From Liolophura sinensis (taxonomy: Eukaryota > Mollusca > Polyplacophora > Chitonida > Chitonidae), in contig NC_088300.1 of NCBI RefSeq assembly GCF_032854445.1, positions 32,283,608-32,347,607 of the forward strand: a stretch of DNA of 64,000 bases, in the 5' to 3' direction. The notes beneath the pieces are model-generated. The model had not been told where the DNA came from. It saw nothing but the letters and a program-made list of their open reading frames with translations, and made no database searches. Below are positions 1 to 64,000 of the stretch, one piece after another. Within the stretch, counting starts at the first letter, position 1. Each line of letters opens with the position of its first letter. The position numbers and the translations under genes were made by a program.

Positions 1-474
1 CGCTGTGAACAGCTATGCACAGGCAGAGATCAAAAGGGATTACAACATTAAGCGTCAGAAGTTTACTGTACACAGAATAAAGCAATAATAATCATGTATA
101 TAAAACATTTCTAAGCAACAAATAACAACCTATGGTTAATTACCACACAAGTGTGATCAGGATAGCGAAGAGCTATTATATAACTTATAGGGCTTCCATT
201 CAAATCGGGCTAATACTTAGTTTTAAAAAAGTTTCCTAAACACGTAACAAACCCTGGTATCCATCACCTTGCATACATACATTATATGTTATATATATTT
301 CTCAGAAATAAACAAGGCAACAGTCCTCCGCATATAGATTTTAGCTGTACCAAAACGACATATAACTTATCTATTGTCCTCATAAGTGTGTGTCAGTCAA
401 TCAGTTAAATCTTTATTTGAAGTTAATTTGGTCATCGTCAATGTTGTACTGCATACCTGAAGGATGGAAAACTT
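1..474. other. non-coding DNA, nothing recognised
   Basis: AT-rich sequence ahead of the minisatellite. No open frame with recognisable protein content and no repeat family that also occurs elsewhere in the window was seen. Confidence 0.5.
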
Positions 475-2705
475 TATACCTATAAAGGTTGAACTTAATA
501 CCTATAGGAAGGTAAATCAGCCACCGTCCTCCTCATGGATGCTGACCTTTATACCTATAGGAAGGTAAATTAGCCACCGTCCTTCTCATGGATGTTGTAC
601 TCTATAGCTGTAGGAAGGTAAACTGGTCACCGTCCTCCTCGTGGATGTTGAATTTTATACATGTAGGAAGGTTAATTAGCCACTGTCCTTCTCGTGGATG
701 TTGTACTTTATAACTATAGGAAGATAAATTTTCCACCGTCCTCCTTGTGGATGTGGTATCTTATACGTATGGGAAAGCAACTTAACCACCGTCTTCCTCA
801 TGGATGTTGTACTTTATACCAGTAGGAATGTAAATTAGCCACCGTCCTCCTCATGGATGTTGTACTTTATACATATAGGAAGGTAAATTAACTTCCGTCC
901 TCCTCATGGATGTTGTACTTTATACCTATAGGAAGGTAAACTAGCAATCGTCCTCCTCATGGATGTTGCACTGTATAGTTATAAATCGATAAATCAGCCA
1001 CTGTCCTCCTCGTGGATGTTGTACTTTATAACTATATGAAGGTAAACTAGCCACCGTCCTCCTCGTGGATGTTGTACCTTATACCTATATGGGAAAGCAA
1101 ATTAGCCACCGCCCTCCTCGTGGATGTTGTACCTCATGCCTACAGGGAGGTAAGTTAGCCACCGTTCCCCTCATGGATGTTGAACTTTATACCAGTAGGA
1201 AGGTAAACTAGTCACCGTCCTCCTCGTGGATGTTGAACTTTATACCTATAGGAAGGTAAACTAGTCATCGTCCTCCTCATGGATGTTGAACTTTATACCT
1301 ATAGGAAGGTAAACTGGTCACCGTCCTCCTCGTGGATGTTGAACTTTATACATGTAGGAAGGTAAATTAGCCACTGTCCTTCTCGTGGATGTTGTACTTT
1401 ATTCCTGTAGGAAGGCAAATTTTCCACCGTCCTCCTCATGGATGTTGTACTTTATACCTATAGGAAGGTAAATCAGCCACCGTCCTCCTCGTGGATGCTG
1501 TACTTTATACCTATAGGAAGGTAAATTAGCCACCGTCCTCCTCATGGATGTTGTACTCTATACCTATAGGAAGGTAAACTGGTCACCGTCCTCCTCATGG
1601 ATGTTCAACTTTATACATGTAGGAAGGTAAATTAGCCACTGTCCTTCTCGTAGATGTTGTACTTTATTCCTGTAGGAAGGTAAATTTTCCACCGTCCTCC
1701 TCGTGGATGTGGTACCTTATACCGGTAGGAAGTTAAATTAGTCACCATCCTCTTCGTGGATGTTGTACCTGACACCTCCAGGAAGGTAAACTAGCCAACG
1801 TCCAATCCGTGGATGTTGTACTTTACACCTGCAGGAAGGTAATTTAGCCACCGTCCTCCTCGTGGATGTTGTACCTGACACCTGCAGGAAGGTAAACTAG
1901 CCACCGTCCTCCTCATGGATGTTGTACCTAATACCTGCAGGAAGGTAAATTAGCCACCGTCCTCCTCGTGGATATTGTACTTTATACCAGTAGGAAGGTA
2001 AACTAGTCACCGTCCTCCTCGTGGATGTTGAACTTTATACCTATAGGAAGGTAAATCAGCCACCGTCCTCCTCATGGATGTTGTACTCTATAGCTAAAGG
2101 AAGGTAAACTGGTCACCGTCCTCCTCGTGGATGTTGAACTTTATACATGTAGGAAGGTAAATCAGCCACCGTCCTCCTCATGGATGTTGTACTTTATACC
2201 TATAGGAAGGTAAATTACCTACCGCACTCTTCATGGATGTTGTACTCTATAGCTAAAGGAAGGTAAACTGGTCACCGTCCTCCTCGTGGATGTTGAACTT
2301 ATTACATGTAGGAAGGTAAATTAGCCACCGTCCTCCTCGTGGATGTTGTACCTTATACCGGCAGAAAGTTATATTAGCCACAGTCCTCCTCATGGATGTT
2401 GTACCTTATACCGGCAGGAAGTTATATTAGCCAGCGTCCTCCTCATGGATGTTGTACCTGATACCTGCAGTAAAGTAAAGTAGCCACCATCCTCCTCGTG
2501 GAGGTTCTAACTGATACCTATAGGAAGGTAAACTAGCCTCGTGGATGTTGTACCTTTTATATGGAGGAAGGTAAATTAGCCACTGTCCTTCTCGTGGATG
2601 TTGTATCTTATACCAGTAGGAAGGTAAATTAGCCACCGTTCTCCTCTTGGATGTTATACTTTATACCTATGGGGAGGTGAACTAGGCAAGGTCATCCTCG
2701 TGGAT
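475..2705. repeat. minisatellite, ~53-bp unit, about 42 copies
   Basis: A unit built around 'gtggatgttgtactttatac' and 'aggaaggtaaactagccacc' repeats every 53 bp; for example, successive 'ccgtcctcctc' cores lie 53 bp apart near 842/895 and 1214/1267. Copies vary mainly at Y/R positions (catgg/cgtgg, aaatt/aaact). A few degenerate pieces of the same core ('ctcatggatg') continue at 2920-2985. Short open frames here only reflect the repeat and are not genes. Confidence 0.95.
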
Positions 2706-4021
2706 CTTTAATATTTTTTTTTCCAGTTAGTGATGGAGGATTATTAGGTTACTAATTAACAATGACACATTAGAGAAGGTCTTCAGGGTTACAGTAATGT
2801 CTGTGTCATCGGATAATAAGGGGTTTAAAGTGTTGAGAATTTATCTGCTCGGCTATAGGCCTATATAAACATACAGGCCTGTAGTCTCGTACCTTGCCCA
2901 ATTATTCGTAAACGAACAAGTTACATGTTCCGTTCTGCTCATGGATGTCCGTTCTCCTCGTGGACGTTCTGCTCATGGATGGCGGCTGCCCAGTGCTACT
3001 AGGAAAAGAGGGGCAGACGAGATTGAGCGAGAGAGCTAACGGAGCGAACAAGCCTGAGAGCCAGGAGCATTGGTGCGAATACAAATTCCGCCCGTTGAAC
3101 CTCTGGTAAGGCCTGTAGCCGTTCGGTCATCTTGCAAAACATAACTCTTTGTTTTTCACAATGAAAAAATGATTTGGTTAGAAAAATATTCATGTTATAT
3201 TGCTCTCAAGTTTACATCCATGGTACGTGCATGTGCTGAAGTATTTTTTACAGATGGGGAATCCCCATAAAAACCTGCTCTTTTTGTAGAATTTCAAGTC
3301 ACTTCGTCCTACGTTACTTCGTACCATACTTAATATATGATCGTCATTCATATAGAATTCCATAGTTAAGGTGTACTGAAGGTTACCATTTTTACGATAT
3401 GTAATCAATTCCATATTAAGTTCAGATTTTATGATTACCCTGTAATGAGCATGCACACAAAGTCATACTATTATTAACGTCTAATAGCCATGTAGACCTC
3501 CATAGTTTATGTCAGATCTGGGTACAATAAATGTTATTCATCAAGTAACAACGTCTCGACAGTCTATATATTAACAGCTGTAAGCATGCTGAACATTTTT
3601 TACAGGATGTTATGTTTGTTTAGGTATTTTATGTTTATTTGGTGGAATTTATCGAGCATCTAAAATCATTCGGGAGATACACTGACTGCAGGTCTGATGT
3701 TACCTGCTTCTATTTAATTCACTGTTCAGGGCTGTATGACATGTCAGACTTTAAAAAATATTTCGGGACTTGTCATAATACCATAAAACCGTAAATAATA
3801 TATTATAGATAAGTGTAAGTATCATTTTACATGTGTCAGAGTGGGGGGTGATAGGGGCCCCAGATTGCCTCACCACAGCTGATTAAAGTCTGGGGGTGTT
3901 GTGCGTGGTGCAATACCTGGGAGTTTGTGGGTGGTGTTACTGCAGGCACTCTTATTTTCTCCACCCTTGATCCTGACTGCCATTGTGTAAAAGTAGACAA
4001 CAAATAATTACAGATGTGCTG
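2706..4021. other. non-coding DNA upstream of gene 1
   Basis: No exon was recognised. The minus-strand open frames at 2999-3456 match nothing known and lack supporting splice sites. The region may hold the promoter and a 5' non-coding exon of the Rel-like gene, because the first coding exon of that gene is preceded by an acceptor-like 'ttgttttcag' at 4443-4452. Confidence 0.4.
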
Positions 4022-4212
4022 TCTGACAGTGTCACAAGCTGCAAGGCGAAGTCATGTCTGGTGTCCTCGGCATGATGTTTCTGTGGTGGCAGCACGTTGC
4101 CAGCATGGACTCACTTTGCCAGCATGGACTCACTCTGCCACAAGAAGACACAATATATGTACACACACCTAATGACTTATCATTGTCATATGAGTGAAAT
4201 AATCTTAAGTAC
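4022..4212 (+). mobile_element. old SINE-like repeat, family B
   Basis: The stretch 'ggcatgatgtttctgtggtg', then a 'gcagcac..tgccagcatggactcac' block, then 'cacaagaagacacaatatat' and a '..taatgactta..catatgagtg' tail, recurs in the same order at 5853-6075, 12575-12887 and 34425-34660. It is an interspersed, degraded non-autonomous element. Confidence 0.6.
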
Positions 4213-4465
4213 AATATTCAAGCCCATGCATACATACAAGCTACAAGGCGTGTGTATTTCCAAGATGCTCCTGTAGGTGAAGAACAAACAGAACGCCATC
4301 CTTAGCAACAAAAGTAATACCACTGACTTCCCATTGAGCTGTTTGGCGCAGTCAAACGACGACAAAGATAATTACCTCCACCTCCAGAATACCGGGATAT
4401 TGTGTGCGTTTAAGATAGATGTAAATGTCTTATGTATCACTGTTGTTTTCAGTGAAAGAGGTACG

Positions 4466-7400
4466 ATGTTCAGCATGTCTTCAAATGATGATGAGAGGGA
4501 TATGGTAGATGTGCAACATGGGCTACATCATGCTGATCGTCAAGCCAAGTATACAGGTGAGTTGGAATGCAAATCTGTTCTTTCCTGACTGTTTCCCATT
4601 TCGAAAGCCACACCTACTGTCTTTGGCTCCATCCCAATAATTGGAATGTGCTGATCTATATAATTTGTATTGGGACTCCCAAACTTGTTATACATCTTTA
4701 TAATTTCTTATTTTATTCCCTGGAATTCATTTATAATGCATCTCAGACCATCTGGAGCTCTAGAGCTGGTTTATGATATTAAGTTCTTTGCTGCTGTATT
4801 TTTGCAAAAATAGCAAGCAACATAGTCATTGAAAGCTGTAGTAAGGAAAACATAGGAATTCTTGTGATACCAGATTGACTATAATTTCATTTTTGTCACA
4901 CAACATGTGCTTGTCTTGGATGTTAATTGTTAGTTTATGTGATTATGAAACTATAAATCTGATGATTTGTTTTTCTTTGCTTTTCAGCTGTTATTACGAA
5001 ACAGCCTCCAAGCGACCAACCTATGCGTTACAGAAGCGAGGCAAAAAAGGGCAACTGCTCCTGTAGCCAGAAAGGGTTCACAACAGCACCTCTTTTGCTT
5101 AGAGATGATGCCTGGATAGAAATTGAGGTGAATATGAACTTCATGTTTTTTTTCTACTCCTTAGCTGAACACTGATTTAATAGTGTTGTCAGAAAGTCAT
5201 TGTCATCAACCTGTGTTTGAAGGAAAATTTTGATACACAGTTAGTGGGCATTTGTAAACATAAATGCAGGAGAGTATACTGTCATCAGAATTTGGTTACC
5301 ACATGATATCTTGCCTGAAGGTTTTGGACTGGTCTCAGATTTGGGATATGGACTGGTGTTATTTTTTGCCTGCCTGTGCCATACTGCTCATCTGGTAGTT
5401 TATCCATTGGGTAGTTGGTCTCCACATTAATTCATGGCAAAAATTTTATGGATTGGTCTTAACTGTGGCCATTGTGGGTAATAAATCATCACATGAAACC
5501 TTACTTGAGATTAATTTTTGTCTGGATTCTCTCAGCTGTTTTGTAATTAGTTCATCTGTTAGGAGTTTGTTATCTGCTGAACATCTTGACAGCAGACTTC
5601 TGTCATGATTGTCTGATACGTCTCTGATTTTGTATGTGAATAGCTTGACGGTAAGCCTTACTGGGGACTGGTTTTCTGCACATTCGCCAAATCTAGTCTC
5701 CAGGCATGTCCTGCTTTAAGAGACCTGACACACAGTATAGGCTCAAACCTGAACAAATAATTTCCACTGGTAATATGTTATCCTCCATCCCCAAAACTCA
5801 ATACCTTTATAAAACTGCAACAATGCTGAGTATGTCAGTGTGTCACTCTACAGAGTCAAGAGACCTGGGATCAAATGTGGGTTGGTTCACACCAGACTTC
5901 AAAAATGGTGATTGTTTCTGCCTCGCAGGGGATTCAGCACTGAAAGGCTATAACAAGGAAACAGAATTGATCGGCCCGTTTTCAGTATGTTGTGGCCGAG
6001 TAAGGTGTCACGGTGTCTTTGGCATGATATTTGAGTGGCGGCAACACTTTGGCAGCATGGGCTCAACCAGTACTATCATACATTGTACTTTTAAACATGT
6101 TTCTTTTGCCGTGTTATTATAAATCTAATATGAGTAAAGCCTCAGTTATCCACGTGTACTGTGCATAGATAAGTAAACATACATTTGTCATTTTCAGCTG
6201 CAGCGTGGAAATGAACCAATTCCAGGAAGTATTGAGGTGACTATGTATACCTGTAACATAGCTGCACATGAAAGAACTGGTCCTGGACAGTATTTGCCTC
6301 ATCCATTCCCCTTGATTGGCACAGGCACGCTGGATGGAGTGTACAGGAGGGAACACTGTGGCAACCAACCAATCAGGTAACTAATTTAATTTTGAATAAT
6401 ACCTGGACTACTCAGTGATGTTCATTTAGGATAGCACAGTTGGTAGAGCTTCCTCGTTTGGCATTCAGCATGACGAGGATAGTGCAATAACTTGTTGACC
6501 TGTATGAGTATAATGGCTCGGGCGGGGAGGCTCACTTGACGGTAAGTCATCTCAGTGGAGCAGCACTAGATAAAAGAGTGGTGGAAATCCGTCCTGCGAC
6601 AAGGAGGCACATTACATAAACCCAAAGGATAACCCTTGGTCGTCATATGACTGAAAAATTGTTGGGTACTATGTTAAACTCCAAGCACTCACTCACTCTG
6701 TTGCTGATACTCTGTGTGCATATTAATTACTGTAAATTACCAAACCCATGACTTCAGTACCTTATGTACTTTAAATTGTTGGGCTGAAGTTTTGTATTCA
6801 TGTGTCTCTTACAGGCGTGCTCTTTTTTAGCCTTAACACTAAATCTAAGTTTTTAACCTCAGGATGTTTTAGAAATGCAACATATAACAATGGAACACCA
6901 GTGGATGTTAAGCCGTAGGGCCTTCCTATTTTTCAATATTATTTTGAAACTGTCTGTCTCCAGACAGACACAAGCATTAAAGTTTTTTTCTGCTGAATTC
7001 AAGGAATTCTTATACATGTATATTGTTTCCCATGGGCTTGGAAGAAGTTCTTAACATGTAAATGTAAGTGAAACTCAATACTTGACAATCAAACCATATT
7101 GTCAGTCTCTTTCAACTAACCATATTTGGTATTGTTGCATTATCACAGAATGACATGATTATCGGGTATTTTTCTAAAGAAGTGAAAGCCACAAGCTTAT
7201 CATTAATCCCACCACAAGCATTGTAGGTTAAGTGAATGTTTAAAAATAATCAAAACACCGAAAACTGAAAATTCTGCAAAAATAATTAAATGGGGAACTG
7301 TGAATTAAGTGGAAATGGAGCATGCACACACCACTCGTTAAACTTCATATGTGAACAAACATAGCTGATTACACGCGTAAAAGAAGGATTTACGGCTCGC

Positions 7401-10400
7401 TCCTGACACTATCAGCCAAAGACCGGCATTAAAAAAAAAAAAGAGCTCGACAGGTTGACAAGCAAGTCTAGAGTTGTAGTTGGTGGTCAGTTTGAATGGT
7501 GGAGAAAGAAAAGGGTCTCATGAAGCAATAAGATGTCTCAGATTTACTCCTTGTTGGGTGCAATTCATGTTGTTGTGGACAGGGTATTGAACTTCAAACA
7601 GACAAACGTTTCTGACTCTTAGTTTAATGAAATTATTCATAACCTTTTCTCAATGCTGTTTAAGATGCTGTACTCTTTATGTATCACTATTCAAAATTAT
7701 CTGAGTACGTTGACTGATTTAAAGTTGGTATCATAGGGAACTTTGCGAATGTTGCGCATATGCTTCAGGACCTTTTGGTTGAATACTTGTGAGGCAAATT
7801 CAGATTTAAAATGTGCATAAATTGCACTGAAAGCTCTTCTTTCATATGTGAAAAGGTTGAGGGATCAGGGCAAAACCACTCAGCCAATGTCATTTGGTGT
7901 GTAGAAGAAAAAAACATTATTTCATCACATTTTGATGACTTTGATTTCAAACCTCTCCCCTGGTGTTGCCACCTATGTGAAAGATAAAACAGGTACTACA
8001 AGTAACCAGTACACAGAAAGTGAAGACTGAAAGTCAGCTTGTCCTGTGTACAGTGAGAGCATCAGGAAACAGAATTTACATGTACGATTTGTTTGTCACA
8101 TTTTTGTCTATCTGACTACGAATGGTTAAATTGAAACTAACTAAAAAATTTTTTATTTGCACAGGATTCCCAGATTAAAAATTGAAAAATGCTCAGGGAA
8201 AAAGGTTGAAAACAATCTGAGAGATAAGATTGCATATGACTCAAGTGGACGTAAGTATATTTTAGTGAATTATCTCCCCTTCTCTTACACTGGGGAAGTC
8301 TCTCTTATAGATATGCAACTTTTTGGTGTCTTAACAGGATGTTTTGATGTAGTTACTAACATCGTTATCAAGTGAATGACATCAAAACATTAAGAGCTTA
8401 AATATAACAACTAGAGAAACAAAAGTCAACTGGTAGATCAGAGGATAGATGTGATCAAGCTGTACTGTGATTAAGGCGATTAACAGGTTTAGACTTACTG
8501 GGGTCATGATGTGCATATTAGTGTACATATTTATGTTGTGGACACAGGAAAGTTTGTTAGTAACTTGTCAAAGGTAGGTGGTTTGCCCTAGAAACTCATG
8601 AACTCCCGAACTCACAAACATGAATTTCAACCAGTGTACTTTTTTAGCCTTTGTGGCATTAAACTGTAAACAGTACTTGAGAAGTCGTACATAAATATCG
8701 ACAGTTGTGGGTGGTTTAGTCCAGCTACTACACTCCAGACCTAACACTGCAACTAGAATTAAGTGAAATGTTCTTGACTAAGGTGTTATGCACCAATCCA
8801 ATGTCTATTAATCAAAAAATGTCATCTTCCGCATCAGTATGTCAGCGACCATATTTCACCTAAGGTTTAGCACTTTTCTAAGTGACACATTTTCCTTCAT
8901 TCTGATTGATTCCTCCATGTTATAGGGGTTTTTTGGTCTGAAGTTTTATTATCATCAGAATAATTTAAGTGTTAGCAGCAAAAGTATCATTTTAAGGTCT
9001 TTAAGTGCTTGTGAGAGTTAACTTTTACCTACCAAATTTGAAGTGAAATGCAGTAACTAGTAGTTTGTACTGTTTTGTTTCAGAGCTAAATCAGATTTTT
9101 GAGACAGATGATAAGTTGCAACTGAAGACCGGTATGAATGGTGTCAGGCTCTGCATCTGCCTGAAGCTGATGTTTTCTGACAAATCATTTCTGGTTTTGG
9201 ATCCTTTATACTCTAATCCCATCATGGATACTTCAAAGATGCCTAAAGAAAGGACAGGTATCTGTAGTTCATGCTGAAACATATCTACCACTGTTTATTG
9301 TGCATTAAATAACTTTGTCCATTCTTCCATATTGGGAAGTTTTTATATTGATTGTCCCACCAAAGACTGTGCCCAGTTTCCTCCCACCATAATACTGGCC
9401 GCTGTTGTATAAGTGAAATATCCTTATGTATGGCAGAAAACATCAATCAAATAATTAGACATATATTGATCAGGATTTGTCATCAGGGCCACATGCAGGC
9501 AATTTTTTTATACCCATGAGGAAAAAAAAATGCCAAACAAGTCTAGATTAAAAGGAAATATTATAAATGTGATTATTTTGTCAGGCCTCACCAATTTAAA
9601 TTCTTGCTTTATGGTCAGAATCTATTCCGTATAGAGAAATTTATATATTGATTTTCAAGCAGCAGTTTCGTGCACTTTCCATCAGATGTGATGTATAGAC
9701 ATCAAGCAGCAGTTCTTGTGCTCTTTCCATCAGATGTGATGTATAGATATCACAGACCAATTCTCATGCACTTTCCATCAAATGGGATATATAGGTATTA
9801 CACACCAGTTCTTGTGCACTTTCCATCAAGTGTGATGTATAGATATCTCATTCTAGTCTCGTGCACTTTCCATCAAATGTGATGTATAGATCCCAACAAT
9901 CCAGAGCTAACTGCCTGGATACCTATAGGCATATCCAGAGCTATCTGCCTGGATACCTATAGGCATATCCAGAGCTGTCTGCCTGGATACCTACAGGCAT
10001 ATCCAGAGCTATCTGCCTGGATACCTATAGGCATATCCAGAGCTATCTGCCTGGATACCTATAGGCATATTCAGAGCTATCTGCCTGGATACCTACAGGC
10101 ATATCCAGAGCTATCTGCCTGGATACCTATAGGCATATCCAGAGCTGTCTGCCTGGATACCTACAGGCATATCCAGAGCTATCTGCCTGGATACCTACAG
10201 GCATATCCAGAGCTATCTGCCTGGATACCTATAGGCATACCCAGAGCTATCTGCCTGGATACCTATAGGCATACCCAGAGATGTCTGCCTGGATACCTAT
10301 AGAAAAATGTGGTGTCATTTTCAGATTGAGGCATAGGATAACTTAATGCATTTCACCTAAAGTTAGGTATTTAAATGTGCACAATGAGGCCTTAAGATGA

Positions 10401-13400
10401 TACTTTTGATGCCAACACTTCGGTGCTTCTGATAAAAAAAACTTTTAAGTGGCCCTGTACAAAGGTAAATGAATCCAACAGAATGAAGCCAAAATCCAGG
10501 CTTAAGGTGAAATACAGTACGAAGATGTATGTGGTTTTACTAATAAAGAAGTAATATCATTATAATATAGTATCCATGAACTCATTTTGTTAATGCATAA
10601 ATAAAATTTTTTTTTTTTTTTTGCGGTTTCTAGAAAAGATTGTCATGGAGGAAATCCACCCATCTTCTGCACCAGGCAGTGAGAGGAAAGAAGTTGGTGT
10701 CTGGGGGATAAATTTTCAGACAGGTGATTTAATAACATGTCGGGTGTTATTGAGATTGCCCGGAGTGCCGTTTTCTGTTAGATTTTCTTTCAAAGTCTGT
10801 CTCATGTAACATTTCCTTTCTGGATGTTTGTGGCAGTTTAGGCGCAATATAATTTCACATTTAATGTTTTTTGTCATGGTAGCTCATAGGGTCTGATTTC
10901 AAAATATGCCAGATTATAGTATTTCCATGTGTAAGTTCATCTTATGTGACTATTAGCAGTTTGTTATAATACTGAAATAGCCGAGATGGTCAGCAAGCCA
11001 ACATGGTGACCGAGAAGCCTCTCACCAATGCGGTCACTGTAAGCTCAAGTCCAGCTGTGGCTTCCTGAGCGGCCATACATGGGTTTTCCCTCGGGTTCTG
11101 CCCAGTTTCCTCCCTCCATAATGCTGGCCACCGTCACATGAGTGAAATATTCTTGAGTATGGCAAAAAAACATCAATCAAATAAGATAAATATATAAATA
11201 CTGAAATAGCTTTTGTTAGCAAGTTTCAAGGTTTGCCTATCTGTGTGAATACAAAATCTGTCTGGATTTCTGGTGAGTGAGAGAGTTTCATCAAACTGTG
11301 AGAGGATATCAAAGTGTAGAAACTTTTAAAAAGCAGGGTCTTCCAAGGCTAGTGGTTAGCGAGCTTGTGCAGCATATTAACCCAGGAGCCTCTCACCGTG
11401 GTGAGTGGGTTTCCCCAGGGCTCTGTCTGGTTTCCTCTCACCATAATGGCTTTTGTGATCTATAGCACTGGGTCATTTTCATTATTGGCACCCCCTCTGT
11501 TATTAGTCAAAGGATTGGTCAGCTGCTGGTTCACTGAATTCACTGAATGAGAATTCATATCTACGAAGCTGTGTTTTTTCAAAATTTACATACCCTGTCC
11601 ATTTTATAGTGTATGTATAAATACTTTGTACATAGAAAAACAGAACAGTAAATAGCAGAAACACAGGCAGATAAAGATGGGTTTCTATTCGTAAAATCAC
11701 TTTCTGCCTCATCATCGTGACAATTGGTGTTCAAAATCTTTGTAAAAAATTTGCTAATGATGGCATAGAGAATGGAACGTGCACTTTGAGGAATTTGGTA
11801 TGGGAAAGTGTGCATTTTGCAATTAACTTCGCTGCTGCAGCAACATATACAGCTGCAGGGGGCCTCCGTGGCTCAGTTGGTTAGTGCAGCGTAATCATCA
11901 AGGAGTCTCTCACCAATGCGGTCGCTGTGAGTTCAAATCCAGCTCATGCTAACTTCCTCTCTGGCCGTACGTGGGAAGGTTTGCCAGCAACCTGCGGATG
12001 GTCATGAGTTTCCCCTGGGCTGTGCCCGGATTCCACGCACCATAATGCTGGCCGCCGTCGTAGAAGTGAAATATTCTTGAGTATGGTGTAAAACACCAAT
12101 CAAATAAATAAATAAATATACAGCTGCATATATGTCAGACTTATGTAATGTTTGATAGGAAACAAAGTGATAGTGAGATTGTCACCTTTTGACTGCATCT
12201 GACTTTGACACGTTGAATGTGTTTCCTTGGTTTCAGGTGATGTGGTAGTATTCTCTGAGGAAAACACTGGATGGTCTGCTGAAGTAAAGGTGACAGCAGA
12301 TATGTGTTGTGGACCGGTAAGATACATTCCGATGATAATACCAAGATAATTTATTATCTTATACCAAGATAATTCTACCTAGGTATTCTACCTAACCGGC
12401 TAAGCCTCAGAATTTACACAGTATGGGAAAAGTAATAATAAAAGTATCAAAAAACACGTTACTATTTTATTGTTATGTGAATACTATGAGAGCCTTTAAA
12501 TTTCCACATTTTGACACCATTTTATTGTCAATCCACAACAAAGAACTGTAAAGAAAATCAAATTTCACAAATGTTGCGATCAAACCTGGAGCGGGCTATA
12601 CCGGAGACTTGTTGAGGCTTAACATGACGCTCAGTACTGAGAGGTTAGAGCATGGAAACAGGGCCGGTTGGCCCAGTGTCAGTATAATGTGACTGGGTGG
12701 GGTGTGACGTCTCATGTTTTCAGCATGATACTTCAGTGACGGCAACACTTTAGCAGCACGGACTCACCCTGCAACAAGGAGACACAGTATATGTAGTCAC
12801 GCCTAATGACTCCTCATCATCATATGACTGAAAAATTGTTAAGTAGGACATTAAGCCCAAAGTATTCATTCATTCATTCATTCCTAACCGCTGCCTCGGG
12901 GTAAATCCTGGCTTTACCAGATCTTATTGTGAAGCAGGCCTGCTTCAAACAAATGCCCAGACGAGGATTATCCCAAAATAAAGCCAAACAAAAAAGAAAA
13001 GAAAGTCCAGATTTTCACTCCCAGAATGAAAGCTTGTCCTTGCTTGTTTGAAACGTGAGACTCTCGGCATGCTGTACCTTAAAGAGGTTGATGGCTACCC
13101 TTACAAAATTTAAATTGGCATTTCTGTGAGTTACCAGTTGCTATTCCCATTCAATGTAATTCATGCTGGCTTTATTTTTACCAGTGAACAGAAATCATTA
13201 GCTCAATTGCTACTTTGATTGGTGTTGAGCGACCAATTATTCTCGCAACTGACAATCTAATGACCCAGTTGCTTGGTGACACAGGCTGGTATCATTTGAC
13301 CTTGTTACAAAATTTATTTTCTGGGGACTGGGAAGCATTGCCAAATTCTCCATTTGTACTACCCTCAGTCCGTGGATGTCAGCCCAATTCTTGTCAGACA

Positions 13401-16400
13401 AACCAGATGTTAGCTCGTTAGTGTTTATCCAGAAGTGGCCGAAATGTGAAAAGACAGGCAGACTGTCCAACTTTAAGTGAAACTTGTTAATATTGTAGTA
13501 TTTTAAAATGCAGTTAACAGAATGACACAGCATAAATATTATGTCTATTTTTAGTGTGAAAATAAATGTGTGCAATTTGCATATCACCTTCAACCTGTTC
13601 GCATGTTTGCTAAGTGTCTATTCAAGCGTATTCTATTAACATAATTCTGCACAGACTGATCAATTTTTCTTTTTGTGAAGTCCTGAAATTGGTCAACCCC
13701 TCCAATGTAGTTTTGTCTGTGAAAGCAAATTAAAAAGGTACGTAATTCTCACTGAAAGTTGCTCTTTCATATGCGAAAAGTTTGAGGAATTAGAGTAACA
13801 CAAATGGAAGCTTTCACACAGGGTTTTCAACTTTGGCAAACAGGTTGGTGTAGGTGTTCAGTCAATCAGATTTCTGGGTTCTGAAACAATAGACTGGTAA
13901 TGGTGGATTTCACTTACAAAGCTGTTATACCTGATGGAATTTTATCTCCCTAACCTATTTTTTGTGCAGAAAAAGATGAATATCCTCACCCCTGTGTATG
14001 ATGGACAGTCAGACTCGAAGGAAATCAAAGTCGATGTGTTTGTCCGCCGACAAACTGCGAGTGGACAAATTGACAGTGATCATGTGCCATTTACCTTTTA
14101 CCACGGCAAGTGTCTTCATGCAGATATAATATCACATTCGCAACAAACACTGACCTGCATTGCAAAGCTCTATAGATTTTCGGGTTTCTGGAAATTACAT
14201 GTATGACAACAGAATGACCCTTTTGCCCGTGCAGTGGGGAGGAGGCATATTTTTGTGTGTCCCTTCATCATCGGTGATTCATGATTGCCATTGGCTGAGT
14301 AGTCCGGTTAAAATGTTGACACTAGTCTGAGCTGAAGGCCATGCCCTCAAAGGGTATATGAAATTTAAACCCTACACAGCTGAATTACTGCGCAGACTGA
14401 CGTCATTTTTCTTTGTGTCACTAAATTTATACCTTGTGCAGCTATATTACTGCACAGGCTGATATCATTTTTCTCTGTGACTCTGCATTCCGTGGTGCAT
14501 CATTGTGATGCCACGCCACTATGCCAGCGCTCTGCGGTCGACCTAGCTATGCTGATTTTTCTTAGCTCAGCTTTGCATATGCACGAGACTGGCTTTCCAT
14601 TTGATAAATACTGAAGGGACAAAATCATTAACCGCCTGTTGGGAAGTGCGTATGAAAAGTTGAACCCTGGGTCGAAATTTTAACCCTTGACCTGCGGCTC
14701 AAGTAAAAGTGTGGACTAGAAAATGAGAGATCATTTGTTTAAATCCCCAGTCACACTTCCATCGGTGCACCTGTTTTTATGTCTTTGGGTCAGGTTTTCT
14801 AGAACTTGGTGACATTTACTCTTGAAAACTAATACAAAGGAGACTCCTGAAAATCAAGCAACATTAAGTGTGTTTAAATACTCTCTTGTGGTTGGCACAT
14901 ATTTTTTATTTATTAAATTGATGTGTATTCATATTTACTTCCATTTGGTCCATCTACATGTATATAATTCTGTAACTGCCTGGAATTTGTGAACAGTCAA
15001 CAGCAGGATCATGATGCTCACAAGTCACAATGACTAAACCAGTCCCTTCTGAGCTGTGCATGTTTCAATACCTGAAATGTTGGCTGTCCAAATGCCTGTC
15101 TGTCTGTCCGTCTGTCTGCTTTACAATGTATGTTATTCTGTAATTTACAAGAAATTATGAAACTAATTAGTGATAGGAGGACCATGAATCTCTGAAGCTT
15201 GTGATTTATGCCTGTCGTTTGGTCTACCAAACGTTTTAAAATTCTGTATTAATCTTCGAGTATACTTAACTACCCTAATTCTTCAACCTTTTCAGCCGTA
15301 TGTGGCAAGGTTTGGCAGCAACCTGTGGATGGTCGTGGGTTTTCCCCAGGCTCTGCCTGGTTTCCTCCCACCATAATGCTGGGTGCTGCCGTAAAAATGA
15401 AACATTCTTGAGTACGGCGTAAAACACGAATAAAATCAGATCAAATCAACCTTTTCAGCCACCATCGTCACCAATATTTTGAAACATTGTGAGAAAATTA
15501 TCGACTGTAGAGAAATAATCTGCGCATTCTAGCTCACCTGTACAAAGAAAGCAATGTTAAACAAAATTTCAGGATGCTGTCGTTAAAAGTTCTTCAGGTA
15601 TTAAGATCGGGGTTTGAACACATATAAAGCATAATAGCACAAAGGGGATATGTGGTAAATACTATAAATAATTGAATTCCTGATTTTGTGTGTTGTTTTA
15701 AAATCAGTGTTAAACAAAAGATTTTCAGTAAAAACATTTACTCCAGCTCTCTAATGTCGAAGGTATTTTCCGTATGGTAGTCTAAACAGCAGTAGCCTAT
15801 GACAGAAAAAAGTTGTGAAAAATGTTGTTTTCTAGGAAAATGGACATGCTGGAAGAATATTTTTGCCACTGCTTGAACTGTTGATACAGCAGGCCTACTT
15901 TATCATTTACAAGGAACTTCAATGACCCTGCTTCAGTCATGTCAATAGACCTGCTGTTGATGCAGATGCATGGCCAGGGTTTCACCTGTGATCTGTTAGT
16001 ATGGGGTTAGATGTAGATAACAAGGGTGGCCAACTTGCCTGCCTATCAGTATATATAAGCTACACTTAGACCAAGGTCTTGGGCTACATGGCTGAGGTAG
16101 TCCTGGAACAGGTGGTAGCCTCTGGAGGGGTTGTGCTGGTGATTTTGATCTCAAATGTTTACAAAATTACAATAGGATTGTTGTACAAGATTCATACTCA
16201 GTTCTGAAACAAATGGAAATAAACTTAAGCACCAATAAGGCTCTTCTAGGCATTCGACTGTCGCTGGACTTTATGCTTCAATTTTGTAGCTCTGGCTTCT
16301 TAGATGAAAGACCTAGTGATGACCTAGTTATCGCAAATGTCAGAGAAAGCACCTTGGCTAGAACACGGCATTTCAATAATTTTACTGCATTTTATAATAA

Positions 16401-19400
16401 AAAACGGACCCCTTGTAGGCCAGAGAGACGAAGGAGCAAAACTTAAATTCTTCAGTTGTAATGAATTCAGAGAAAAAAAATTAAGTAAGATTTTTAAGTC
16501 ATATTAAGTGTTGTCTGGTGAGATGCCGTCTTCTCATTCCCATAAACCTTTGGCTTCCCAAATTAATTTTGCACTGACTCTGATATTTGTTATTTAGAAA
16601 CTGCTGACTAAACTGCTTACCATATGTCACTTCCTGGAGTGAATGGGTAATCGCAGCGTCACAGCTTAGGCTGTGCAAACTGATAGCAGTGTGTTTGATT
16701 GGATAAAATTATCAAGATGGCTGCCTCAACTCACACCAGCCATTTGTCCAGTATTGTCATTTTGTTCTACATGTTATTCAGTGAAATCTTATTAAAATAA
16801 TCAAGTGTAACACTTTTTAGAAAGTTTGAGAATCAATTGAAATATGTTTTGGCTGGTTGTCTTGTCCTTTAAGGATATCATGGTTTTTTAAACTATTTGT
16901 TCTTTGACCAAAATGGCTCAAGCTAATCATTATTTCACCTGATTTTGATAGAAAAGATTCTGAGTATACTTGAATGATATACCTATGATTATCAGATATG
17001 CTGTATGATTATCAGCAACAGGGTTGGGTGACTCAAGATTGTAAGTCTTTTTGTTTTATGGATCTCATGGTTGCCTATTAAAGCCTTATGCAGGCACATT
17101 CCTCCTTATATAAAACAAACTTCCATGTACTAAATGGGAGCGGGATATGAGATTTTAGATAACATCTTGTAAGCACATATAAAATGTCAGTGCTTGTTTT
17201 TCAGATTTATTTTGATCACAATGTCTGCTCTATCATTAAAACTGTTTCAACATGAAAGGAACAGTATTACATTTACTTTTGGAACATCACAGATTGATGT
17301 ATATTTTTTTTTTCTCTGAGCAGATGAGTATGGCATCATGGCGAGAAGAGCAAGAAAAAAGCTTAAGTGTGGAACTGGGAACCAAACATTTTCAGTAAAT
17401 ACTCACACTGATGTCATTTATGCAAGGAGAGTAACAGATGGTGGTACAGGTATACATGCATTCTATTTGTCCTTATTCTTTCTGGTCAAGGAGCCTCTCA
17501 CCAATGCGTTTACTGTAAGTTCAAGTCCAGTTCATGCTGTCTTCCTCTCCAGTCATGCGTGGACAGCAACCTACGGATGGTCGAGGGTTTCTTCCAAGCT
17601 TTGCTTCCACCATAATGTTGGTCGCTGTCATATAAGTGAAATATTCTTGAGTGCAGTATAAAGCAGCAATAAATTTATATCACCAACCAATAACACATGG
17701 TTGTCAACACAAGTTTGTCTGTTAGCAGTTTTTTCATTATCCTGTGTTCTGTTCTGATTGGTATGCCAAACACTGCTTTTAATGTATGGCTTTTAATACA
17801 CATCAGTTGTCATGGAGCCCTCTCATAGCCTGCTGCCATACATGGGAAGGTCTGCTAGCAACCTGCAGATGGTCGTGGGTTTTCCCGGTGCTGTGCCCGA
17901 TTTCCTCCCACCATAATGCTGACCGCTGTCGTATAAGTGAAATATTCTTGTACGGTGTACACCACCAGTCAAATAAATAAATAAATAGTCTGCTGTCTCC
18001 CATTTTCATGGGAGAAAAAAACCCTGCAGGTGGTCATGGGTTTCCTCCGCACTCTGCTGGGTTTCCTCCGCACTCTGCTGGGTTTCCTCCCACCATGATG
18101 CTGGCAAACATTATGTAAGTGACATATTCTTGAGAATGGCGTAAATCTACAATCAAATTCTTAAATGCACGGGAAAATCTCACTGATGCATTTTCAAGGA
18201 AAGCAGGGGTATTATGTAGTTAGCTTTGCCCACTTTTTCTCTTGTTCTCTTCTGCAAATGTAAATGTAAAACGAACACTGGTTGTAAATATATCCTAATT
18301 GTTTTGTTTTCCTCTGTATTGTATATCAGAATGGCTGTCTGTTTCATTGGCATCAGGCTCAAAATTCGACTCGCTGAGTGGTTCTAAGAGCAGTTCCACG
18401 ACATTGCCTGTAAACAAAGCCCAGGTAAACAGTGACTCTGGACACAACAGATCTTCATCCCAACCAGGTATACTAGCCAGATTGTTTTAACACTTCCTAC
18501 ACATTTCAGAATGGTATGTTTCATCGAGGAAACACGTTTTCCTAATTCTACAGGATGATTTGGGGAAAGTTGGACCTTGTCCTACCGTTCTGCAAACTTC
18601 TGTTGTAATGTTATATACATGTACAGTAATACATCTAGCATTCTACAGAGTGATTTGGGGAATTTGCTCATTGTGCTTCAGCTTCTGTACCATTTCATCG
18701 GCAAATAAATGAGACAACTGTCGTGTAGGTGAAATATTCTTGAGTATGACATCAAAGCTCAATCAAATACATAATAAATCAATACACCCAAAGAGACACA
18801 GGCTTGTGTGACCCTGGTATTAGACCAAGGCTGAAGGCTTCAACCCAGAAAATCCTGTTTCCACTGTTGGTTGATCGTGTATCCTCGTGGAACTGTTCTG
18901 TAAACTATTCTTTGCACTTTTCTGTCCTCATCTTTTCTTTAGGCAAGATGCGTGAACATACGATAGACAAGTTAAGAAGCAAACAGATTGCGAAAGGTCT
19001 TGCTACCAGTGATCGTGCTGCTCTCTGTAAGTTGATACAGTGTATGTGATGTAATCCAGTAAATAATACTACTCCTTTAACAGTTTGATCATTTGATCAC
19101 TTAAACAGTTCCGTCATTTGGTATAAAACACAGAGAGGTCCAGTTAAATTGAATTTCAGCTGCAGGTGCCAGCTATTGTGCTCAATTTTTGGGAAACCTT
19201 TCAGGCTATGGAGTTTGTCGTATAATTGAGCGCATGTTGCGACTGCTTTGTGAGACTGGTAGACCAGTTTCTTGACATTCATTTCTCTTAAATCTTAAAA
19301 AAACTAACACATTTTAAATCCTCAGATTTTTACTGCATTTTTCTCTTTCTCATGCACACCAGGGCATCCCTTGGAGAAGGCAGTTGGTTATACCCCCAAC

Positions 19401-20159
19401 AGTTCTGCAGGCAATTCTCATTTTAAGGACATCCAAGGATCAAGTGGATCTGGTGATAAAGAGCAAGGCATGCAGCAGTCATTCACTTTTTTTTCTGGGA
19501 ATGACTCTGATACTGAACAAATCTGTAAAAGATCAGATGTTCCTCTTGATGTGGGGAAAAATTTGAAATCTGCAGATAGGGGATCTGCAAACGTCCATTT
19601 GAGCACATCTTCAGCTCGTTCTCAGCATGTAACACGGCTTGGTGATTTAGGAGAAAACAACCACATCGAAATGTCCATTGTTGACGAGTCAAACGGTGGT
19701 GGACATATACCGGAATACCCGAAAGATTTTATATTAGAATATGATTCTAAAAACACAAATACAGATCAAGGTCCCTTAGATAATATATCAGAAGGAAGTC
19801 ATAAATGTCAGGATTTAAGATACGAGGACCTTCATGTAAATCCACCGTTTTACGATACACAACATGCCTTTACACTGGAGGGAAGGGCCTTAGTAGGCCA
19901 GGTCAACCAGGAAGCCACTGGCCAAGCAGACACCTCTGCTCATGGAACAGATCTTTCAGCTGAATGTATGGAATTGATCTCAGATCTATCCCAGGTAAAT
20001 CCTGTACAAGAAGTTCCCATTGCAATTGGGAATAGAAGCACATATCATGGCTCTTTATTTGATTTAGTAGAGTATATACCTGAGGATCTCTTAGACAAGT
20101 TATTTGAAATAATAGAGAAAGCAGGACTGACATGGGATCACGAAAAGATTTTTTTTTAA
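4466..20159 (+). CDS. divergent Rel/NF-kB family transcription factor (12 exons, ~706 aa)
   Basis: Exons: 4466-4556, 4988-5127, 6198-6376, 8165-8250, 9084-9257, 10634-10723, 12237-12316, 13970-14105, 17324-17449, 18330-18467, 18943-19026, 19363-20159; all junctions keep frame. The order of blocks is that of a Rel homology domain. Residues ~35-53 correspond to the recognition loop (KQP..MRYRSEAKKGN). The N-terminal Ig-like fold follows with 'LPHPFPLIGTGTLDGVY', 'GVRLCICLKLMF' and 'LYSNPIMD' (to ~223). An IPT/TIG domain spans ~226-325 and ends 'VFVRRQTASGQ..PFTFYH'. A basic NLS-like stretch RRARKKLK (~332-339) sits where Rel proteins carry theirs. The 370-residue C-terminus is Ser/Asp/Glu-rich, has no ankyrin repeats, and ends in an acidic amphipathic stretch (IPEDLLDKLFEIIEKAG). 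The conserved RFRYxCEGRS loop is degraded, so DNA specificity is probably altered or lost. Exon 8 uses a GC donor. The exact start and any 5' non-coding exons are inferred. It is less likely to be NFAT, because the recognition-loop and 'PHP..L.G' blocks follow Rel. Confidence 0.85.
5853..6075 (+). mobile_element. SINE-like repeat, family B (degraded)
   Basis: Shares the 'cactgaaaggctataacaag', 'ggcatgatatttgagtggcg' and 'gcaacactttggcagcatgg' blocks with the copies at 12575 and 34425. It lies in the intron between exons 2 and 3 of the Rel-like gene. The 138-residue open frame across it is not a gene. Confidence 0.6.
6430..6712 (+). mobile_element. tRNA-derived SINE, family B with intact head
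   Basis: The head 'agcacagttggtagagcttc' resembles a tRNA A-box region (pol III internal promoter). The tail 'catatgactgaaaaattgtt' followed by 'ttaaactccaagcactcact' matches the copy ending at 12887. It is intronic in the Rel-like gene. Confidence 0.65.
7805..7872. mobile_element. inverted-repeat element (MITE C) end fragment
   Basis: 'attgcactgaaagctcttct' plus 'catatgtgaaaaggttgagg' is the terminal region shared with 13589-13798, 29345-29575 and 47055-47245. Only one end is clear here. Confidence 0.5.
8850..9057. mobile_element. MITE-like element D, copy 1
   Basis: The ends are imperfect inverted repeats ('atatttcacctaagg' and 'gaagtgaaatgcag'). The inner part 'gcaaaagtatcattttaagg' is the reverse complement of the interior of copy 2 at 10346-10519. 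It ends only about 26 bp before the acceptor of exon 5 of the Rel-like gene. Confidence 0.55.
9345..9456 (+). mobile_element. SINE family A, 5'-truncated
   Basis: Matches the 3' part of the full SINE: 'tgcccagtttcctcccacca' then 'taatactggccgctgttgta', 'gtgaaatatcctta' and 'catcaatcaaataa'. Confidence 0.75.
9665..9890. repeat. minisatellite, 48-bp unit, ~5 copies
   Basis: The unit core 'tgcactttccatcagatgtg' followed by 'atgtatagat' recurs at 9671, 9719 and 9767 and onward. It lies in the intron after exon 5 of the Rel-like gene. An open frame through it is a repeat artefact. Confidence 0.9.
9899..10302. repeat. minisatellite, 34-bp unit, ~12 copies
   Basis: Nearly perfect copies of a 34-bp unit containing 'ccagagctatctgcctggat' and the palindrome 'cctatagg' (or 'cctacagg'), e.g. 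at 9901 and 9935. It directly follows the 48-bp array in the same intron. The low divergence between copies suggests recent expansion or homogenisation. Confidence 0.95.
10346..10519. mobile_element. MITE-like element D, copy 2
   Basis: Terminal inverted repeats 'gcatttcacctaaagtt' and 'cttaaggtgaaatac' flank about 140 bp with no coding capacity. The interior is shared in opposite orientation with 8850-9057. Confidence 0.55.
10984..11192 (+). mobile_element. SINE family A, diverged
   Basis: 'gcctctcaccaatgcggtca', 'aatgctggccaccgtcacat' and 'gtgaaatattcttgagtatg' match the full-length SINEs at 20447 and 25956. The head is degraded. Confidence 0.85.
11336..11462 (+). mobile_element. SINE family A, internally deleted
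   Basis: Contains 'cccaggagcctctcaccgtg', then jumps to 'gtgggtttccccagggctct' and 'tcaccataatgg'. The middle and tail are missing. Confidence 0.65.
11861..12117 (+). mobile_element. SINE family A, full length
   Basis: The head 'ggcctccgtggctcagttgg' holds an A-box-like motif and 'gagttcaaatcc' is B-box-like. The body includes 'catgctaacttcctctctgg', and the tail ends in an (aaat)n run after 'aacaccaatc'. It sits in intron 6 of the Rel-like gene, upstream of exon 7. Confidence 0.9.
12575..12887 (+). mobile_element. SINE-like repeat, family B, longest copy
   Basis: Most complete family B copy. Blocks 'cagtactgagaggttagagc', 'tataatgtgactgggtgggg', 'gacggcaacactttagcagc' and 'catatgactgaaaaattgtt' end in a (cattc)n-type run at 12866-12887. 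Confidence 0.65.
13589..13798. mobile_element. MITE C copy
   Basis: Inverted ends: 'caacctgttcgcatg' at the left and 'catatgcgaaaagtttgagg' at the right. Shares 'attctgcacagactgatcaa' style interior and ends with the copies at 29345 and 47055. Non-coding. Confidence 0.55.
15283..15462 (+). mobile_element. 5'-truncated SINE family A with target-site duplication
   Basis: The SINE body (about 15298-15446, 'cgtatgtggcaaggtttggc' to 'aaaacacgaataaaatcaga') is flanked by a direct repeat 'tcaaccttttcagcc' at about 15283-15297 and again just after the element. The host sequence around the left repeat ('ctaattcttcaaccttttc') resembles a MITE C end, so this SINE probably inserted into an older MITE. 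Confidence 0.8.
17487..17675 (+). mobile_element. SINE family A, diverged
   Basis: Starts within 'aaggagcctctcaccaatgc' and runs to 'gtgaaatattcttgagtgca'. It begins 37 bp after the donor of exon 9 of the Rel-like gene. Confidence 0.85.
17811..17988 (+). mobile_element. SINE family A, head missing
   Basis: 'acatgggaaggtctgctagc', 'cataatgctgaccgctgtcg' and 'gtgaaatattcttg', ending in (aaat)n. Confidence 0.85.
18022..18166 (+). mobile_element. SINE family A, 3' part with internal duplication
   Basis: The segment 'gggtttcctccgcactctgc' is present twice in tandem (18049 and 18060 region) before 'caccatgatgctggcaaaca' and 'gacatattcttgag'. Confidence 0.7.
18711..18782 (+). mobile_element. SINE family A tail fragment
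   Basis: Only the tail is present: 'aactgtcgtgtaggtgaaat', 'attcttgagtatgacatcaa', 'ctcaatcaaatacataa'. Confidence 0.65.
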
Positions 20160-21562
20160 AGTTTTTTTTTGTTTTTTTTTTGAAAGCATAACATTTTTTT
20201 TTTAATAACTGAACCAAAGCTCATGGTGTGCAACTGTCTCTCTGGATGGCCATCAGCTTTATTAATACTGATATTTCAAAAGTCTGTTTCTGTTTTTATT
20301 TTTATTGTCCCAAATTGTGAAGCTGTCTCAATTCCAAAAGCATAATACTTTACATGTATCTGGAAAAATTTACAATAACTGATGGTTATTTCCTGGAAGA
20401 AGATGTGGTTGTTTGGGTTTATCATAGCATACATACTTGTATTAAAGGGGCCTCCGTGGCTCAGTTGGTTAGCACGCTAGCGCAGCATAATGACCCAGAA
20501 GCCCCTCACCAATGCGGTCGCTGTGAGTTCAAGTCCAGCTCATGCTGGCTTCCTCTCCGGCCGTAAGTGGGAAGGTCTGGCAGCAACCTGTGGATGGTCG
20601 TGGGTTTCCCCCAGGCTCTGCCCGGTTTCCTCCCACCATAATGCTGGCCGCCGTCGTATAAGTGAAATATTCTTGAGTATGGCGAAAAACACCAATCAAA
20701 TACTTGTATTAATTTACATGGAGTGTCTTTAGTAATATAGTGCCATAAGTTGGGAGGGGATTAATTCTGTGCCATTATCTTGTTGTATATTCAGCTTTTT
20801 GTATTATTGCTTTTACTTGTACCAGTATTTGCATAATCTGTGGTGTTGGCTCTCTCATATTTAATATATACATTCTATGAAATATGTTTATTTTATATTC
20901 ACTATTGTATTTTTTTTTTTGGTGTCATAGGTGAATGAGATCCAGATGCTTATTTTGTATCACTCACATTCAGAGTGTTTATTTTGTATTTTTTGTGTAA
21001 TTTGGCTGAAAATGGAAGCATATTAAATGGCTTTAATTTGAATTAAGCAGGTTTTATCATGTGAAAATTCACTAATGCTTTTCTTTTTTTGAAACCATAT
21101 ACATTTTTTAAACTACTTATGTACATCTGTGTTCTTTGACAAGTTTGGCTTGGATGATGAAGTTGTTGGTCTGTTCATATATTTTTAATTTTCTCTTCAT
21201 AATTAATGCTATAAAAATTGAAATGCTTTCAAACAAATATGTACTGCTGCGGTAATTTTATTTTATAGACAATATTGAATAACGTGCAAAGATTTCAGAT
21301 GGTTCATATTTTTTAAAATATGTCGCTAAATTAGAGCTTTTTTTCCCATTGAAAATGCATGATCAGAATAATGTGAATAACCTTTGTGTTTGTACTAAGT
21401 TTGCATTTACATGCATATCTCCATGAATACTGTAGTTATTGTGGTAAGAACTTACATGTGAAACATTGAAACACATTTGTAAATCCAGACTTGAAATAAA
21501 GTGTGAGGAAAGCATTCCGTAGATACAGTACAATTTGTGCCTTGTGTGAATAAAAAACAATG
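20160..21562 (+). other. 3' untranslated / downstream region of the Rel-like gene
   Basis: T-rich sequence follows the stop codon at 20157-20159. A SINE occupies 20447-20703. A canonical poly(A) signal AATAAA lies at 21495-21500, just before the LINE remnant. Whether the transcript reaches it is not shown. Confidence 0.45.
20447..20703 (+). mobile_element. SINE family A, full length
   Basis: Best-preserved family A member: 'cctccgtggctcagttggtt' (A box), 'gctgtgagttcaagtccagc' (B box), 'ggtttcctcccaccataatg', 'ctggccgccgtcgtataagt', 'gaaatattcttgagtatggc'. It is placed just downstream of the Rel-like stop codon, probably within its 3' UTR. Confidence 0.93.
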
Positions 21563-22354
21563 AATGATTATGGCTTAACGCCACATCGGCAATATTTCAG
21601 CCATACCGTGGCGAGAACAAGGTGAAAGCAAGAGACGGTTAAGGTTTTCGATATGATAATATGAACACCAAAAGTAAAACAAAAAGTACAGACGTGATTA
21701 AAATCGAATAAAAGAAAAATAAGATTTAAAACTCGAAAACCAGGGTTATAGTACATGTATAAATATATATAACTGTTTATCTATAGATATTTATGACAAT
21801 TAAAATTTATATTTTATGATATAGGCCAATGGCCTTCAAATAATTTATGACAACATCGCCAGCGATGCTGTCAAATAAATCATATATAGAGTTGACTGGT
21901 AGAATCTCTGCCGAACATGGGCAAAGTCTACACAGTCAACCAGAATATGTTTGATGCCATATTGAGCATCACATCCAACACACTCGGAAGCACTGCTCCC
22001 ATCCAAGATGAAATTGTGTGTCAGATGAGAATGTCCAATACGGCATCTGGTTAAAACGACTTGGTCTCTATGAGACATATTAAATGTATATGAATTATAG
22101 CCAATGACCGGATGAATGGCATGCAGTTTATTATGGACCTGCAAGTTCCATTCACCCTGCCAAAGGCCACGAATATATTTAAGAATATTGGACTTCATGT
22201 CAGTATAAGGGATTTTTATCTTAGATATGGGTTTATTTAGGGCAGCTTTCGCCTCCCTGTCTGCGACTGTGTTTCCATGGATACCAATATGACTTGGTAT
22301 CCAGCAGAATATAATATCTTTACCTCTTCTAACCTTGTGTGAATAATGATTCAC
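21563..22354 (-). mobile_element. 5'-truncated LINE with RNase H domain (I/Nimb-like)
   Basis: The minus-strand frame 22354-21845 encodes the end of a LINE polyprotein. An RNase H signature HIGIHGNTVADREAK is followed by the typical C-terminal segment with 'VVLTRCRIGHSHLTH' and a CxxC...H...C zinc-knuckle-like pattern (ECVGCDAQYGIKHILVDC). The 3' UTR runs to 21563 and ends with a conserved tail, in plus-strand form 'gattatggcttaacgccaca' and 'tttcagccataccgtggcga', also found at 51717-51773. No reverse transcriptase is present, so the copy is dead. It lies in the intergenic space after the Rel-like gene. Confidence 0.85.
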
Positions 22355-22414
22355 TAGTATTACACCAGTTAAGAATGATGGCAGCTTGAAACTGACTTAC
22401 AGAGGGTGCACCTG

Positions 22415-22520
22415 CCTGTGGTTGTGGGTTTCCTTGGTTTCCTACCACCACAATGCTGGCACCTGTCGTATGTGTAAGTGAAATATTCTTGAGTACAGCT
22501 TAAAATACCAACCAAATCAG
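22415..22520 (+). mobile_element. SINE family A, 3' fragment
   Basis: 'gtttcctaccaccacaatgc', 'gtgaaatattcttgagtaca' and 'aaaataccaaccaaatcag'. Confidence 0.75.
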
Positions 22521-22788
22521 TATAACTAAATAAATACAGATGGTTACTGGTCAGGTACAGGTCAATGTGGGTTTCATTTTTCAGTGGGGTCGTGTCAAAC
22601 ACCTGGCAGCAGGAATCTGATTAGGCCTATGTTCACCAGCCAGGTGATATAGATCCAATACCGGTACCTTACTCAGCCTATTGACATATCATACTTTGGC
22701 TCAAAAAAGATGGACCTTGACACTGTATTGACGTCAAATGTTACTTTCCCGGCCAATTTTATCATGATGACGTCACATTAAAGATATG

Positions 22789-22850
22789 TTCCTCCCACGA
22801 TAATGCTGGCTGCTCTTATATAAGCGATGATATTCTTGGGTACGGGTCTT
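22789..22850 (+). mobile_element. SINE family A fragment
   Basis: 'ttcctcccacgataatgctg' and 'tatataagcgatgatattct' correspond to the 3' half of family A. Confidence 0.55.
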
Positions 22851-24370
22851 GAGTATTTCTCACTTACGTGTATAAACAAAATCATGTAAAACAACATGCA
22901 TGTGTTAATACAGGGCACCCCACCAGTCGTGTGCTTTTTGAAAATATCATATTTTATATCATTAAACAGCTAAAGAAATGTAACCAACATAAACCGTAAA
23001 CTTTGGAAGATGAATTTGACCCTATTGTTGTCAGAAATATGGGCAGGCTGCCCTAGTGGCATGCACAAGACTTGTTTTCTGTTGTAGTCTGCATCATTCA
23101 CTTTAACATTTAGGAAGTTCTGCATGTTCTTGTCCATGCCATTCATAGTTCCGAGCACTTTGGTTTCTCGCAAGAAGCAGGAGGTGATAAATACCATGGA
23201 GCAATATGGGTGAAATGCTGATTTTTGCCGATTTCCAATGTGTATCTCACCTGGGTTAAATTTGCTTTGTTTTCACCTCTAATACTCACGTGACTAAAGA
23301 GTGTACTGATGATTGGCTCAGAGTAGCTATGACATCACTGCAAAACTATGAATAAAGGATTTAATCAGTGTATAGTCTTGATATGGTGTGTTCTGAGGCT
23401 TATTTTGATGGGTTGGTTGTTGTTCTGTGTAAAATAGATACAGAGATACAGTCAAGTGCAGGTCTGCACATTTTCGGACAAATGCGAAATCCGGATACCC
23501 TTAATCTTACAACCGATTCAGTAAGATGGGTCGGAAGTTGAGGGTCACGTGACCACCCGTTCGTACCTAATACAAAATGGCCGCCCAATATTACAGCAGT
23601 GGGGAAAAGGTCACTTTTAGCCTAGTTGTACAAAATAACGTCACGAAAGCTCTGCAAAAACACTCAGGCTATCTGGAAAGCTGAAATTTATACAAAACCA
23701 ACGGATACAAGATCGCTGACAGCTATTCAAAAATAGGCATTTTCCTATGCAATAACGGTGGGAGAACCGTTTTCTTAATCCACGCAGTTTGTTGCAAAGG
23801 AGATCACGTGGTTTCTAGCTTTCGATCCGTCTTACAGAATTACTATTTCGATAAGGATGTATGTTCTAAGCGTTTGTCAGCATTAATTTTTAATTTACTG
23901 TAACATGAACTGTGAGTAATTCTAAGTTGTCTCCTTTTGTGCATTAAAACGATTTAGAAATTTATCAATACAGCTAATTACTCGTTCATTCTAACAAATC
24001 AATAAACCTCGCAAATGTCAGTGCATACATGTGTCTGCTGTGTGAACTTGGCGTACGCATGTCACATTTCGCATTCATAACCCCCAAAGTTTCAGTTTCT
24101 AATGACGTGTTGTCAGCTGACGTTGAACAACCAACCAAAGCGCACAGGAAGTATAATCAACGTAACGGACGGTAAGGGGGTTTCCCTCGAAAGAGCTAAA
24201 TTTAGATCTTTTCCACTTCTGGGAAAACACAGCCCGACATCACTAGATCGGAGCTAGACGTAGATGGGAGCTAAGAGATACAATTGTTGTGACAGCCATA
24301 ACACGAATTGTTGAATCCCAAGACACGTGAAACAGTAGCTGCTGGAGTCTGATAGCGACTCGAAGAAATA
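22851..24370 (+). promoter_or_regulatory. upstream / promoter region of Rel
   Basis: Non-coding. From about 23450 the composition becomes richer in CpG (e.g. 'gggtcacgtgaccacccgtt', 'cgtaacggacggtaaggggg', 'cttccgtctcgggtccattt' further on) than the surrounding AT-rich DNA, as expected near an unmethylated invertebrate promoter. It includes a kB consensus site at 24177-24186. The transcription start is not identified. Confidence 0.5.
24177..24186 (+). promoter_or_regulatory. kB consensus site (GGGGTTTCCC)
   Basis: The ten bases fit GGGRNWYYCC exactly and lie 185 bp before the Rel initiation codon, in the CpG-richer promoter stretch. Many rel/NF-kB genes are autoregulated through such sites. 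Function here is inferred only from sequence and position. Confidence 0.5.
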
Positions 24371-27300
24371 ATGGCGGCAAGTCAAGGTGAGAACAAACCA
24401 TAAATCGAGAGTAAAACGTGACTCGAATTCTCGAAGAGCATTTCACTTGTCGACTTCCGTCTCGGGTCCATTTTGTTATAATGTCGTGCTGAAGCCGTAC
24501 GCACAGCCTTGCGTAGCGGCTACACCTCGTGGTTGCTGATGAAATCTGCTTTTGCTTCAAATATCACTTTGTCTGCTACTGTTTAAGTTTTTTGATCTCT
24601 CTACACAAACGAAATTCCTATTTTATCAAGGTACATGTAGATACACGTGACAATACACCTATGGATACAGTGTCATCTGAATTTATATGTATACTAGTGT
24701 ATATGGCTTAGGAATATATATGGTTTTAAATATAAACGGTGTCATTTTATGTCACTTAAGAGGCCCATCAGTTCTTATATTGTATTTATGTCACTTTGTT
24801 AACACAGCCAAATGCATACTGACATCTTTACACCAGACAGAGGTAAACTGTGAGTGGTAGAAAAATTTAAATCTGTAGCGTATTTCAGGTTGATTAGAAA
24901 ATATGACCGCCAAGTTTAATATTATAGCTGATGTTTTTTTGTCTTTTTTTTGTATGTCTTAGGAAAATAGGAATAAAACATGTACATATTTATATGTAGT
25001 CAGTATATCTAGTTTAAACTTCAAACTGGTGTCAACTTAATCTAGACCATCCAGGCAGATGAGGTGAGAGGTGTTGAAACTTGCATGCACATTAGTAAAA
25101 TGAGGTCATACATATCCCAGTGACCTGGAATATCGCTATTTTTTTATTGTTGGTAAACATTGGAGAATTTTTTACCAAGACGATGACGTTCAGTTTCATG
25201 GTTCGAGAAAATCAGAGAGCTTCTGCCAAGCCATTTACTGAAAATTATAAAAATGAATGAAGGAACCTACTGAGTGAATGTATATTGTTATTACAACTTC
25301 ACACTGACCTTTCTACAGGTATTATAATTCAGATTCACTGAATTTTTGTTCAGATCGAGGTACACATGACATATGTGAGTAAAGATGAAAAGAATTTTTG
25401 CATTCCTGAAAATCAAGGTGTAGAAAATGTGGTACGACTTCAGTGGTATATGTTATCCCTATGGTCCATAAATCTTGCTTTACTATCCACATGTTTGACT
25501 GCATTTAATTCTGTGAAAAAAAAAAAAAAAAAGAATTAGAAAAGGTATTTTCTCTTGAATCGTTTTTATGTTTTATGTCTCTTTTAATGTACTTTACCTA
25601 TAAGCTCATGTCTTGTCCCAACTCATTCTGTTAGAAGATCGCTGAAGAAATTTGTGTGTTCCTCCACAGACTTCGCTCTTCCGCTTGAGGACCTGTCAAA
25701 ATACGACAGCAAAGAGCTGGAGAAAATCCTGCAGAATTTTGGTGGCTTTGACAGTGATGTTGGCACATGTAAGTAGTACACATATATGCAGATGGTTAAA
25801 TCTGCCTGGGGCAATCATTAAAATATTCCATATGCCCATGGGCAACCACTTTTGGGGCATAGAGACGTGCTAATTTTGACACCTTTGGGCTTTCATCAAG
25901 GTGATCGTCAGTTTAAACACTTAACAAACAGATAAAAGCTATAATAATGTTCAGGGGCCTCCGTGGCTCAGTCGGTTAAAGCGCTAGCGCAGCGTAATGA
26001 CCCAGGAGTCTCTCACCAATGCGGTCGATACGAGTTCAAGTCCAGCTCATGCTGGCTTCTTCTCCGGCCGTACGTGAGAAGGTCTGTCAGCAACCTGCGG
26101 ATGGTCGTGGGTTTCCCCCGGGCTCTGCCCGGTTTCCACCCACCATAATGCTGGCCGCCGTCGTATGAGTGAAATATTCTTGAGTACGGCGTAAAACACC
26201 AATCAAAAAAAAAAAAAAAAAAAAAAAATAATAATGTTCAGGCTTTTTCAGGGACAGGTATTTCTTGACATTGAGGTTCAACATGAAGTAAAATTAATAT
26301 TCTTTTTTACCATGAGTTCTAATGTGTTAAATGAAATATCATACAGCTTAGTTGCGCCTTGGCAAAACCTGTCTATTCTAATCCCAGGAAATGTCAGTGA
26401 AAAAATTTGCAAATAGCTGGAAATGAAAGATATTGTGGGCCAACATATAATGATAACTTAGCAGACAATGCAAAATTGCAGACATTGTTATTGAGCAGTG
26501 TTTATGCTGACTTGCTGTGACAGTCTGGGTCCAGTGACCAGTGAGGCCATGTGCAGGATATGCAGGCGTCCAAGCATCTGTCAGGCAGATAAATAAATGA
26601 CTTTACCTGAAGTTATGATTGTCTGCTAGTAGCACTTGTACAGGTGTAACGTGAAAAGATAGAGGAATACAATATTCATCATCTAATCCTCATGTAACAC
26701 CCCTTCTCATGAAAACTCCATCGATATACAAACATTATTTAGAGTGCTAAGATGTGGTGAACTACACTTTTGTTCAAATGTTACAATTTGGCCTGCACTA
26801 AAAAGACAATGGAATAGATCATTCCTCATTTGAGTGCCTAATCCGTTCCCTTCTGGCTGTTCATAGGAACTTTGGTGACAATGAACAGTTCTGTTGATAA
26901 TGCACATGGCTGTTTGCACAGACTTTCAATACACTTGCTGTAAACCACTTGTCTTCCATCAATATGAAGTGCAAGATTGTATGTGTTGAGACACAGGAAC
27001 TGCCATCAGTAACTTTCCAAGGTTTTTTTTTTTCACCTCCAGCACTCTTGTTTCCTTCACCAATAAAACTGAACCCCATCGAATAAGTGGAGCATTCTTA
27101 GGTATGGTAACAATAACCAATCAGTACTACTTAAACAAACTTAACGTAAAACACCTATCAAATAAGTAAACAAATTAAATTATCTTTGGTCTGATTTTAG
27201 CTTCAGAGTTGAATCGTATCTTGGAAGCAGCGGCAGCTCAGACTGACCCAGAGTCTGTGGCCCCCTCCTCCAGTACAGGACCAGGTACCTATCAGATCAG

Positions 27301-30300
27301 CCCTCAACCAGCACCCACAACACCCAAACCTGCCCAAGGTACCAGCAGTAGGCAAAGAGCTGGGGCTGCCAAACAAGGGCCAGCAAGGGGAGCTCACTCC
27401 AGCATGATGACAGGAAGTCAAGCTGAAAACCAGTCTGCCCCGTATGTTGAGATCATCGAACAGCCTCGAACCAAAGGGCTTAGGTTCAGGTACGAGTGCG
27501 AGGGTCGATCTGCTGGGAGTATCCCAGGTGAAAACAGCACTCCAGAGAAGAAGACGTATCCTACCATTAAGGTTAGTGCTCAGCCTGATGTCTTCTGTTG
27601 AGTTGGCTAGAGTTTTTTTTCTGTTTTGAAGCCTTTAATTCTTGCTTCAGAATCACTCTGAGAGATTTTTTTTGGATCAACTATTTTTTCAGGTGTTTTT
27701 GTTTTGTTTAAATTCAACCTTACCAGAGAAACGCAAACCCCCTTGTTTCAGCATCAGTTGGTTATGGTGCGTAAATTTCATTGTGAACATGAGTGTGAAT
27801 CTTCAAACTCCTCCTTGTAGCTGGCTTTGCCTTTTGCCTAGTTCCTTCTAAACATACATGTATGTGTAGTGCTGCTATTGTAGAAGCCAAATGTGGTCAC
27901 ACATACTGAGTCAGAATACACTCACAATAAGTACTTTACCTTTATGTTACCCTCTAGATATCCAGCAAGCCATGATCTGAAGATAAATTCACTTACCTTT
28001 AAGTTGTTAGGACGCATGAATTGCATTTTTAAAGAAAGCCTTCAGAGCGATATTAAACCCTAAATACACAAACAAAGTCGGCCTTATAATTAAATAGGGA
28101 ATTTGTAGATGGCCCTGATTTCACTGCTTGTGGAGTCTTTGGTGGCAGATAGCAGTCATTGACAACTGTGTTGCCATTAGCATAGTCTAATGTTTGGTGA
28201 AGACCATTTGTCTTCCACTAACATGCTATGCATATCTGTACACAGCTATCACATGTGGGCAAGTCTGTCATTAACTTGCCAGACAATGGTGGTTTACTCC
28301 AGGCTTTCTGGTTTATTCTGCACATGAAACTGTCTGCCATCATATCAGGTGAAAAATTCTTGAGTATGGCAAATAAAAGTTAAATTTTATGTGACGGTAC
28401 ACCCATATGCTCTTACAAGTATGAAGTGAGAAAGTTGTAAATGTCCAGTTAGGGTATGACCCTACTCCAGAAATAACCTCCAATGTGTTTCTTATTCATG
28501 AGATGAACTGGCCTGATTATCGGTGAAATGAAGACGTGAATTTTAAAATTTCTTCATGATATATTTATTTGTTTGTAGATCCACAACCATACTGGGGCAG
28601 CTGTTGTTGTGGTGTCATGTGTCACGAAAGACTTGCCTAAGCCTCGACCTCATCCCCATGCCTTGGTGGGGAAGGACTGTACCAAAGGGGTGTGCACCGT
28701 ACGTGTGAGGGACGCATCTGTCATCAAGTAAGTAGGATCACATTTCACACATCCACTATAAATCATCCCAGATGTAGAGTACAGTTAATTTGCATAATAA
28801 CTTGCTAATTAGTACAAAGCCAAAGTTTTTAAATCACATTATTTTAAAAATTATTAAAAAAAAATATTTCAACCAGTAAATTAAAACATGTCTATTTTAG
28901 ATGTCATCTTATATATGTAGTGATGTATTATTGGCTGTTTTCATGGTTTAAAAAATGGAATTGTATATACAGTTTGTACTTGTTCATGTATTGTTATAAG
29001 AGGGCCTCTGGAAAGAACAAATTGTACAGTTTGACAAAGTTAAACTTTGGTTTCATTCGTTCGTTCCAAATGACAACAGAGTGCACTCCGAGTGCAAAAT
29101 GACGTCGTTTCTTTACAGGGTGATAGAGCTAATTCTCGGTCTATTATTCAATATGACAGAATTCGTTAGTTAGTTAGTGACAAGGTCATCTTCCCAATAG
29201 AAGTCATTTTGTTGCCGTCTCTGGAAAACCTGCACATTATATTACACTGTATTGCTTTATTTTCAGTTAAGCACCATGTAAAACCCCAGCTGTGCATACA
29301 TACTTGTACATACATGTACATGCTGAATGTAGTTTTGCCTTAATTACCCAGTTGGAAATTCCTCAATCTTTTCGCATGTGAAAGAGCAACATTCAGTGCA
29401 ATTGTTGCACATTTATAGTTTCATTTTTTAGATAGAACTAGATTGGGTGGATTGGTTAGTTTCAGAGCTACACAAAAAAGGATAATTTTATCAATCTACA
29501 CAGAATAATGCCTTCAGATTATGCTTGAATAAACACCTTGCAATCATGCGAAAAGGTTGAAGAATTACAGTGAGAGACATTTCACAATGCGGTATGTTTC
29601 TTCGCACAGGTTCCCTCACCTTGGTATTCAGTGTGCCAAAAAGAAGGATGTAGAAGATCACATTCGAACCAGAAAGGAAATCAATGTAGACCCTTTTCAA
29701 AGTAAGACAAAAAAGTGATTGTGTTGATGTTCTACATCATATAAAGTATAACAAAATATTTCTCTGATTCAAAGCAGTTCCATCAGACTTAACTGTAACA
29801 GGTTTAGAAGGTAAGTAGTGTAATTATGAATTCTTGTGTCAGTCAGCCTGGATGAAAGATTTGAATGCCTGGAATAAAGATTATTTTGGTCTGTACATTT
29901 AGATTCCACATGAACTTATCTTCATTAAGCACATACTCTCAGTGGCTAGAAAGGTTTCATACATATTTTATATGTCTTTCCATAGTACATGAAATATTGA
30001 GACTTATAGTACTGCTTGCTTTACACTCTGATGCATTTGTTTTCAGCTGGGTTCGACAATCCAAAGGACATAGACCTGAATATCGTGCGTCTTTGCTTCC
30101 AAGTTTTCCTTCCTGGAAAAGATGGAAAGTTTACAAGAATTGTTCAGCCTGTTTGTTCCAATGCTATTCTGGACAAGAGTAGGTTTATTTCTCTACTAAT
30201 TAATTATCACCATTCATTCACATATTTTGGATTTTAAACTCATCAATGGGTTACCTCCCTTGGACAAGTCAGTTTGGCTGATTTGTCATTAAAGGTATAC

Positions 30301-32502
30301 AGGACCGCCTCTGATTGACTGGCATAAGAGATTGGCAAGTCCAGGCTAAGTCTTGTCAATTCTGATTAGCTGATGTGAGAGATTGGCAAGTCCAGGCTAT
30401 GTCTTGTCATTTCTGATTGGCTGGCATGAGAGATTGGCAAGTCCAGGCTATGTCTGGTCAGTTCTGATTGGCTGGTGTGAGAGATTGGCAAGTCCAGGCC
30501 ATGCCTAGCCTAAGCTGAATTTTAGGTATGGCAGATTTATTAATTAAAGCGTGACCAAAGCTTGACTTAACTCAGAAAACCCTGCCTCCACTGTCATCCA
30601 CTCGGTGTTAATTCTGTAACCCTTTAAGTCTGTTTTTTTTTTCAAGGTCAAGAGCATGTAACGCTATGAAAGAATTGTGGAAGCAGGCTGTAAAATCTCA
30701 CTTCAGTAAAATTATGTTAGAAACCCACTTATTTGACTTTGCATTATAGTTCTGCTGATTTAGTTCCCAAAAAAGACATTGTTTAGGTTTTATGTACCAT
30801 GTATTATCATGAAGAAGCATTGTAAACTAAATAGTTGTTGTATTATAACAAAGGTTTTACAAGTTTAGCATGAAAGGATACATGAAACGCTTGCTGTTTA
30901 CTTCTTAAAATGGGGTATAAATCAGCTATAAATGTACAAAAAGATTCTTAACTTTCTTTATGGAGCCTAAGAATGCCTTTTCCTATGGCCCCAGTGGTCT
31001 GTCCAGAAATTAAGTAGTCTGCTGTGTTGATATCCACAGTGATAGGTGTCAAAAACAACTTTGTTGGTGAGCGAGCCTGAATTGGGCGCTAAGCTGGCCT
31101 TGTGTTCGCAGAATGTTTGTCAACAACATCTTTTCCAAATATTCCCTTCCACTGATGGAACATATGTATAAAATTAAAAGAGTTGTAAAATGTGCCTCAA
31201 AAATGAAAATTTTTCTCATTTTTTCAGCATATCTTTTTTTGTTATCCTTAAAACCAAACTGTTCATTTTGTAATGCCTTATCATGTATCCTTCATATGTT
31301 TTCAGAGGCACACAATGAGTTGGTGATTTGTCGCATAGACCACACCTCAGGCAGAGCCAGGGGAGGAGATGAAGTCTTTCTGCTCTGTGAAAAAGTCAAC
31401 AAAGGTAGTGTGTTTGTTTGTTAATGCTATAATACTCAAAGTCAGTGACGGTAATGTCATGGTATGATTATAATGCTATAATGCTTTGAAGTCAATAAAG
31501 TTAATGTGATGTTTTCTGTAAAAACTTGTTGGTTAGCCAGTGAAAGTAATGTGATGTTTTGTAAATGCCTTTTTTGCTCAAAGTCAATAAAAATACATGT
31601 AATGTGATGTTTTGTATATGCCTTTTTGCTCAAAGTCAATTAAAATACAAGTAATGTGATGTTTTGTAAATTGTAGAAGTAATGTTTTTTTTTGCTTTTT
31701 TTGGTATTTTGTATTTAATAATAACTAAGCTATTTTGGGATAGTCTTGCTAATAATCAGTTTGTAACATTATTTTGTTATGTTGTGCTGTTTTACCTCTC
31801 CTCCAGATGACATTGGTGTACGTTTCTATGAACTTGGTGAAGATGGTACATCGACATGGGAAGACTATGCAGACTTTGGGCAAGGAGATGTTCATAGACA
31901 GGTAAGTCAATGGCCCACAGCATTGTGTCTACGAAGGCCTTTTTACAGCAGGTTTGTAAGTGACAATCACTGTCTAAGGTTTGGGTGTTCAAGCTGGTTT
32001 ACCCATCCAAGATCATTTTTTGTCACATATATCTGTTGCACTCGTGCTGTGACAGACACAGATTCCTCTGATTCTGTGTCTTGAAAGAGAGTGTCTTGAG
32101 AAAGGGAGAGGTGTAATGGGGGCAGCTTTCTGGTGCTGGTACAAACAGTAGCGAGAGAGAACTTACCAATAGCCCAGATGATGGGAGAGAGAAAATTTGA
32201 GCAGAGAGATCTGATTTTAAATCCTACTGAATGATACGCCTAGTTTTCAGACGGAATACTGTGAATACCCAGTATCCGTGACCTCAACACCCAGGACACA
32301 TCACTGAAAGACATGCTATGCATCATTTGAACACCCAGCACACGTCACTTGAACAACTGGTACATGTCACTTGAACAACTGGTACATGTCACTTGAACAT
32401 CATATACATGTATCAGGTAAACTGGTAGATGAATTCCAGCAGTCAGTGAAGCCTACATGTATGTGTATTAAGTTCAATCCAGCTCTGGTAGGTCTGGGTA
32501 GG

Positions 32503-32563
<61 letters not shown>

Positions 32564-35500
32564 TGAATCTGATGAAATGAACCCAAAAGGCTGTGCTGTG
32601 GATGACTGGTACCCACAGCCATGTTGGATCTCTAACAAAAGAATTTCATAGTCTCTTCTGGCTCTCCTATTTGTACACGTCCGCAATGAAAGTCATCTAT
32701 AAAATCATAGCTCCAGCTACATAGATGGAATATTATAACACCCAAATCCAGTTTCCTCTAGCCATAAAACTTAATTTAAGTGTAAAATTCCTTTGTATGG
32801 CATTAAACAGTAATCAGATGTATAAATACTGTAAATCTATGACATTGTAAATTTCATGCATATCAAGTGAGGAAATTTTTCCGTCGTTTAGATATACCCA
32901 GTTGTCAAACAATCCACATGTATTGGTATAAATGGACTTACTTAAATATGATGAACAAACCAATTACCAGTATAATAAAGTGGCTTGATGACTTTCTGAT
33001 CTGAGAATTCTATCTTGCAGATAAAAACTATGTATGAGATTTCAGTTTGGGAGGTTTTCTTTGATGGTGACAGTGGGTTATTTTTTGAAAGACATGGGCA
33101 TTTAAGTGCAGGGTTACAGTATAAATGAAAAGATGTTACTCAACAGCACATATGTTCAGAACTGCAAAAAATTAAACAGATTCAAAATAAGTGTCCTGAC
33201 TGTAGGGCTGAGATGTTGAAAAGCATATCTGCCGTTAAGCCTGCTGTTAACTTAAGCTTGGTCTAAAATCGCATTTGTTTTATGAAAGGCAAAGACTGGT
33301 ATTAAAATTTAAGCCTAGTTTAACTTTTAATACACTTTTGAACAGCAGGCCCTTGGGTGTTCATATTGATGCTGTTAAACAGATCTATCTGATGTTGACT
33401 TTTGTAGCTGGCCATTGTATTCAGAACACCTGCCTACAGGGAGACAAACATCAGCACTCCTGTGCACGTGTTCCTACAACTGAGGCGCCCTTCAGACCAG
33501 GAGGTCAGTGACAGTATCCCCTTCACCTACATGCCAGAGGATCCAGGTACGTTGTCTGCAGCTTTATACAGATACAGAAATTAATGGGGAAATTAATAGA
33601 AGACACGAAGACGAGCTACACAGGTCTAAATGGTAATCACTTCATTTATGTGCGTCATGAGCACACATATACTAAAGGAAAGAACAGAAGTGTTCACAGC
33701 TTTGGACTGATTTGTGACTGGTGGAAGGGATTTTACTAGTTTCCAGTTAAATAATAAATAAACAGCTCAGTACCAAAGGGCTTTAGTTATTCCTCACTAA
33801 TATATGACATCTTATTGGACAATGTACATGTAATTCAGCTTAGAGCTACTGTACGATTTTTGTGTGCATGTTTTTGTGTGTGTGTGTGTTTGCTTTTTTT
33901 TGTTGTTTTTTTTTTTATATACGCTCCTTTGTATATCCTTGGAAGTTTGTCTGGTATGAACAGAGGTTTGAAAGAATTATTAACCTATACACATGTTTAA
34001 TCTTTCTCTTTTCAGACCCACACCACATTGAGGAGAAACGAAAGCGGAAATTCCAGAAGTTTAACTCTTTCATCCAGGATGAGTCACCAGGTAGGTTAAT
34101 GTTTAAATATAGAGAATAAAACATTGACCATGTGTTTTCTTTGTGGAAAAAATCAAGCTTTGCCATCCCAAAACATTCTTATTCACAAAGTTGTGTGCCA
34201 AATGAAAGACACCCTGCCTGAAAAGTAAAGCTTAAACGTCAGATCAAACCTGGCCTCCACACAGTTGAAATTTCCTGCTGTCACTGGTTGTGGGGCAGTG
34301 GTGACAAAGAATCAGTTGATGATAGATGTGTGACTGTTAAAGTTGTCATAACCTTCATTGAACACCACTTATCCTCCACCAGTATAATGTGCATATCAGT
34401 AATTCACAGTCAGCTTTAAAGTTGGGAGACCGGAGATCAAACCTGGGTCAGGTCACTTCGCGCTCAGCACTAAGAGGTTACAGCAAAGAAACAAGTCTGC
34501 TTGACCTGATGTCAGTATATTGTGACTGGGTAGGGAGTTAAGTCTGGTGTCTTAGGCGTGATAGATCATGGACTGGCCTTGCCACAAGAAGACACAGTAT
34601 TTACAAACACCATGAATGACATCTGATCATCATATATTTTTAGTAAGATGTGAAAACCTGAGCATACATACATACAATATGTCAAGTCTGGGATAGTTTA
34701 TCAGTAACTTCCCAAATGTTGGTGGTTTTATCTGGGCACTCCATCCATTAAACTGACCTCCATCGTAAGCGTAAAATCGTGTTAACAGCAATCAATCAAT
34801 CAATCAATTTAATTTTTACGCATGTGACTGTAACATTTTGACCCTGAAGTATATATAGCAATCACAGAACATTGGCTTGGCATTTATTTTGTACCTTCTA
34901 TACTTAGCCTATTCCTTTTAAGACAAGATTGACGTGCATGTGGTGTACATGTATATTGAAAATAATTTCGAAATGTTGATTTAATTACAAGAAGTTTCAC
35001 CTGTGAATTCGGTTGTTTAACAGTAAATTATTGAATGTCATGGTGGAATTCCGACTGGACGTTCCCTTTCATTATGTAACATTTCATGTTATCATAATTT
35101 CAATAAAGGATTTTGAATATTTTATGCAGCTGGAAGAAATGCCACAGTGAAGGAACGAATCAAGGCTAAGGCTTCAAGAAAGATTAAACAAGAACGTAAG
35201 TGATGAATATTGAATTTCTGAAATTGTATAACCTGTTCGCACAAAGAACATCGCATGTTCAATGATTTGTAGCATTGCTAGTATTACATCTTTTTGTGTG
35301 TTCATTACACAAATCTGCTGATATGGTTATGGAAAATAAAATACCTTTAACTTCTTTAATTCCATACGTCTAAATTTGTGCCCAACATTTCAAACAAAGT
35401 TAGTTCCAAATGTGTCAGAGTTTATAATTTGAAGACCTGTTCTATTTACTAGGACATTTCTTGGCTAATGTTGGTATTTTATGGTTTCATATGGTTTTAG

Positions 35501-36221
35501 ATTCTGGTACATGTGTACTTTTGTCTAACACAAAATAGCATGGAGGTTTTTATGTTTTTCTGATTTTTCTTTGACAGAGGCTGATCCAGCTCTTCCTCTC
35601 TATAACATTGGTAACATTGAGGGTCAGTCACAGAATCAGACCTGTGCTGTCGGCCCTCCCCATGGTGCGTACATGGGTGGGGTCCCGGCCATGAGCACTG
35701 TCTCTACCATGAACTTCACCAGTGGGGCTACCACCAGCGCGGCCACTGTACAAGTCAACCCTCAGCATGTAAGCGCAACTAGTTCCAACTTGGGGAACAT
35801 CACCATGGGCAACCTGTTCCAGCAGTCAAGTGGTGTCCAGGCAGCCCAACTGCCGGTTGTACCTGACCTTCACATGTCCTCAATTCCTGAGGGTCAAGAC
35901 CCCAACAAAATGAACAATGAGTTCATGTACCCCAACTACACCACCTCTAACCCCATCATAACAGACATTAACTTTGCCGTTCCCACCAGCTCATTTGACC
36001 TCTCTGTCCTTCAGGAGTATCTCCGTGACAACCCAGCCAACTTGGCCGAGGGGGAGTCAACGGAAATGGCTTCCTTTGGTCTGTCAAGCGATCTGCTAAC
36101 AACAGACTATGACCCCGGTGTGGCAGCCATGGTCAGCGTGTCCTCCGACACCATGGAGAACGACCTTGAAACTCAGCGTCAGTGTGAGGAAGTGCATAGA
36201 GCCCTCAGTGACCTCAAGTGA
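24371..36221 (+). CDS. REL: Rel, class II NF-kB transcription factor (12 exons, 658 aa)
   Basis: Exons: 24371-24386, 25670-25768, 27201-27571, 28579-28727, 29610-29701, 30047-30178, 31306-31404, 31807-31901, 33408-33546, 34016-34090, 35130-35195, 35578-36221; all phases close. A 118-residue N-terminal extension precedes a textbook Rel homology domain. The recognition loop [16 protein letters not shown] is at residues 133-148. The N-terminal domain continues to ~286 (with '[13 protein letters not shown]' and '[13 protein letters not shown]'). The IPT dimerisation domain is ~288-393, with [12 protein letters not shown] and the RRPS phospho-site motif ending at S380. The NLS EEKRKRK is at ~403-409. 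The C-terminal ~215 residues are Ser/Thr/Pro/Asn-rich and would be the transactivation region. There are no ankyrin repeats, so it is Rel/Dorsal/p65 type, not p100/p105. It would act in Toll/IMD-like immune and developmental signalling, held in the cytoplasm by IkB. A full SINE sits in intron 2. Confidence 0.96.
25941..26242 (+). mobile_element. young full-length SINE family A with 15-bp target-site duplication
   Basis: The direct repeat 'ataataatgttcagg' occurs at 25941-25955 and 26228-26242 and is identical. Between them lies a complete SINE with an A-box ('ggctcagtcgg'), a B-box-like 'gagttcaagtcc' and a pure poly(A) tail of about 20. It lies in Rel intron 2. The perfect duplication and A-tail point to recent LINE-mediated insertion. 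Confidence 0.95.
27000..27165 (+). mobile_element. old SINE family A fragment
   Basis: Weak match: 'tttccttcaccaataaaact', 'gaataagtggagcattctta' and 'acgtaaaacacctatcaaat'. It lies just upstream of Rel exon 3. Confidence 0.4.
28208..28386 (+). mobile_element. old SINE family A relative
   Basis: 'atgtgggcaagtctgtcatt', 'tactccaggctttctggttt' and 'ttcttgagtatggc' follow the order of family A but are strongly diverged. In Rel intron 3. Confidence 0.5.
29345..29575. mobile_element. MITE C, most complete copy
   Basis: Inverted ends: 'cctcaatcttttcgcatgtg' at the left and 'catgcgaaaaggttgaagaa' at the right. The interior contains 'cacagaataatgccttcaga', shared with 47055-47245. It lies in Rel intron 4 and ends about 34 bp before the acceptor of exon 5. 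Confidence 0.7.
30308..30510. repeat. 51-bp tandem repeat, ~4 copies
   Basis: The core 'gagattggcaagtccaggct' starts at 30328, 30379 and 30430 and again 51 bp later. In Rel intron 6. Confidence 0.9.
31450..31680. repeat. degenerate tandem repeat (~57 bp) in Rel intron 7
   Basis: 'gtaatgtgatgttttgtaaa' followed by 'tgcctttt' and 'gctcaaagtcaat' recurs three to four times with small length changes. Confidence 0.75.
32506..32566. repeat. (TA)n microsatellite
   Basis: About 60 bp of almost pure TA dinucleotides in Rel intron 8. Open frames with Tyr-Ile repeats across it are artefacts. Confidence 0.95.
34425..34660 (+). mobile_element. SINE-like repeat, family B
   Basis: 'cgctcagcactaagaggtta', 'tattgtgactgggtagggag' and 'gccacaagaagacacagtat' match the family B copies at 12575 and 4022. 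In Rel intron 10. Confidence 0.6.
34695..34810 (+). mobile_element. old SINE family A relative with (atca)n tail
   Basis: 'cagtaacttcccaaatgttg', 'ctccatccattaaactgacc' and an 'aatcaatcaatcaatcaatt' tail. Strongly diverged. Confidence 0.4.
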
Positions 36222-38460
36222 ACAACTGTTAAGCTAAACTAAGGTATTTTTCATGGTCAGCTGCTCACTGCCCGCCGTGTGAAATCTCGGATCTGGTCAA
36301 TTAATCACATTCTGCTGGTGGAGAAGTCCCGATGTTGTTGTTGTTTTATAGGTACAGAGTTGGCGAGATGAAGCTCTGGTGTTAGTAGAGGCCGTTTGGA
36401 TCTCTGTACCATTACAGATCATAGAGAAGTCATTTTTATTTGACTGGATAGATTTTTAAAGAGTTCCGCACAAAATACAAATCTTGCCCTGCAGCCAGTT
36501 GTCAGTTTTGACGATGTAAATGTTATCTGCCTTTGCAGAGAACTTTCAACTTAAACTGCATTAGGCCAAATACTGGTTCATAAATGTGCATCAGTAAACT
36601 GTTATGGGATTGAATTGTTGAATATGTTAGTGATCTTGGAATTTTAAATTGGACATATGTTTCCTTGGAAAGCTTTTCTGCTGTGCCATTTGTCTACAAT
36701 AGAAAAGATCATGAAACGTGATTCCAGGACCACATGTACCAGGTATTGTGTTTTGATACTTAGAAATTTTATGCAATCATGTAAGACTGTCAATCACCAA
36801 TGTAATTTCTTACCGACAGTGTTTTTGATTTTGCTTATGTATGCTTAGATGTTAACATTATACTGTCAGTTTTATAATTTTCAGTCATATGGCGAAGAGG
36901 AGTCAGGCATATGTACATATGCTGCTTTCTTGTAGCAGGCGATTACGTGCCACCGCTAGTCCTGTTTCCTTGTTCTAACCTCCCAGTGCTGAGCGTCAAG
37001 CGAGGCAGCAACAAGTACCATTTTTTAAAGTTTTTGGTATGACCCGATCCAGGTTTCTATTGATGTTGCATTTGTATTGAAATGCAGAAAGTGCTACTAA
37101 GCTGTTATGGTTATGATTAGATAAGGTATGTAAAAATAGAAATATATCTGACTGTACTTATATACGTATATTCTAACTTGTTCATAATTTGGTTTTTGCT
37201 TCTGAGCTTCAAAGCTTGTGGGCTTTGTCATTTAAGTGCACAGATTTTAAACTGTGAGTTATCGTGGGAAAAAAGTTTACAGTGTAAATGTGCGAACGAT
37301 ACTTACAAACGACTTAATAGTTAAGCCTTATTAGTGTCTTACTGGGACATAAATCAAAAAAATTGACAAAAAGTGAAAGAAAAAAAAACAATTAAATACC
37401 AGATTTTCTTAATGTGTGTTTTGCAATGGTGTACTGGTGCATGAACTTGGTGGTGGTTCAACTAATTTTGCCACTAGAGAAAAAAACCTTTGTGGCATTC
37501 TTTACAGCATATATGTTGAAACTAGCAAACTAGTTTGTTTTGGTTAATAACTCTGTTAGTGGCATTAAACAGTTGTTTGTTTTTTTTAGGTTATACATGC
37601 ACAGTGTGTTTGTATTATACACAGGTATGTACATCATGCATGCTTCCATATGGTGTAAAAAAAAAAAAAAAAACAATCACATTCAATCCTTCAATATGCA
37701 GATTACTATCTGTTCAGCAAGCATATAAAAGACCTTTCCGGAACTGTCATATCAGGAACACAAGATTAACCTATCATAATCAGTGTTGTTGCAAATAGGT
37801 CATCTGGATGCTCCACACATTGGTCACAAATGGTCAATCTTTCTGTGACATCACCATAAGGAAGTTTTTCAAATTTGAGTTCTTTTGTCCCCAAAGGTAA
37901 AAACAGTTTTTAATACTGTATCATGTGATTTGTCAAAAATGTTTTAACCTTAATTGACATTAATTTACTGGTCACCTGTCTCACTGTGTAATGAAAGCTC
38001 AAATAACACATCATTCTTTCAGGGACTTCCTTTGTTCACAAATGCTCACCTCCTCACCAGATACAATACGGTTAAGCTTTTTTTGCCTTTAGCAAGTAAA
38101 AGGTATCCCTGGATCACAAAGCAGTCTTGGACTTCAAGTCAAAATTTTAATTATTCTGTTTCTTATGTTCCTTTCCTTTATTTCAGCTGAAATTTTTTGT
38201 CCATTAACCTACCCATATTTTGCATCAAGGTATATTTTGACTCTGAAATAAGAGTTTTTAATGTTTTAATTGAGTTTTACTTACTTGTCACAGATCGCAT
38301 CGTGATCTCGGGGCCTGTCGATTGAATGTGACAGAATAAAAAGGTCAGCAGAAAGACATTACTGAATCCACATACAACAAAAATGACTCACTTTTTTTTT
38401 CTTTTACATTGAATAATGGTGTCAGCATCTTGAAACATGTGAAATAAATTTACTTTTTAA
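36222..38460 (+). other. probable 3' UTR of Rel
   Basis: No gene is seen. AATAAA signals occur at 38335-38340 and 38443-38448. A degraded antisense family B piece ('cctcccagtgctgagcgtca') lies at about 36940-37066. The end of the transcript cannot be fixed from sequence. Confidence 0.4.
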
Positions 38461-39869
38461 CATGTAAAGAGTTTTAAATTGTGTAGATGGGAAAAAATTT
38501 CTAGTGATAAAATGGTTTAATTTTAACATAATCATTGTTGGAAACTTGGGCATGTACACAATTTTGGGTCAAAAATTTTTTTGCTGCTTGGGTCATGCTG
38601 TAAATTCTAAAATGAAAAACAAAATAAAAACGAATAATTTGAATCGAGGATCAACATCACTTTCGTAGTTGGTAGGTTGTGATATTCTCAAATTTAGTGT
38701 ACAAATATTGATATACTGTTCTTGTGGTTGCATTTATTCGACGCGGATTGACATTACCGTGCTCTGTCACTGGCCTCCTTATTGCATTGGGTACTTTTTG
38801 TCGGGCTTCTACCATTCTTGTGACAAATCACTGGTCTGCTGTAATTATAAAAGTGAATGTGATCATGGTATCTCTCACCATTTCATTGGTCCATAACTAA
38901 TATTACACCAAACATTTGCTGCAGTGTTTTTTTATACTGTATATATCTTCACTTTTTATATTTTTGTTCATTATTGCATGTAAGTTTTTTTTAATCACAC
39001 ATCTCATACTTATTGTTACCATGTGTAATTGGGACGTTAGTCCATTTCATCTACAAAGTCATTACTTTCCCAACCTTTGTGAATTAATTTTCCCCAAGGC
39101 TTACCTCTTACTAGATTAACATTCGCCAGATATTTTAGCTACTTTTGATATTCTTATCCTGTGTAGTGAAAGTACGATACTATAGACCTAATGTCCCTAT
39201 CGGTGCATCACCTTAGTTTACACGTGTACATTCCCATAATGTGTCAGTTCTGCATCTGCTGAAAGCATTTATAATATACATGTATATGTAACATTATCCT
39301 ATCATTCTTTTAACATATTTTTGTTTACCAAACTCAGTAAATCTTGTGTTCTGAAGTGAATAACTTGCGCAGCTATCTTCTGTTTCTGTCATACATCACA
39401 TGATGAACATCATCAAATTCATGTTAATTATTATAAAATGGGCAAGCTAGTTGTACATAAGAACATTAATCTTTCTTTCTTTCTTTTTTTTTTTTTTTTG
39501 TGTGCTTTATTCATTGACATGTTCCATTTCCTTTCATCATTTTATTACAAGGTACAGTTATGGTGTGTTTTTTTTTTTTGTAACCACGTTTCGTTTGTTT
39601 GTTTGTTTGTTATGGATAAGGTTTCAAGCAATGACAGAAATTTTTTTTTCTGATATTCGAGGAGATATCCAGAATGGTATACCAAGCGAGAAAAGGAAAG
39701 CAAATCGAAACTTGCAAGTTGTTTAGTATGAACAGATTTTTGTACAAGGAAGCAATAAATCCATCATAATAATAAATAAAAAAACTTTTTCTTAAAATTT
39801 TCATAATCATACAACAGCAGCTGAGAGAATTGCTGTAGAAAAGAATGCCTGCTTTTGTAAGACCTGATG
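38461..39869. other. non-coding, convergent intergenic region
   Basis: AT-rich with several poly(T) runs (e.g. 39485-39500). The open frames here are low-complexity Phe/Leu/Cys artefacts. Confidence 0.4.
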
Positions 39870-40265
39870 GTTCCACACTGTCCCATGGTTTCAGATTGTC
39901 CCATGGTTCCAGACTTCTCCATGGTTCCACAGACTGTTCCATGATTCCAGACTTCTCCATGGTTCCACAGACTGTTCCATGATTCCAGACTTCTCCATGG
40001 TTCCACAGACTGTTCCATGATTCCAGATCTCTCCATGGTTCCACAGACTGTTCCATGATTCCAGACTTCTCCATGGTTCCACAGACTGTTCCATGAAATC
40101 AGACTTTTCCATGGTTCCACAGACCGTTTCATGATTTCTGACTTTTCCATGGTTCCACAGACTGTCCCATAGTTTCAGAATGTCCCATGATTCCAGACTT
40201 CTCCATCGTTCCACAGATTGTTCCATGGTTCAGCAGACCTGCATAGTTCTAGACTGTTCCATGGC
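39870..40265. repeat. minisatellite, 38-bp unit, ~9-10 copies
   Basis: The unit 'ctccatggttccacagactg' + 'ttccatgattccagactt' starts at 39917, 39955 and 39993 and onward. Because 38 is not a multiple of 3, the same motif opens three overlapping minus-strand frames rich in Trp/Asn/Glu, none of which is a gene. It lies between the 3' ends of Rel and PUS10. Confidence 0.95.
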
Positions 40266-40381
40266 TTATTAACAATTCGACCCAATGTCAAATCCAATTT
40301 GCTCTATATAAAGCCCTGCCATTCAAATTATAACATACTCGTGATACATTATTCATTTGACAGATTTCACTTCAATGTTGC

Positions 40382-40636
40382 CGGGGTGATTAGCACGCCA
40401 GCACAGCGCAATGACCCAGGAACTTCCCACCAATGCAGTTGCTGTGAGATTAAGTCCAGCTCATGCTGGCATCCTTTGCAGCCGTATGTGGAAAGGTTTG
40501 CCAGTAACCTGTGGATGGTCGTGGCTTTCTCCTGGGTTCTGCCCGGTTTCCTCCCACCGTAATGCTGGCCGCCGTTGTACAAGTGAAATATTTTTGAGTG
40601 CAACAAAAAACACCAATCAGATGAATAAATAAATCA
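40382..40636 (+). mobile_element. SINE family A, nearly full length
   Basis: 'gattagcacgccagcacagc', 'cctcccaccgtaatgctggc' and 'gtgaaatatttttgagtgca', ending in (aaat)n. The extreme head is degraded. Confidence 0.88.
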
Positions 40637-40639
40637 CTT

Positions 40640-41725
40640 ATACAATACCTTCTACCCATTTCAATCAAGGTATTTATTGACTCCAGGCTAATACACGTCT
40701 ATAGCCCAATACGCTGAACAAAAAGCAAGGAGATACTGATATTATCAATTTGTAAATGTACTGCCTTGACTGAGGGTTTTATCGCGTAAGAAGTGGATTA
40801 CTCTCATCAATATTTCCCTTCTATCACAAGTTTATATATTGAGGAAACCAACCAGAGTTTGAAAGATCCACAACACAAGGGGAGTTTCCAGTTCAGACTT
40901 TTCCATTGCTAAAGGTAAAAAAAAGTTCGACTATTGTAAACCTTCAACCGTTTTGAGCTCTAAAGCACTTTTTTCAATGCAATTGTTCTACACGATTATC
41001 ATGAAAATGACACTAAAATGACTTGTTTGTGTCATCTGGGATTAAGATTAGTCTCTTAATCCCAGGTGTCAACAAAGATGCACGCTTCGTAAACTTGCGC
41101 TAATTATTTCTGTACACCCCATAGTTCTCACGGAAGGTTTCAAAATATTAGTTGCAGAAGTGGTTGAAAGGGTTGAAGAATTAGGGTGACATGTCCAGAA
41201 TGTAAGACAAATATTTTTATCAGATTTCCTAAAACATGGGAGTCTGAAAAAATTCAGACAAAAAAAAAGTGTCTTGTGAAAAGTCACACGACACAGTAGC
41301 CCTACTTGTACCCCTAAGCCAACTCGAAACTCTCCTCTTGTGGTACCCAAGAAACTTCCCGATTTACATGTAAAACCACAGCATGATTAGGATTCCAACC
41401 TGCACCCTGACTGGTTTAGGACTGAGAAGGCCTGGTTAGAATGACTCTTTGCCAGTAACAGCCACATGAGCCTGTCAGCAAGACCTAATCTGGCTTAATT
41501 AGGTCAAACACCCAAGGACTGCCCTTCATCCGTGACCTTTTGTAAGCAAAAATAGACCAAAAATGACATAAGTTAGCTCCTGCACAGTTCTACAGGAATC
41601 ACAAGAACGTACTTGTGTTTCCCATCTAGATCAGGCCTTACGCAAAACACGAGCAAACAAGCTTTGATGTTTGTCTACCAGATTACAACAAACAACAGGG
41701 TCACTCCATAATCCCAGATCTGTGG
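40640..41725. other. 3' region of PUS10
   Basis: Non-coding. On the minus strand an AATAAA signal (plus-strand 'tttatt' at 40673-40678) lies about 1.05 kb after the PUS10 stop. A MITE C end fragment ('ggttgaaagggttgaagaat') is at about 41160-41190. Confidence 0.35.
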
Positions 41726-44700
41726 TCAAGTTGGAGGATTAGCTAAATAAACTCCCTTACTGTCAGATAAATTGTCACTGCCTAGTTTCTGCATATCTTC
41801 ACTTTTGACTGGACTATCAGGTTTACTCATATTCGCAGATGTGTCTGTGGTTCCTGAGTTCTCAGATTTTTCCATGTTCCCAGAATTTTCCATGTTCCCA
41901 GAATTTTCCATGTTCTTACATTTTTCCGTGTTCCCAGAATTTTCCATGATCTTATTTTTTTCCATGTTTTCAGATTTACCGGCGTTCTCAGTTCCATCCT
42001 CCCCAGCACTACTTGATATCCCTGCTTCTAGTCGCATTGGCCAGTCAATATCAACAGACTACAACAGAACAAAGACACATCACAATTCAAAGAAAACATG
42101 ATTTTTGACTTCTTTCAAAGAGAGCCAAAAGGCAAATTTTCATAATTATTTCTACATTAAAATTTCCTTTGCTTTATAATGCTAAATCACACACGGAGAT
42201 GAATGGTAGTTGTTGCTAAACAGTTGAGAAAAACCTTGCCGAAACCACATGGGAAGTAACTATTTTGGACTGGAGGTCAAACATGGGTTTAATAATAATG
42301 ATCACGAAGGCACAAATGGCATAGAGATGACTTTACTTCAATATCATGGAATGTAAGTGTTTCATAAGACTACATGTAGGCACTTTTTATTTTACTTTCC
42401 AAAAATTTGTTTACCACAGTGTGGTAACATGGAGAGGTATTTATGAGTACACCATGCAAAATGAAGACTGTACCTCCACATCCAGTTCTAAGATGTCACA
42501 CTCTGTGTTCAGCACCGTTCCCAAACTAGGTGTGGTTCGCCCAAGGTCACTGTGAACAAACTCTTTGATGTATCTACATACAAGTCAAGGAACAAAACAC
42601 ACATCTAAACATATCGTAAATGTACATCAAAAGCTGTAGCAAACACAAAAATCCTCCATCAACATGGTCTAATTCTATAGCTGATTCCGATTTAATTAAA
42701 ATAAGACTGTAAGTAAACTGTTCACTAGCTTGCACATCTGTGTATTCCTACCTTCCAGTATATTCAGTGATCTTTGGTAACATTAACCCCAACCAATCAA
42801 TGTATGTCTTTCAGCAGGCAACAGGGAAATCCCAAATGATGCTGTCAACTTGCTCATGGTTACTAATCTTTGGTTGGCTGAACATACCAAACCTTGATAA
42901 CACACTAGGCATTGCTACCACCTTAGATAGACTTGAATGTTGCAAGTTTCTATCAATCTGATTTATACAGATTTTATTTGAATTTCTTTGTGCAAGAGGA
43001 TGGCAATTGTTAAAGTGAACACAAAGTCTGTCACTATATATACATAGAAAAAAATGATATCTCGGACATAGTTATCACTATGTAATAAAAATATGTAAAA
43101 CATTCTATAAAGTTTTGAAAGCCGAGAAGTTCAGCACTTGGGATAAGGTACTGACGGACAATTCACTCCGAGTAGCCATGTTGTAGAAGCCCTTATAAAC
43201 TTGGCCAATCACTAGCAGTGAAAGCATCACGTGATAATTGGTTGTCACATCAAAAAACCTATTAGCTCTCGATTGTCAGTGTGGTTTCTCATATTGGACA
43301 GACAGACAGATATTGATGCAATAAATTGGATTTTACAGTTAGTTTAATTGTTAAAGTGATACATTTTGAACCACACATTTAGCAAGGAACTGAGAACGGC
43401 TGTTTTCACAATGCGTACATGTTGGGCAGTAGGCAGCATTAACTTGTCAGGGTGAGCTGGCAAGAAAATGGCTTCGGGGGAGTCATTGCTTGTATAAAAA
43501 TATTGTGACTTTGCATTATTTTTCCTCAGCAAAGTCAGACTTGCTACGAAAATTTCCTCTCAAAATCTGACTGAAAGGGTCTGTTATCAATCAGAAGGTC
43601 CTGCTATGTTCGGTAAATTCCCTGAAGTTGATATAGTCAGCAATGCCAAATGCTTACACCCACGATGGACAAGTAGGACTTCATTTGTTTATCAGATCAA
43701 ATCATAAAGGTTTCATCTGTGACACCAGATCACATCACAAAGGTTTCATCTGTGATAACAGATCACATCACAAAGGTTTCATCTGTGATAACAGATCACA
43801 TCATAAAGGTTTCATCTGTGACACCAGATCACATCACAAAGGTTTCATCTGTGATAACAGATCACATCACAAAGGTTTCATCTGTGATAACAGATCACAT
43901 CATAAAGGTTTCATCTGTGACACCAGATCACATCACAAAGGTTTCATCTGTGATAACAGATCACATCACAAAGGTTTCATCTGTGATAACAGATCACATC
44001 ACAAAGGTTTCATCTGTGACACCAGATCACATCACAAAGGTTTCATCTGTGATAACAGATCACATCACAAAGGTTTCATCTGTGATAACAGATCCCATCA
44101 CAAAGGTTTCATCTGTGACAACAGATCACATCACAAAGGTTTCATCTGTGACAACAGATCACATCACAAAGGTTTCATATGAGACACCAGATCACATCAC
44201 AAAGGTTTCATCTGTGATAACAGATCACATCACAAAGGTTTCATCTGTGATAACAGATCACATCACAAAGGTTTCATCTGTGACAACAGATCACATCACA
44301 AAGGTTTCATCTGTGACAACAGATCACATCACAAAGGTTTCATCTGTGACAACAGATCACATCTCATCTGCTAGATGAGTCCAGGTTACAAAGGTTTCAT
44401 CTGTGACAACAGATCACAGTACAAATCTTTCATCTGCTAGACGAGTCCAGGTTACAAACATCAGATCAGATCTGAGAACAAAGGTCTCTTCTGTGAAACC
44501 AGCACAGACCACAAAGGTTATGAATCCAGCTCAAGGTTAGCCCAGCAGCTCATAATCATGGGCTTTCTCAACAGCTTGTCTGAAAATTTTTTCACCATAT
44601 AAATAAATGTACGTGTACATTCATGCATATAATAATGACTCAACGTGGATACGTTCCAGCCTGTGTGGAGAGATGAAGGTGAAAGTGATGGTCATCAAGT

Positions 44701-47700
44701 GGTTCTGCTCTCATACTGTACACTGTACGCTCACGCACTGCCAGAGAACGTCTGTAGAGAAAGACACAGATATATTTATTTGTTTACTTGATTGGTGTTT
44801 TACACCACACTCAAGAATATTTCACTTACATGACAGTGGCCAGCATTATGGTGGAAGAAAAGCCCATGGGAAGCCCACAACCATCCGCAGGTTGCTGCAA
44901 GACTTTCCCCCGTACGGCCGGAGAGGAAGACAGCATGAGCTAGACTTGAACTCAAAGTGACCGCATTGGTGGGAGGCTCCTGGGTCATTGCGCCACACTG
45001 GCGTGAACACAGATATAAGATACCGCTAATAACATGTTGGAACAATAGATGAGCAACAACAACAACAAATGCATATACCTCATCTATATATATATACATG
45101 CAATACAGATGAAGAGTTTCAGCCAGTGACATGCCTTTAGCTATAAAATATTAACTTTCCACTAAACTAAACAAGAACATACCTGTGTAATACTCTTATT
45201 GGAGTTTTCTGAAAGAGCTTCAAATCCTTCAAAAAAAGAAAAAAATTGAATGCCACATTTGCATCTTCATCTTTCACATAAAAACTGACGATGCCCTCTA
45301 ACAGGAAAATTAAAATATACATGAAACGCTTGATTTCTTGATACGCTGTAAATGATGTGACCTAACATATAAACTACAAAAAATATTTCTCCTTGGTGCG
45401 TGGAAATGGCTTTCAACTACAGTGTTTCCAGTATGTTCAAATATGATGTCATTCCCAAAATTTTCGATCATTTACATAAAATGTGCATAAAATAGAGGGA
45501 TTTTACTAAGAAATATATTTGTTTATTTATTTATTTATTAGGTTTTTTACGCTGTGCTCAAGAATATTTCACTTATACCACAGCAGCCAGCATTATGGTG
45601 GGAGGAAAGTGGGCAGAGCCAGGGGGAAACCCACAACCATTCGCAGGTTGCTGACAGACCTTCCCACATACGGTTGGAGAGGAAGCCAGCATGAGCTGGA
45701 CTTGAACTCACAGCAACCGCATTGGTGAGAAGCTCCTGGGACATTGCGACACACTGGTGTACTAACCCTTTGGGGGACAGAGACCCCTTAAGACATACAT
45801 AATATACTTTAAAAATTAAATTTTTTTTCCCTCATTTTTTGACATATCTTTCTTCATGTTCCTTTAACATTTTTTGACATATCTTTCTTCATGTTCCTTT
45901 AAACCTTACTATTCGTTTTATAAAGCCTTTTATCCTTTAAATAAATAATCAAAGTTTGCTTTTTGTTAAATTCCTTTTTCAGCCAATGATGGCTTTGTCC
46001 AGCCATATAAGACTGGATTTCTTGAAAACATTAAAAAGAAAGTATCACCATAATATCCCAAAAAAACCTTTTTGATGAAAATCTGAATAGAAATTTTGGA
46101 TTGTATACATCTGCTCTCTACATGTATGTTAATGTCTCACAACATGGCAATGAGGTTCTCTGGGCACAAACTTCTGTGTGATAAGTCCCTGCACAGCTGG
46201 TACCTTTGTTTGCTGAATGATTTCAGACAAGCGAGATGTGAAAATGTCAGCACACCAACACAACGCCAGGTATGACTTGGTCTTCTCTATTTCCCCATCT
46301 TTCAGGATGCTTGTCTCTTCCCTGTAAAAGTCCCAGAGTTTTACAGCATACAACATCATGAAAGTGTGTGCAAGACAGAAGCTGAAAAGGTCATACCAAG
46401 AGAATGGACTCCCATTGGCTAAAAGCTCTAACGGCGTTGCACTAAAACTTTATGTAACACCGTCATGACAGATCAACCATGCTAAGTATTAGGTTCAACT
46501 AGAAAATAAATGTGACACAGTCGGCACGAAAGAGCGTTCCATTGACACTAATTGTGATGTAATGTTTTTTTGTAAACATTTCTTTGAAATGACAACGTCC
46601 GATTCTTGAAAAAGAACAGATAGTTGTTACATTACTACAAACACGTTTAAGTAGGAGAAACAAGAAGGAACAGCTGATTCTTGAAAAAGAATTGACGTGG
46701 CGCTCTGCACCTTGTCGATTCCTCTTCAAGAATCAACTGTTCCTCATCATTTCTCCAATACAAATTGACGCTTCTACTACCTTGTGATATCACAAATCAA
46801 AAATTTGGCTTACCTGGGTACAATCTGTAGATCTCTGACAGCAATGTCCTGTGTGTGACTGTTCACCACATCCTGAACTGCACGCAGTGACTCGGCACTG
46901 AGGGTCACGATGTGGGGGTTGATCAGTTCTATCACAAAGGGGCGACCTGAAAGAAGTGCGTGAAGAATAACTGTCAATATATCATGTCCACAATAAAACA
47001 ATCTGCAATTCAAGTCTTGCTAATTCTCACAGCTTAGCAAGAGATGAGGCAGTTCCCTAATTCCTCAATCTTTTCACAAATTTGATTTCTGAGGCTAAAC
47101 TACATTGGTTTGGTTGGGATGGCCAGTTTCAGGGCTTTACAAAAAGTATAATTCTATCATTGAACACAGAATAATGCCTTCATAACATGCTCAAATAAAC
47201 AACTTGTAAACATGCAAAAAAGGTTGAAAAACTAGAGTAGCTGTTTGCATCGCCGTTAACGCGACAGGCCAAACTATGCAAGATGAATATTCAATTTTGT
47301 CTAGCAGCTACCATAAAATCACGCCTTTCGGTCATGTTAGTATGAGAGAGACTTCACCTCATCTTGTCCAAACCTGCATGAAGTCACAAGACTCATGACA
47401 TTGTGATTCGGTTAATTTACACATAACACACCCACTGGCAGTTCGCATGATCACCTGAGTAGTTCACCTATTTTGCGAAACAAATTCGATGCCATTTAAA
47501 TTTTGTTTTCATCTGCTTAAATTATCTCCAAATGAGTATACAGTTCATTTTGTGGCAAGGGTAATGTTGAAGAGATGACGCCGATACAAATTTACTCAGT
47601 CTAGGGACATAACCAGTACGCACTTGAAATTGTCAACGGCCGTACATAATACAGATTTCACATACTCCAAAGTTTAAAAGTACAGTCTGATTTTGCCTTT

Positions 47701-50700
47701 TACCTCCTCCCTTCTTCTTATTATTGTTATTCTATCAGAAATGTCCATAAGATAAACACAATTCTAAGTTCTATCAATCACAACCCTGAAATGTGCAGAC
47801 AAAAATCTGTAACAGTTTTTCTTCGGATTTGAACTGGACAGGTTAAAATGATCAAATCTTCCTGAAATTACATTACTCCACATATATTATATTCCCCTAT
47901 ATTTTCTGTGTTTTAACACTTGCTTTTAATTCTCTGTAGATTTTTTTTTCCTCAAGCAAATAATTTTATGATATTACACTTCTTATTTTGCATCAGAAAT
48001 AATTGTATATTACTGCTTGTGTCATCAGAAATGAATAATGCTTAAAGACAATGCGGTTTACAACATTTCAAAAGTGCACAATTGTTTCTGCTGGCCAAAC
48101 ACTTGAATCCAGCTTTTTATTATTTATAGAGGAGAAATTAGCGATGGTTTGTTACTTTGTATACAATCATTCCTTACCTGACCCAAGCATTCGCACATCA
48201 ACATCTTCTCGTCCTGAAGCTGAAAACTTGTAATCTGAAAAGGCAGTAAAAACATACCCTCTACAATAGTAGTTCAAGTCAATACTTCACATGTTCATAA
48301 CATTTTGTCAAACACCATCTTGTCACTATCCACGGGAGAAGGACTCATCGTCAGAACTATGCAAACTGTGGTGAAAGCCTGGAAATAAAGTGAGTTTCAG
48401 TATATACGTGACTAGGTCATTTTGTAGGCATACATGTGGCCATGTCAAACAATCAGGTGATAAGATTTGCTTCGCTGACTGGTTAACTCTGCAGGCAAGA
48501 CATTTACAACATCAACAGACATGCATCAAACCAGTCAGTCAATGGCCCGGATGCCACATAACAATGGCATGTCAGCTTTTTTTCTTTTTTAAGAATAATA
48601 ATCGCTACTGACTGCTTGTTTGCCTCTCTCTTATACAGAAACCTTAATCAGGGACATGTCCAGTCAGGTGTAACTTTTGAGATGTGTTTAGTAATCAGAC
48701 TAAGATCCTGCACAGTACTGAGCACTGCAAAACAGGTTACAGAAAATTAGTATGATCCACATGATGAACTGGGGCCATTTTGCACAAAGGGACTGTAACT
48801 TAAGCCAAAGTTGATTGTAAATCACTAATATCTTGACTTAGCCTTAGCTTACAATCAAAACTCTCTTGCAAGAAGGAATTATAAGCTACGATAATTGTAA
48901 ATTACAATCAGAAATTACAATCGGGTTGATCCTGTTGAAAATATTTACAATCGCCCAAAATTAACATTAAGTACAAACACCTGCCTTTGGTAGACTGTTA
49001 GTTTGTAGTTTTTCACTCGGTTTGCAAAGGTGTGCAATGTAATTGTGTCAAAAAGATGTTATGATTCTTTTTTCACATGTTGTTGTTGGCAGCTGCTAAA
49101 TCATTGTCATGTAGAACTCTTCTGAAAATTAAGGTTAGAAAAGTTACTGAAGGGTACATAGTCCATTTAAACAGGCCTCTTTTATGTCCAAGTCAAATCT
49201 GGAATATGATCAAGATTCTAACTTTACAATTCATGTACAAAAATTTACAATTCTCTTGTGCAAACAGGGCAATTTATTTTCACTATCAATTATGAACTCA
49301 GCTGCAGGGTCTACAATCAACTGTAACTGCGATCTCTTTGTGCAAGCGGTCCCAGTACTGTTTTCATAGAATCTCAGCAATCATTAAAGGACGTCATTTG
49401 TTAACCTTGAAACTACAACACAATCAAATATTGTGTATCAAAAAACCTACAAAGTCATGAAATGCAAATATGTATATATGATTAAACATGGACCAATTTT
49501 CACTTGATCACGTGCGACTGATCATCTTATGGTATTTTGGTCAGATTCAAAAATGCCAACTGACGACAGTTTAGTGCCCAGTTTTTAGAAAGTTCTTACA
49601 AAGGCAGATTCTTCACAACCACTAGCAGTTTTCACTTCGGTGACAGATTTCCCCAGTTAATGTTTCAACTTTGACCTTCACACTCTTACCATCTGGTTTG
49701 AAGTGGGGGAGGATTCTGTTACACACAAGTTCTTCTACAGAGCTCTCCGTTTTCTTCTTCCCCTCAATTAACCATGGAGTTTGACTCAGACTGCGGCTGT
49801 ACTTGTTATATCTACCTGCCAGGTGATCAGACACAATTTACAGGTGAATACCTTGGACAACATTCAAACGCACTAATCAAATAGAAGCTCTACTAACTCC
49901 TATAGACCTAGAAGGATGAGAACTATAGTATCTTATCCAAAAATTCAAACAAAAAGATGTATTTTTAAAGCACATAACAAACCTTTCACAGTCCTGAAAA
50001 ATAAATAACTTTCTAATGAATGAATTATTAGGTGGAATAAAGTACAACCACATTTAGCTGAAAATAATTTCAGATCGTAACCTCACAGAAGAAATTCAAC
50101 AGTAGATGTAAATTCTAAATTCACCTTTACAGTATTTATTTCACTGTTTTTTCATGCCATTCTCAAGACTTTTTCACATATTAGACAACCATCAATTCTA
50201 CTGGTGGAGGAAACAAGAGCAGACACAATTAACTACCAATCTTTGGAAAATTGCATATTCATGGAAAAGAAGATATCCTAAACGAAAATCAAACCACACA
50301 AGCAATCATACGAACGTCACTGACGACTTATTGTTACGAACCTATGACAAGCATTGTGAACCGGGCTTGTATCAGTGTACTGCCACGACTCTGTATGTAG
50401 CTACACAGCCCCAACATACCTGCCAAATAGATCTGTTTATGGGAGGGCACAATGGACTCACATTTACAAACATCCCTCGCTTTTGAAGGCGGGACACTGT
50501 AATACCTAAAACAAATATCAAAAACAAAGTTTTGTTTGTTTGTTTGTTTGTTTGATTGGTGTTTTACGCCGCTCTCAAGAACATTTCACTTATACGATGG
50601 CGGTCTGCATTATGGTGGGTGGAAACCGGGCAGAGTCCGGGGGAACCCATGACCATCCACAGGTTGTTGGAAGACCTTCCCACGTACGGCCGGAGAGGAA

Positions 50701-53700
50701 GCCAGCATGAGCTGGACTTGAACTCACAGCGACCGCATTGGTGAGAAACTCCTGGGTCATTACACTGCGCTAGCGCGCTAACCAACTGAGCCACAGAGGC
50801 CCCTTCAAAAACAAAGAAAGAGATAATGTTCTTTAGTGACAGAAATCAGACAGTTTCTTTTCTCTAGCAATGTTACACCTGTCTCATTTCATGGTAGCTC
50901 GCATTCACAATAGGAATGTTCATAGTCCCCTTACCATATACATATATGTAAGTCTAACATGGGCCAGAGCTCCATAGCAACTGCCACACAAACAAAATAT
51001 CAAATTACACGCACATCTATAAAGTTCCTTCAAGTTCAGCTGTTGCACCTACAACAGTCTTCATCCACCTATTCAGGGTGTTTCCAAAATGGGAAGGTAC
51101 TTGCCATGTGGTTCTTTTTCGAGATGGTGTTCTTCTTATCTTTGATCATTGGGTGCATTTTTCAAATGTTAATTCACAAGTCACTGCTTGTAAACCAAAA
51201 ATCAGCAGTTTTTTTCTTCTCTTTTTAATACACACATGTACTACTTCTACATATTTTCTTAGAAATTGTTAGTGATCAATTGTTGTAGAATGGCTACAGA
51301 GCAACATGTTCAGTTTGATAAAAAAATTACATTCTAAAAGATTCAGTACAGTCTGAAAAATTGTCAAAAAAGTGTGTGCAAAATACAATTTTTTGCATTT
51401 ATGAGAATTACCTTTTAAAGGTGCTGTCAGCAGTGTCTGACACAGCTTTGATGACACTGGCTCTAGAGAAAACTTCCCAACCAAACTAAAACATAAACGA
51501 TCAGCAAATTACAGTATATCCATTTTAGTTTTATATGTAAATGTTATTTAACCTTGCATGCAAATTTTATAGTTGCTCTTAAGGAAATGAGGAAAGCAGG
51601 AGTCATGCTATGACAAACATCTGACTGATGCTTGAGATGATCACATTTAATTTGATGTGATAAGAAAAAACACACAACACTGCTTCTGTTTTCTGTCCGA
51701 AGGGAACAAGTTAATGGAGGATTATGGCTCAACTCCACTTTGGTAATATTTCAGTCATATCATGGCGAGAACGTGCTCAAACAAAGAGTCTGCTATCTGA
51801 AGGGAAAATAATTTTGAATTGCAATAGCCCAGCGTGTGGAAGCTAAGATTTAATATCTTTCCGGACAAAAATAACAATGAAGAAGCCAGAAATCAGCTTA
51901 TATTTACATAACAGAAAGACTAAGTCTATAAAAACATTCTTCAATCATGCAGGGTTTGTGTAGTAACAAAACTGGTATCAAATGTGCATTCTCACTCATT
52001 TTCTATTGACCAAAAACAGTTGATTTATTCTATAAAGATGGTTACCTTCTTGTTGGTTTTCCTCTTCTTAAAAGTGTCGGGAAACAATTCAGTTCTGAAA
52101 AAACATAATCATAGAGGAATAATCCACTGAAGGAGAATAACTCCACTGAAGGAAAATATTACCGTTTGGAAATCCACCAAACATTTAGTGTCACGATATT
52201 AAAGAAATCATTATTTTACCGCAAGCTTCATTTTTTAGGCAAAAAAGAAATACTTACAAAAACCTGCATTCTGAATCTGAAGCACTATAGGAAAATGTGA
52301 CACAGATGTCAAACTGGGCCTGGAAAAAAAAAAAAAGGCTAAAAATTGAAATAATTTGTGAATACAAATCCCTAGAGGTCACTCAACCGTTTATATGTGC
52401 GTTTTTAGGAATAAGCTGTGGTTCGCTGATATCTGAGAAAATGGCTAATCGCATGTTTTGGGGATAAAATGGCATACGATATTTTAAGATTCTAATTTTG
52501 CAAAATAATCTGTAAAGCCCAATACAATATTATGTATTTTTTAATCCATTCGAAGGTAATTTTAAAAACCTGACCCTAGTTAAATATAACAGACAGCTTG
52601 GGCAAACTCACTAGCTTAAGAACTCTGGACATTTCTGCCACTCTCAAAGGCTGACGTCATTGTTTTTTTTTTTAACACTGTATTGCCAAGAAAACAACTG
52701 TCACTGTTGTGACATAACCTAAATACTGCTTGCTTTAATAAGCTAGGAACCATTTCTCATAGTTTCAAACCTTAAACACTAATGTCGCCTTACATCACAG
52801 TCATTGTCGTGTAACAAGGGAGGTAATTCAGAGCAGGCCTATTGTTGAGTTATTCCAGCCTTCTATAGTACTAGAGTGAATATGTATCAAAAACAAGACG
52901 TCCACAATAACAGCAGTGATTTAAGTTATAAACAAATACAAATGGAGACAGGCAGAGTAAAACAATGAAAAAACAGTCACACACAAGTTCTAATTACTAG
53001 TCTCTTTGGTTAATATTATAGTGCTGCCTCACTGGAATGCAAAAGAAACTAGGCATGGTGCCACACAGAGTCATAGCAAGCCCACACAACTGGCTGACCA
53101 GTTTTTCGCCTACATGTATACCCTATGCCAAGTACAAAATGAATGTCAAGGCTGCCAATTTTAAAGTCTTTCTACACACTGATTTCTTTATTAACTGATT
53201 TTTGTTTATTGTATAATGCCACACACAGGAATATTTCACTTAAATGATGGTGGTCAGCATTATGGGTGGAGGAAAACCAAACCGCCCTAAGTAAACCACT
53301 GACCTTTGACAACCACATTGGTGGAAGGGATCTTCAACCCATGATAGACTATGCAAACAACCACAAGAACATCAACCACTTATTATCACCAAGGCCCCAT
53401 AAGCAACAAGAGAAGGTTAGCTACAAATTCCCTGTCCAAGGCTGGTTCTGAATTCGCACTCTGGGTGTCACTGCGACTGAAAGAAAAGCACCTCAGCAAC
53501 CACTAGACCATAAGCCCACTCCCTCATTTAGCACTGATTAAACTTCAAAGGAACTACATGTAGTGGTTATCAATATGCTATAGCAATGTAGTCCGTTTTG
53601 ACAGCAACAGCCTGGCTAACCAGCACAATTATCATACCTTAATTTCAAATGGAGAACATAGCTTTTCTGAGAGATTGCTTCCCAAGGTCCATTTCCAGAC

Positions 53701-56700
53701 ATCTTTTATTGTAGGGACACTTTCTTTAGAGCAGTTGCTATAAACATCTCTTTTGAAGAAAAAAATACAGACATGTGAAACAAACAGGGCACGAGCTTAT
53801 AGGAGCTTATACATGTAATAATAAAACTACTGACCTATTCAAGATCGACAAGCAAAAAATAATAATGAGCATTAGTCACACTATCCATAATCTAAAATAT
53901 ACATGAAATAATTTTAGAATAATCGCCTTCAAAATAGCTTATAAATTGTGAATTAATCAAGCATATTTAATTCCGTCAACATTTATTATATACACACATG
54001 TAAATCAGATCTAGTTCTGTGTAGTATGGCATGGATCATACTTGGGGCTAAGTGAGAAAAAAACCCAAACAGGTTCATATTCAATACAAAAATATCTGAT
54101 TTCTATTATTTTCACTCACACAGTGGGAGTACAGGGTATTTTGAATTTTTCAGGTGGAGCCAATGTTAAGTAAGCCCATGACTAATAATTGTATCACGTC
54201 TACACTGTCTCCATACCAAAGTCATTCTTACTAGAGATAATAACCAAACAACTGACACAAAGGAGTAAGGTAAACGGGGCCAAAAGGAAAAATTCTACTT
54301 CACCCGAGCAATAGGGACAAAGAACTGTCAGTCAGAGCAATCAGCCTTTATTCTGACAGAGTAGAACAGAAAATATATTTCAAACTTACGGAAAGGTGTC
54401 CTCCAAATGTAACCAGAGTGAATGTTTCAAACAGAGATCACAATCACAAATATCACAAAAATCAGCCTTTATTCTGACAGAGCAGAACAGAAAATATATT
54501 TCAAACTTACGGAAAGGTGTCCTCCAAATGTAACCAGAGTGAATGTTTCAAACAGAGATCACAATCACAAATATCACAAAAATCAGCCTTTATTCTGACA
54601 GAGCAGAACAGAAAATATATTTCAAACTTACGGAAAGGTGTCCTCCAAATGTAACCAGAGTGAATGCTTCAAACAGAAATCACAATCACAAATATCACAA
54701 AAATCAGCCTTTATTCTGACAGAGCAGAACAGAAAATATATTTCAAACTTATCGAAAGGTGTCCTCCAAATGTAACCAGAGTGAATGCTTCAAACAGAAT
54801 TCACAATCACAAATATGAAATAAAAATATTACAATATATTTTTTACACAAAGTGAAATTCTCTTTACACAATACATTAGGTATACAGACAGACAGACGGA
54901 TGGACAGACAACACCACACCTGTAACATGTATAGATTTATAAAATGAGTGTCTTTACCTAACCCTAGTGTTTTACCATCTATAAATGTGAGGTAAACACT
55001 TTGGCAACATATACAAAGTTGTAACACTTGCAGTTAAAGGGGAAACACAGGCTTAAACCAAACCATCCCTTATTTTGGTAATTTATTTTCAGGCCTCACC
55101 TCTCTGATGATTATACAGGGTGGCAGCATGAGAGAACAGATGTGCTCATTGTACTGAAACCCAGCATCAAACACACAGTCACTGATCTGAAACAATCAAT
55201 AACTCAGTAAGAACTACATCCGTCAAAAATGTACATGTACTAATACTGTCCAGGTTTAGCAAATGGGCTTAATTACAAAGATCGTAAGTACATTATTGGA
55301 AAAATTTCGGAGGAACGTAATCATGACTTTAAATCTACTACAAAGTATATACTTATTGACTTTAAATCCACTAGAAGGTGTGGATTTATGGACTTTAAAT
55401 CCACTAGGAGGTGTAGATTTACTGACTTTAAATCCACTACAAGGTATAGATTTACTGAATTTAAATTCACTACAAAGTATAGATTGACTTTAAATCTACT
55501 ACAAAGTTTAGACTTATTGACTTTAAATCCACTACAAGGTATAGATTTACTGACTTTAAATCCCCTGCAAGGTATAGATTTACTGAATTTAAATTCACTA
55601 CAAAGTATAGATTGACTTTAAATCTACTACAAAGTTTAGACTTATTGACTTTAAATCCACTACAAGGTATAGATTTACTGACTTTAAATCCCCTGCAAGG
55701 TATAGATTTACTGAATTTAAATTCACTACAAAGTATAGATTGACTTTAAATCTACTACAAAGTTTAGACTTATTGACTTTAAATCCACTACAAGGTATAG
55801 ATTTATGGACTTTAAATCCACTAGAAGGTATAGATTTACTGACTTTAAATCCACTACAAGATATAGATTTGCTGACTTTAAATGCACTACAATTAAACCT
55901 GTACCTGTAGGCCTGCCGATAATTTGGGAAAGTTGCTTAAATATATATTATCAGCGCGATTACATACACTCAGTACCCCCAGTACATACACAGCGAGCAC
56001 CTGTAGCTGTTGTTCTGCATGCAGTCTTGATTTTCACACTCCATATAGCCATATACACTGTGCATATTTTGTCTCACTAACGTTCAATTGAAGTGTTTGT
56101 CAAGATGCAGTCAGAATGAACTGAGTGAGGTTTCCAAGGGATGGGTGTTGAGATACCTGTTCATGTATTTACTGATACTGTGCCATACTCTGCATCATTC
56201 GTAGCTTCTGAACATACCTTTAGAGTGCTAAGGAAGATAAATACCATAGAAAATTTGGCAGTTCTTCTCTTTACTTTAGACATTTATTAGGACACAGAAC
56301 ATATATATTTAGGTCTTGCGTCTGGAAATGACTACAGAGCCTCGCATGTCGCAAACCTGCAGGTGCTAGATGAAATCTATGTGGGTTGTATTCTCGTCTG
56401 GGAACTGAGAAATCAGGCTTTCCATTTTTTCAGTTGGATCTAACCACTTGAACTTTGCTATCTGAGCGAACACTGTTTATGTACTTTCTGTAAAATTAGC
56501 GATGGCATTTCACAGCAGTACGTACTCTTCAGAGATTGATATTCTCTCACGGTCGTCTGGTATGTAAGCAGGGAGCTTTGAATTAAGGCATTTAAAAATG
56601 TTACAAAACCATGTTTGTCTAATTTAATGACATCTATACCTGAATAAACATACATATCATCTTTTTCTTGAAATAACTGTGGTAATATGTTACAAACTAT

Positions 56701-59700
56701 CTTTTTTTTAAATAATCTAAAAAAGTTGTGGCACCCTCCTCACTGAGACTAGCTGTCAGAGGAATGTCATGTTCCTGCCTAAATGGACGCATGCTCAGTA
56801 ATAAATAGAAAATCTGCTCACAGGTCAGGCACTTGTGCCTTACTGCTGCAGGTGTGTTATCCATATATGTAAAGCAGCATTGTAAATTCAATGATTAATC
56901 TGCAATCATCCATGTTCCATTCTTATATGGGCCCCGTACACGAGTGGCGAGGTACACAAGATTTAAGACAATCCTGCGGATATAATGCCTAATACAGTAG
57001 GGTGTTGAATGTTCTCCTGTAAATAATGCCACACAACCATCGACTATAAATATCAGACAGCATAGTTTTTTTTTACTCTTTAAACGAGCCTGTATACTGA
57101 AAAACGGACACCGCGAGTTGCAGTGTATAAGCTGTCAGGAAATTCTGGCTTTATACATGTAGGCCTGGTGAGGCCTATACTCCAGCTGGCATGCTGATAC
57201 CAGCATGTGAGCACCTCGCAGGAGACTCCTCTGAGCTACCCACTTACTCTCAGTGTATCTCAATTAGCAAAGTGTCTGTAATTGTTGAGAAGGTACGATA
57301 ACTGAGGTAAACTGACAAGAGGCCATATTTCAACAATTACATGAGAGCATTTGCCAACTCTCATATGGCTGTAGTCTTTAATATGTTACAGATATGCGTA
57401 CTATACTGGTGGGAGACGTTTGGTAACATGTATTAGACAGCCCCAAAAGCCTACACTAGAATTGTTCATAGTGGACTTACCGTGGGCTTGATAGATGCCA
57501 GCTCATTGTGTGTGTAGAATCAGTTTATTAACCAATATTTAGCTTCCTCACCTTCTGAGCAAACTGCTCTGTACAAAATTCTTGTAAGACACCCAGACAA
57601 ATAACACAAGGCTTCTTTGATCCCCCGTCAGGGCCCATCTCTGTATCAGCGGTCTTTGTTGCACAGTCTCCATTCAGTGGCTTCAAACTGACTAGCTTCC
57701 TCACCAGATCATACAGTTCCTGTCATAAAAAACAAAGTAAAGTGAAGTTCGATTCCAAACTTCTTCAGTTATGCCAAACATATTTTTCTGAAGGAGGGGA
57801 GCAAATTGTCATACTCAGGGCTTACTATCTGATGGGAATCTGATTCCTCTAAAATTTAACTCACAAGAATCCAACAGGATTCGCCAAACAATCAATCAAA
57901 TGATTTTTTGGACTGTGACTTGAGGCAAGTAACTGCCATATGTACCATGATTCATGGACAGTGAAATGTCTAGCCAGAAGCATGTACTGAAGGAATTTTT
58001 TTTTGGCACATCAGTGCATATTCTGCATGGGCAAACTCATGTAAGAATAACAAACTCATGTAAGAATAACAAAAACAAACTCATGTAAGAATACTCAAAC
58101 TCATGTAAGAATACTCAAACTCATGTAAGAATAACAAACTCATGTAAGAATAGCAAACACAAATTAATGGTAATTCGATTTGATGTTTGGATTTGGATTC
58201 CAGCGGAACAAAATGGTGGGAATCTAGAACTGGATTGATATGGATTCTCCCAACCAATATTAGCCAGAACCCATATAATTTTCTTGAAAAAATCAATGAA
58301 AAACAAACTAACCCAGGGATATTACCTGGAACATATTGCTAAATAAAATTCAGTTTTTTTTTGAGTTTGTCCCTCTAAATACAAAAATTACTACCATTTG
58401 ACTCCTAATTATAGTGTAGTAAACTAAATACAATTATAAAGTATTTGGAGTTCCCAATAATCTGTAACACACACCTGAAGATACATAATTACAAAACAAT
58501 GCCTGACATTTAAAGTTCCCTGAAAATCCCCAGTGGTCCATACTACAAAGAGGGGTACATGTACGTGGGAAGGTCTTTCAGCAACCTGCGGATGGTGGTG
58601 GGGTTCACCCGGGCTCTGTCTGGTTTCCTTTCACGATAATGCTCGCCACTGTTATATTAGTGAAATATTTGACTGGAGTAAAGCATAAATCACCATTCAA
58701 TAAATAAATAAATAAAATCTTGTAAGATCTTTTTGATACAATTATAAAGTATATCTTTTCAAATCACAAATTACTAACTAGTAGCCGAATGCGTCCCCTT
58801 AAGAAAAGTATATCTTTTTGCGATTTTAAATATTTACAACACAGTAACAGTAGACTGTAATATTTCACTGCGAGTTAAAACACTCATAGCATACAATCTC
58901 TTTTAATATAAGGGTGACAACTGAAAGTTTGTGCTACACTCATGATAATTTACAATTAACCTAAGCAAACGATTCCTTTGTTTCAGTGGCCTAAGATGTA
59001 AAATTTCACACAAGACAAGACACGCCCAAGACCACTGAGTTAACGAAGCCATCATAAATACTACACATAAAGAAGAGAGTAGACCTGATGATTATCCCTG
59101 TAAGCATGGTATCTCCTCTCCCCAAGAAACCGCAGTGTGCACCTTGGGCAACAGCCTAACTCCATCAGTACACCAGCCACAGCACCCATCACCTCAGGGG
59201 AACCAGAAAACAGTGATACCTATTGGAGACAGAAACCCGTAAGTGTGACATAACTGTAAATACTGAGTGCATCTACCAAAGACAGTCAATTTAACACTAC
59301 TATACCTTGTGACAGCACACTAGCGATGAGCAGTATAAATACATGCACTATGGCCATACAGTTGTAAATTATTTTTCTATGCTTTGTTGTTTGATGCCAT
59401 GCTGGTTCTTGAATTTTTCAATTTTTTTTTTTTTTTTCTTCAATGCACCTGTGATGAGTTTTATGGGAATGGAAACCAGTGTTCCCAGATTAAATTCTTG
59501 TCAGCGGTTGGTTCAGCAATGCAAATGAAGTTCTTTTCCATCCTCCATGCTCTGATTCACAGAAGATGTGTGTGACCCGAAGGACAGCAGAGGTAATGGT
59601 GCTTGTAAATAACACAAGTTCAGTGGTTTGGAACAGGCTCAGCATTGCTTCACCATTACAAACGAAACAGCTGGTAAAGGTTGATGCCATATTCATTTGC

Positions 59701-60399
59701 CTTTAATTAACTCCACAGTGGTAGTAGCTATATCCTGGGTGAATGCGTGCTTAAGCTAGCTCTAAAAACTACGACTTTATGGTTTTGACATGATAAAGTG
59801 CTGCTGGTTTAAAATAGATTTAAAGGTTCATTCTGTTTTGCAAAGTGCTTTCTGAAAGAATGCACCACATGGATTTTTCTTTTCAATGATTAAACGATGC
59901 GGCATGTAAATATAAGAATTTGTTGAAAACAGACTTCAACATTTACCAATTTAATTGACGCATCTAATTCTGTCCGTACTCAGAATCATCTCAGTTATCA
60001 ATTACAGGTAGGTGTTCCCATGTGTCATCACTAGTAAATCCACACAAGCATGAAACTGGTGAAAATTGGACAAATTCTTACTCCAAATGCCATGTTTGTT
60101 TGCAAAGTGCATACAAGGGAGATAACCAAGTTTCTCTGGCTTTACATGACTGACACCAATACCAATAAGAATACTTTGTACAGAAAGCTTTATAGTGATA
60201 AATGCTGATTATGGGTAAGCTGCAGGTGGCTATTTCAACTCCTCTTTTTATACGCGTCTGGAGGAGTATGATAGCCACAGCAGAAGGTTCAAAAGATATG
60301 CCAACTGTACCTCTCAGCTCACCCGCACACACAACATCCGACATACATTCCACTTGGTGACCACAAATTCACCTCAGTCATCGCTAAAGCATCAGCCAT
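41726..60399 (-). CDS. PUS10: PUS10, tRNA pseudouridine synthase (18 exons, 610 aa)
   Basis: Exons in transcript order: 60373-60399, 59085-59219, 57552-57719, 55100-55186, 54632-54666, 53638-53737, 52258-52319, 52046-52094, 51412-51485, 50420-50505, 49690-49815, 48178-48234, 46814-46946, 46204-46321, 45183-45226, 44653-44751, 42474-42573, 41726-42058; every phase closes. The N-terminal zinc-binding pairs are C33-x2-C36 (CCPRC) and C92-x2-C95 (CVIC, then LGVLQEFC). A THUMP-containing region follows. The catalytic domain has AGRYNKYSRSLSQTPW (~275-290), the active-site motif SGREDVDVRMLG (D327 the likely catalytic Asp), GRPFVIELINPH, EKTKSYLAL, TQAGTYIKEFVH and LDVESVDIDWP (to ~507). This family makes pseudouridine 54/55 in the T-loop of tRNAs; animal PUS10 also has a nuclear role linked to microRNA processing. 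The last ~100 residues are an added tail with ENSGNM repeats, absent from the human protein. Exon 5 lies in a 121-bp fourfold duplication. Confidence 0.96.
41858..41965 (-). repeat. in-frame 18-bp repeats coding the PUS10 C-terminal tail
   Basis: On the plus strand 'ttcccagaattttccatg' repeats about every 18 bp, coding on the minus strand ENSGNMENSGNMEKSEN-type hexapeptides. The translated tail is Asn/Glu/Ser/Met-rich and without Cys or large aromatics, suggesting disorder. Confidence 0.9.
43690..44375. repeat. 33-bp tandem array with 99-bp higher-order periodicity
   Basis: About 20 copies of 'gatcacatcacaaaggtttc' + 'atctgtgataaca'. Variants with 'gacacca' in place of 'gataaca' recur every third unit over much of the array, giving a 99-bp higher-order unit. 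The 33-bp period keeps two plus-strand frames open, giving false open frames of 179 and 219 codons. Degenerate pieces continue to about 44530. It lies in the last-but-one PUS10 intron, just downstream of exon 16. Confidence 0.95.
44777..45005 (-). mobile_element. SINE family A, reverse orientation
   Basis: Reverse complement of family A: 'gattggtgttttacaccaca', 'ctcaagaatatttcacttac', 'cggccggagaggaagacagc', 'cattggtgggaggctcctgg'. It starts about 25 bp upstream (transcript sense) of the PUS10 exon 16 acceptor. Confidence 0.9.
45520..45765 (-). mobile_element. SINE family A, reverse orientation
   Basis: (tttat)n tail, 'ctcaagaatatttcacttat', 'cagcattatggtgggaggaa', 'gaggaagccagcatgagctg'. 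In a PUS10 intron. Confidence 0.9.
45834..45903. repeat. 35-bp direct duplication
   Basis: 'ttttttgacatatctttctt' + 'catgttcctttaa' occurs twice back to back with no visible change. Confidence 0.9.
46653..46755. repeat. imperfect inverted repeat (~31-bp arms)
   Basis: The left arm 46653-46684 ('ggaacagctgattcttga' at its inner end) is the near reverse complement of the right arm 46725-46755 ('tcaagaatcaactgttcc' at its inner end), with a ~40-bp loop. A related 'gattcttgaaaaagaaca' piece lies at about 46601-46620. Possibly a small foldback element. Confidence 0.65.
47055..47245. mobile_element. MITE C copy
   Basis: 'attcctcaatcttttcacaa' at the left, 'aacacagaataatgccttca' inside and 'acatgcaaaaaaggttgaaa' at the right, collinear with 29345-29575. 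In a PUS10 intron. Confidence 0.65.
48769..49355. mobile_element. non-autonomous DNA transposon (MITE-like, ~587 bp)
   Basis: The left end 'ctggggccattttgcacaaa' and right end 'tttgtgcaagcggtcccag' are imperfect terminal inverted repeats, and 'actgtaact' also recurs inverted near each end. The interior has repeated 'tacaatc' motifs and no transposase. In a PUS10 intron. Confidence 0.6.
50130..50250 (-). mobile_element. very old SINE family A fragment
   Basis: 'ttttttcatgccattctcaa', 'gactttttcacatattagac' and 'tctactggtggaggaaac' follow the reverse complement of the SINE 3' half at low identity. Confidence 0.35.
50518..50816 (-). mobile_element. full-length SINE family A with 12-bp target-site duplication
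   Basis: The direct repeat 'tcaaaaacaaag' lies at 50518-50529 and 50805-50816. Between them is a complete reverse-orientation SINE: (tttg)n tail, 'gattggtgttttacgccgct', 'cggccggagaggaagccagc', and the head 'ctaaccaactgagccacaga'. It lies immediately upstream (transcript sense) of PUS10 exon 10, whose acceptor is at 50506-50507, so the SINE tail is about 12 bp from the acceptor. Confidence 0.93.
51717..51773 (-). mobile_element. LINE 3'-end fragment (same family as 21563-22354)
   Basis: 'ggattatggctcaactccac' and 'atttcagtcatatcatggcg' match the LINE tail at 21575-21620. Only about 57 bp remains. Confidence 0.7.
53197..53523 (-). mobile_element. SINE with family A-like tail but a different tRNA-like head
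   Basis: In reverse complement the head reads 'gggcttatggtctagtggtt', an A-box-like start different from family A. The other end (53223-53275 on the plus strand: 'aggaatatttcacttaaatg', 'gtggtcagcattatgggtgg') is the usual family A 3' module. This is a chimeric or sister SINE family. In PUS10 intron 6. Confidence 0.55.
54340..54820. repeat. 121-bp tandem duplication, four copies, containing PUS10 exon 5
   Basis: 'cagcctttattctgacagag' begins at 54342, 54463, 54584 and 54705, exactly 121 bp apart; copies are nearly identical. Each contains the 35-nt exon sequence coding HSLWLHLEDTF. In transcript sense only the copy at 54632-54666 has both an acceptor AG (from 'gcttc' on the plus strand) and a GT donor ('cttac'). 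The two lowest-coordinate copies have 'gtttc' (no AG). The highest-coordinate copy has 'cttatc' (no GT). Confidence 0.95.
55290..55895. repeat. tandem array of ~34-bp units with 128-bp higher-order repeat
   Basis: Units of the type 'ttgactttaaatccactaca' + 'aggtatagattta'. The junction 'tatagattgactttaaatct' recurs at about 55479, 55607 and 55735, i.e. every 128 bp. In PUS10 intron 3, just upstream (transcript sense) of exon 4. Open frames through it are artefacts. Confidence 0.93.
58032..58155. repeat. ~19-bp tandem repeat, ~6 copies
   Basis: 'caaactcatgtaagaataa' and 'caaactcatgtaagaatact' alternate about six times in PUS10 intron 2. Confidence 0.9.
58562..58715 (+). mobile_element. SINE family A, 5'-truncated
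   Basis: 'acgtgggaaggtctttcagc', 'aacctgcggatggtggtggg', 'gataatgctcgccactgtta' and an (aaat)n tail. Confidence 0.85.
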
Positions 60400-61233
60400 T
60401 TTGCCTTTACCACAGCTAAGTGTCTTGAAAAAGTTATTATGCGTGTTAAAACTCAAAAGACAAGGCTAATGGCCGCCTTGTTCTGAAATGGTTTGTCGTG
60501 TTGAGAATACGGGTCTCGTGGGTCCTTACCAAATGGAACATACCTGGGATGCTGTGTGTTTGGGCGAGCTGAGAGGTAAGAGCCAAGTTGACACCGGTTT
60601 TGGACTGCAGCCATCGTTTAGAAAGGACTTATCGGATATGGTGTGAACCAGTGTATGGTTTACCACTGGCTCCTGCTGTGGCTATGATACTCTACCAGCC
60701 CAGTATAAAGAGAGGAGTTGAAACAGCCACATGGGGATAGGTAAGCTTATAGAAAATGACAAGTATATCATGTCTCGATAGGCTAACGGAATCACACCTC
60801 TACAGAGCTCTGCTGGCGACGTTGTTGTAATTTTCATATTGCTACACGTTCTCACAGCAGCGTCATGTAGTAACGAACGTTGCTCCCTTATCTACGAACA
60901 ATCCACAACTGATTACATTTTAACGCGTTCCATTCCACTGAGAAACCCACTTCGCAGCATACAGTACCTGGTTGAAGGCATCCATCTTTAAGTTGCACAA
61001 GTGTTTCTGTGATGAGAACGTCGTTTCACTCAGTAGAAACTGAAAGCACGTGTGAGAATCATAAAAGAGCTCTTAAAGGGAGATAGTCACCGATCTTGAT
61101 AGTTAATCTAAAATTGTGACTGAGGTTTTTTTATTGTTTTATGAATAAGATGACGATGCTACGTTCAGCTTTTCCTGAAGTCATGTTTTAGTTGGCCTAC
61201 TACTGTTATTAGATAAATACTGTAACTTTCGGA
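60400..61233. promoter_or_regulatory. shared upstream region of PUS10 and the docking-domain gene
   Basis: 834 bp separate the two divergent initiation codons. No other exon is seen. A possible bidirectional promoter; no core element was identified with confidence. Confidence 0.5.
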
Positions 61234-62726
61234 ATGTCATCTCAGTACAACGACAGACTGTTTGGCTCTCCTGTCTCAAAATTCGCCCATATGGGGAGAA
61301 CTGCCATGATTTCATTGGCTGTCGCTATAGACCTTGGAAACCACAGTTTGAAAATGGAGGACGACGAGGCCATGAGCGCCGCTAAGGCACCTGAGCCAGT
61401 TGCAAAAGTTCCTGCGGAAAACGCAACCCTTCAGCCTGACGGTAGGAAATACCCTACAGACGCAACTGTGACACCGGTGCTTCTTACGCAGCGAGAAGAT
61501 ACTGCATTAAAATCCAAGGACTTCGCCAGAGAAGAAACAGCTGAAGTGATTCGCGACTCCGCTGTCATTGTTAAAGAACAGGAACTAGCAGAGCAGGTTA
61601 ACGCTCTCGCTGATAACGTTGTGAAAAATACAATTGACACCGTGACAAGTCAGTATCAGCAAGATATTTTAAACAGTATATTGTCAGCGAGGGCGAAGAT
61701 GGCTGGTGATGGAACAAGAGACGATCTTGAACGAGCCAAATCATGTTCAGAACTGGGTGATGATGATGTGTTTGAAGATCTGTATGTGGAACCGGTTCCT
61801 GATCCGTACAACAAAGCCATTTCATATTTAGAGAAACACAATATTTTACAGCTATTTCAAGTGAGTACATTATAGTAATATTTTAATGCCGTTATAAGTT
61901 TAGGCGTTCATCTCAGGAGCTCTTGTCTGCTTGTAAAACCAGTTTGGTCTCTTACAACACAAGTGACAACATGTGGATTTACGAGTAGATGAGAGTTTCA
62001 ATGAATACATGTAACAGCAGATGTTTAAAAGATTGCTACAAGATGTAATTATATCAAAAAATCCTGGTCTTTTCATTTGATTGGTTCTTTTATCTAGACC
62101 TATCATAAAAACTACCATTATCACTAAAAGTTTATAATCCTACTAAAACTTTGAATTAAAACTTTGAAGCCTATGTTCAGTGTTTATAAGTGATTAACTG
62201 TAATGCTGTAGCTTTATGTGGAATCCGTATTCATGGACATTTGCGTATAGTATGAGATTTTTTTGTCCATTTCTTAGATTTGACAAAATTTTGTTTCAGC
62301 AAGCTTCAGAGTGTGGATACGTATTTTTATGGGTGATTTTTGTCTCAAACGCCATGACAAATTGCCACAGCAACTGCATCAGGTTTTTAAATGGAGCATG
62401 TTCTAAAACTGGTTTGGGGCCACCCTTAGCTGAGCAAAATTTTTCCAAACCTAACATTAGAGCAATCTCAGACTGGAGATTTCTAGACTTACCGAAGGAT
62501 GAACAGCTTGACTTCTTTGCCCCCAAAATGTTGAAGCCTGTATGTCTTAATATACATTTAATTATTTATTGTATTTGAACAGGGTCTGACTGCAAATGTT
62601 ATCTATTCTCGCCCGGCTGATCCTTTGGAGGCTATGATGGAGCAGCTGCAAATAATGAAGAAAAACCAAATTTCTTCACCTTCTATGACTCCATCTGAGC
62701 AAGCTATTGGGAAAATGGATAGTTAG
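61234..62726 (+). CDS. RIIa-type dimerisation/docking domain protein, TEX55-like (2 exons, 256 aa)
   Basis: Exons 61234-61860 (donor gtgagt) and 62583-62726 (acceptor after 'tttgaacag'); both junctions are phase 0 and the stop is TAG at 62724-62726. Residues 1-190 are polar and probably disordered, Ala/Glu/Asp/Lys-rich, with a short coiled-coil-like stretch (EQELAEQVNALADNVVKN). Residues ~191-235 read PYNKAISYLEKHNILQLFQ, then GLTANVIYSRPADPLEAMM, then EQLQIMKK. This is the helix-turn-helix pattern of RIIa/DPY30-type docking domains ('YLEKHNI..LF..L......RP.DPL.FM...L'), closest in my judgement to TEX55 and related ciliary/testis proteins that bind A-kinase anchoring helices. The family is inferred from pattern; an EFCAB10-like or other docking protein is possible. 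It sits head to head with PUS10. Confidence 0.7.
62290..62545. other. coding-like segment of unknown origin inside the intron of the docking-domain gene
   Basis: Both strands are open over about 230 bp. The minus-strand reading (62526-62296) contains VLEHAPFKNLMQLLWQFVMA and looks more protein-like than random sequence. The plus-strand reading begins after an acceptor-like 'ttttgtttcag' (62292-62300 region). It could be a transposon scrap or an alternative exon. Not assigned. Confidence 0.25.
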
Positions 62727-63334
62727 ATTTACTGGTTGATTATATATTATAGCATGGGAGAGGAATTTAATTTTACGTATAATATACTTTCAATACTATA
62801 TGTTAAAATGTTGATAACCTAACTGAGAGACTGATTTGTATCTATTCAATGAAAGGCATATTAATGTATATATTATGTACATTCGGCCATGCCATCAGGA
62901 ATGTATATTTCAATACTTTACCAAAGTAAAATTCAAAAAAGAAAAAAAGCAAAACCAATTCTTCCAAGTTTGATTTTTATTTAGGTAAACACTGAATATG
63001 CAAGCTTTTTGTGTGCCTTTTGGTTAGAAATGGTTGTCTTTCCTATGGACATGGGGAAGTGTAACCCTGTTTTCTATGCTGTGATGTATATATATTGATA
63101 GTTTAAATTATTTCTTTCTGAATTTGTTCAACAGACCACCTGATAGATTATTACTTTTCTAGTCCCAGTAATCTGTGATCAGTGTGTTTTTTGTTTTTGT
63201 TTTTTGTTTTTGTTTTTTTTTGCACTATAAAAATAATGAGCAGTGTTATCAAAAATATTTATGTCCAGTTTATATAATTACATAACTTAGTATGTAATAT
63301 TAATATTAATAATAACAGTGTAATAGTATAATTC
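62727..63334 (+). other. 3' region of the docking-domain gene
   Basis: AT-rich and non-coding, with a (tttttg)n-like run at about 63188-63222. No clear AATAAA was seen close to the stop. Confidence 0.35.
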
Positions 63335-63462
63335 AGGGGCCTGTTTCCCAAAGGTCATATAGCGCTACCTGCATGTAGAGACCATGGCGGCATAAATTAG
63401 TATTTGATGTCATGAAAGTGACATGCACGCAGTGCTACATTTGCTTTGTGAAACGTCTTACT
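63335..63462. mobile_element. small foldback/MITE-like element
   Basis: The left end 'caggggcctgtttcccaaag' and right end 'ctttgtgaaacgtcttactg' are imperfect inverted repeats around about 85 bp. It resembles the end style of 48769-49355 ('ggggcc...ttgcacaaag'). Confidence 0.5.
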
Positions 63463-64000
63463 GGTCTTTTGTGTACAGGTAATATTGTATTTAAAAACGA
63501 TGGGTAAAAATTATGCATTTCATTAAAGATCCATATCTGGATATTTTGCCACATTTTATGTTACTCCCAGTCATTTTTTTAAAACATTGGTATGGCAATT
63601 GCAGCCGAAAAATTTCATGTGTAACTGTATGCACCGCAACATTTTGGATAACTGTATTTTTAAAACAGGACTGACATCTATGTATCACGTACTAATCCTG
63701 CAGATATCCAGGGGCTGACTTAAAGGGAGAGGTACATGTATGGCCAAAAATATAAGATTGGGTTAAGCTGCGCTGTATCACGTTATACCACATGGGGTCG
63801 CACGCGATGTGAACATCTGACTGATATAAAGGGTGTATTCAAAATTTTATCACAGACGAGATTTTCACCACCCATTTCTCGTTCTTGTCGCACACCACTG
63901 GGGAGTGAAAATCTCGTTCGCGAACAGTAAACTCGTGTCAGATTTTGGCATTTAAACCTCGTTCTAATTCGGATACTAATTCAACCAAGATTATTTTTCA
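63463..64000. other. non-coding, nothing recognised
   Basis: No exon, SINE or tandem repeat was recognised. Short open frames here have no supporting features. Confidence 0.4.

Follow-up and report, generated by a model that had tools for sequence, protein, structure and literature searches.

The question raised by this locus is what the strongly diverged gene directly upstream of an ordinary Rel gene of the chiton Liolophura sinensis represents, and whether it arose as a local copy of its neighbor. The window, i.e., the whole stretch of 64,000 nt that was analyzed, covers positions 32,283,608–32,347,607 of NC_088300.1 (assembly GCF_032854445.1), and all coordinates given here are positions in this window. 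The exons of both genes were rebuilt from the DNA by splice-site reading, and the gene models are predicted. The upstream gene (UP) has 12 coding exons (4466–20159, 706 aa), and Rel also has 12 (24371–36221, 658 aa). A sequence-only reading of this DNA had described a head-to-tail pair about 4.2 kb apart with a strongly diverged upstream member, and both points held: 4,211 bp separate the UP stop from the Rel ATG, and the Rel homology region (RHR) of UP is only ~25% identical to that of Rel. As will be argued below, we consider it fairly probable that UP is a fast-evolving and intact gene for a transcription factor of the RHR superfamily, which most likely came from the Rel/NF-kB side and was kept beside Rel.

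Table 1. Predicted exons of UP and Rel and candidate sites in their 5' flanks (positions in the window).
Feature	Position	Strand	Remark
Candidate kB-type site GGGGAATCCCC, palindrome-like	3256..3266	.	1.2 kb 5' of UP ATG; post hoc, suggestive
UP exon 1 (MFSMSSNDD...)	4466..4556	+	end phase 1
UP exon 2, recognition-loop exon QPPSDQPMRYRSEAKKG	4988..5127	+	end phase 0
UP exon 3, YLPHPFPLIG block	6198..6376	+	end phase 2
UP exon 4	8165..8250	+	end phase 1
UP exon 5, GVRLCICLKL and SNPIMD blocks	9084..9257	+	end phase 1
UP exon 6, IPT start, GxNF motif	10634..10723	+	end phase 1
UP exon 7, IPT	12237..12316	+	end phase 0
UP exon 8, IPT end (RRQT, VPFTFYH)	13970..14105	+	end phase 1, GC donor
UP exon 9, basic NLS-like ARRARKKLK right behind IPT	17324..17449	+	end phase 1
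UP exon 10	18330..18467	+	end phase 1
UP exon 11	18943..19026	+	end phase 1
UP exon 12, long terminal exon with stop	19363..20159	+	splice-site reading
Candidate kB-type site GGGGGTTTCCC	24176..24186	+	185 bp 5' of Rel ATG; post hoc, suggestive
Rel exon 1 (MAASQ)	24371..24386	+	end phase 1
Rel exon 2	25670..25768	+	end phase 1
Rel exon 3, recognition loop	27201..27571	+	end phase 0
Rel exon 4	28579..28727	+	end phase 2
Rel exon 5	29610..29701	+	end phase 1
Rel exon 6, VRLCF block	30047..30178	+	end phase 1
Rel exon 7, IPT	31306..31404	+	end phase 1
Rel exon 8, IPT	31807..31901	+	end phase 0
Rel exon 9, IPT	33408..33546	+	end phase 1
Rel exon 10, basic stretch EEKRKRK	34016..34090	+	end phase 1
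Rel exon 11	35130..35195	+	end phase 1
Rel exon 12, terminal with stop	35578..36221	+	splice-site reading

The gene layout, the homology, and the loss of family-specific residues can be demonstrated at the sequence level. The RHD stretches of UP and Rel align with a Smith-Waterman score of 116, as compared to no more than 58 in any of 500 shuffles (z 17.2), and a one-on-one blastp gave E 1.9e-9 with 26.9% identity over 238 positions. The homology of the two genes is thus beyond chance, and the C-terminal regions showed no similarity by blastp. The very high divergence and an exon model read from DNA alone could suggest a decaying pseudogene or a chance assembly of exons, but the 706 codons run through 12 exons without an inner stop, whereas each of the two other frames carries at least one stop in all 12 exons. 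Moreover, acceptors are AG and donors GT, except for a single GC donor after 14105, and the similarity to Rel exceeded all 500 shuffles, which makes such an explanation highly improbable. An acceptor-like TTGTTTTCAG ends at 4452, just 5' of UP exon 1, and a non-coding 5' exon of UP is therefore likely to lie further upstream. A genome search for further UP-like copies gave 12 matches, all of which were UP's own 12 exons (12/12 candidates scored); as this search also missed Rel, it rules out near copies only.

In domain searches, the IPT dimerization domain (RHR-C) of UP was recognized by PF16179 with E 3e-5 over profile positions 13–100 of 103, albeit at 24.4 bits and thus below the curated cut-off of 28.3. 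PF00554, the model of the RHR-N DNA-binding domain, was absent from the matches up to E 10, although HMMER filters drop most matches above ~0.1 in such a scan, and UP is below the Pfam cut-offs for both RHD models. Two weak PF16179 matches (E 0.78 and 4.2) were seen elsewhere. NCBIfam gave no match to UP residues 1–367, and the Pfam scan detected neither ankyrin repeats in UP nor any domain in its exon 12. When residues 1–367 were compared with the PDB by phmmer, all 13 distinct sequences found at E<=10 were class II Rel chains or fusions containing one (p65, RelB, c-Rel), with a best E of 5.8e-5 and alignments over residues 104–325, i.e., after the recognition loop, and p50, p52, and NFAT were absent at this threshold. 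The two halves of the RHR score differently: the order for the DNA-binding half is p65 (94), Rel (86), RelB (69), p105 (54), and NFAT5 (49), and that for the IPT half is NFAT5 of PDB 1imh (80), RelB (57), and Rel (56).

The sequence-only reading argued for a local duplication from the intron phase series and the head-to-tail placement. The outgoing phases are 1,0,2,1,1,1,0,1,1,1,1 in UP and 1,1,0,2,1,1,1,0,1,1,1 in Rel, and the proposed match of ten phases between UP from exon 1 and Rel from exon 2 (1,0,2,1,1,1,0,1,1,1) is correct. From Rel's phase frequencies, such a match has a chance probability of ~3e-4, a value of little meaning since the genes are homologous. That the introns also fall at the same places is true in part: of the seven introns that lie in the RHD or at its end, four occupy identical alignment columns (60, 136, 283, and 315), but the other three are shifted by 32, 7, and 3 columns in indel-rich segments, and the flanking introns are displaced as well. 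The intron preceding the RHD lies just before this domain in UP but ~80 residues before it in Rel, and the first intron past the RHD is found 17 columns apart (405 and 388). As a control, the p105/NF-kB gene on another scaffold (C1) has the phases 0,2,1,1,1,0,1 through its RHD, exactly as UP and Rel, enters the RHD at phase 1 (inferred from the acceptor frame), and has a further phase-1 intron after the next exon. The phase series is family-wide structure, and therefore gives no indication that UP was copied from Rel. It could no longer be counted as strong evidence of a local duplication, and the class II Rel phases of the RHD exons, although present in UP, are not diagnostic, as p105 has them too. 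Intron phases common to a whole family cannot polarize a duplication within that family. They do set UP apart from NFAT: the NFAT5 gene (scaffold C9) retains five phases (0,2,1,0,1, read by eye) and lacks two introns that UP, Rel, and p105 possess, one of which (column 283, phase 1) is in the same column in all three. In gene structure, UP is Rel/NF-kB-like and not NFAT-like.

At the level of individual residues, UP has lost family-specific positions. In the alignment, its recognition loop, PMRYRSEAKKG, is of NFAT length, and the class II loop RxRYxCEGRSAG is not present. In p65 numbering, Arg33 is replaced by Pro and Cys38 by Ser, with Arg35, Tyr36, and Glu39 retained, and further replacements are F213G, L215W, H245C, R246G, V248K, and A249K; we take these positions to have their recognition-loop and dimer-face roles known from p65. 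Between its LGI and VRLC blocks, UP is without the ~20–25 residues of the class I stretch found in p105 and p50 (counted by eye in the alignment), and NFAT inserts around its PHP block are likewise missing. Diagnostic columns, which are too few to decide, were class II-like versus class I-like in a ratio of 3 to 1 (of 12) and Rel/NF-kB-like versus NFAT-like in a ratio of 11 to 7 (of 48), or 1 to 4 under a strict definition (of 11); 13 residues of UP are NFAT-exclusive and 20 Rel-exclusive. One could take the loop spacing and the IPT half, which is nearest to NFAT5, as signs of an unusual NFAT-lineage gene. We rejected such a membership on the grounds of the two introns absent from NFAT5 and the missing inserts; the basic stretch after the IPT is also as in Rel, and the genome contains a separate NFAT5-type gene, so that this origin appears very unlikely to us.

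Phylogenetic analyses of ten sequences, two of them partial (including RelB), did not place UP next to Rel. The sequence-only reading had named such a position as grounds for its refutation, and the outcome goes against it, though not decisively. The best tree for the whole RHR had UP between NFAT and Rel/NF-kB (87/92, not starred) on a branch of 4.6, a position where long branches meet, and this placement is not decisive, with p-AU values of 0.060 for UP+Rel, 0.116 for UP+class II, and 0.025 for UP+class I. The last value, together with the missing class I stretch, ruled out UP as a class I NF-kB. In constrained LG+G4 searches, the between-groups position was better by 18.65 lnL than UP+Rel, by 11.72 than UP+class II, and by 15.06 than UP+class I. 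This signal is mainly in the IPT (14.9 lnL over UP+Rel), which alone grouped UP with NFAT at 98/100 and gave a p-AU of 0.048 for UP+Rel, whereas the DNA-binding half does not resolve the placement and does not reject UP+Rel (p-AU 0.264). Simulations, whose models ignore convergence, reached 18.65 in 0/40 copies with UP as sister of Rel, in 2/40 with UP in class II as sister of RelB, and in 37/40 with UP between the groups; when site rates were redrawn, and also following realignment, the count was 0/40 in each Rel-derived set.

A third ancient animal RHD lineage between NFAT and Rel/NF-kB, neither one nor the other and linked to Rel, would explain the maximum-likelihood position and the simulations, as well as the NFAT-type loop spacing and the GxNF motif of the IPT. 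The 13 NFAT-exclusive residues also agree with it, since at least 13 were reached in 26/40 simulations with UP between the groups, as compared to 7/40 with Rel as sister and 5/40 with class II under shared rates, and to 0/40 in two sets with redrawn rates. On the other hand, drift to generic IPT residues after the loss of Rel-specific contacts could mimic the NFAT signal, which sits mainly in the IPT and comes from those ten sequences, and UP joins RelB (96/86) once NFAT is left out. We distrust the latter grouping, as it involves a zero-length tip of the partial RelB and a UP branch of 10. Published work (PMC8763368) describes two RHR families, Rel/NF-kB and NFAT, and altogether we regard a third lineage as rather unlikely.

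A local tandem duplication of Rel followed by extreme divergence is a special case of the explanation that we prefer, and their probabilities overlap; by itself, it is a serious possibility to which we give somewhat less than even chances. It accords with the close head-to-tail arrangement, the Rel-like exon layout after the RHD, the class II character of the DNA-binding half and of the PDB matches, and the tolerance of UP+Rel in that half, and the between-groups tree was still the best of four in 6/40 simulations with Rel as true sister. Besides the phases shared with p105 and the low p-AU values for RHR and IPT, it is the failure of Rel-derived copies to match the observed likelihood preference in any setting (0/40 each) that speaks against it, as do the dissimilar C-terminal regions. 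Furthermore, UP is as near to NFAT5 of 1imh (26.1%) as to chiton Rel (25.2%), with 21.7% for the chiton's own NFAT5. Rel-derived simulated copies with redrawn rates and 24–27% identity to Rel had ~16% to NFAT5; under shared rates, the distance to NFAT5 was no greater than that to Rel in 2/40.

In our preferred explanation, an intact and fast-evolving gene from the Rel/NF-kB side, the UP protein would enter the nucleus via the basic stretch behind the IPT and may bind DNA by a loop of NFAT-like length that keeps the equivalents of Arg35, Tyr36, and Glu39 but has lost Arg33. The replaced residues suggest that the usual Rel/NF-kB dimer face is unusable, and UP would then act alone, as a homodimer, or with a new partner. 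The long last exon could serve as an activation region instead of ankyrin repeats, and Rel/NF-kB may drive UP expression through the candidate kB-type site in its 5' flank.

In earlier surveys, Aplysia has a single p105-like, a single RelB/Dorsal-like, and a single NFAT gene (PMC9334734), and molluscs have on average one c-Rel per species (PMC11432056). Among the matches listed, neither UP nor the UP/Rel pair is described in the titles and abstract openings of papers on mollusc Rel duplication, bivalve Rel1/Rel2, lophotrochozoan RHDs, RHD phylogeny, intron phases, chiton NF-kB, or Cg-Rel paralogues. As UP falls below both Pfam cut-offs, family surveys can, this suggests, miss members, and a third lineage, if true, would have been overlooked for this reason. 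Orthologues of UP, if they exist, would offer a test of the extent to which a Rel factor can shed its dimer face and loop, or alternatively of the existence of a third RHR lineage among animals.

Compared with known systems, UP resembles NFAT5 in loop spacing, in Ser/Thr at position 38, in the GxNF...V.F pattern of the IPT, and in its best IPT score (1imh), but its gene has two additional introns, its DNA-binding half is free of NFAT inserts, and its basic stretch follows the IPT. With class I NF-kB p105/Relish it has the RHD intron phases in common but not the class I stretch, the glycine-rich region, or the ankyrin repeats, whereas p105 runs into a glycine-rich exon and then into ankyrin- and death-domain-like frames (domain names by reading). 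From the class II Rel proteins (RelA, RelB, c-Rel, Gambif1, and chiton Rel), UP differs by its ~25% identity, a loop that is two residues shorter with Pro in place of Arg33, the replaced dimer-face residues, and scores under the Pfam cut-offs. With the same proteins it shares the combination of an RHR-N-type half, IPT, and basic stretch, the intron phases, a terminal exon without ankyrins, and the greatest similarity in the DNA-binding half, and its layout after the RHD resembles that of Rel, with no ankyrin match, an NLS-like exon, short phase 1-1 exons, and one long last exon.

The exons of both genes were reconstructed from splice sites in the genomic sequence. The divergent upstream Rel-type gene (UP; 706 aa) and the ordinary Rel gene (658 aa) each have 12 coding exons, with splice-site readings of 1,0,2,1,1,1,0,1,1,1,1 and 1,1,0,2,1,1,1,0,1,1,1 for the intron phases, respectively. 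The coding frame is open through every exon until the terminal stop, at least one stop occurs in each of the two alternative frames for 12 of 12 UP exons, and UP–Rel homology is above chance (matched in 0 of 500 shuffles). The rebuilt exons bore out the identical phase series described in the sequence-only reading, and the claim that introns lie at the same places in the Rel homology domain held for four of seven, which share an alignment column, while three lie within indel segments. As strong evidence of a local Rel duplication the phases did not stand, as the class I gene p105 on another contig (C1) carries the same series (0,2,1,1,1,0,1), which is therefore a property common to Rel/NF-kB and uninformative on descent of UP from Rel versus p105. 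The p105 entry phase 1 was deduced from the frame at the acceptor, and we read the following exon (C1:35815944-35816105) as phase 1 in and phase 1 out. The NFAT5-like gene on C9 (chiton NFAT5) has phases 0,2,1,0,1 and lacks two introns present in UP, Rel and p105 (read by eye, with columns from the alignment). The series thus argues that UP has a Rel/NF-kB gene structure, unless two introns were lost in NFAT.

The window is C6:32283608-32347607 of the genome searched, which comprised 609,464,459 bases in 632 contigs (C1, 96,433,062; C9, 37,343,639); for the published chiton assembly, PMC11068029 gives a total of 609,495,693, 632 scaffolds, a longest of 96,433,062 and an N50 of 37,343,639. Its authors first assigned the animal to Liolophura japonica and later corrected this to L. 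sinensis (PMC12441733). UP was missed by both genome profile searches: PF00554 gave seven matches, all from Rel and p105, and PF16179 gave ten at E<=10, eight from Rel, p105 and the C9 gene (340 bits against NFAT5, 193 against NFATc2) and two weak ones (E 0.78 and 4.2). Pfam reported only RHD_dimer on UP, at 24.4 bits (cut-off 28.3), and clear matches for both domains on Rel, p105 and chiton NFAT5. All 13 PDB matches of UP residues 1-367 were class II (RelA/RelB/c-Rel/Gambif1-type) chains or fusions of them.

Residues of the UP recognition loop, QPPSDQPMRYRSEAKKG, are spaced as in NFAT (QPEDQHRARYKTEGSRG), and the Rel loop is two residues longer. Aligned with p65, UP keeps positions 35, 36 and 39 and has Pro at 33 and Ser at 38; most of the p65 positions that we take to be dimer-face or backbone contacts are altered, with Gln220 retained. 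The basic ARRARKKLK of UP lies where Rel has EEKRKRK, and RRQT of UP resembles RRPS of p65, a kinase site; the aligner placed a later UP Ser in that column. Because the loop is highly conserved among non-animal Rel/NF-kB-like proteins, according to the portion of PMC8763368 consulted, we infer that the short UP loop is derived.

The tree alignment held 10 rows and 269 columns, with one UP sequence and partial RelB and Gambif1 rows. Without UP, NFAT and Rel/NF-kB split at 100/100; with it, UP attached between them (87/92, unstarred), with the tool's warning of long branches meeting. UP was thus not with NFAT in the best tree, but neither was it beside Rel, as a local duplicate had been expected to be. 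The p-AU values were 0.060 for UP+Rel, 0.116 for UP+class II, 0.025 for UP+class I, 0.127 for UP+Rel+Gambif1, 0.125 for UP+p65 and 0.119 for UP+RelB. In constrained LG+G4 searches, the between-groups tree led UP+Rel by 18.65 lnL, UP+class I by 15.06 and UP+class II (there paired with RelB) by 11.72. By parts, loop columns leaned to UP+Rel by 1.6, and the DNA-binding body (5.4) and IPT, the dimerisation half (14.9), favoured between-groups over UP+Rel. A separate tree of the DNA-binding half allowed all three placements tested, with p-AU values of 0.264 (UP+Rel), 0.394 (UP+class II) and 0.295 (UP+NFAT); pairwise scores for this half were 94 with p65, 86 with Rel, 69 with RelB, 54 with p105, 50 with chiton NFAT5 and 49 with NFAT5. 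The IPT-only tree joined UP to NFAT at 98/100, again under a long-branch warning (UP with NFATc2), with p-AU 0.048 for UP+Rel and 0.086 for UP+class II; IPT scores were 80 with NFAT5, 57 with RelB, 56 with Rel, 56 with NFATc2, 45 with chiton NFAT5 and 42 with p105.

Forty simulations per history were scored on fixed constrained LG+G4 trees. When the truth was UP+Rel, class II or between groups, 18.65 was attained in 0, 2 and 37 of 40, between-groups was the best of four trees in 6, 7 and 39, and 11.72 over class II was attained in 1, 0 and 38. Redrawing UP site rates gave 0/40 under two settings, whose copies (40-46% to Rel) were more Rel-like than UP, and 0/40 under four more with 21-31% identity. 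After removal of gaps and realignment, the observed 21.20 was attained in 0/40 of each of three Rel-derived sets and 36/40 of the between-groups set. The residue counts are less clear: the 13 NFAT-exclusive matches of UP were attained under shared rates in 7/40 (Rel-sister), 5/40 (class II) and 26/40 (between groups), and in 0/40 of two redrawn-rate sets. The simulations speak against a copy of Rel under the models used, which include no drift toward generic IPT-favoured residues after loss of Rel-specific contacts, and most of the NFAT-like signal comes from regions whose conservation in Rel/NF-kB goes with dimerisation and DNA contact. Judged by its introns, its DNA-binding half and its layout, UP most likely descends from the Rel/NF-kB side, a tentative reading on a tree of ten rows that contains a single UP sequence and some incomplete references; its odds overlap those of a local duplicate.

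GGGRNNYYCC has 14 matches at 8 places in the window, overlapping and palindromic ones included, against 4.66 expected (14 attained in 0 of 100 shuffles). The stricter GGGGRNTYCCC, composed post hoc once the sites were known, occurs at two places only, 5' of UP and 5' of Rel; these putative sites are only suggestive of a possible shared kB control. ARAGORN in its bacterial setting called no tRNA in the window.

Positions of the two genes, pattern matches and repeats (window coordinates unless prefixed C1)
Feature	Position	Strand	Remarks
Tandem array	488-2705		53-bp unit, 42 copies, immediately 5' of UP
GGGGRNTYCCC site	3256-3266		5' flank of UP; pattern match
UP	4466-20159		
Tandem array	9655-9891		UP intron 5; 48-bp, 5 copies
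Tandem array	9899-10302		UP intron 5; 34-bp, 11.9 copies
SINE-like unit (GGCCTCCGTGGCTCAGT...)	11857-12110, 20450-20700, 25956-26210		repeated; by eye
Open frame	21845-22396	-	between UP and Rel; weak RNase H match (18 bits, below cut-off); likely retroelement fragment
GGGGRNTYCCC site	24176-24186		5' flank of Rel; pattern match
Rel	24371-36221		
Minisatellite arrays	39892-40170, 43693-44363, 54339-54816, 55324-55892		downstream of Rel
Open frame	61213-61875	+	weak Tex55 match (23.3 bits, below cut-off), over DPYNKAISYLEKHNILQLFQ
Repetitive stretch (L005)	~C1:35820859-35823090		long overlapping open frames between exons in p105 region

Among the papers listed by searches of a mostly non-subscription literature, none describes the UP–Rel pair in its title or the opening of its abstract. 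The assembly paper (PMC11068029) mentions neither 'NF-kappa' nor 'Rel homology' in its main text. The consulted part of PMC11432056 reports one c-Rel per mollusc species on average, with mollusc c-Rel proteins spread over more than one c-Rel group in its trees; its main text uses none of the words 'intron', 'tandem' and 'chiton'. According to the respective excerpts, Rel/NF-kB and NFAT of animals form one clade each (PMC8763368), Aplysia carries an NFAT alongside one p105-like and one RelB/Dorsal-like protein (PMC9334734), and a nemertean has one Relish and one Dorsal/p65 (PMC9835746).
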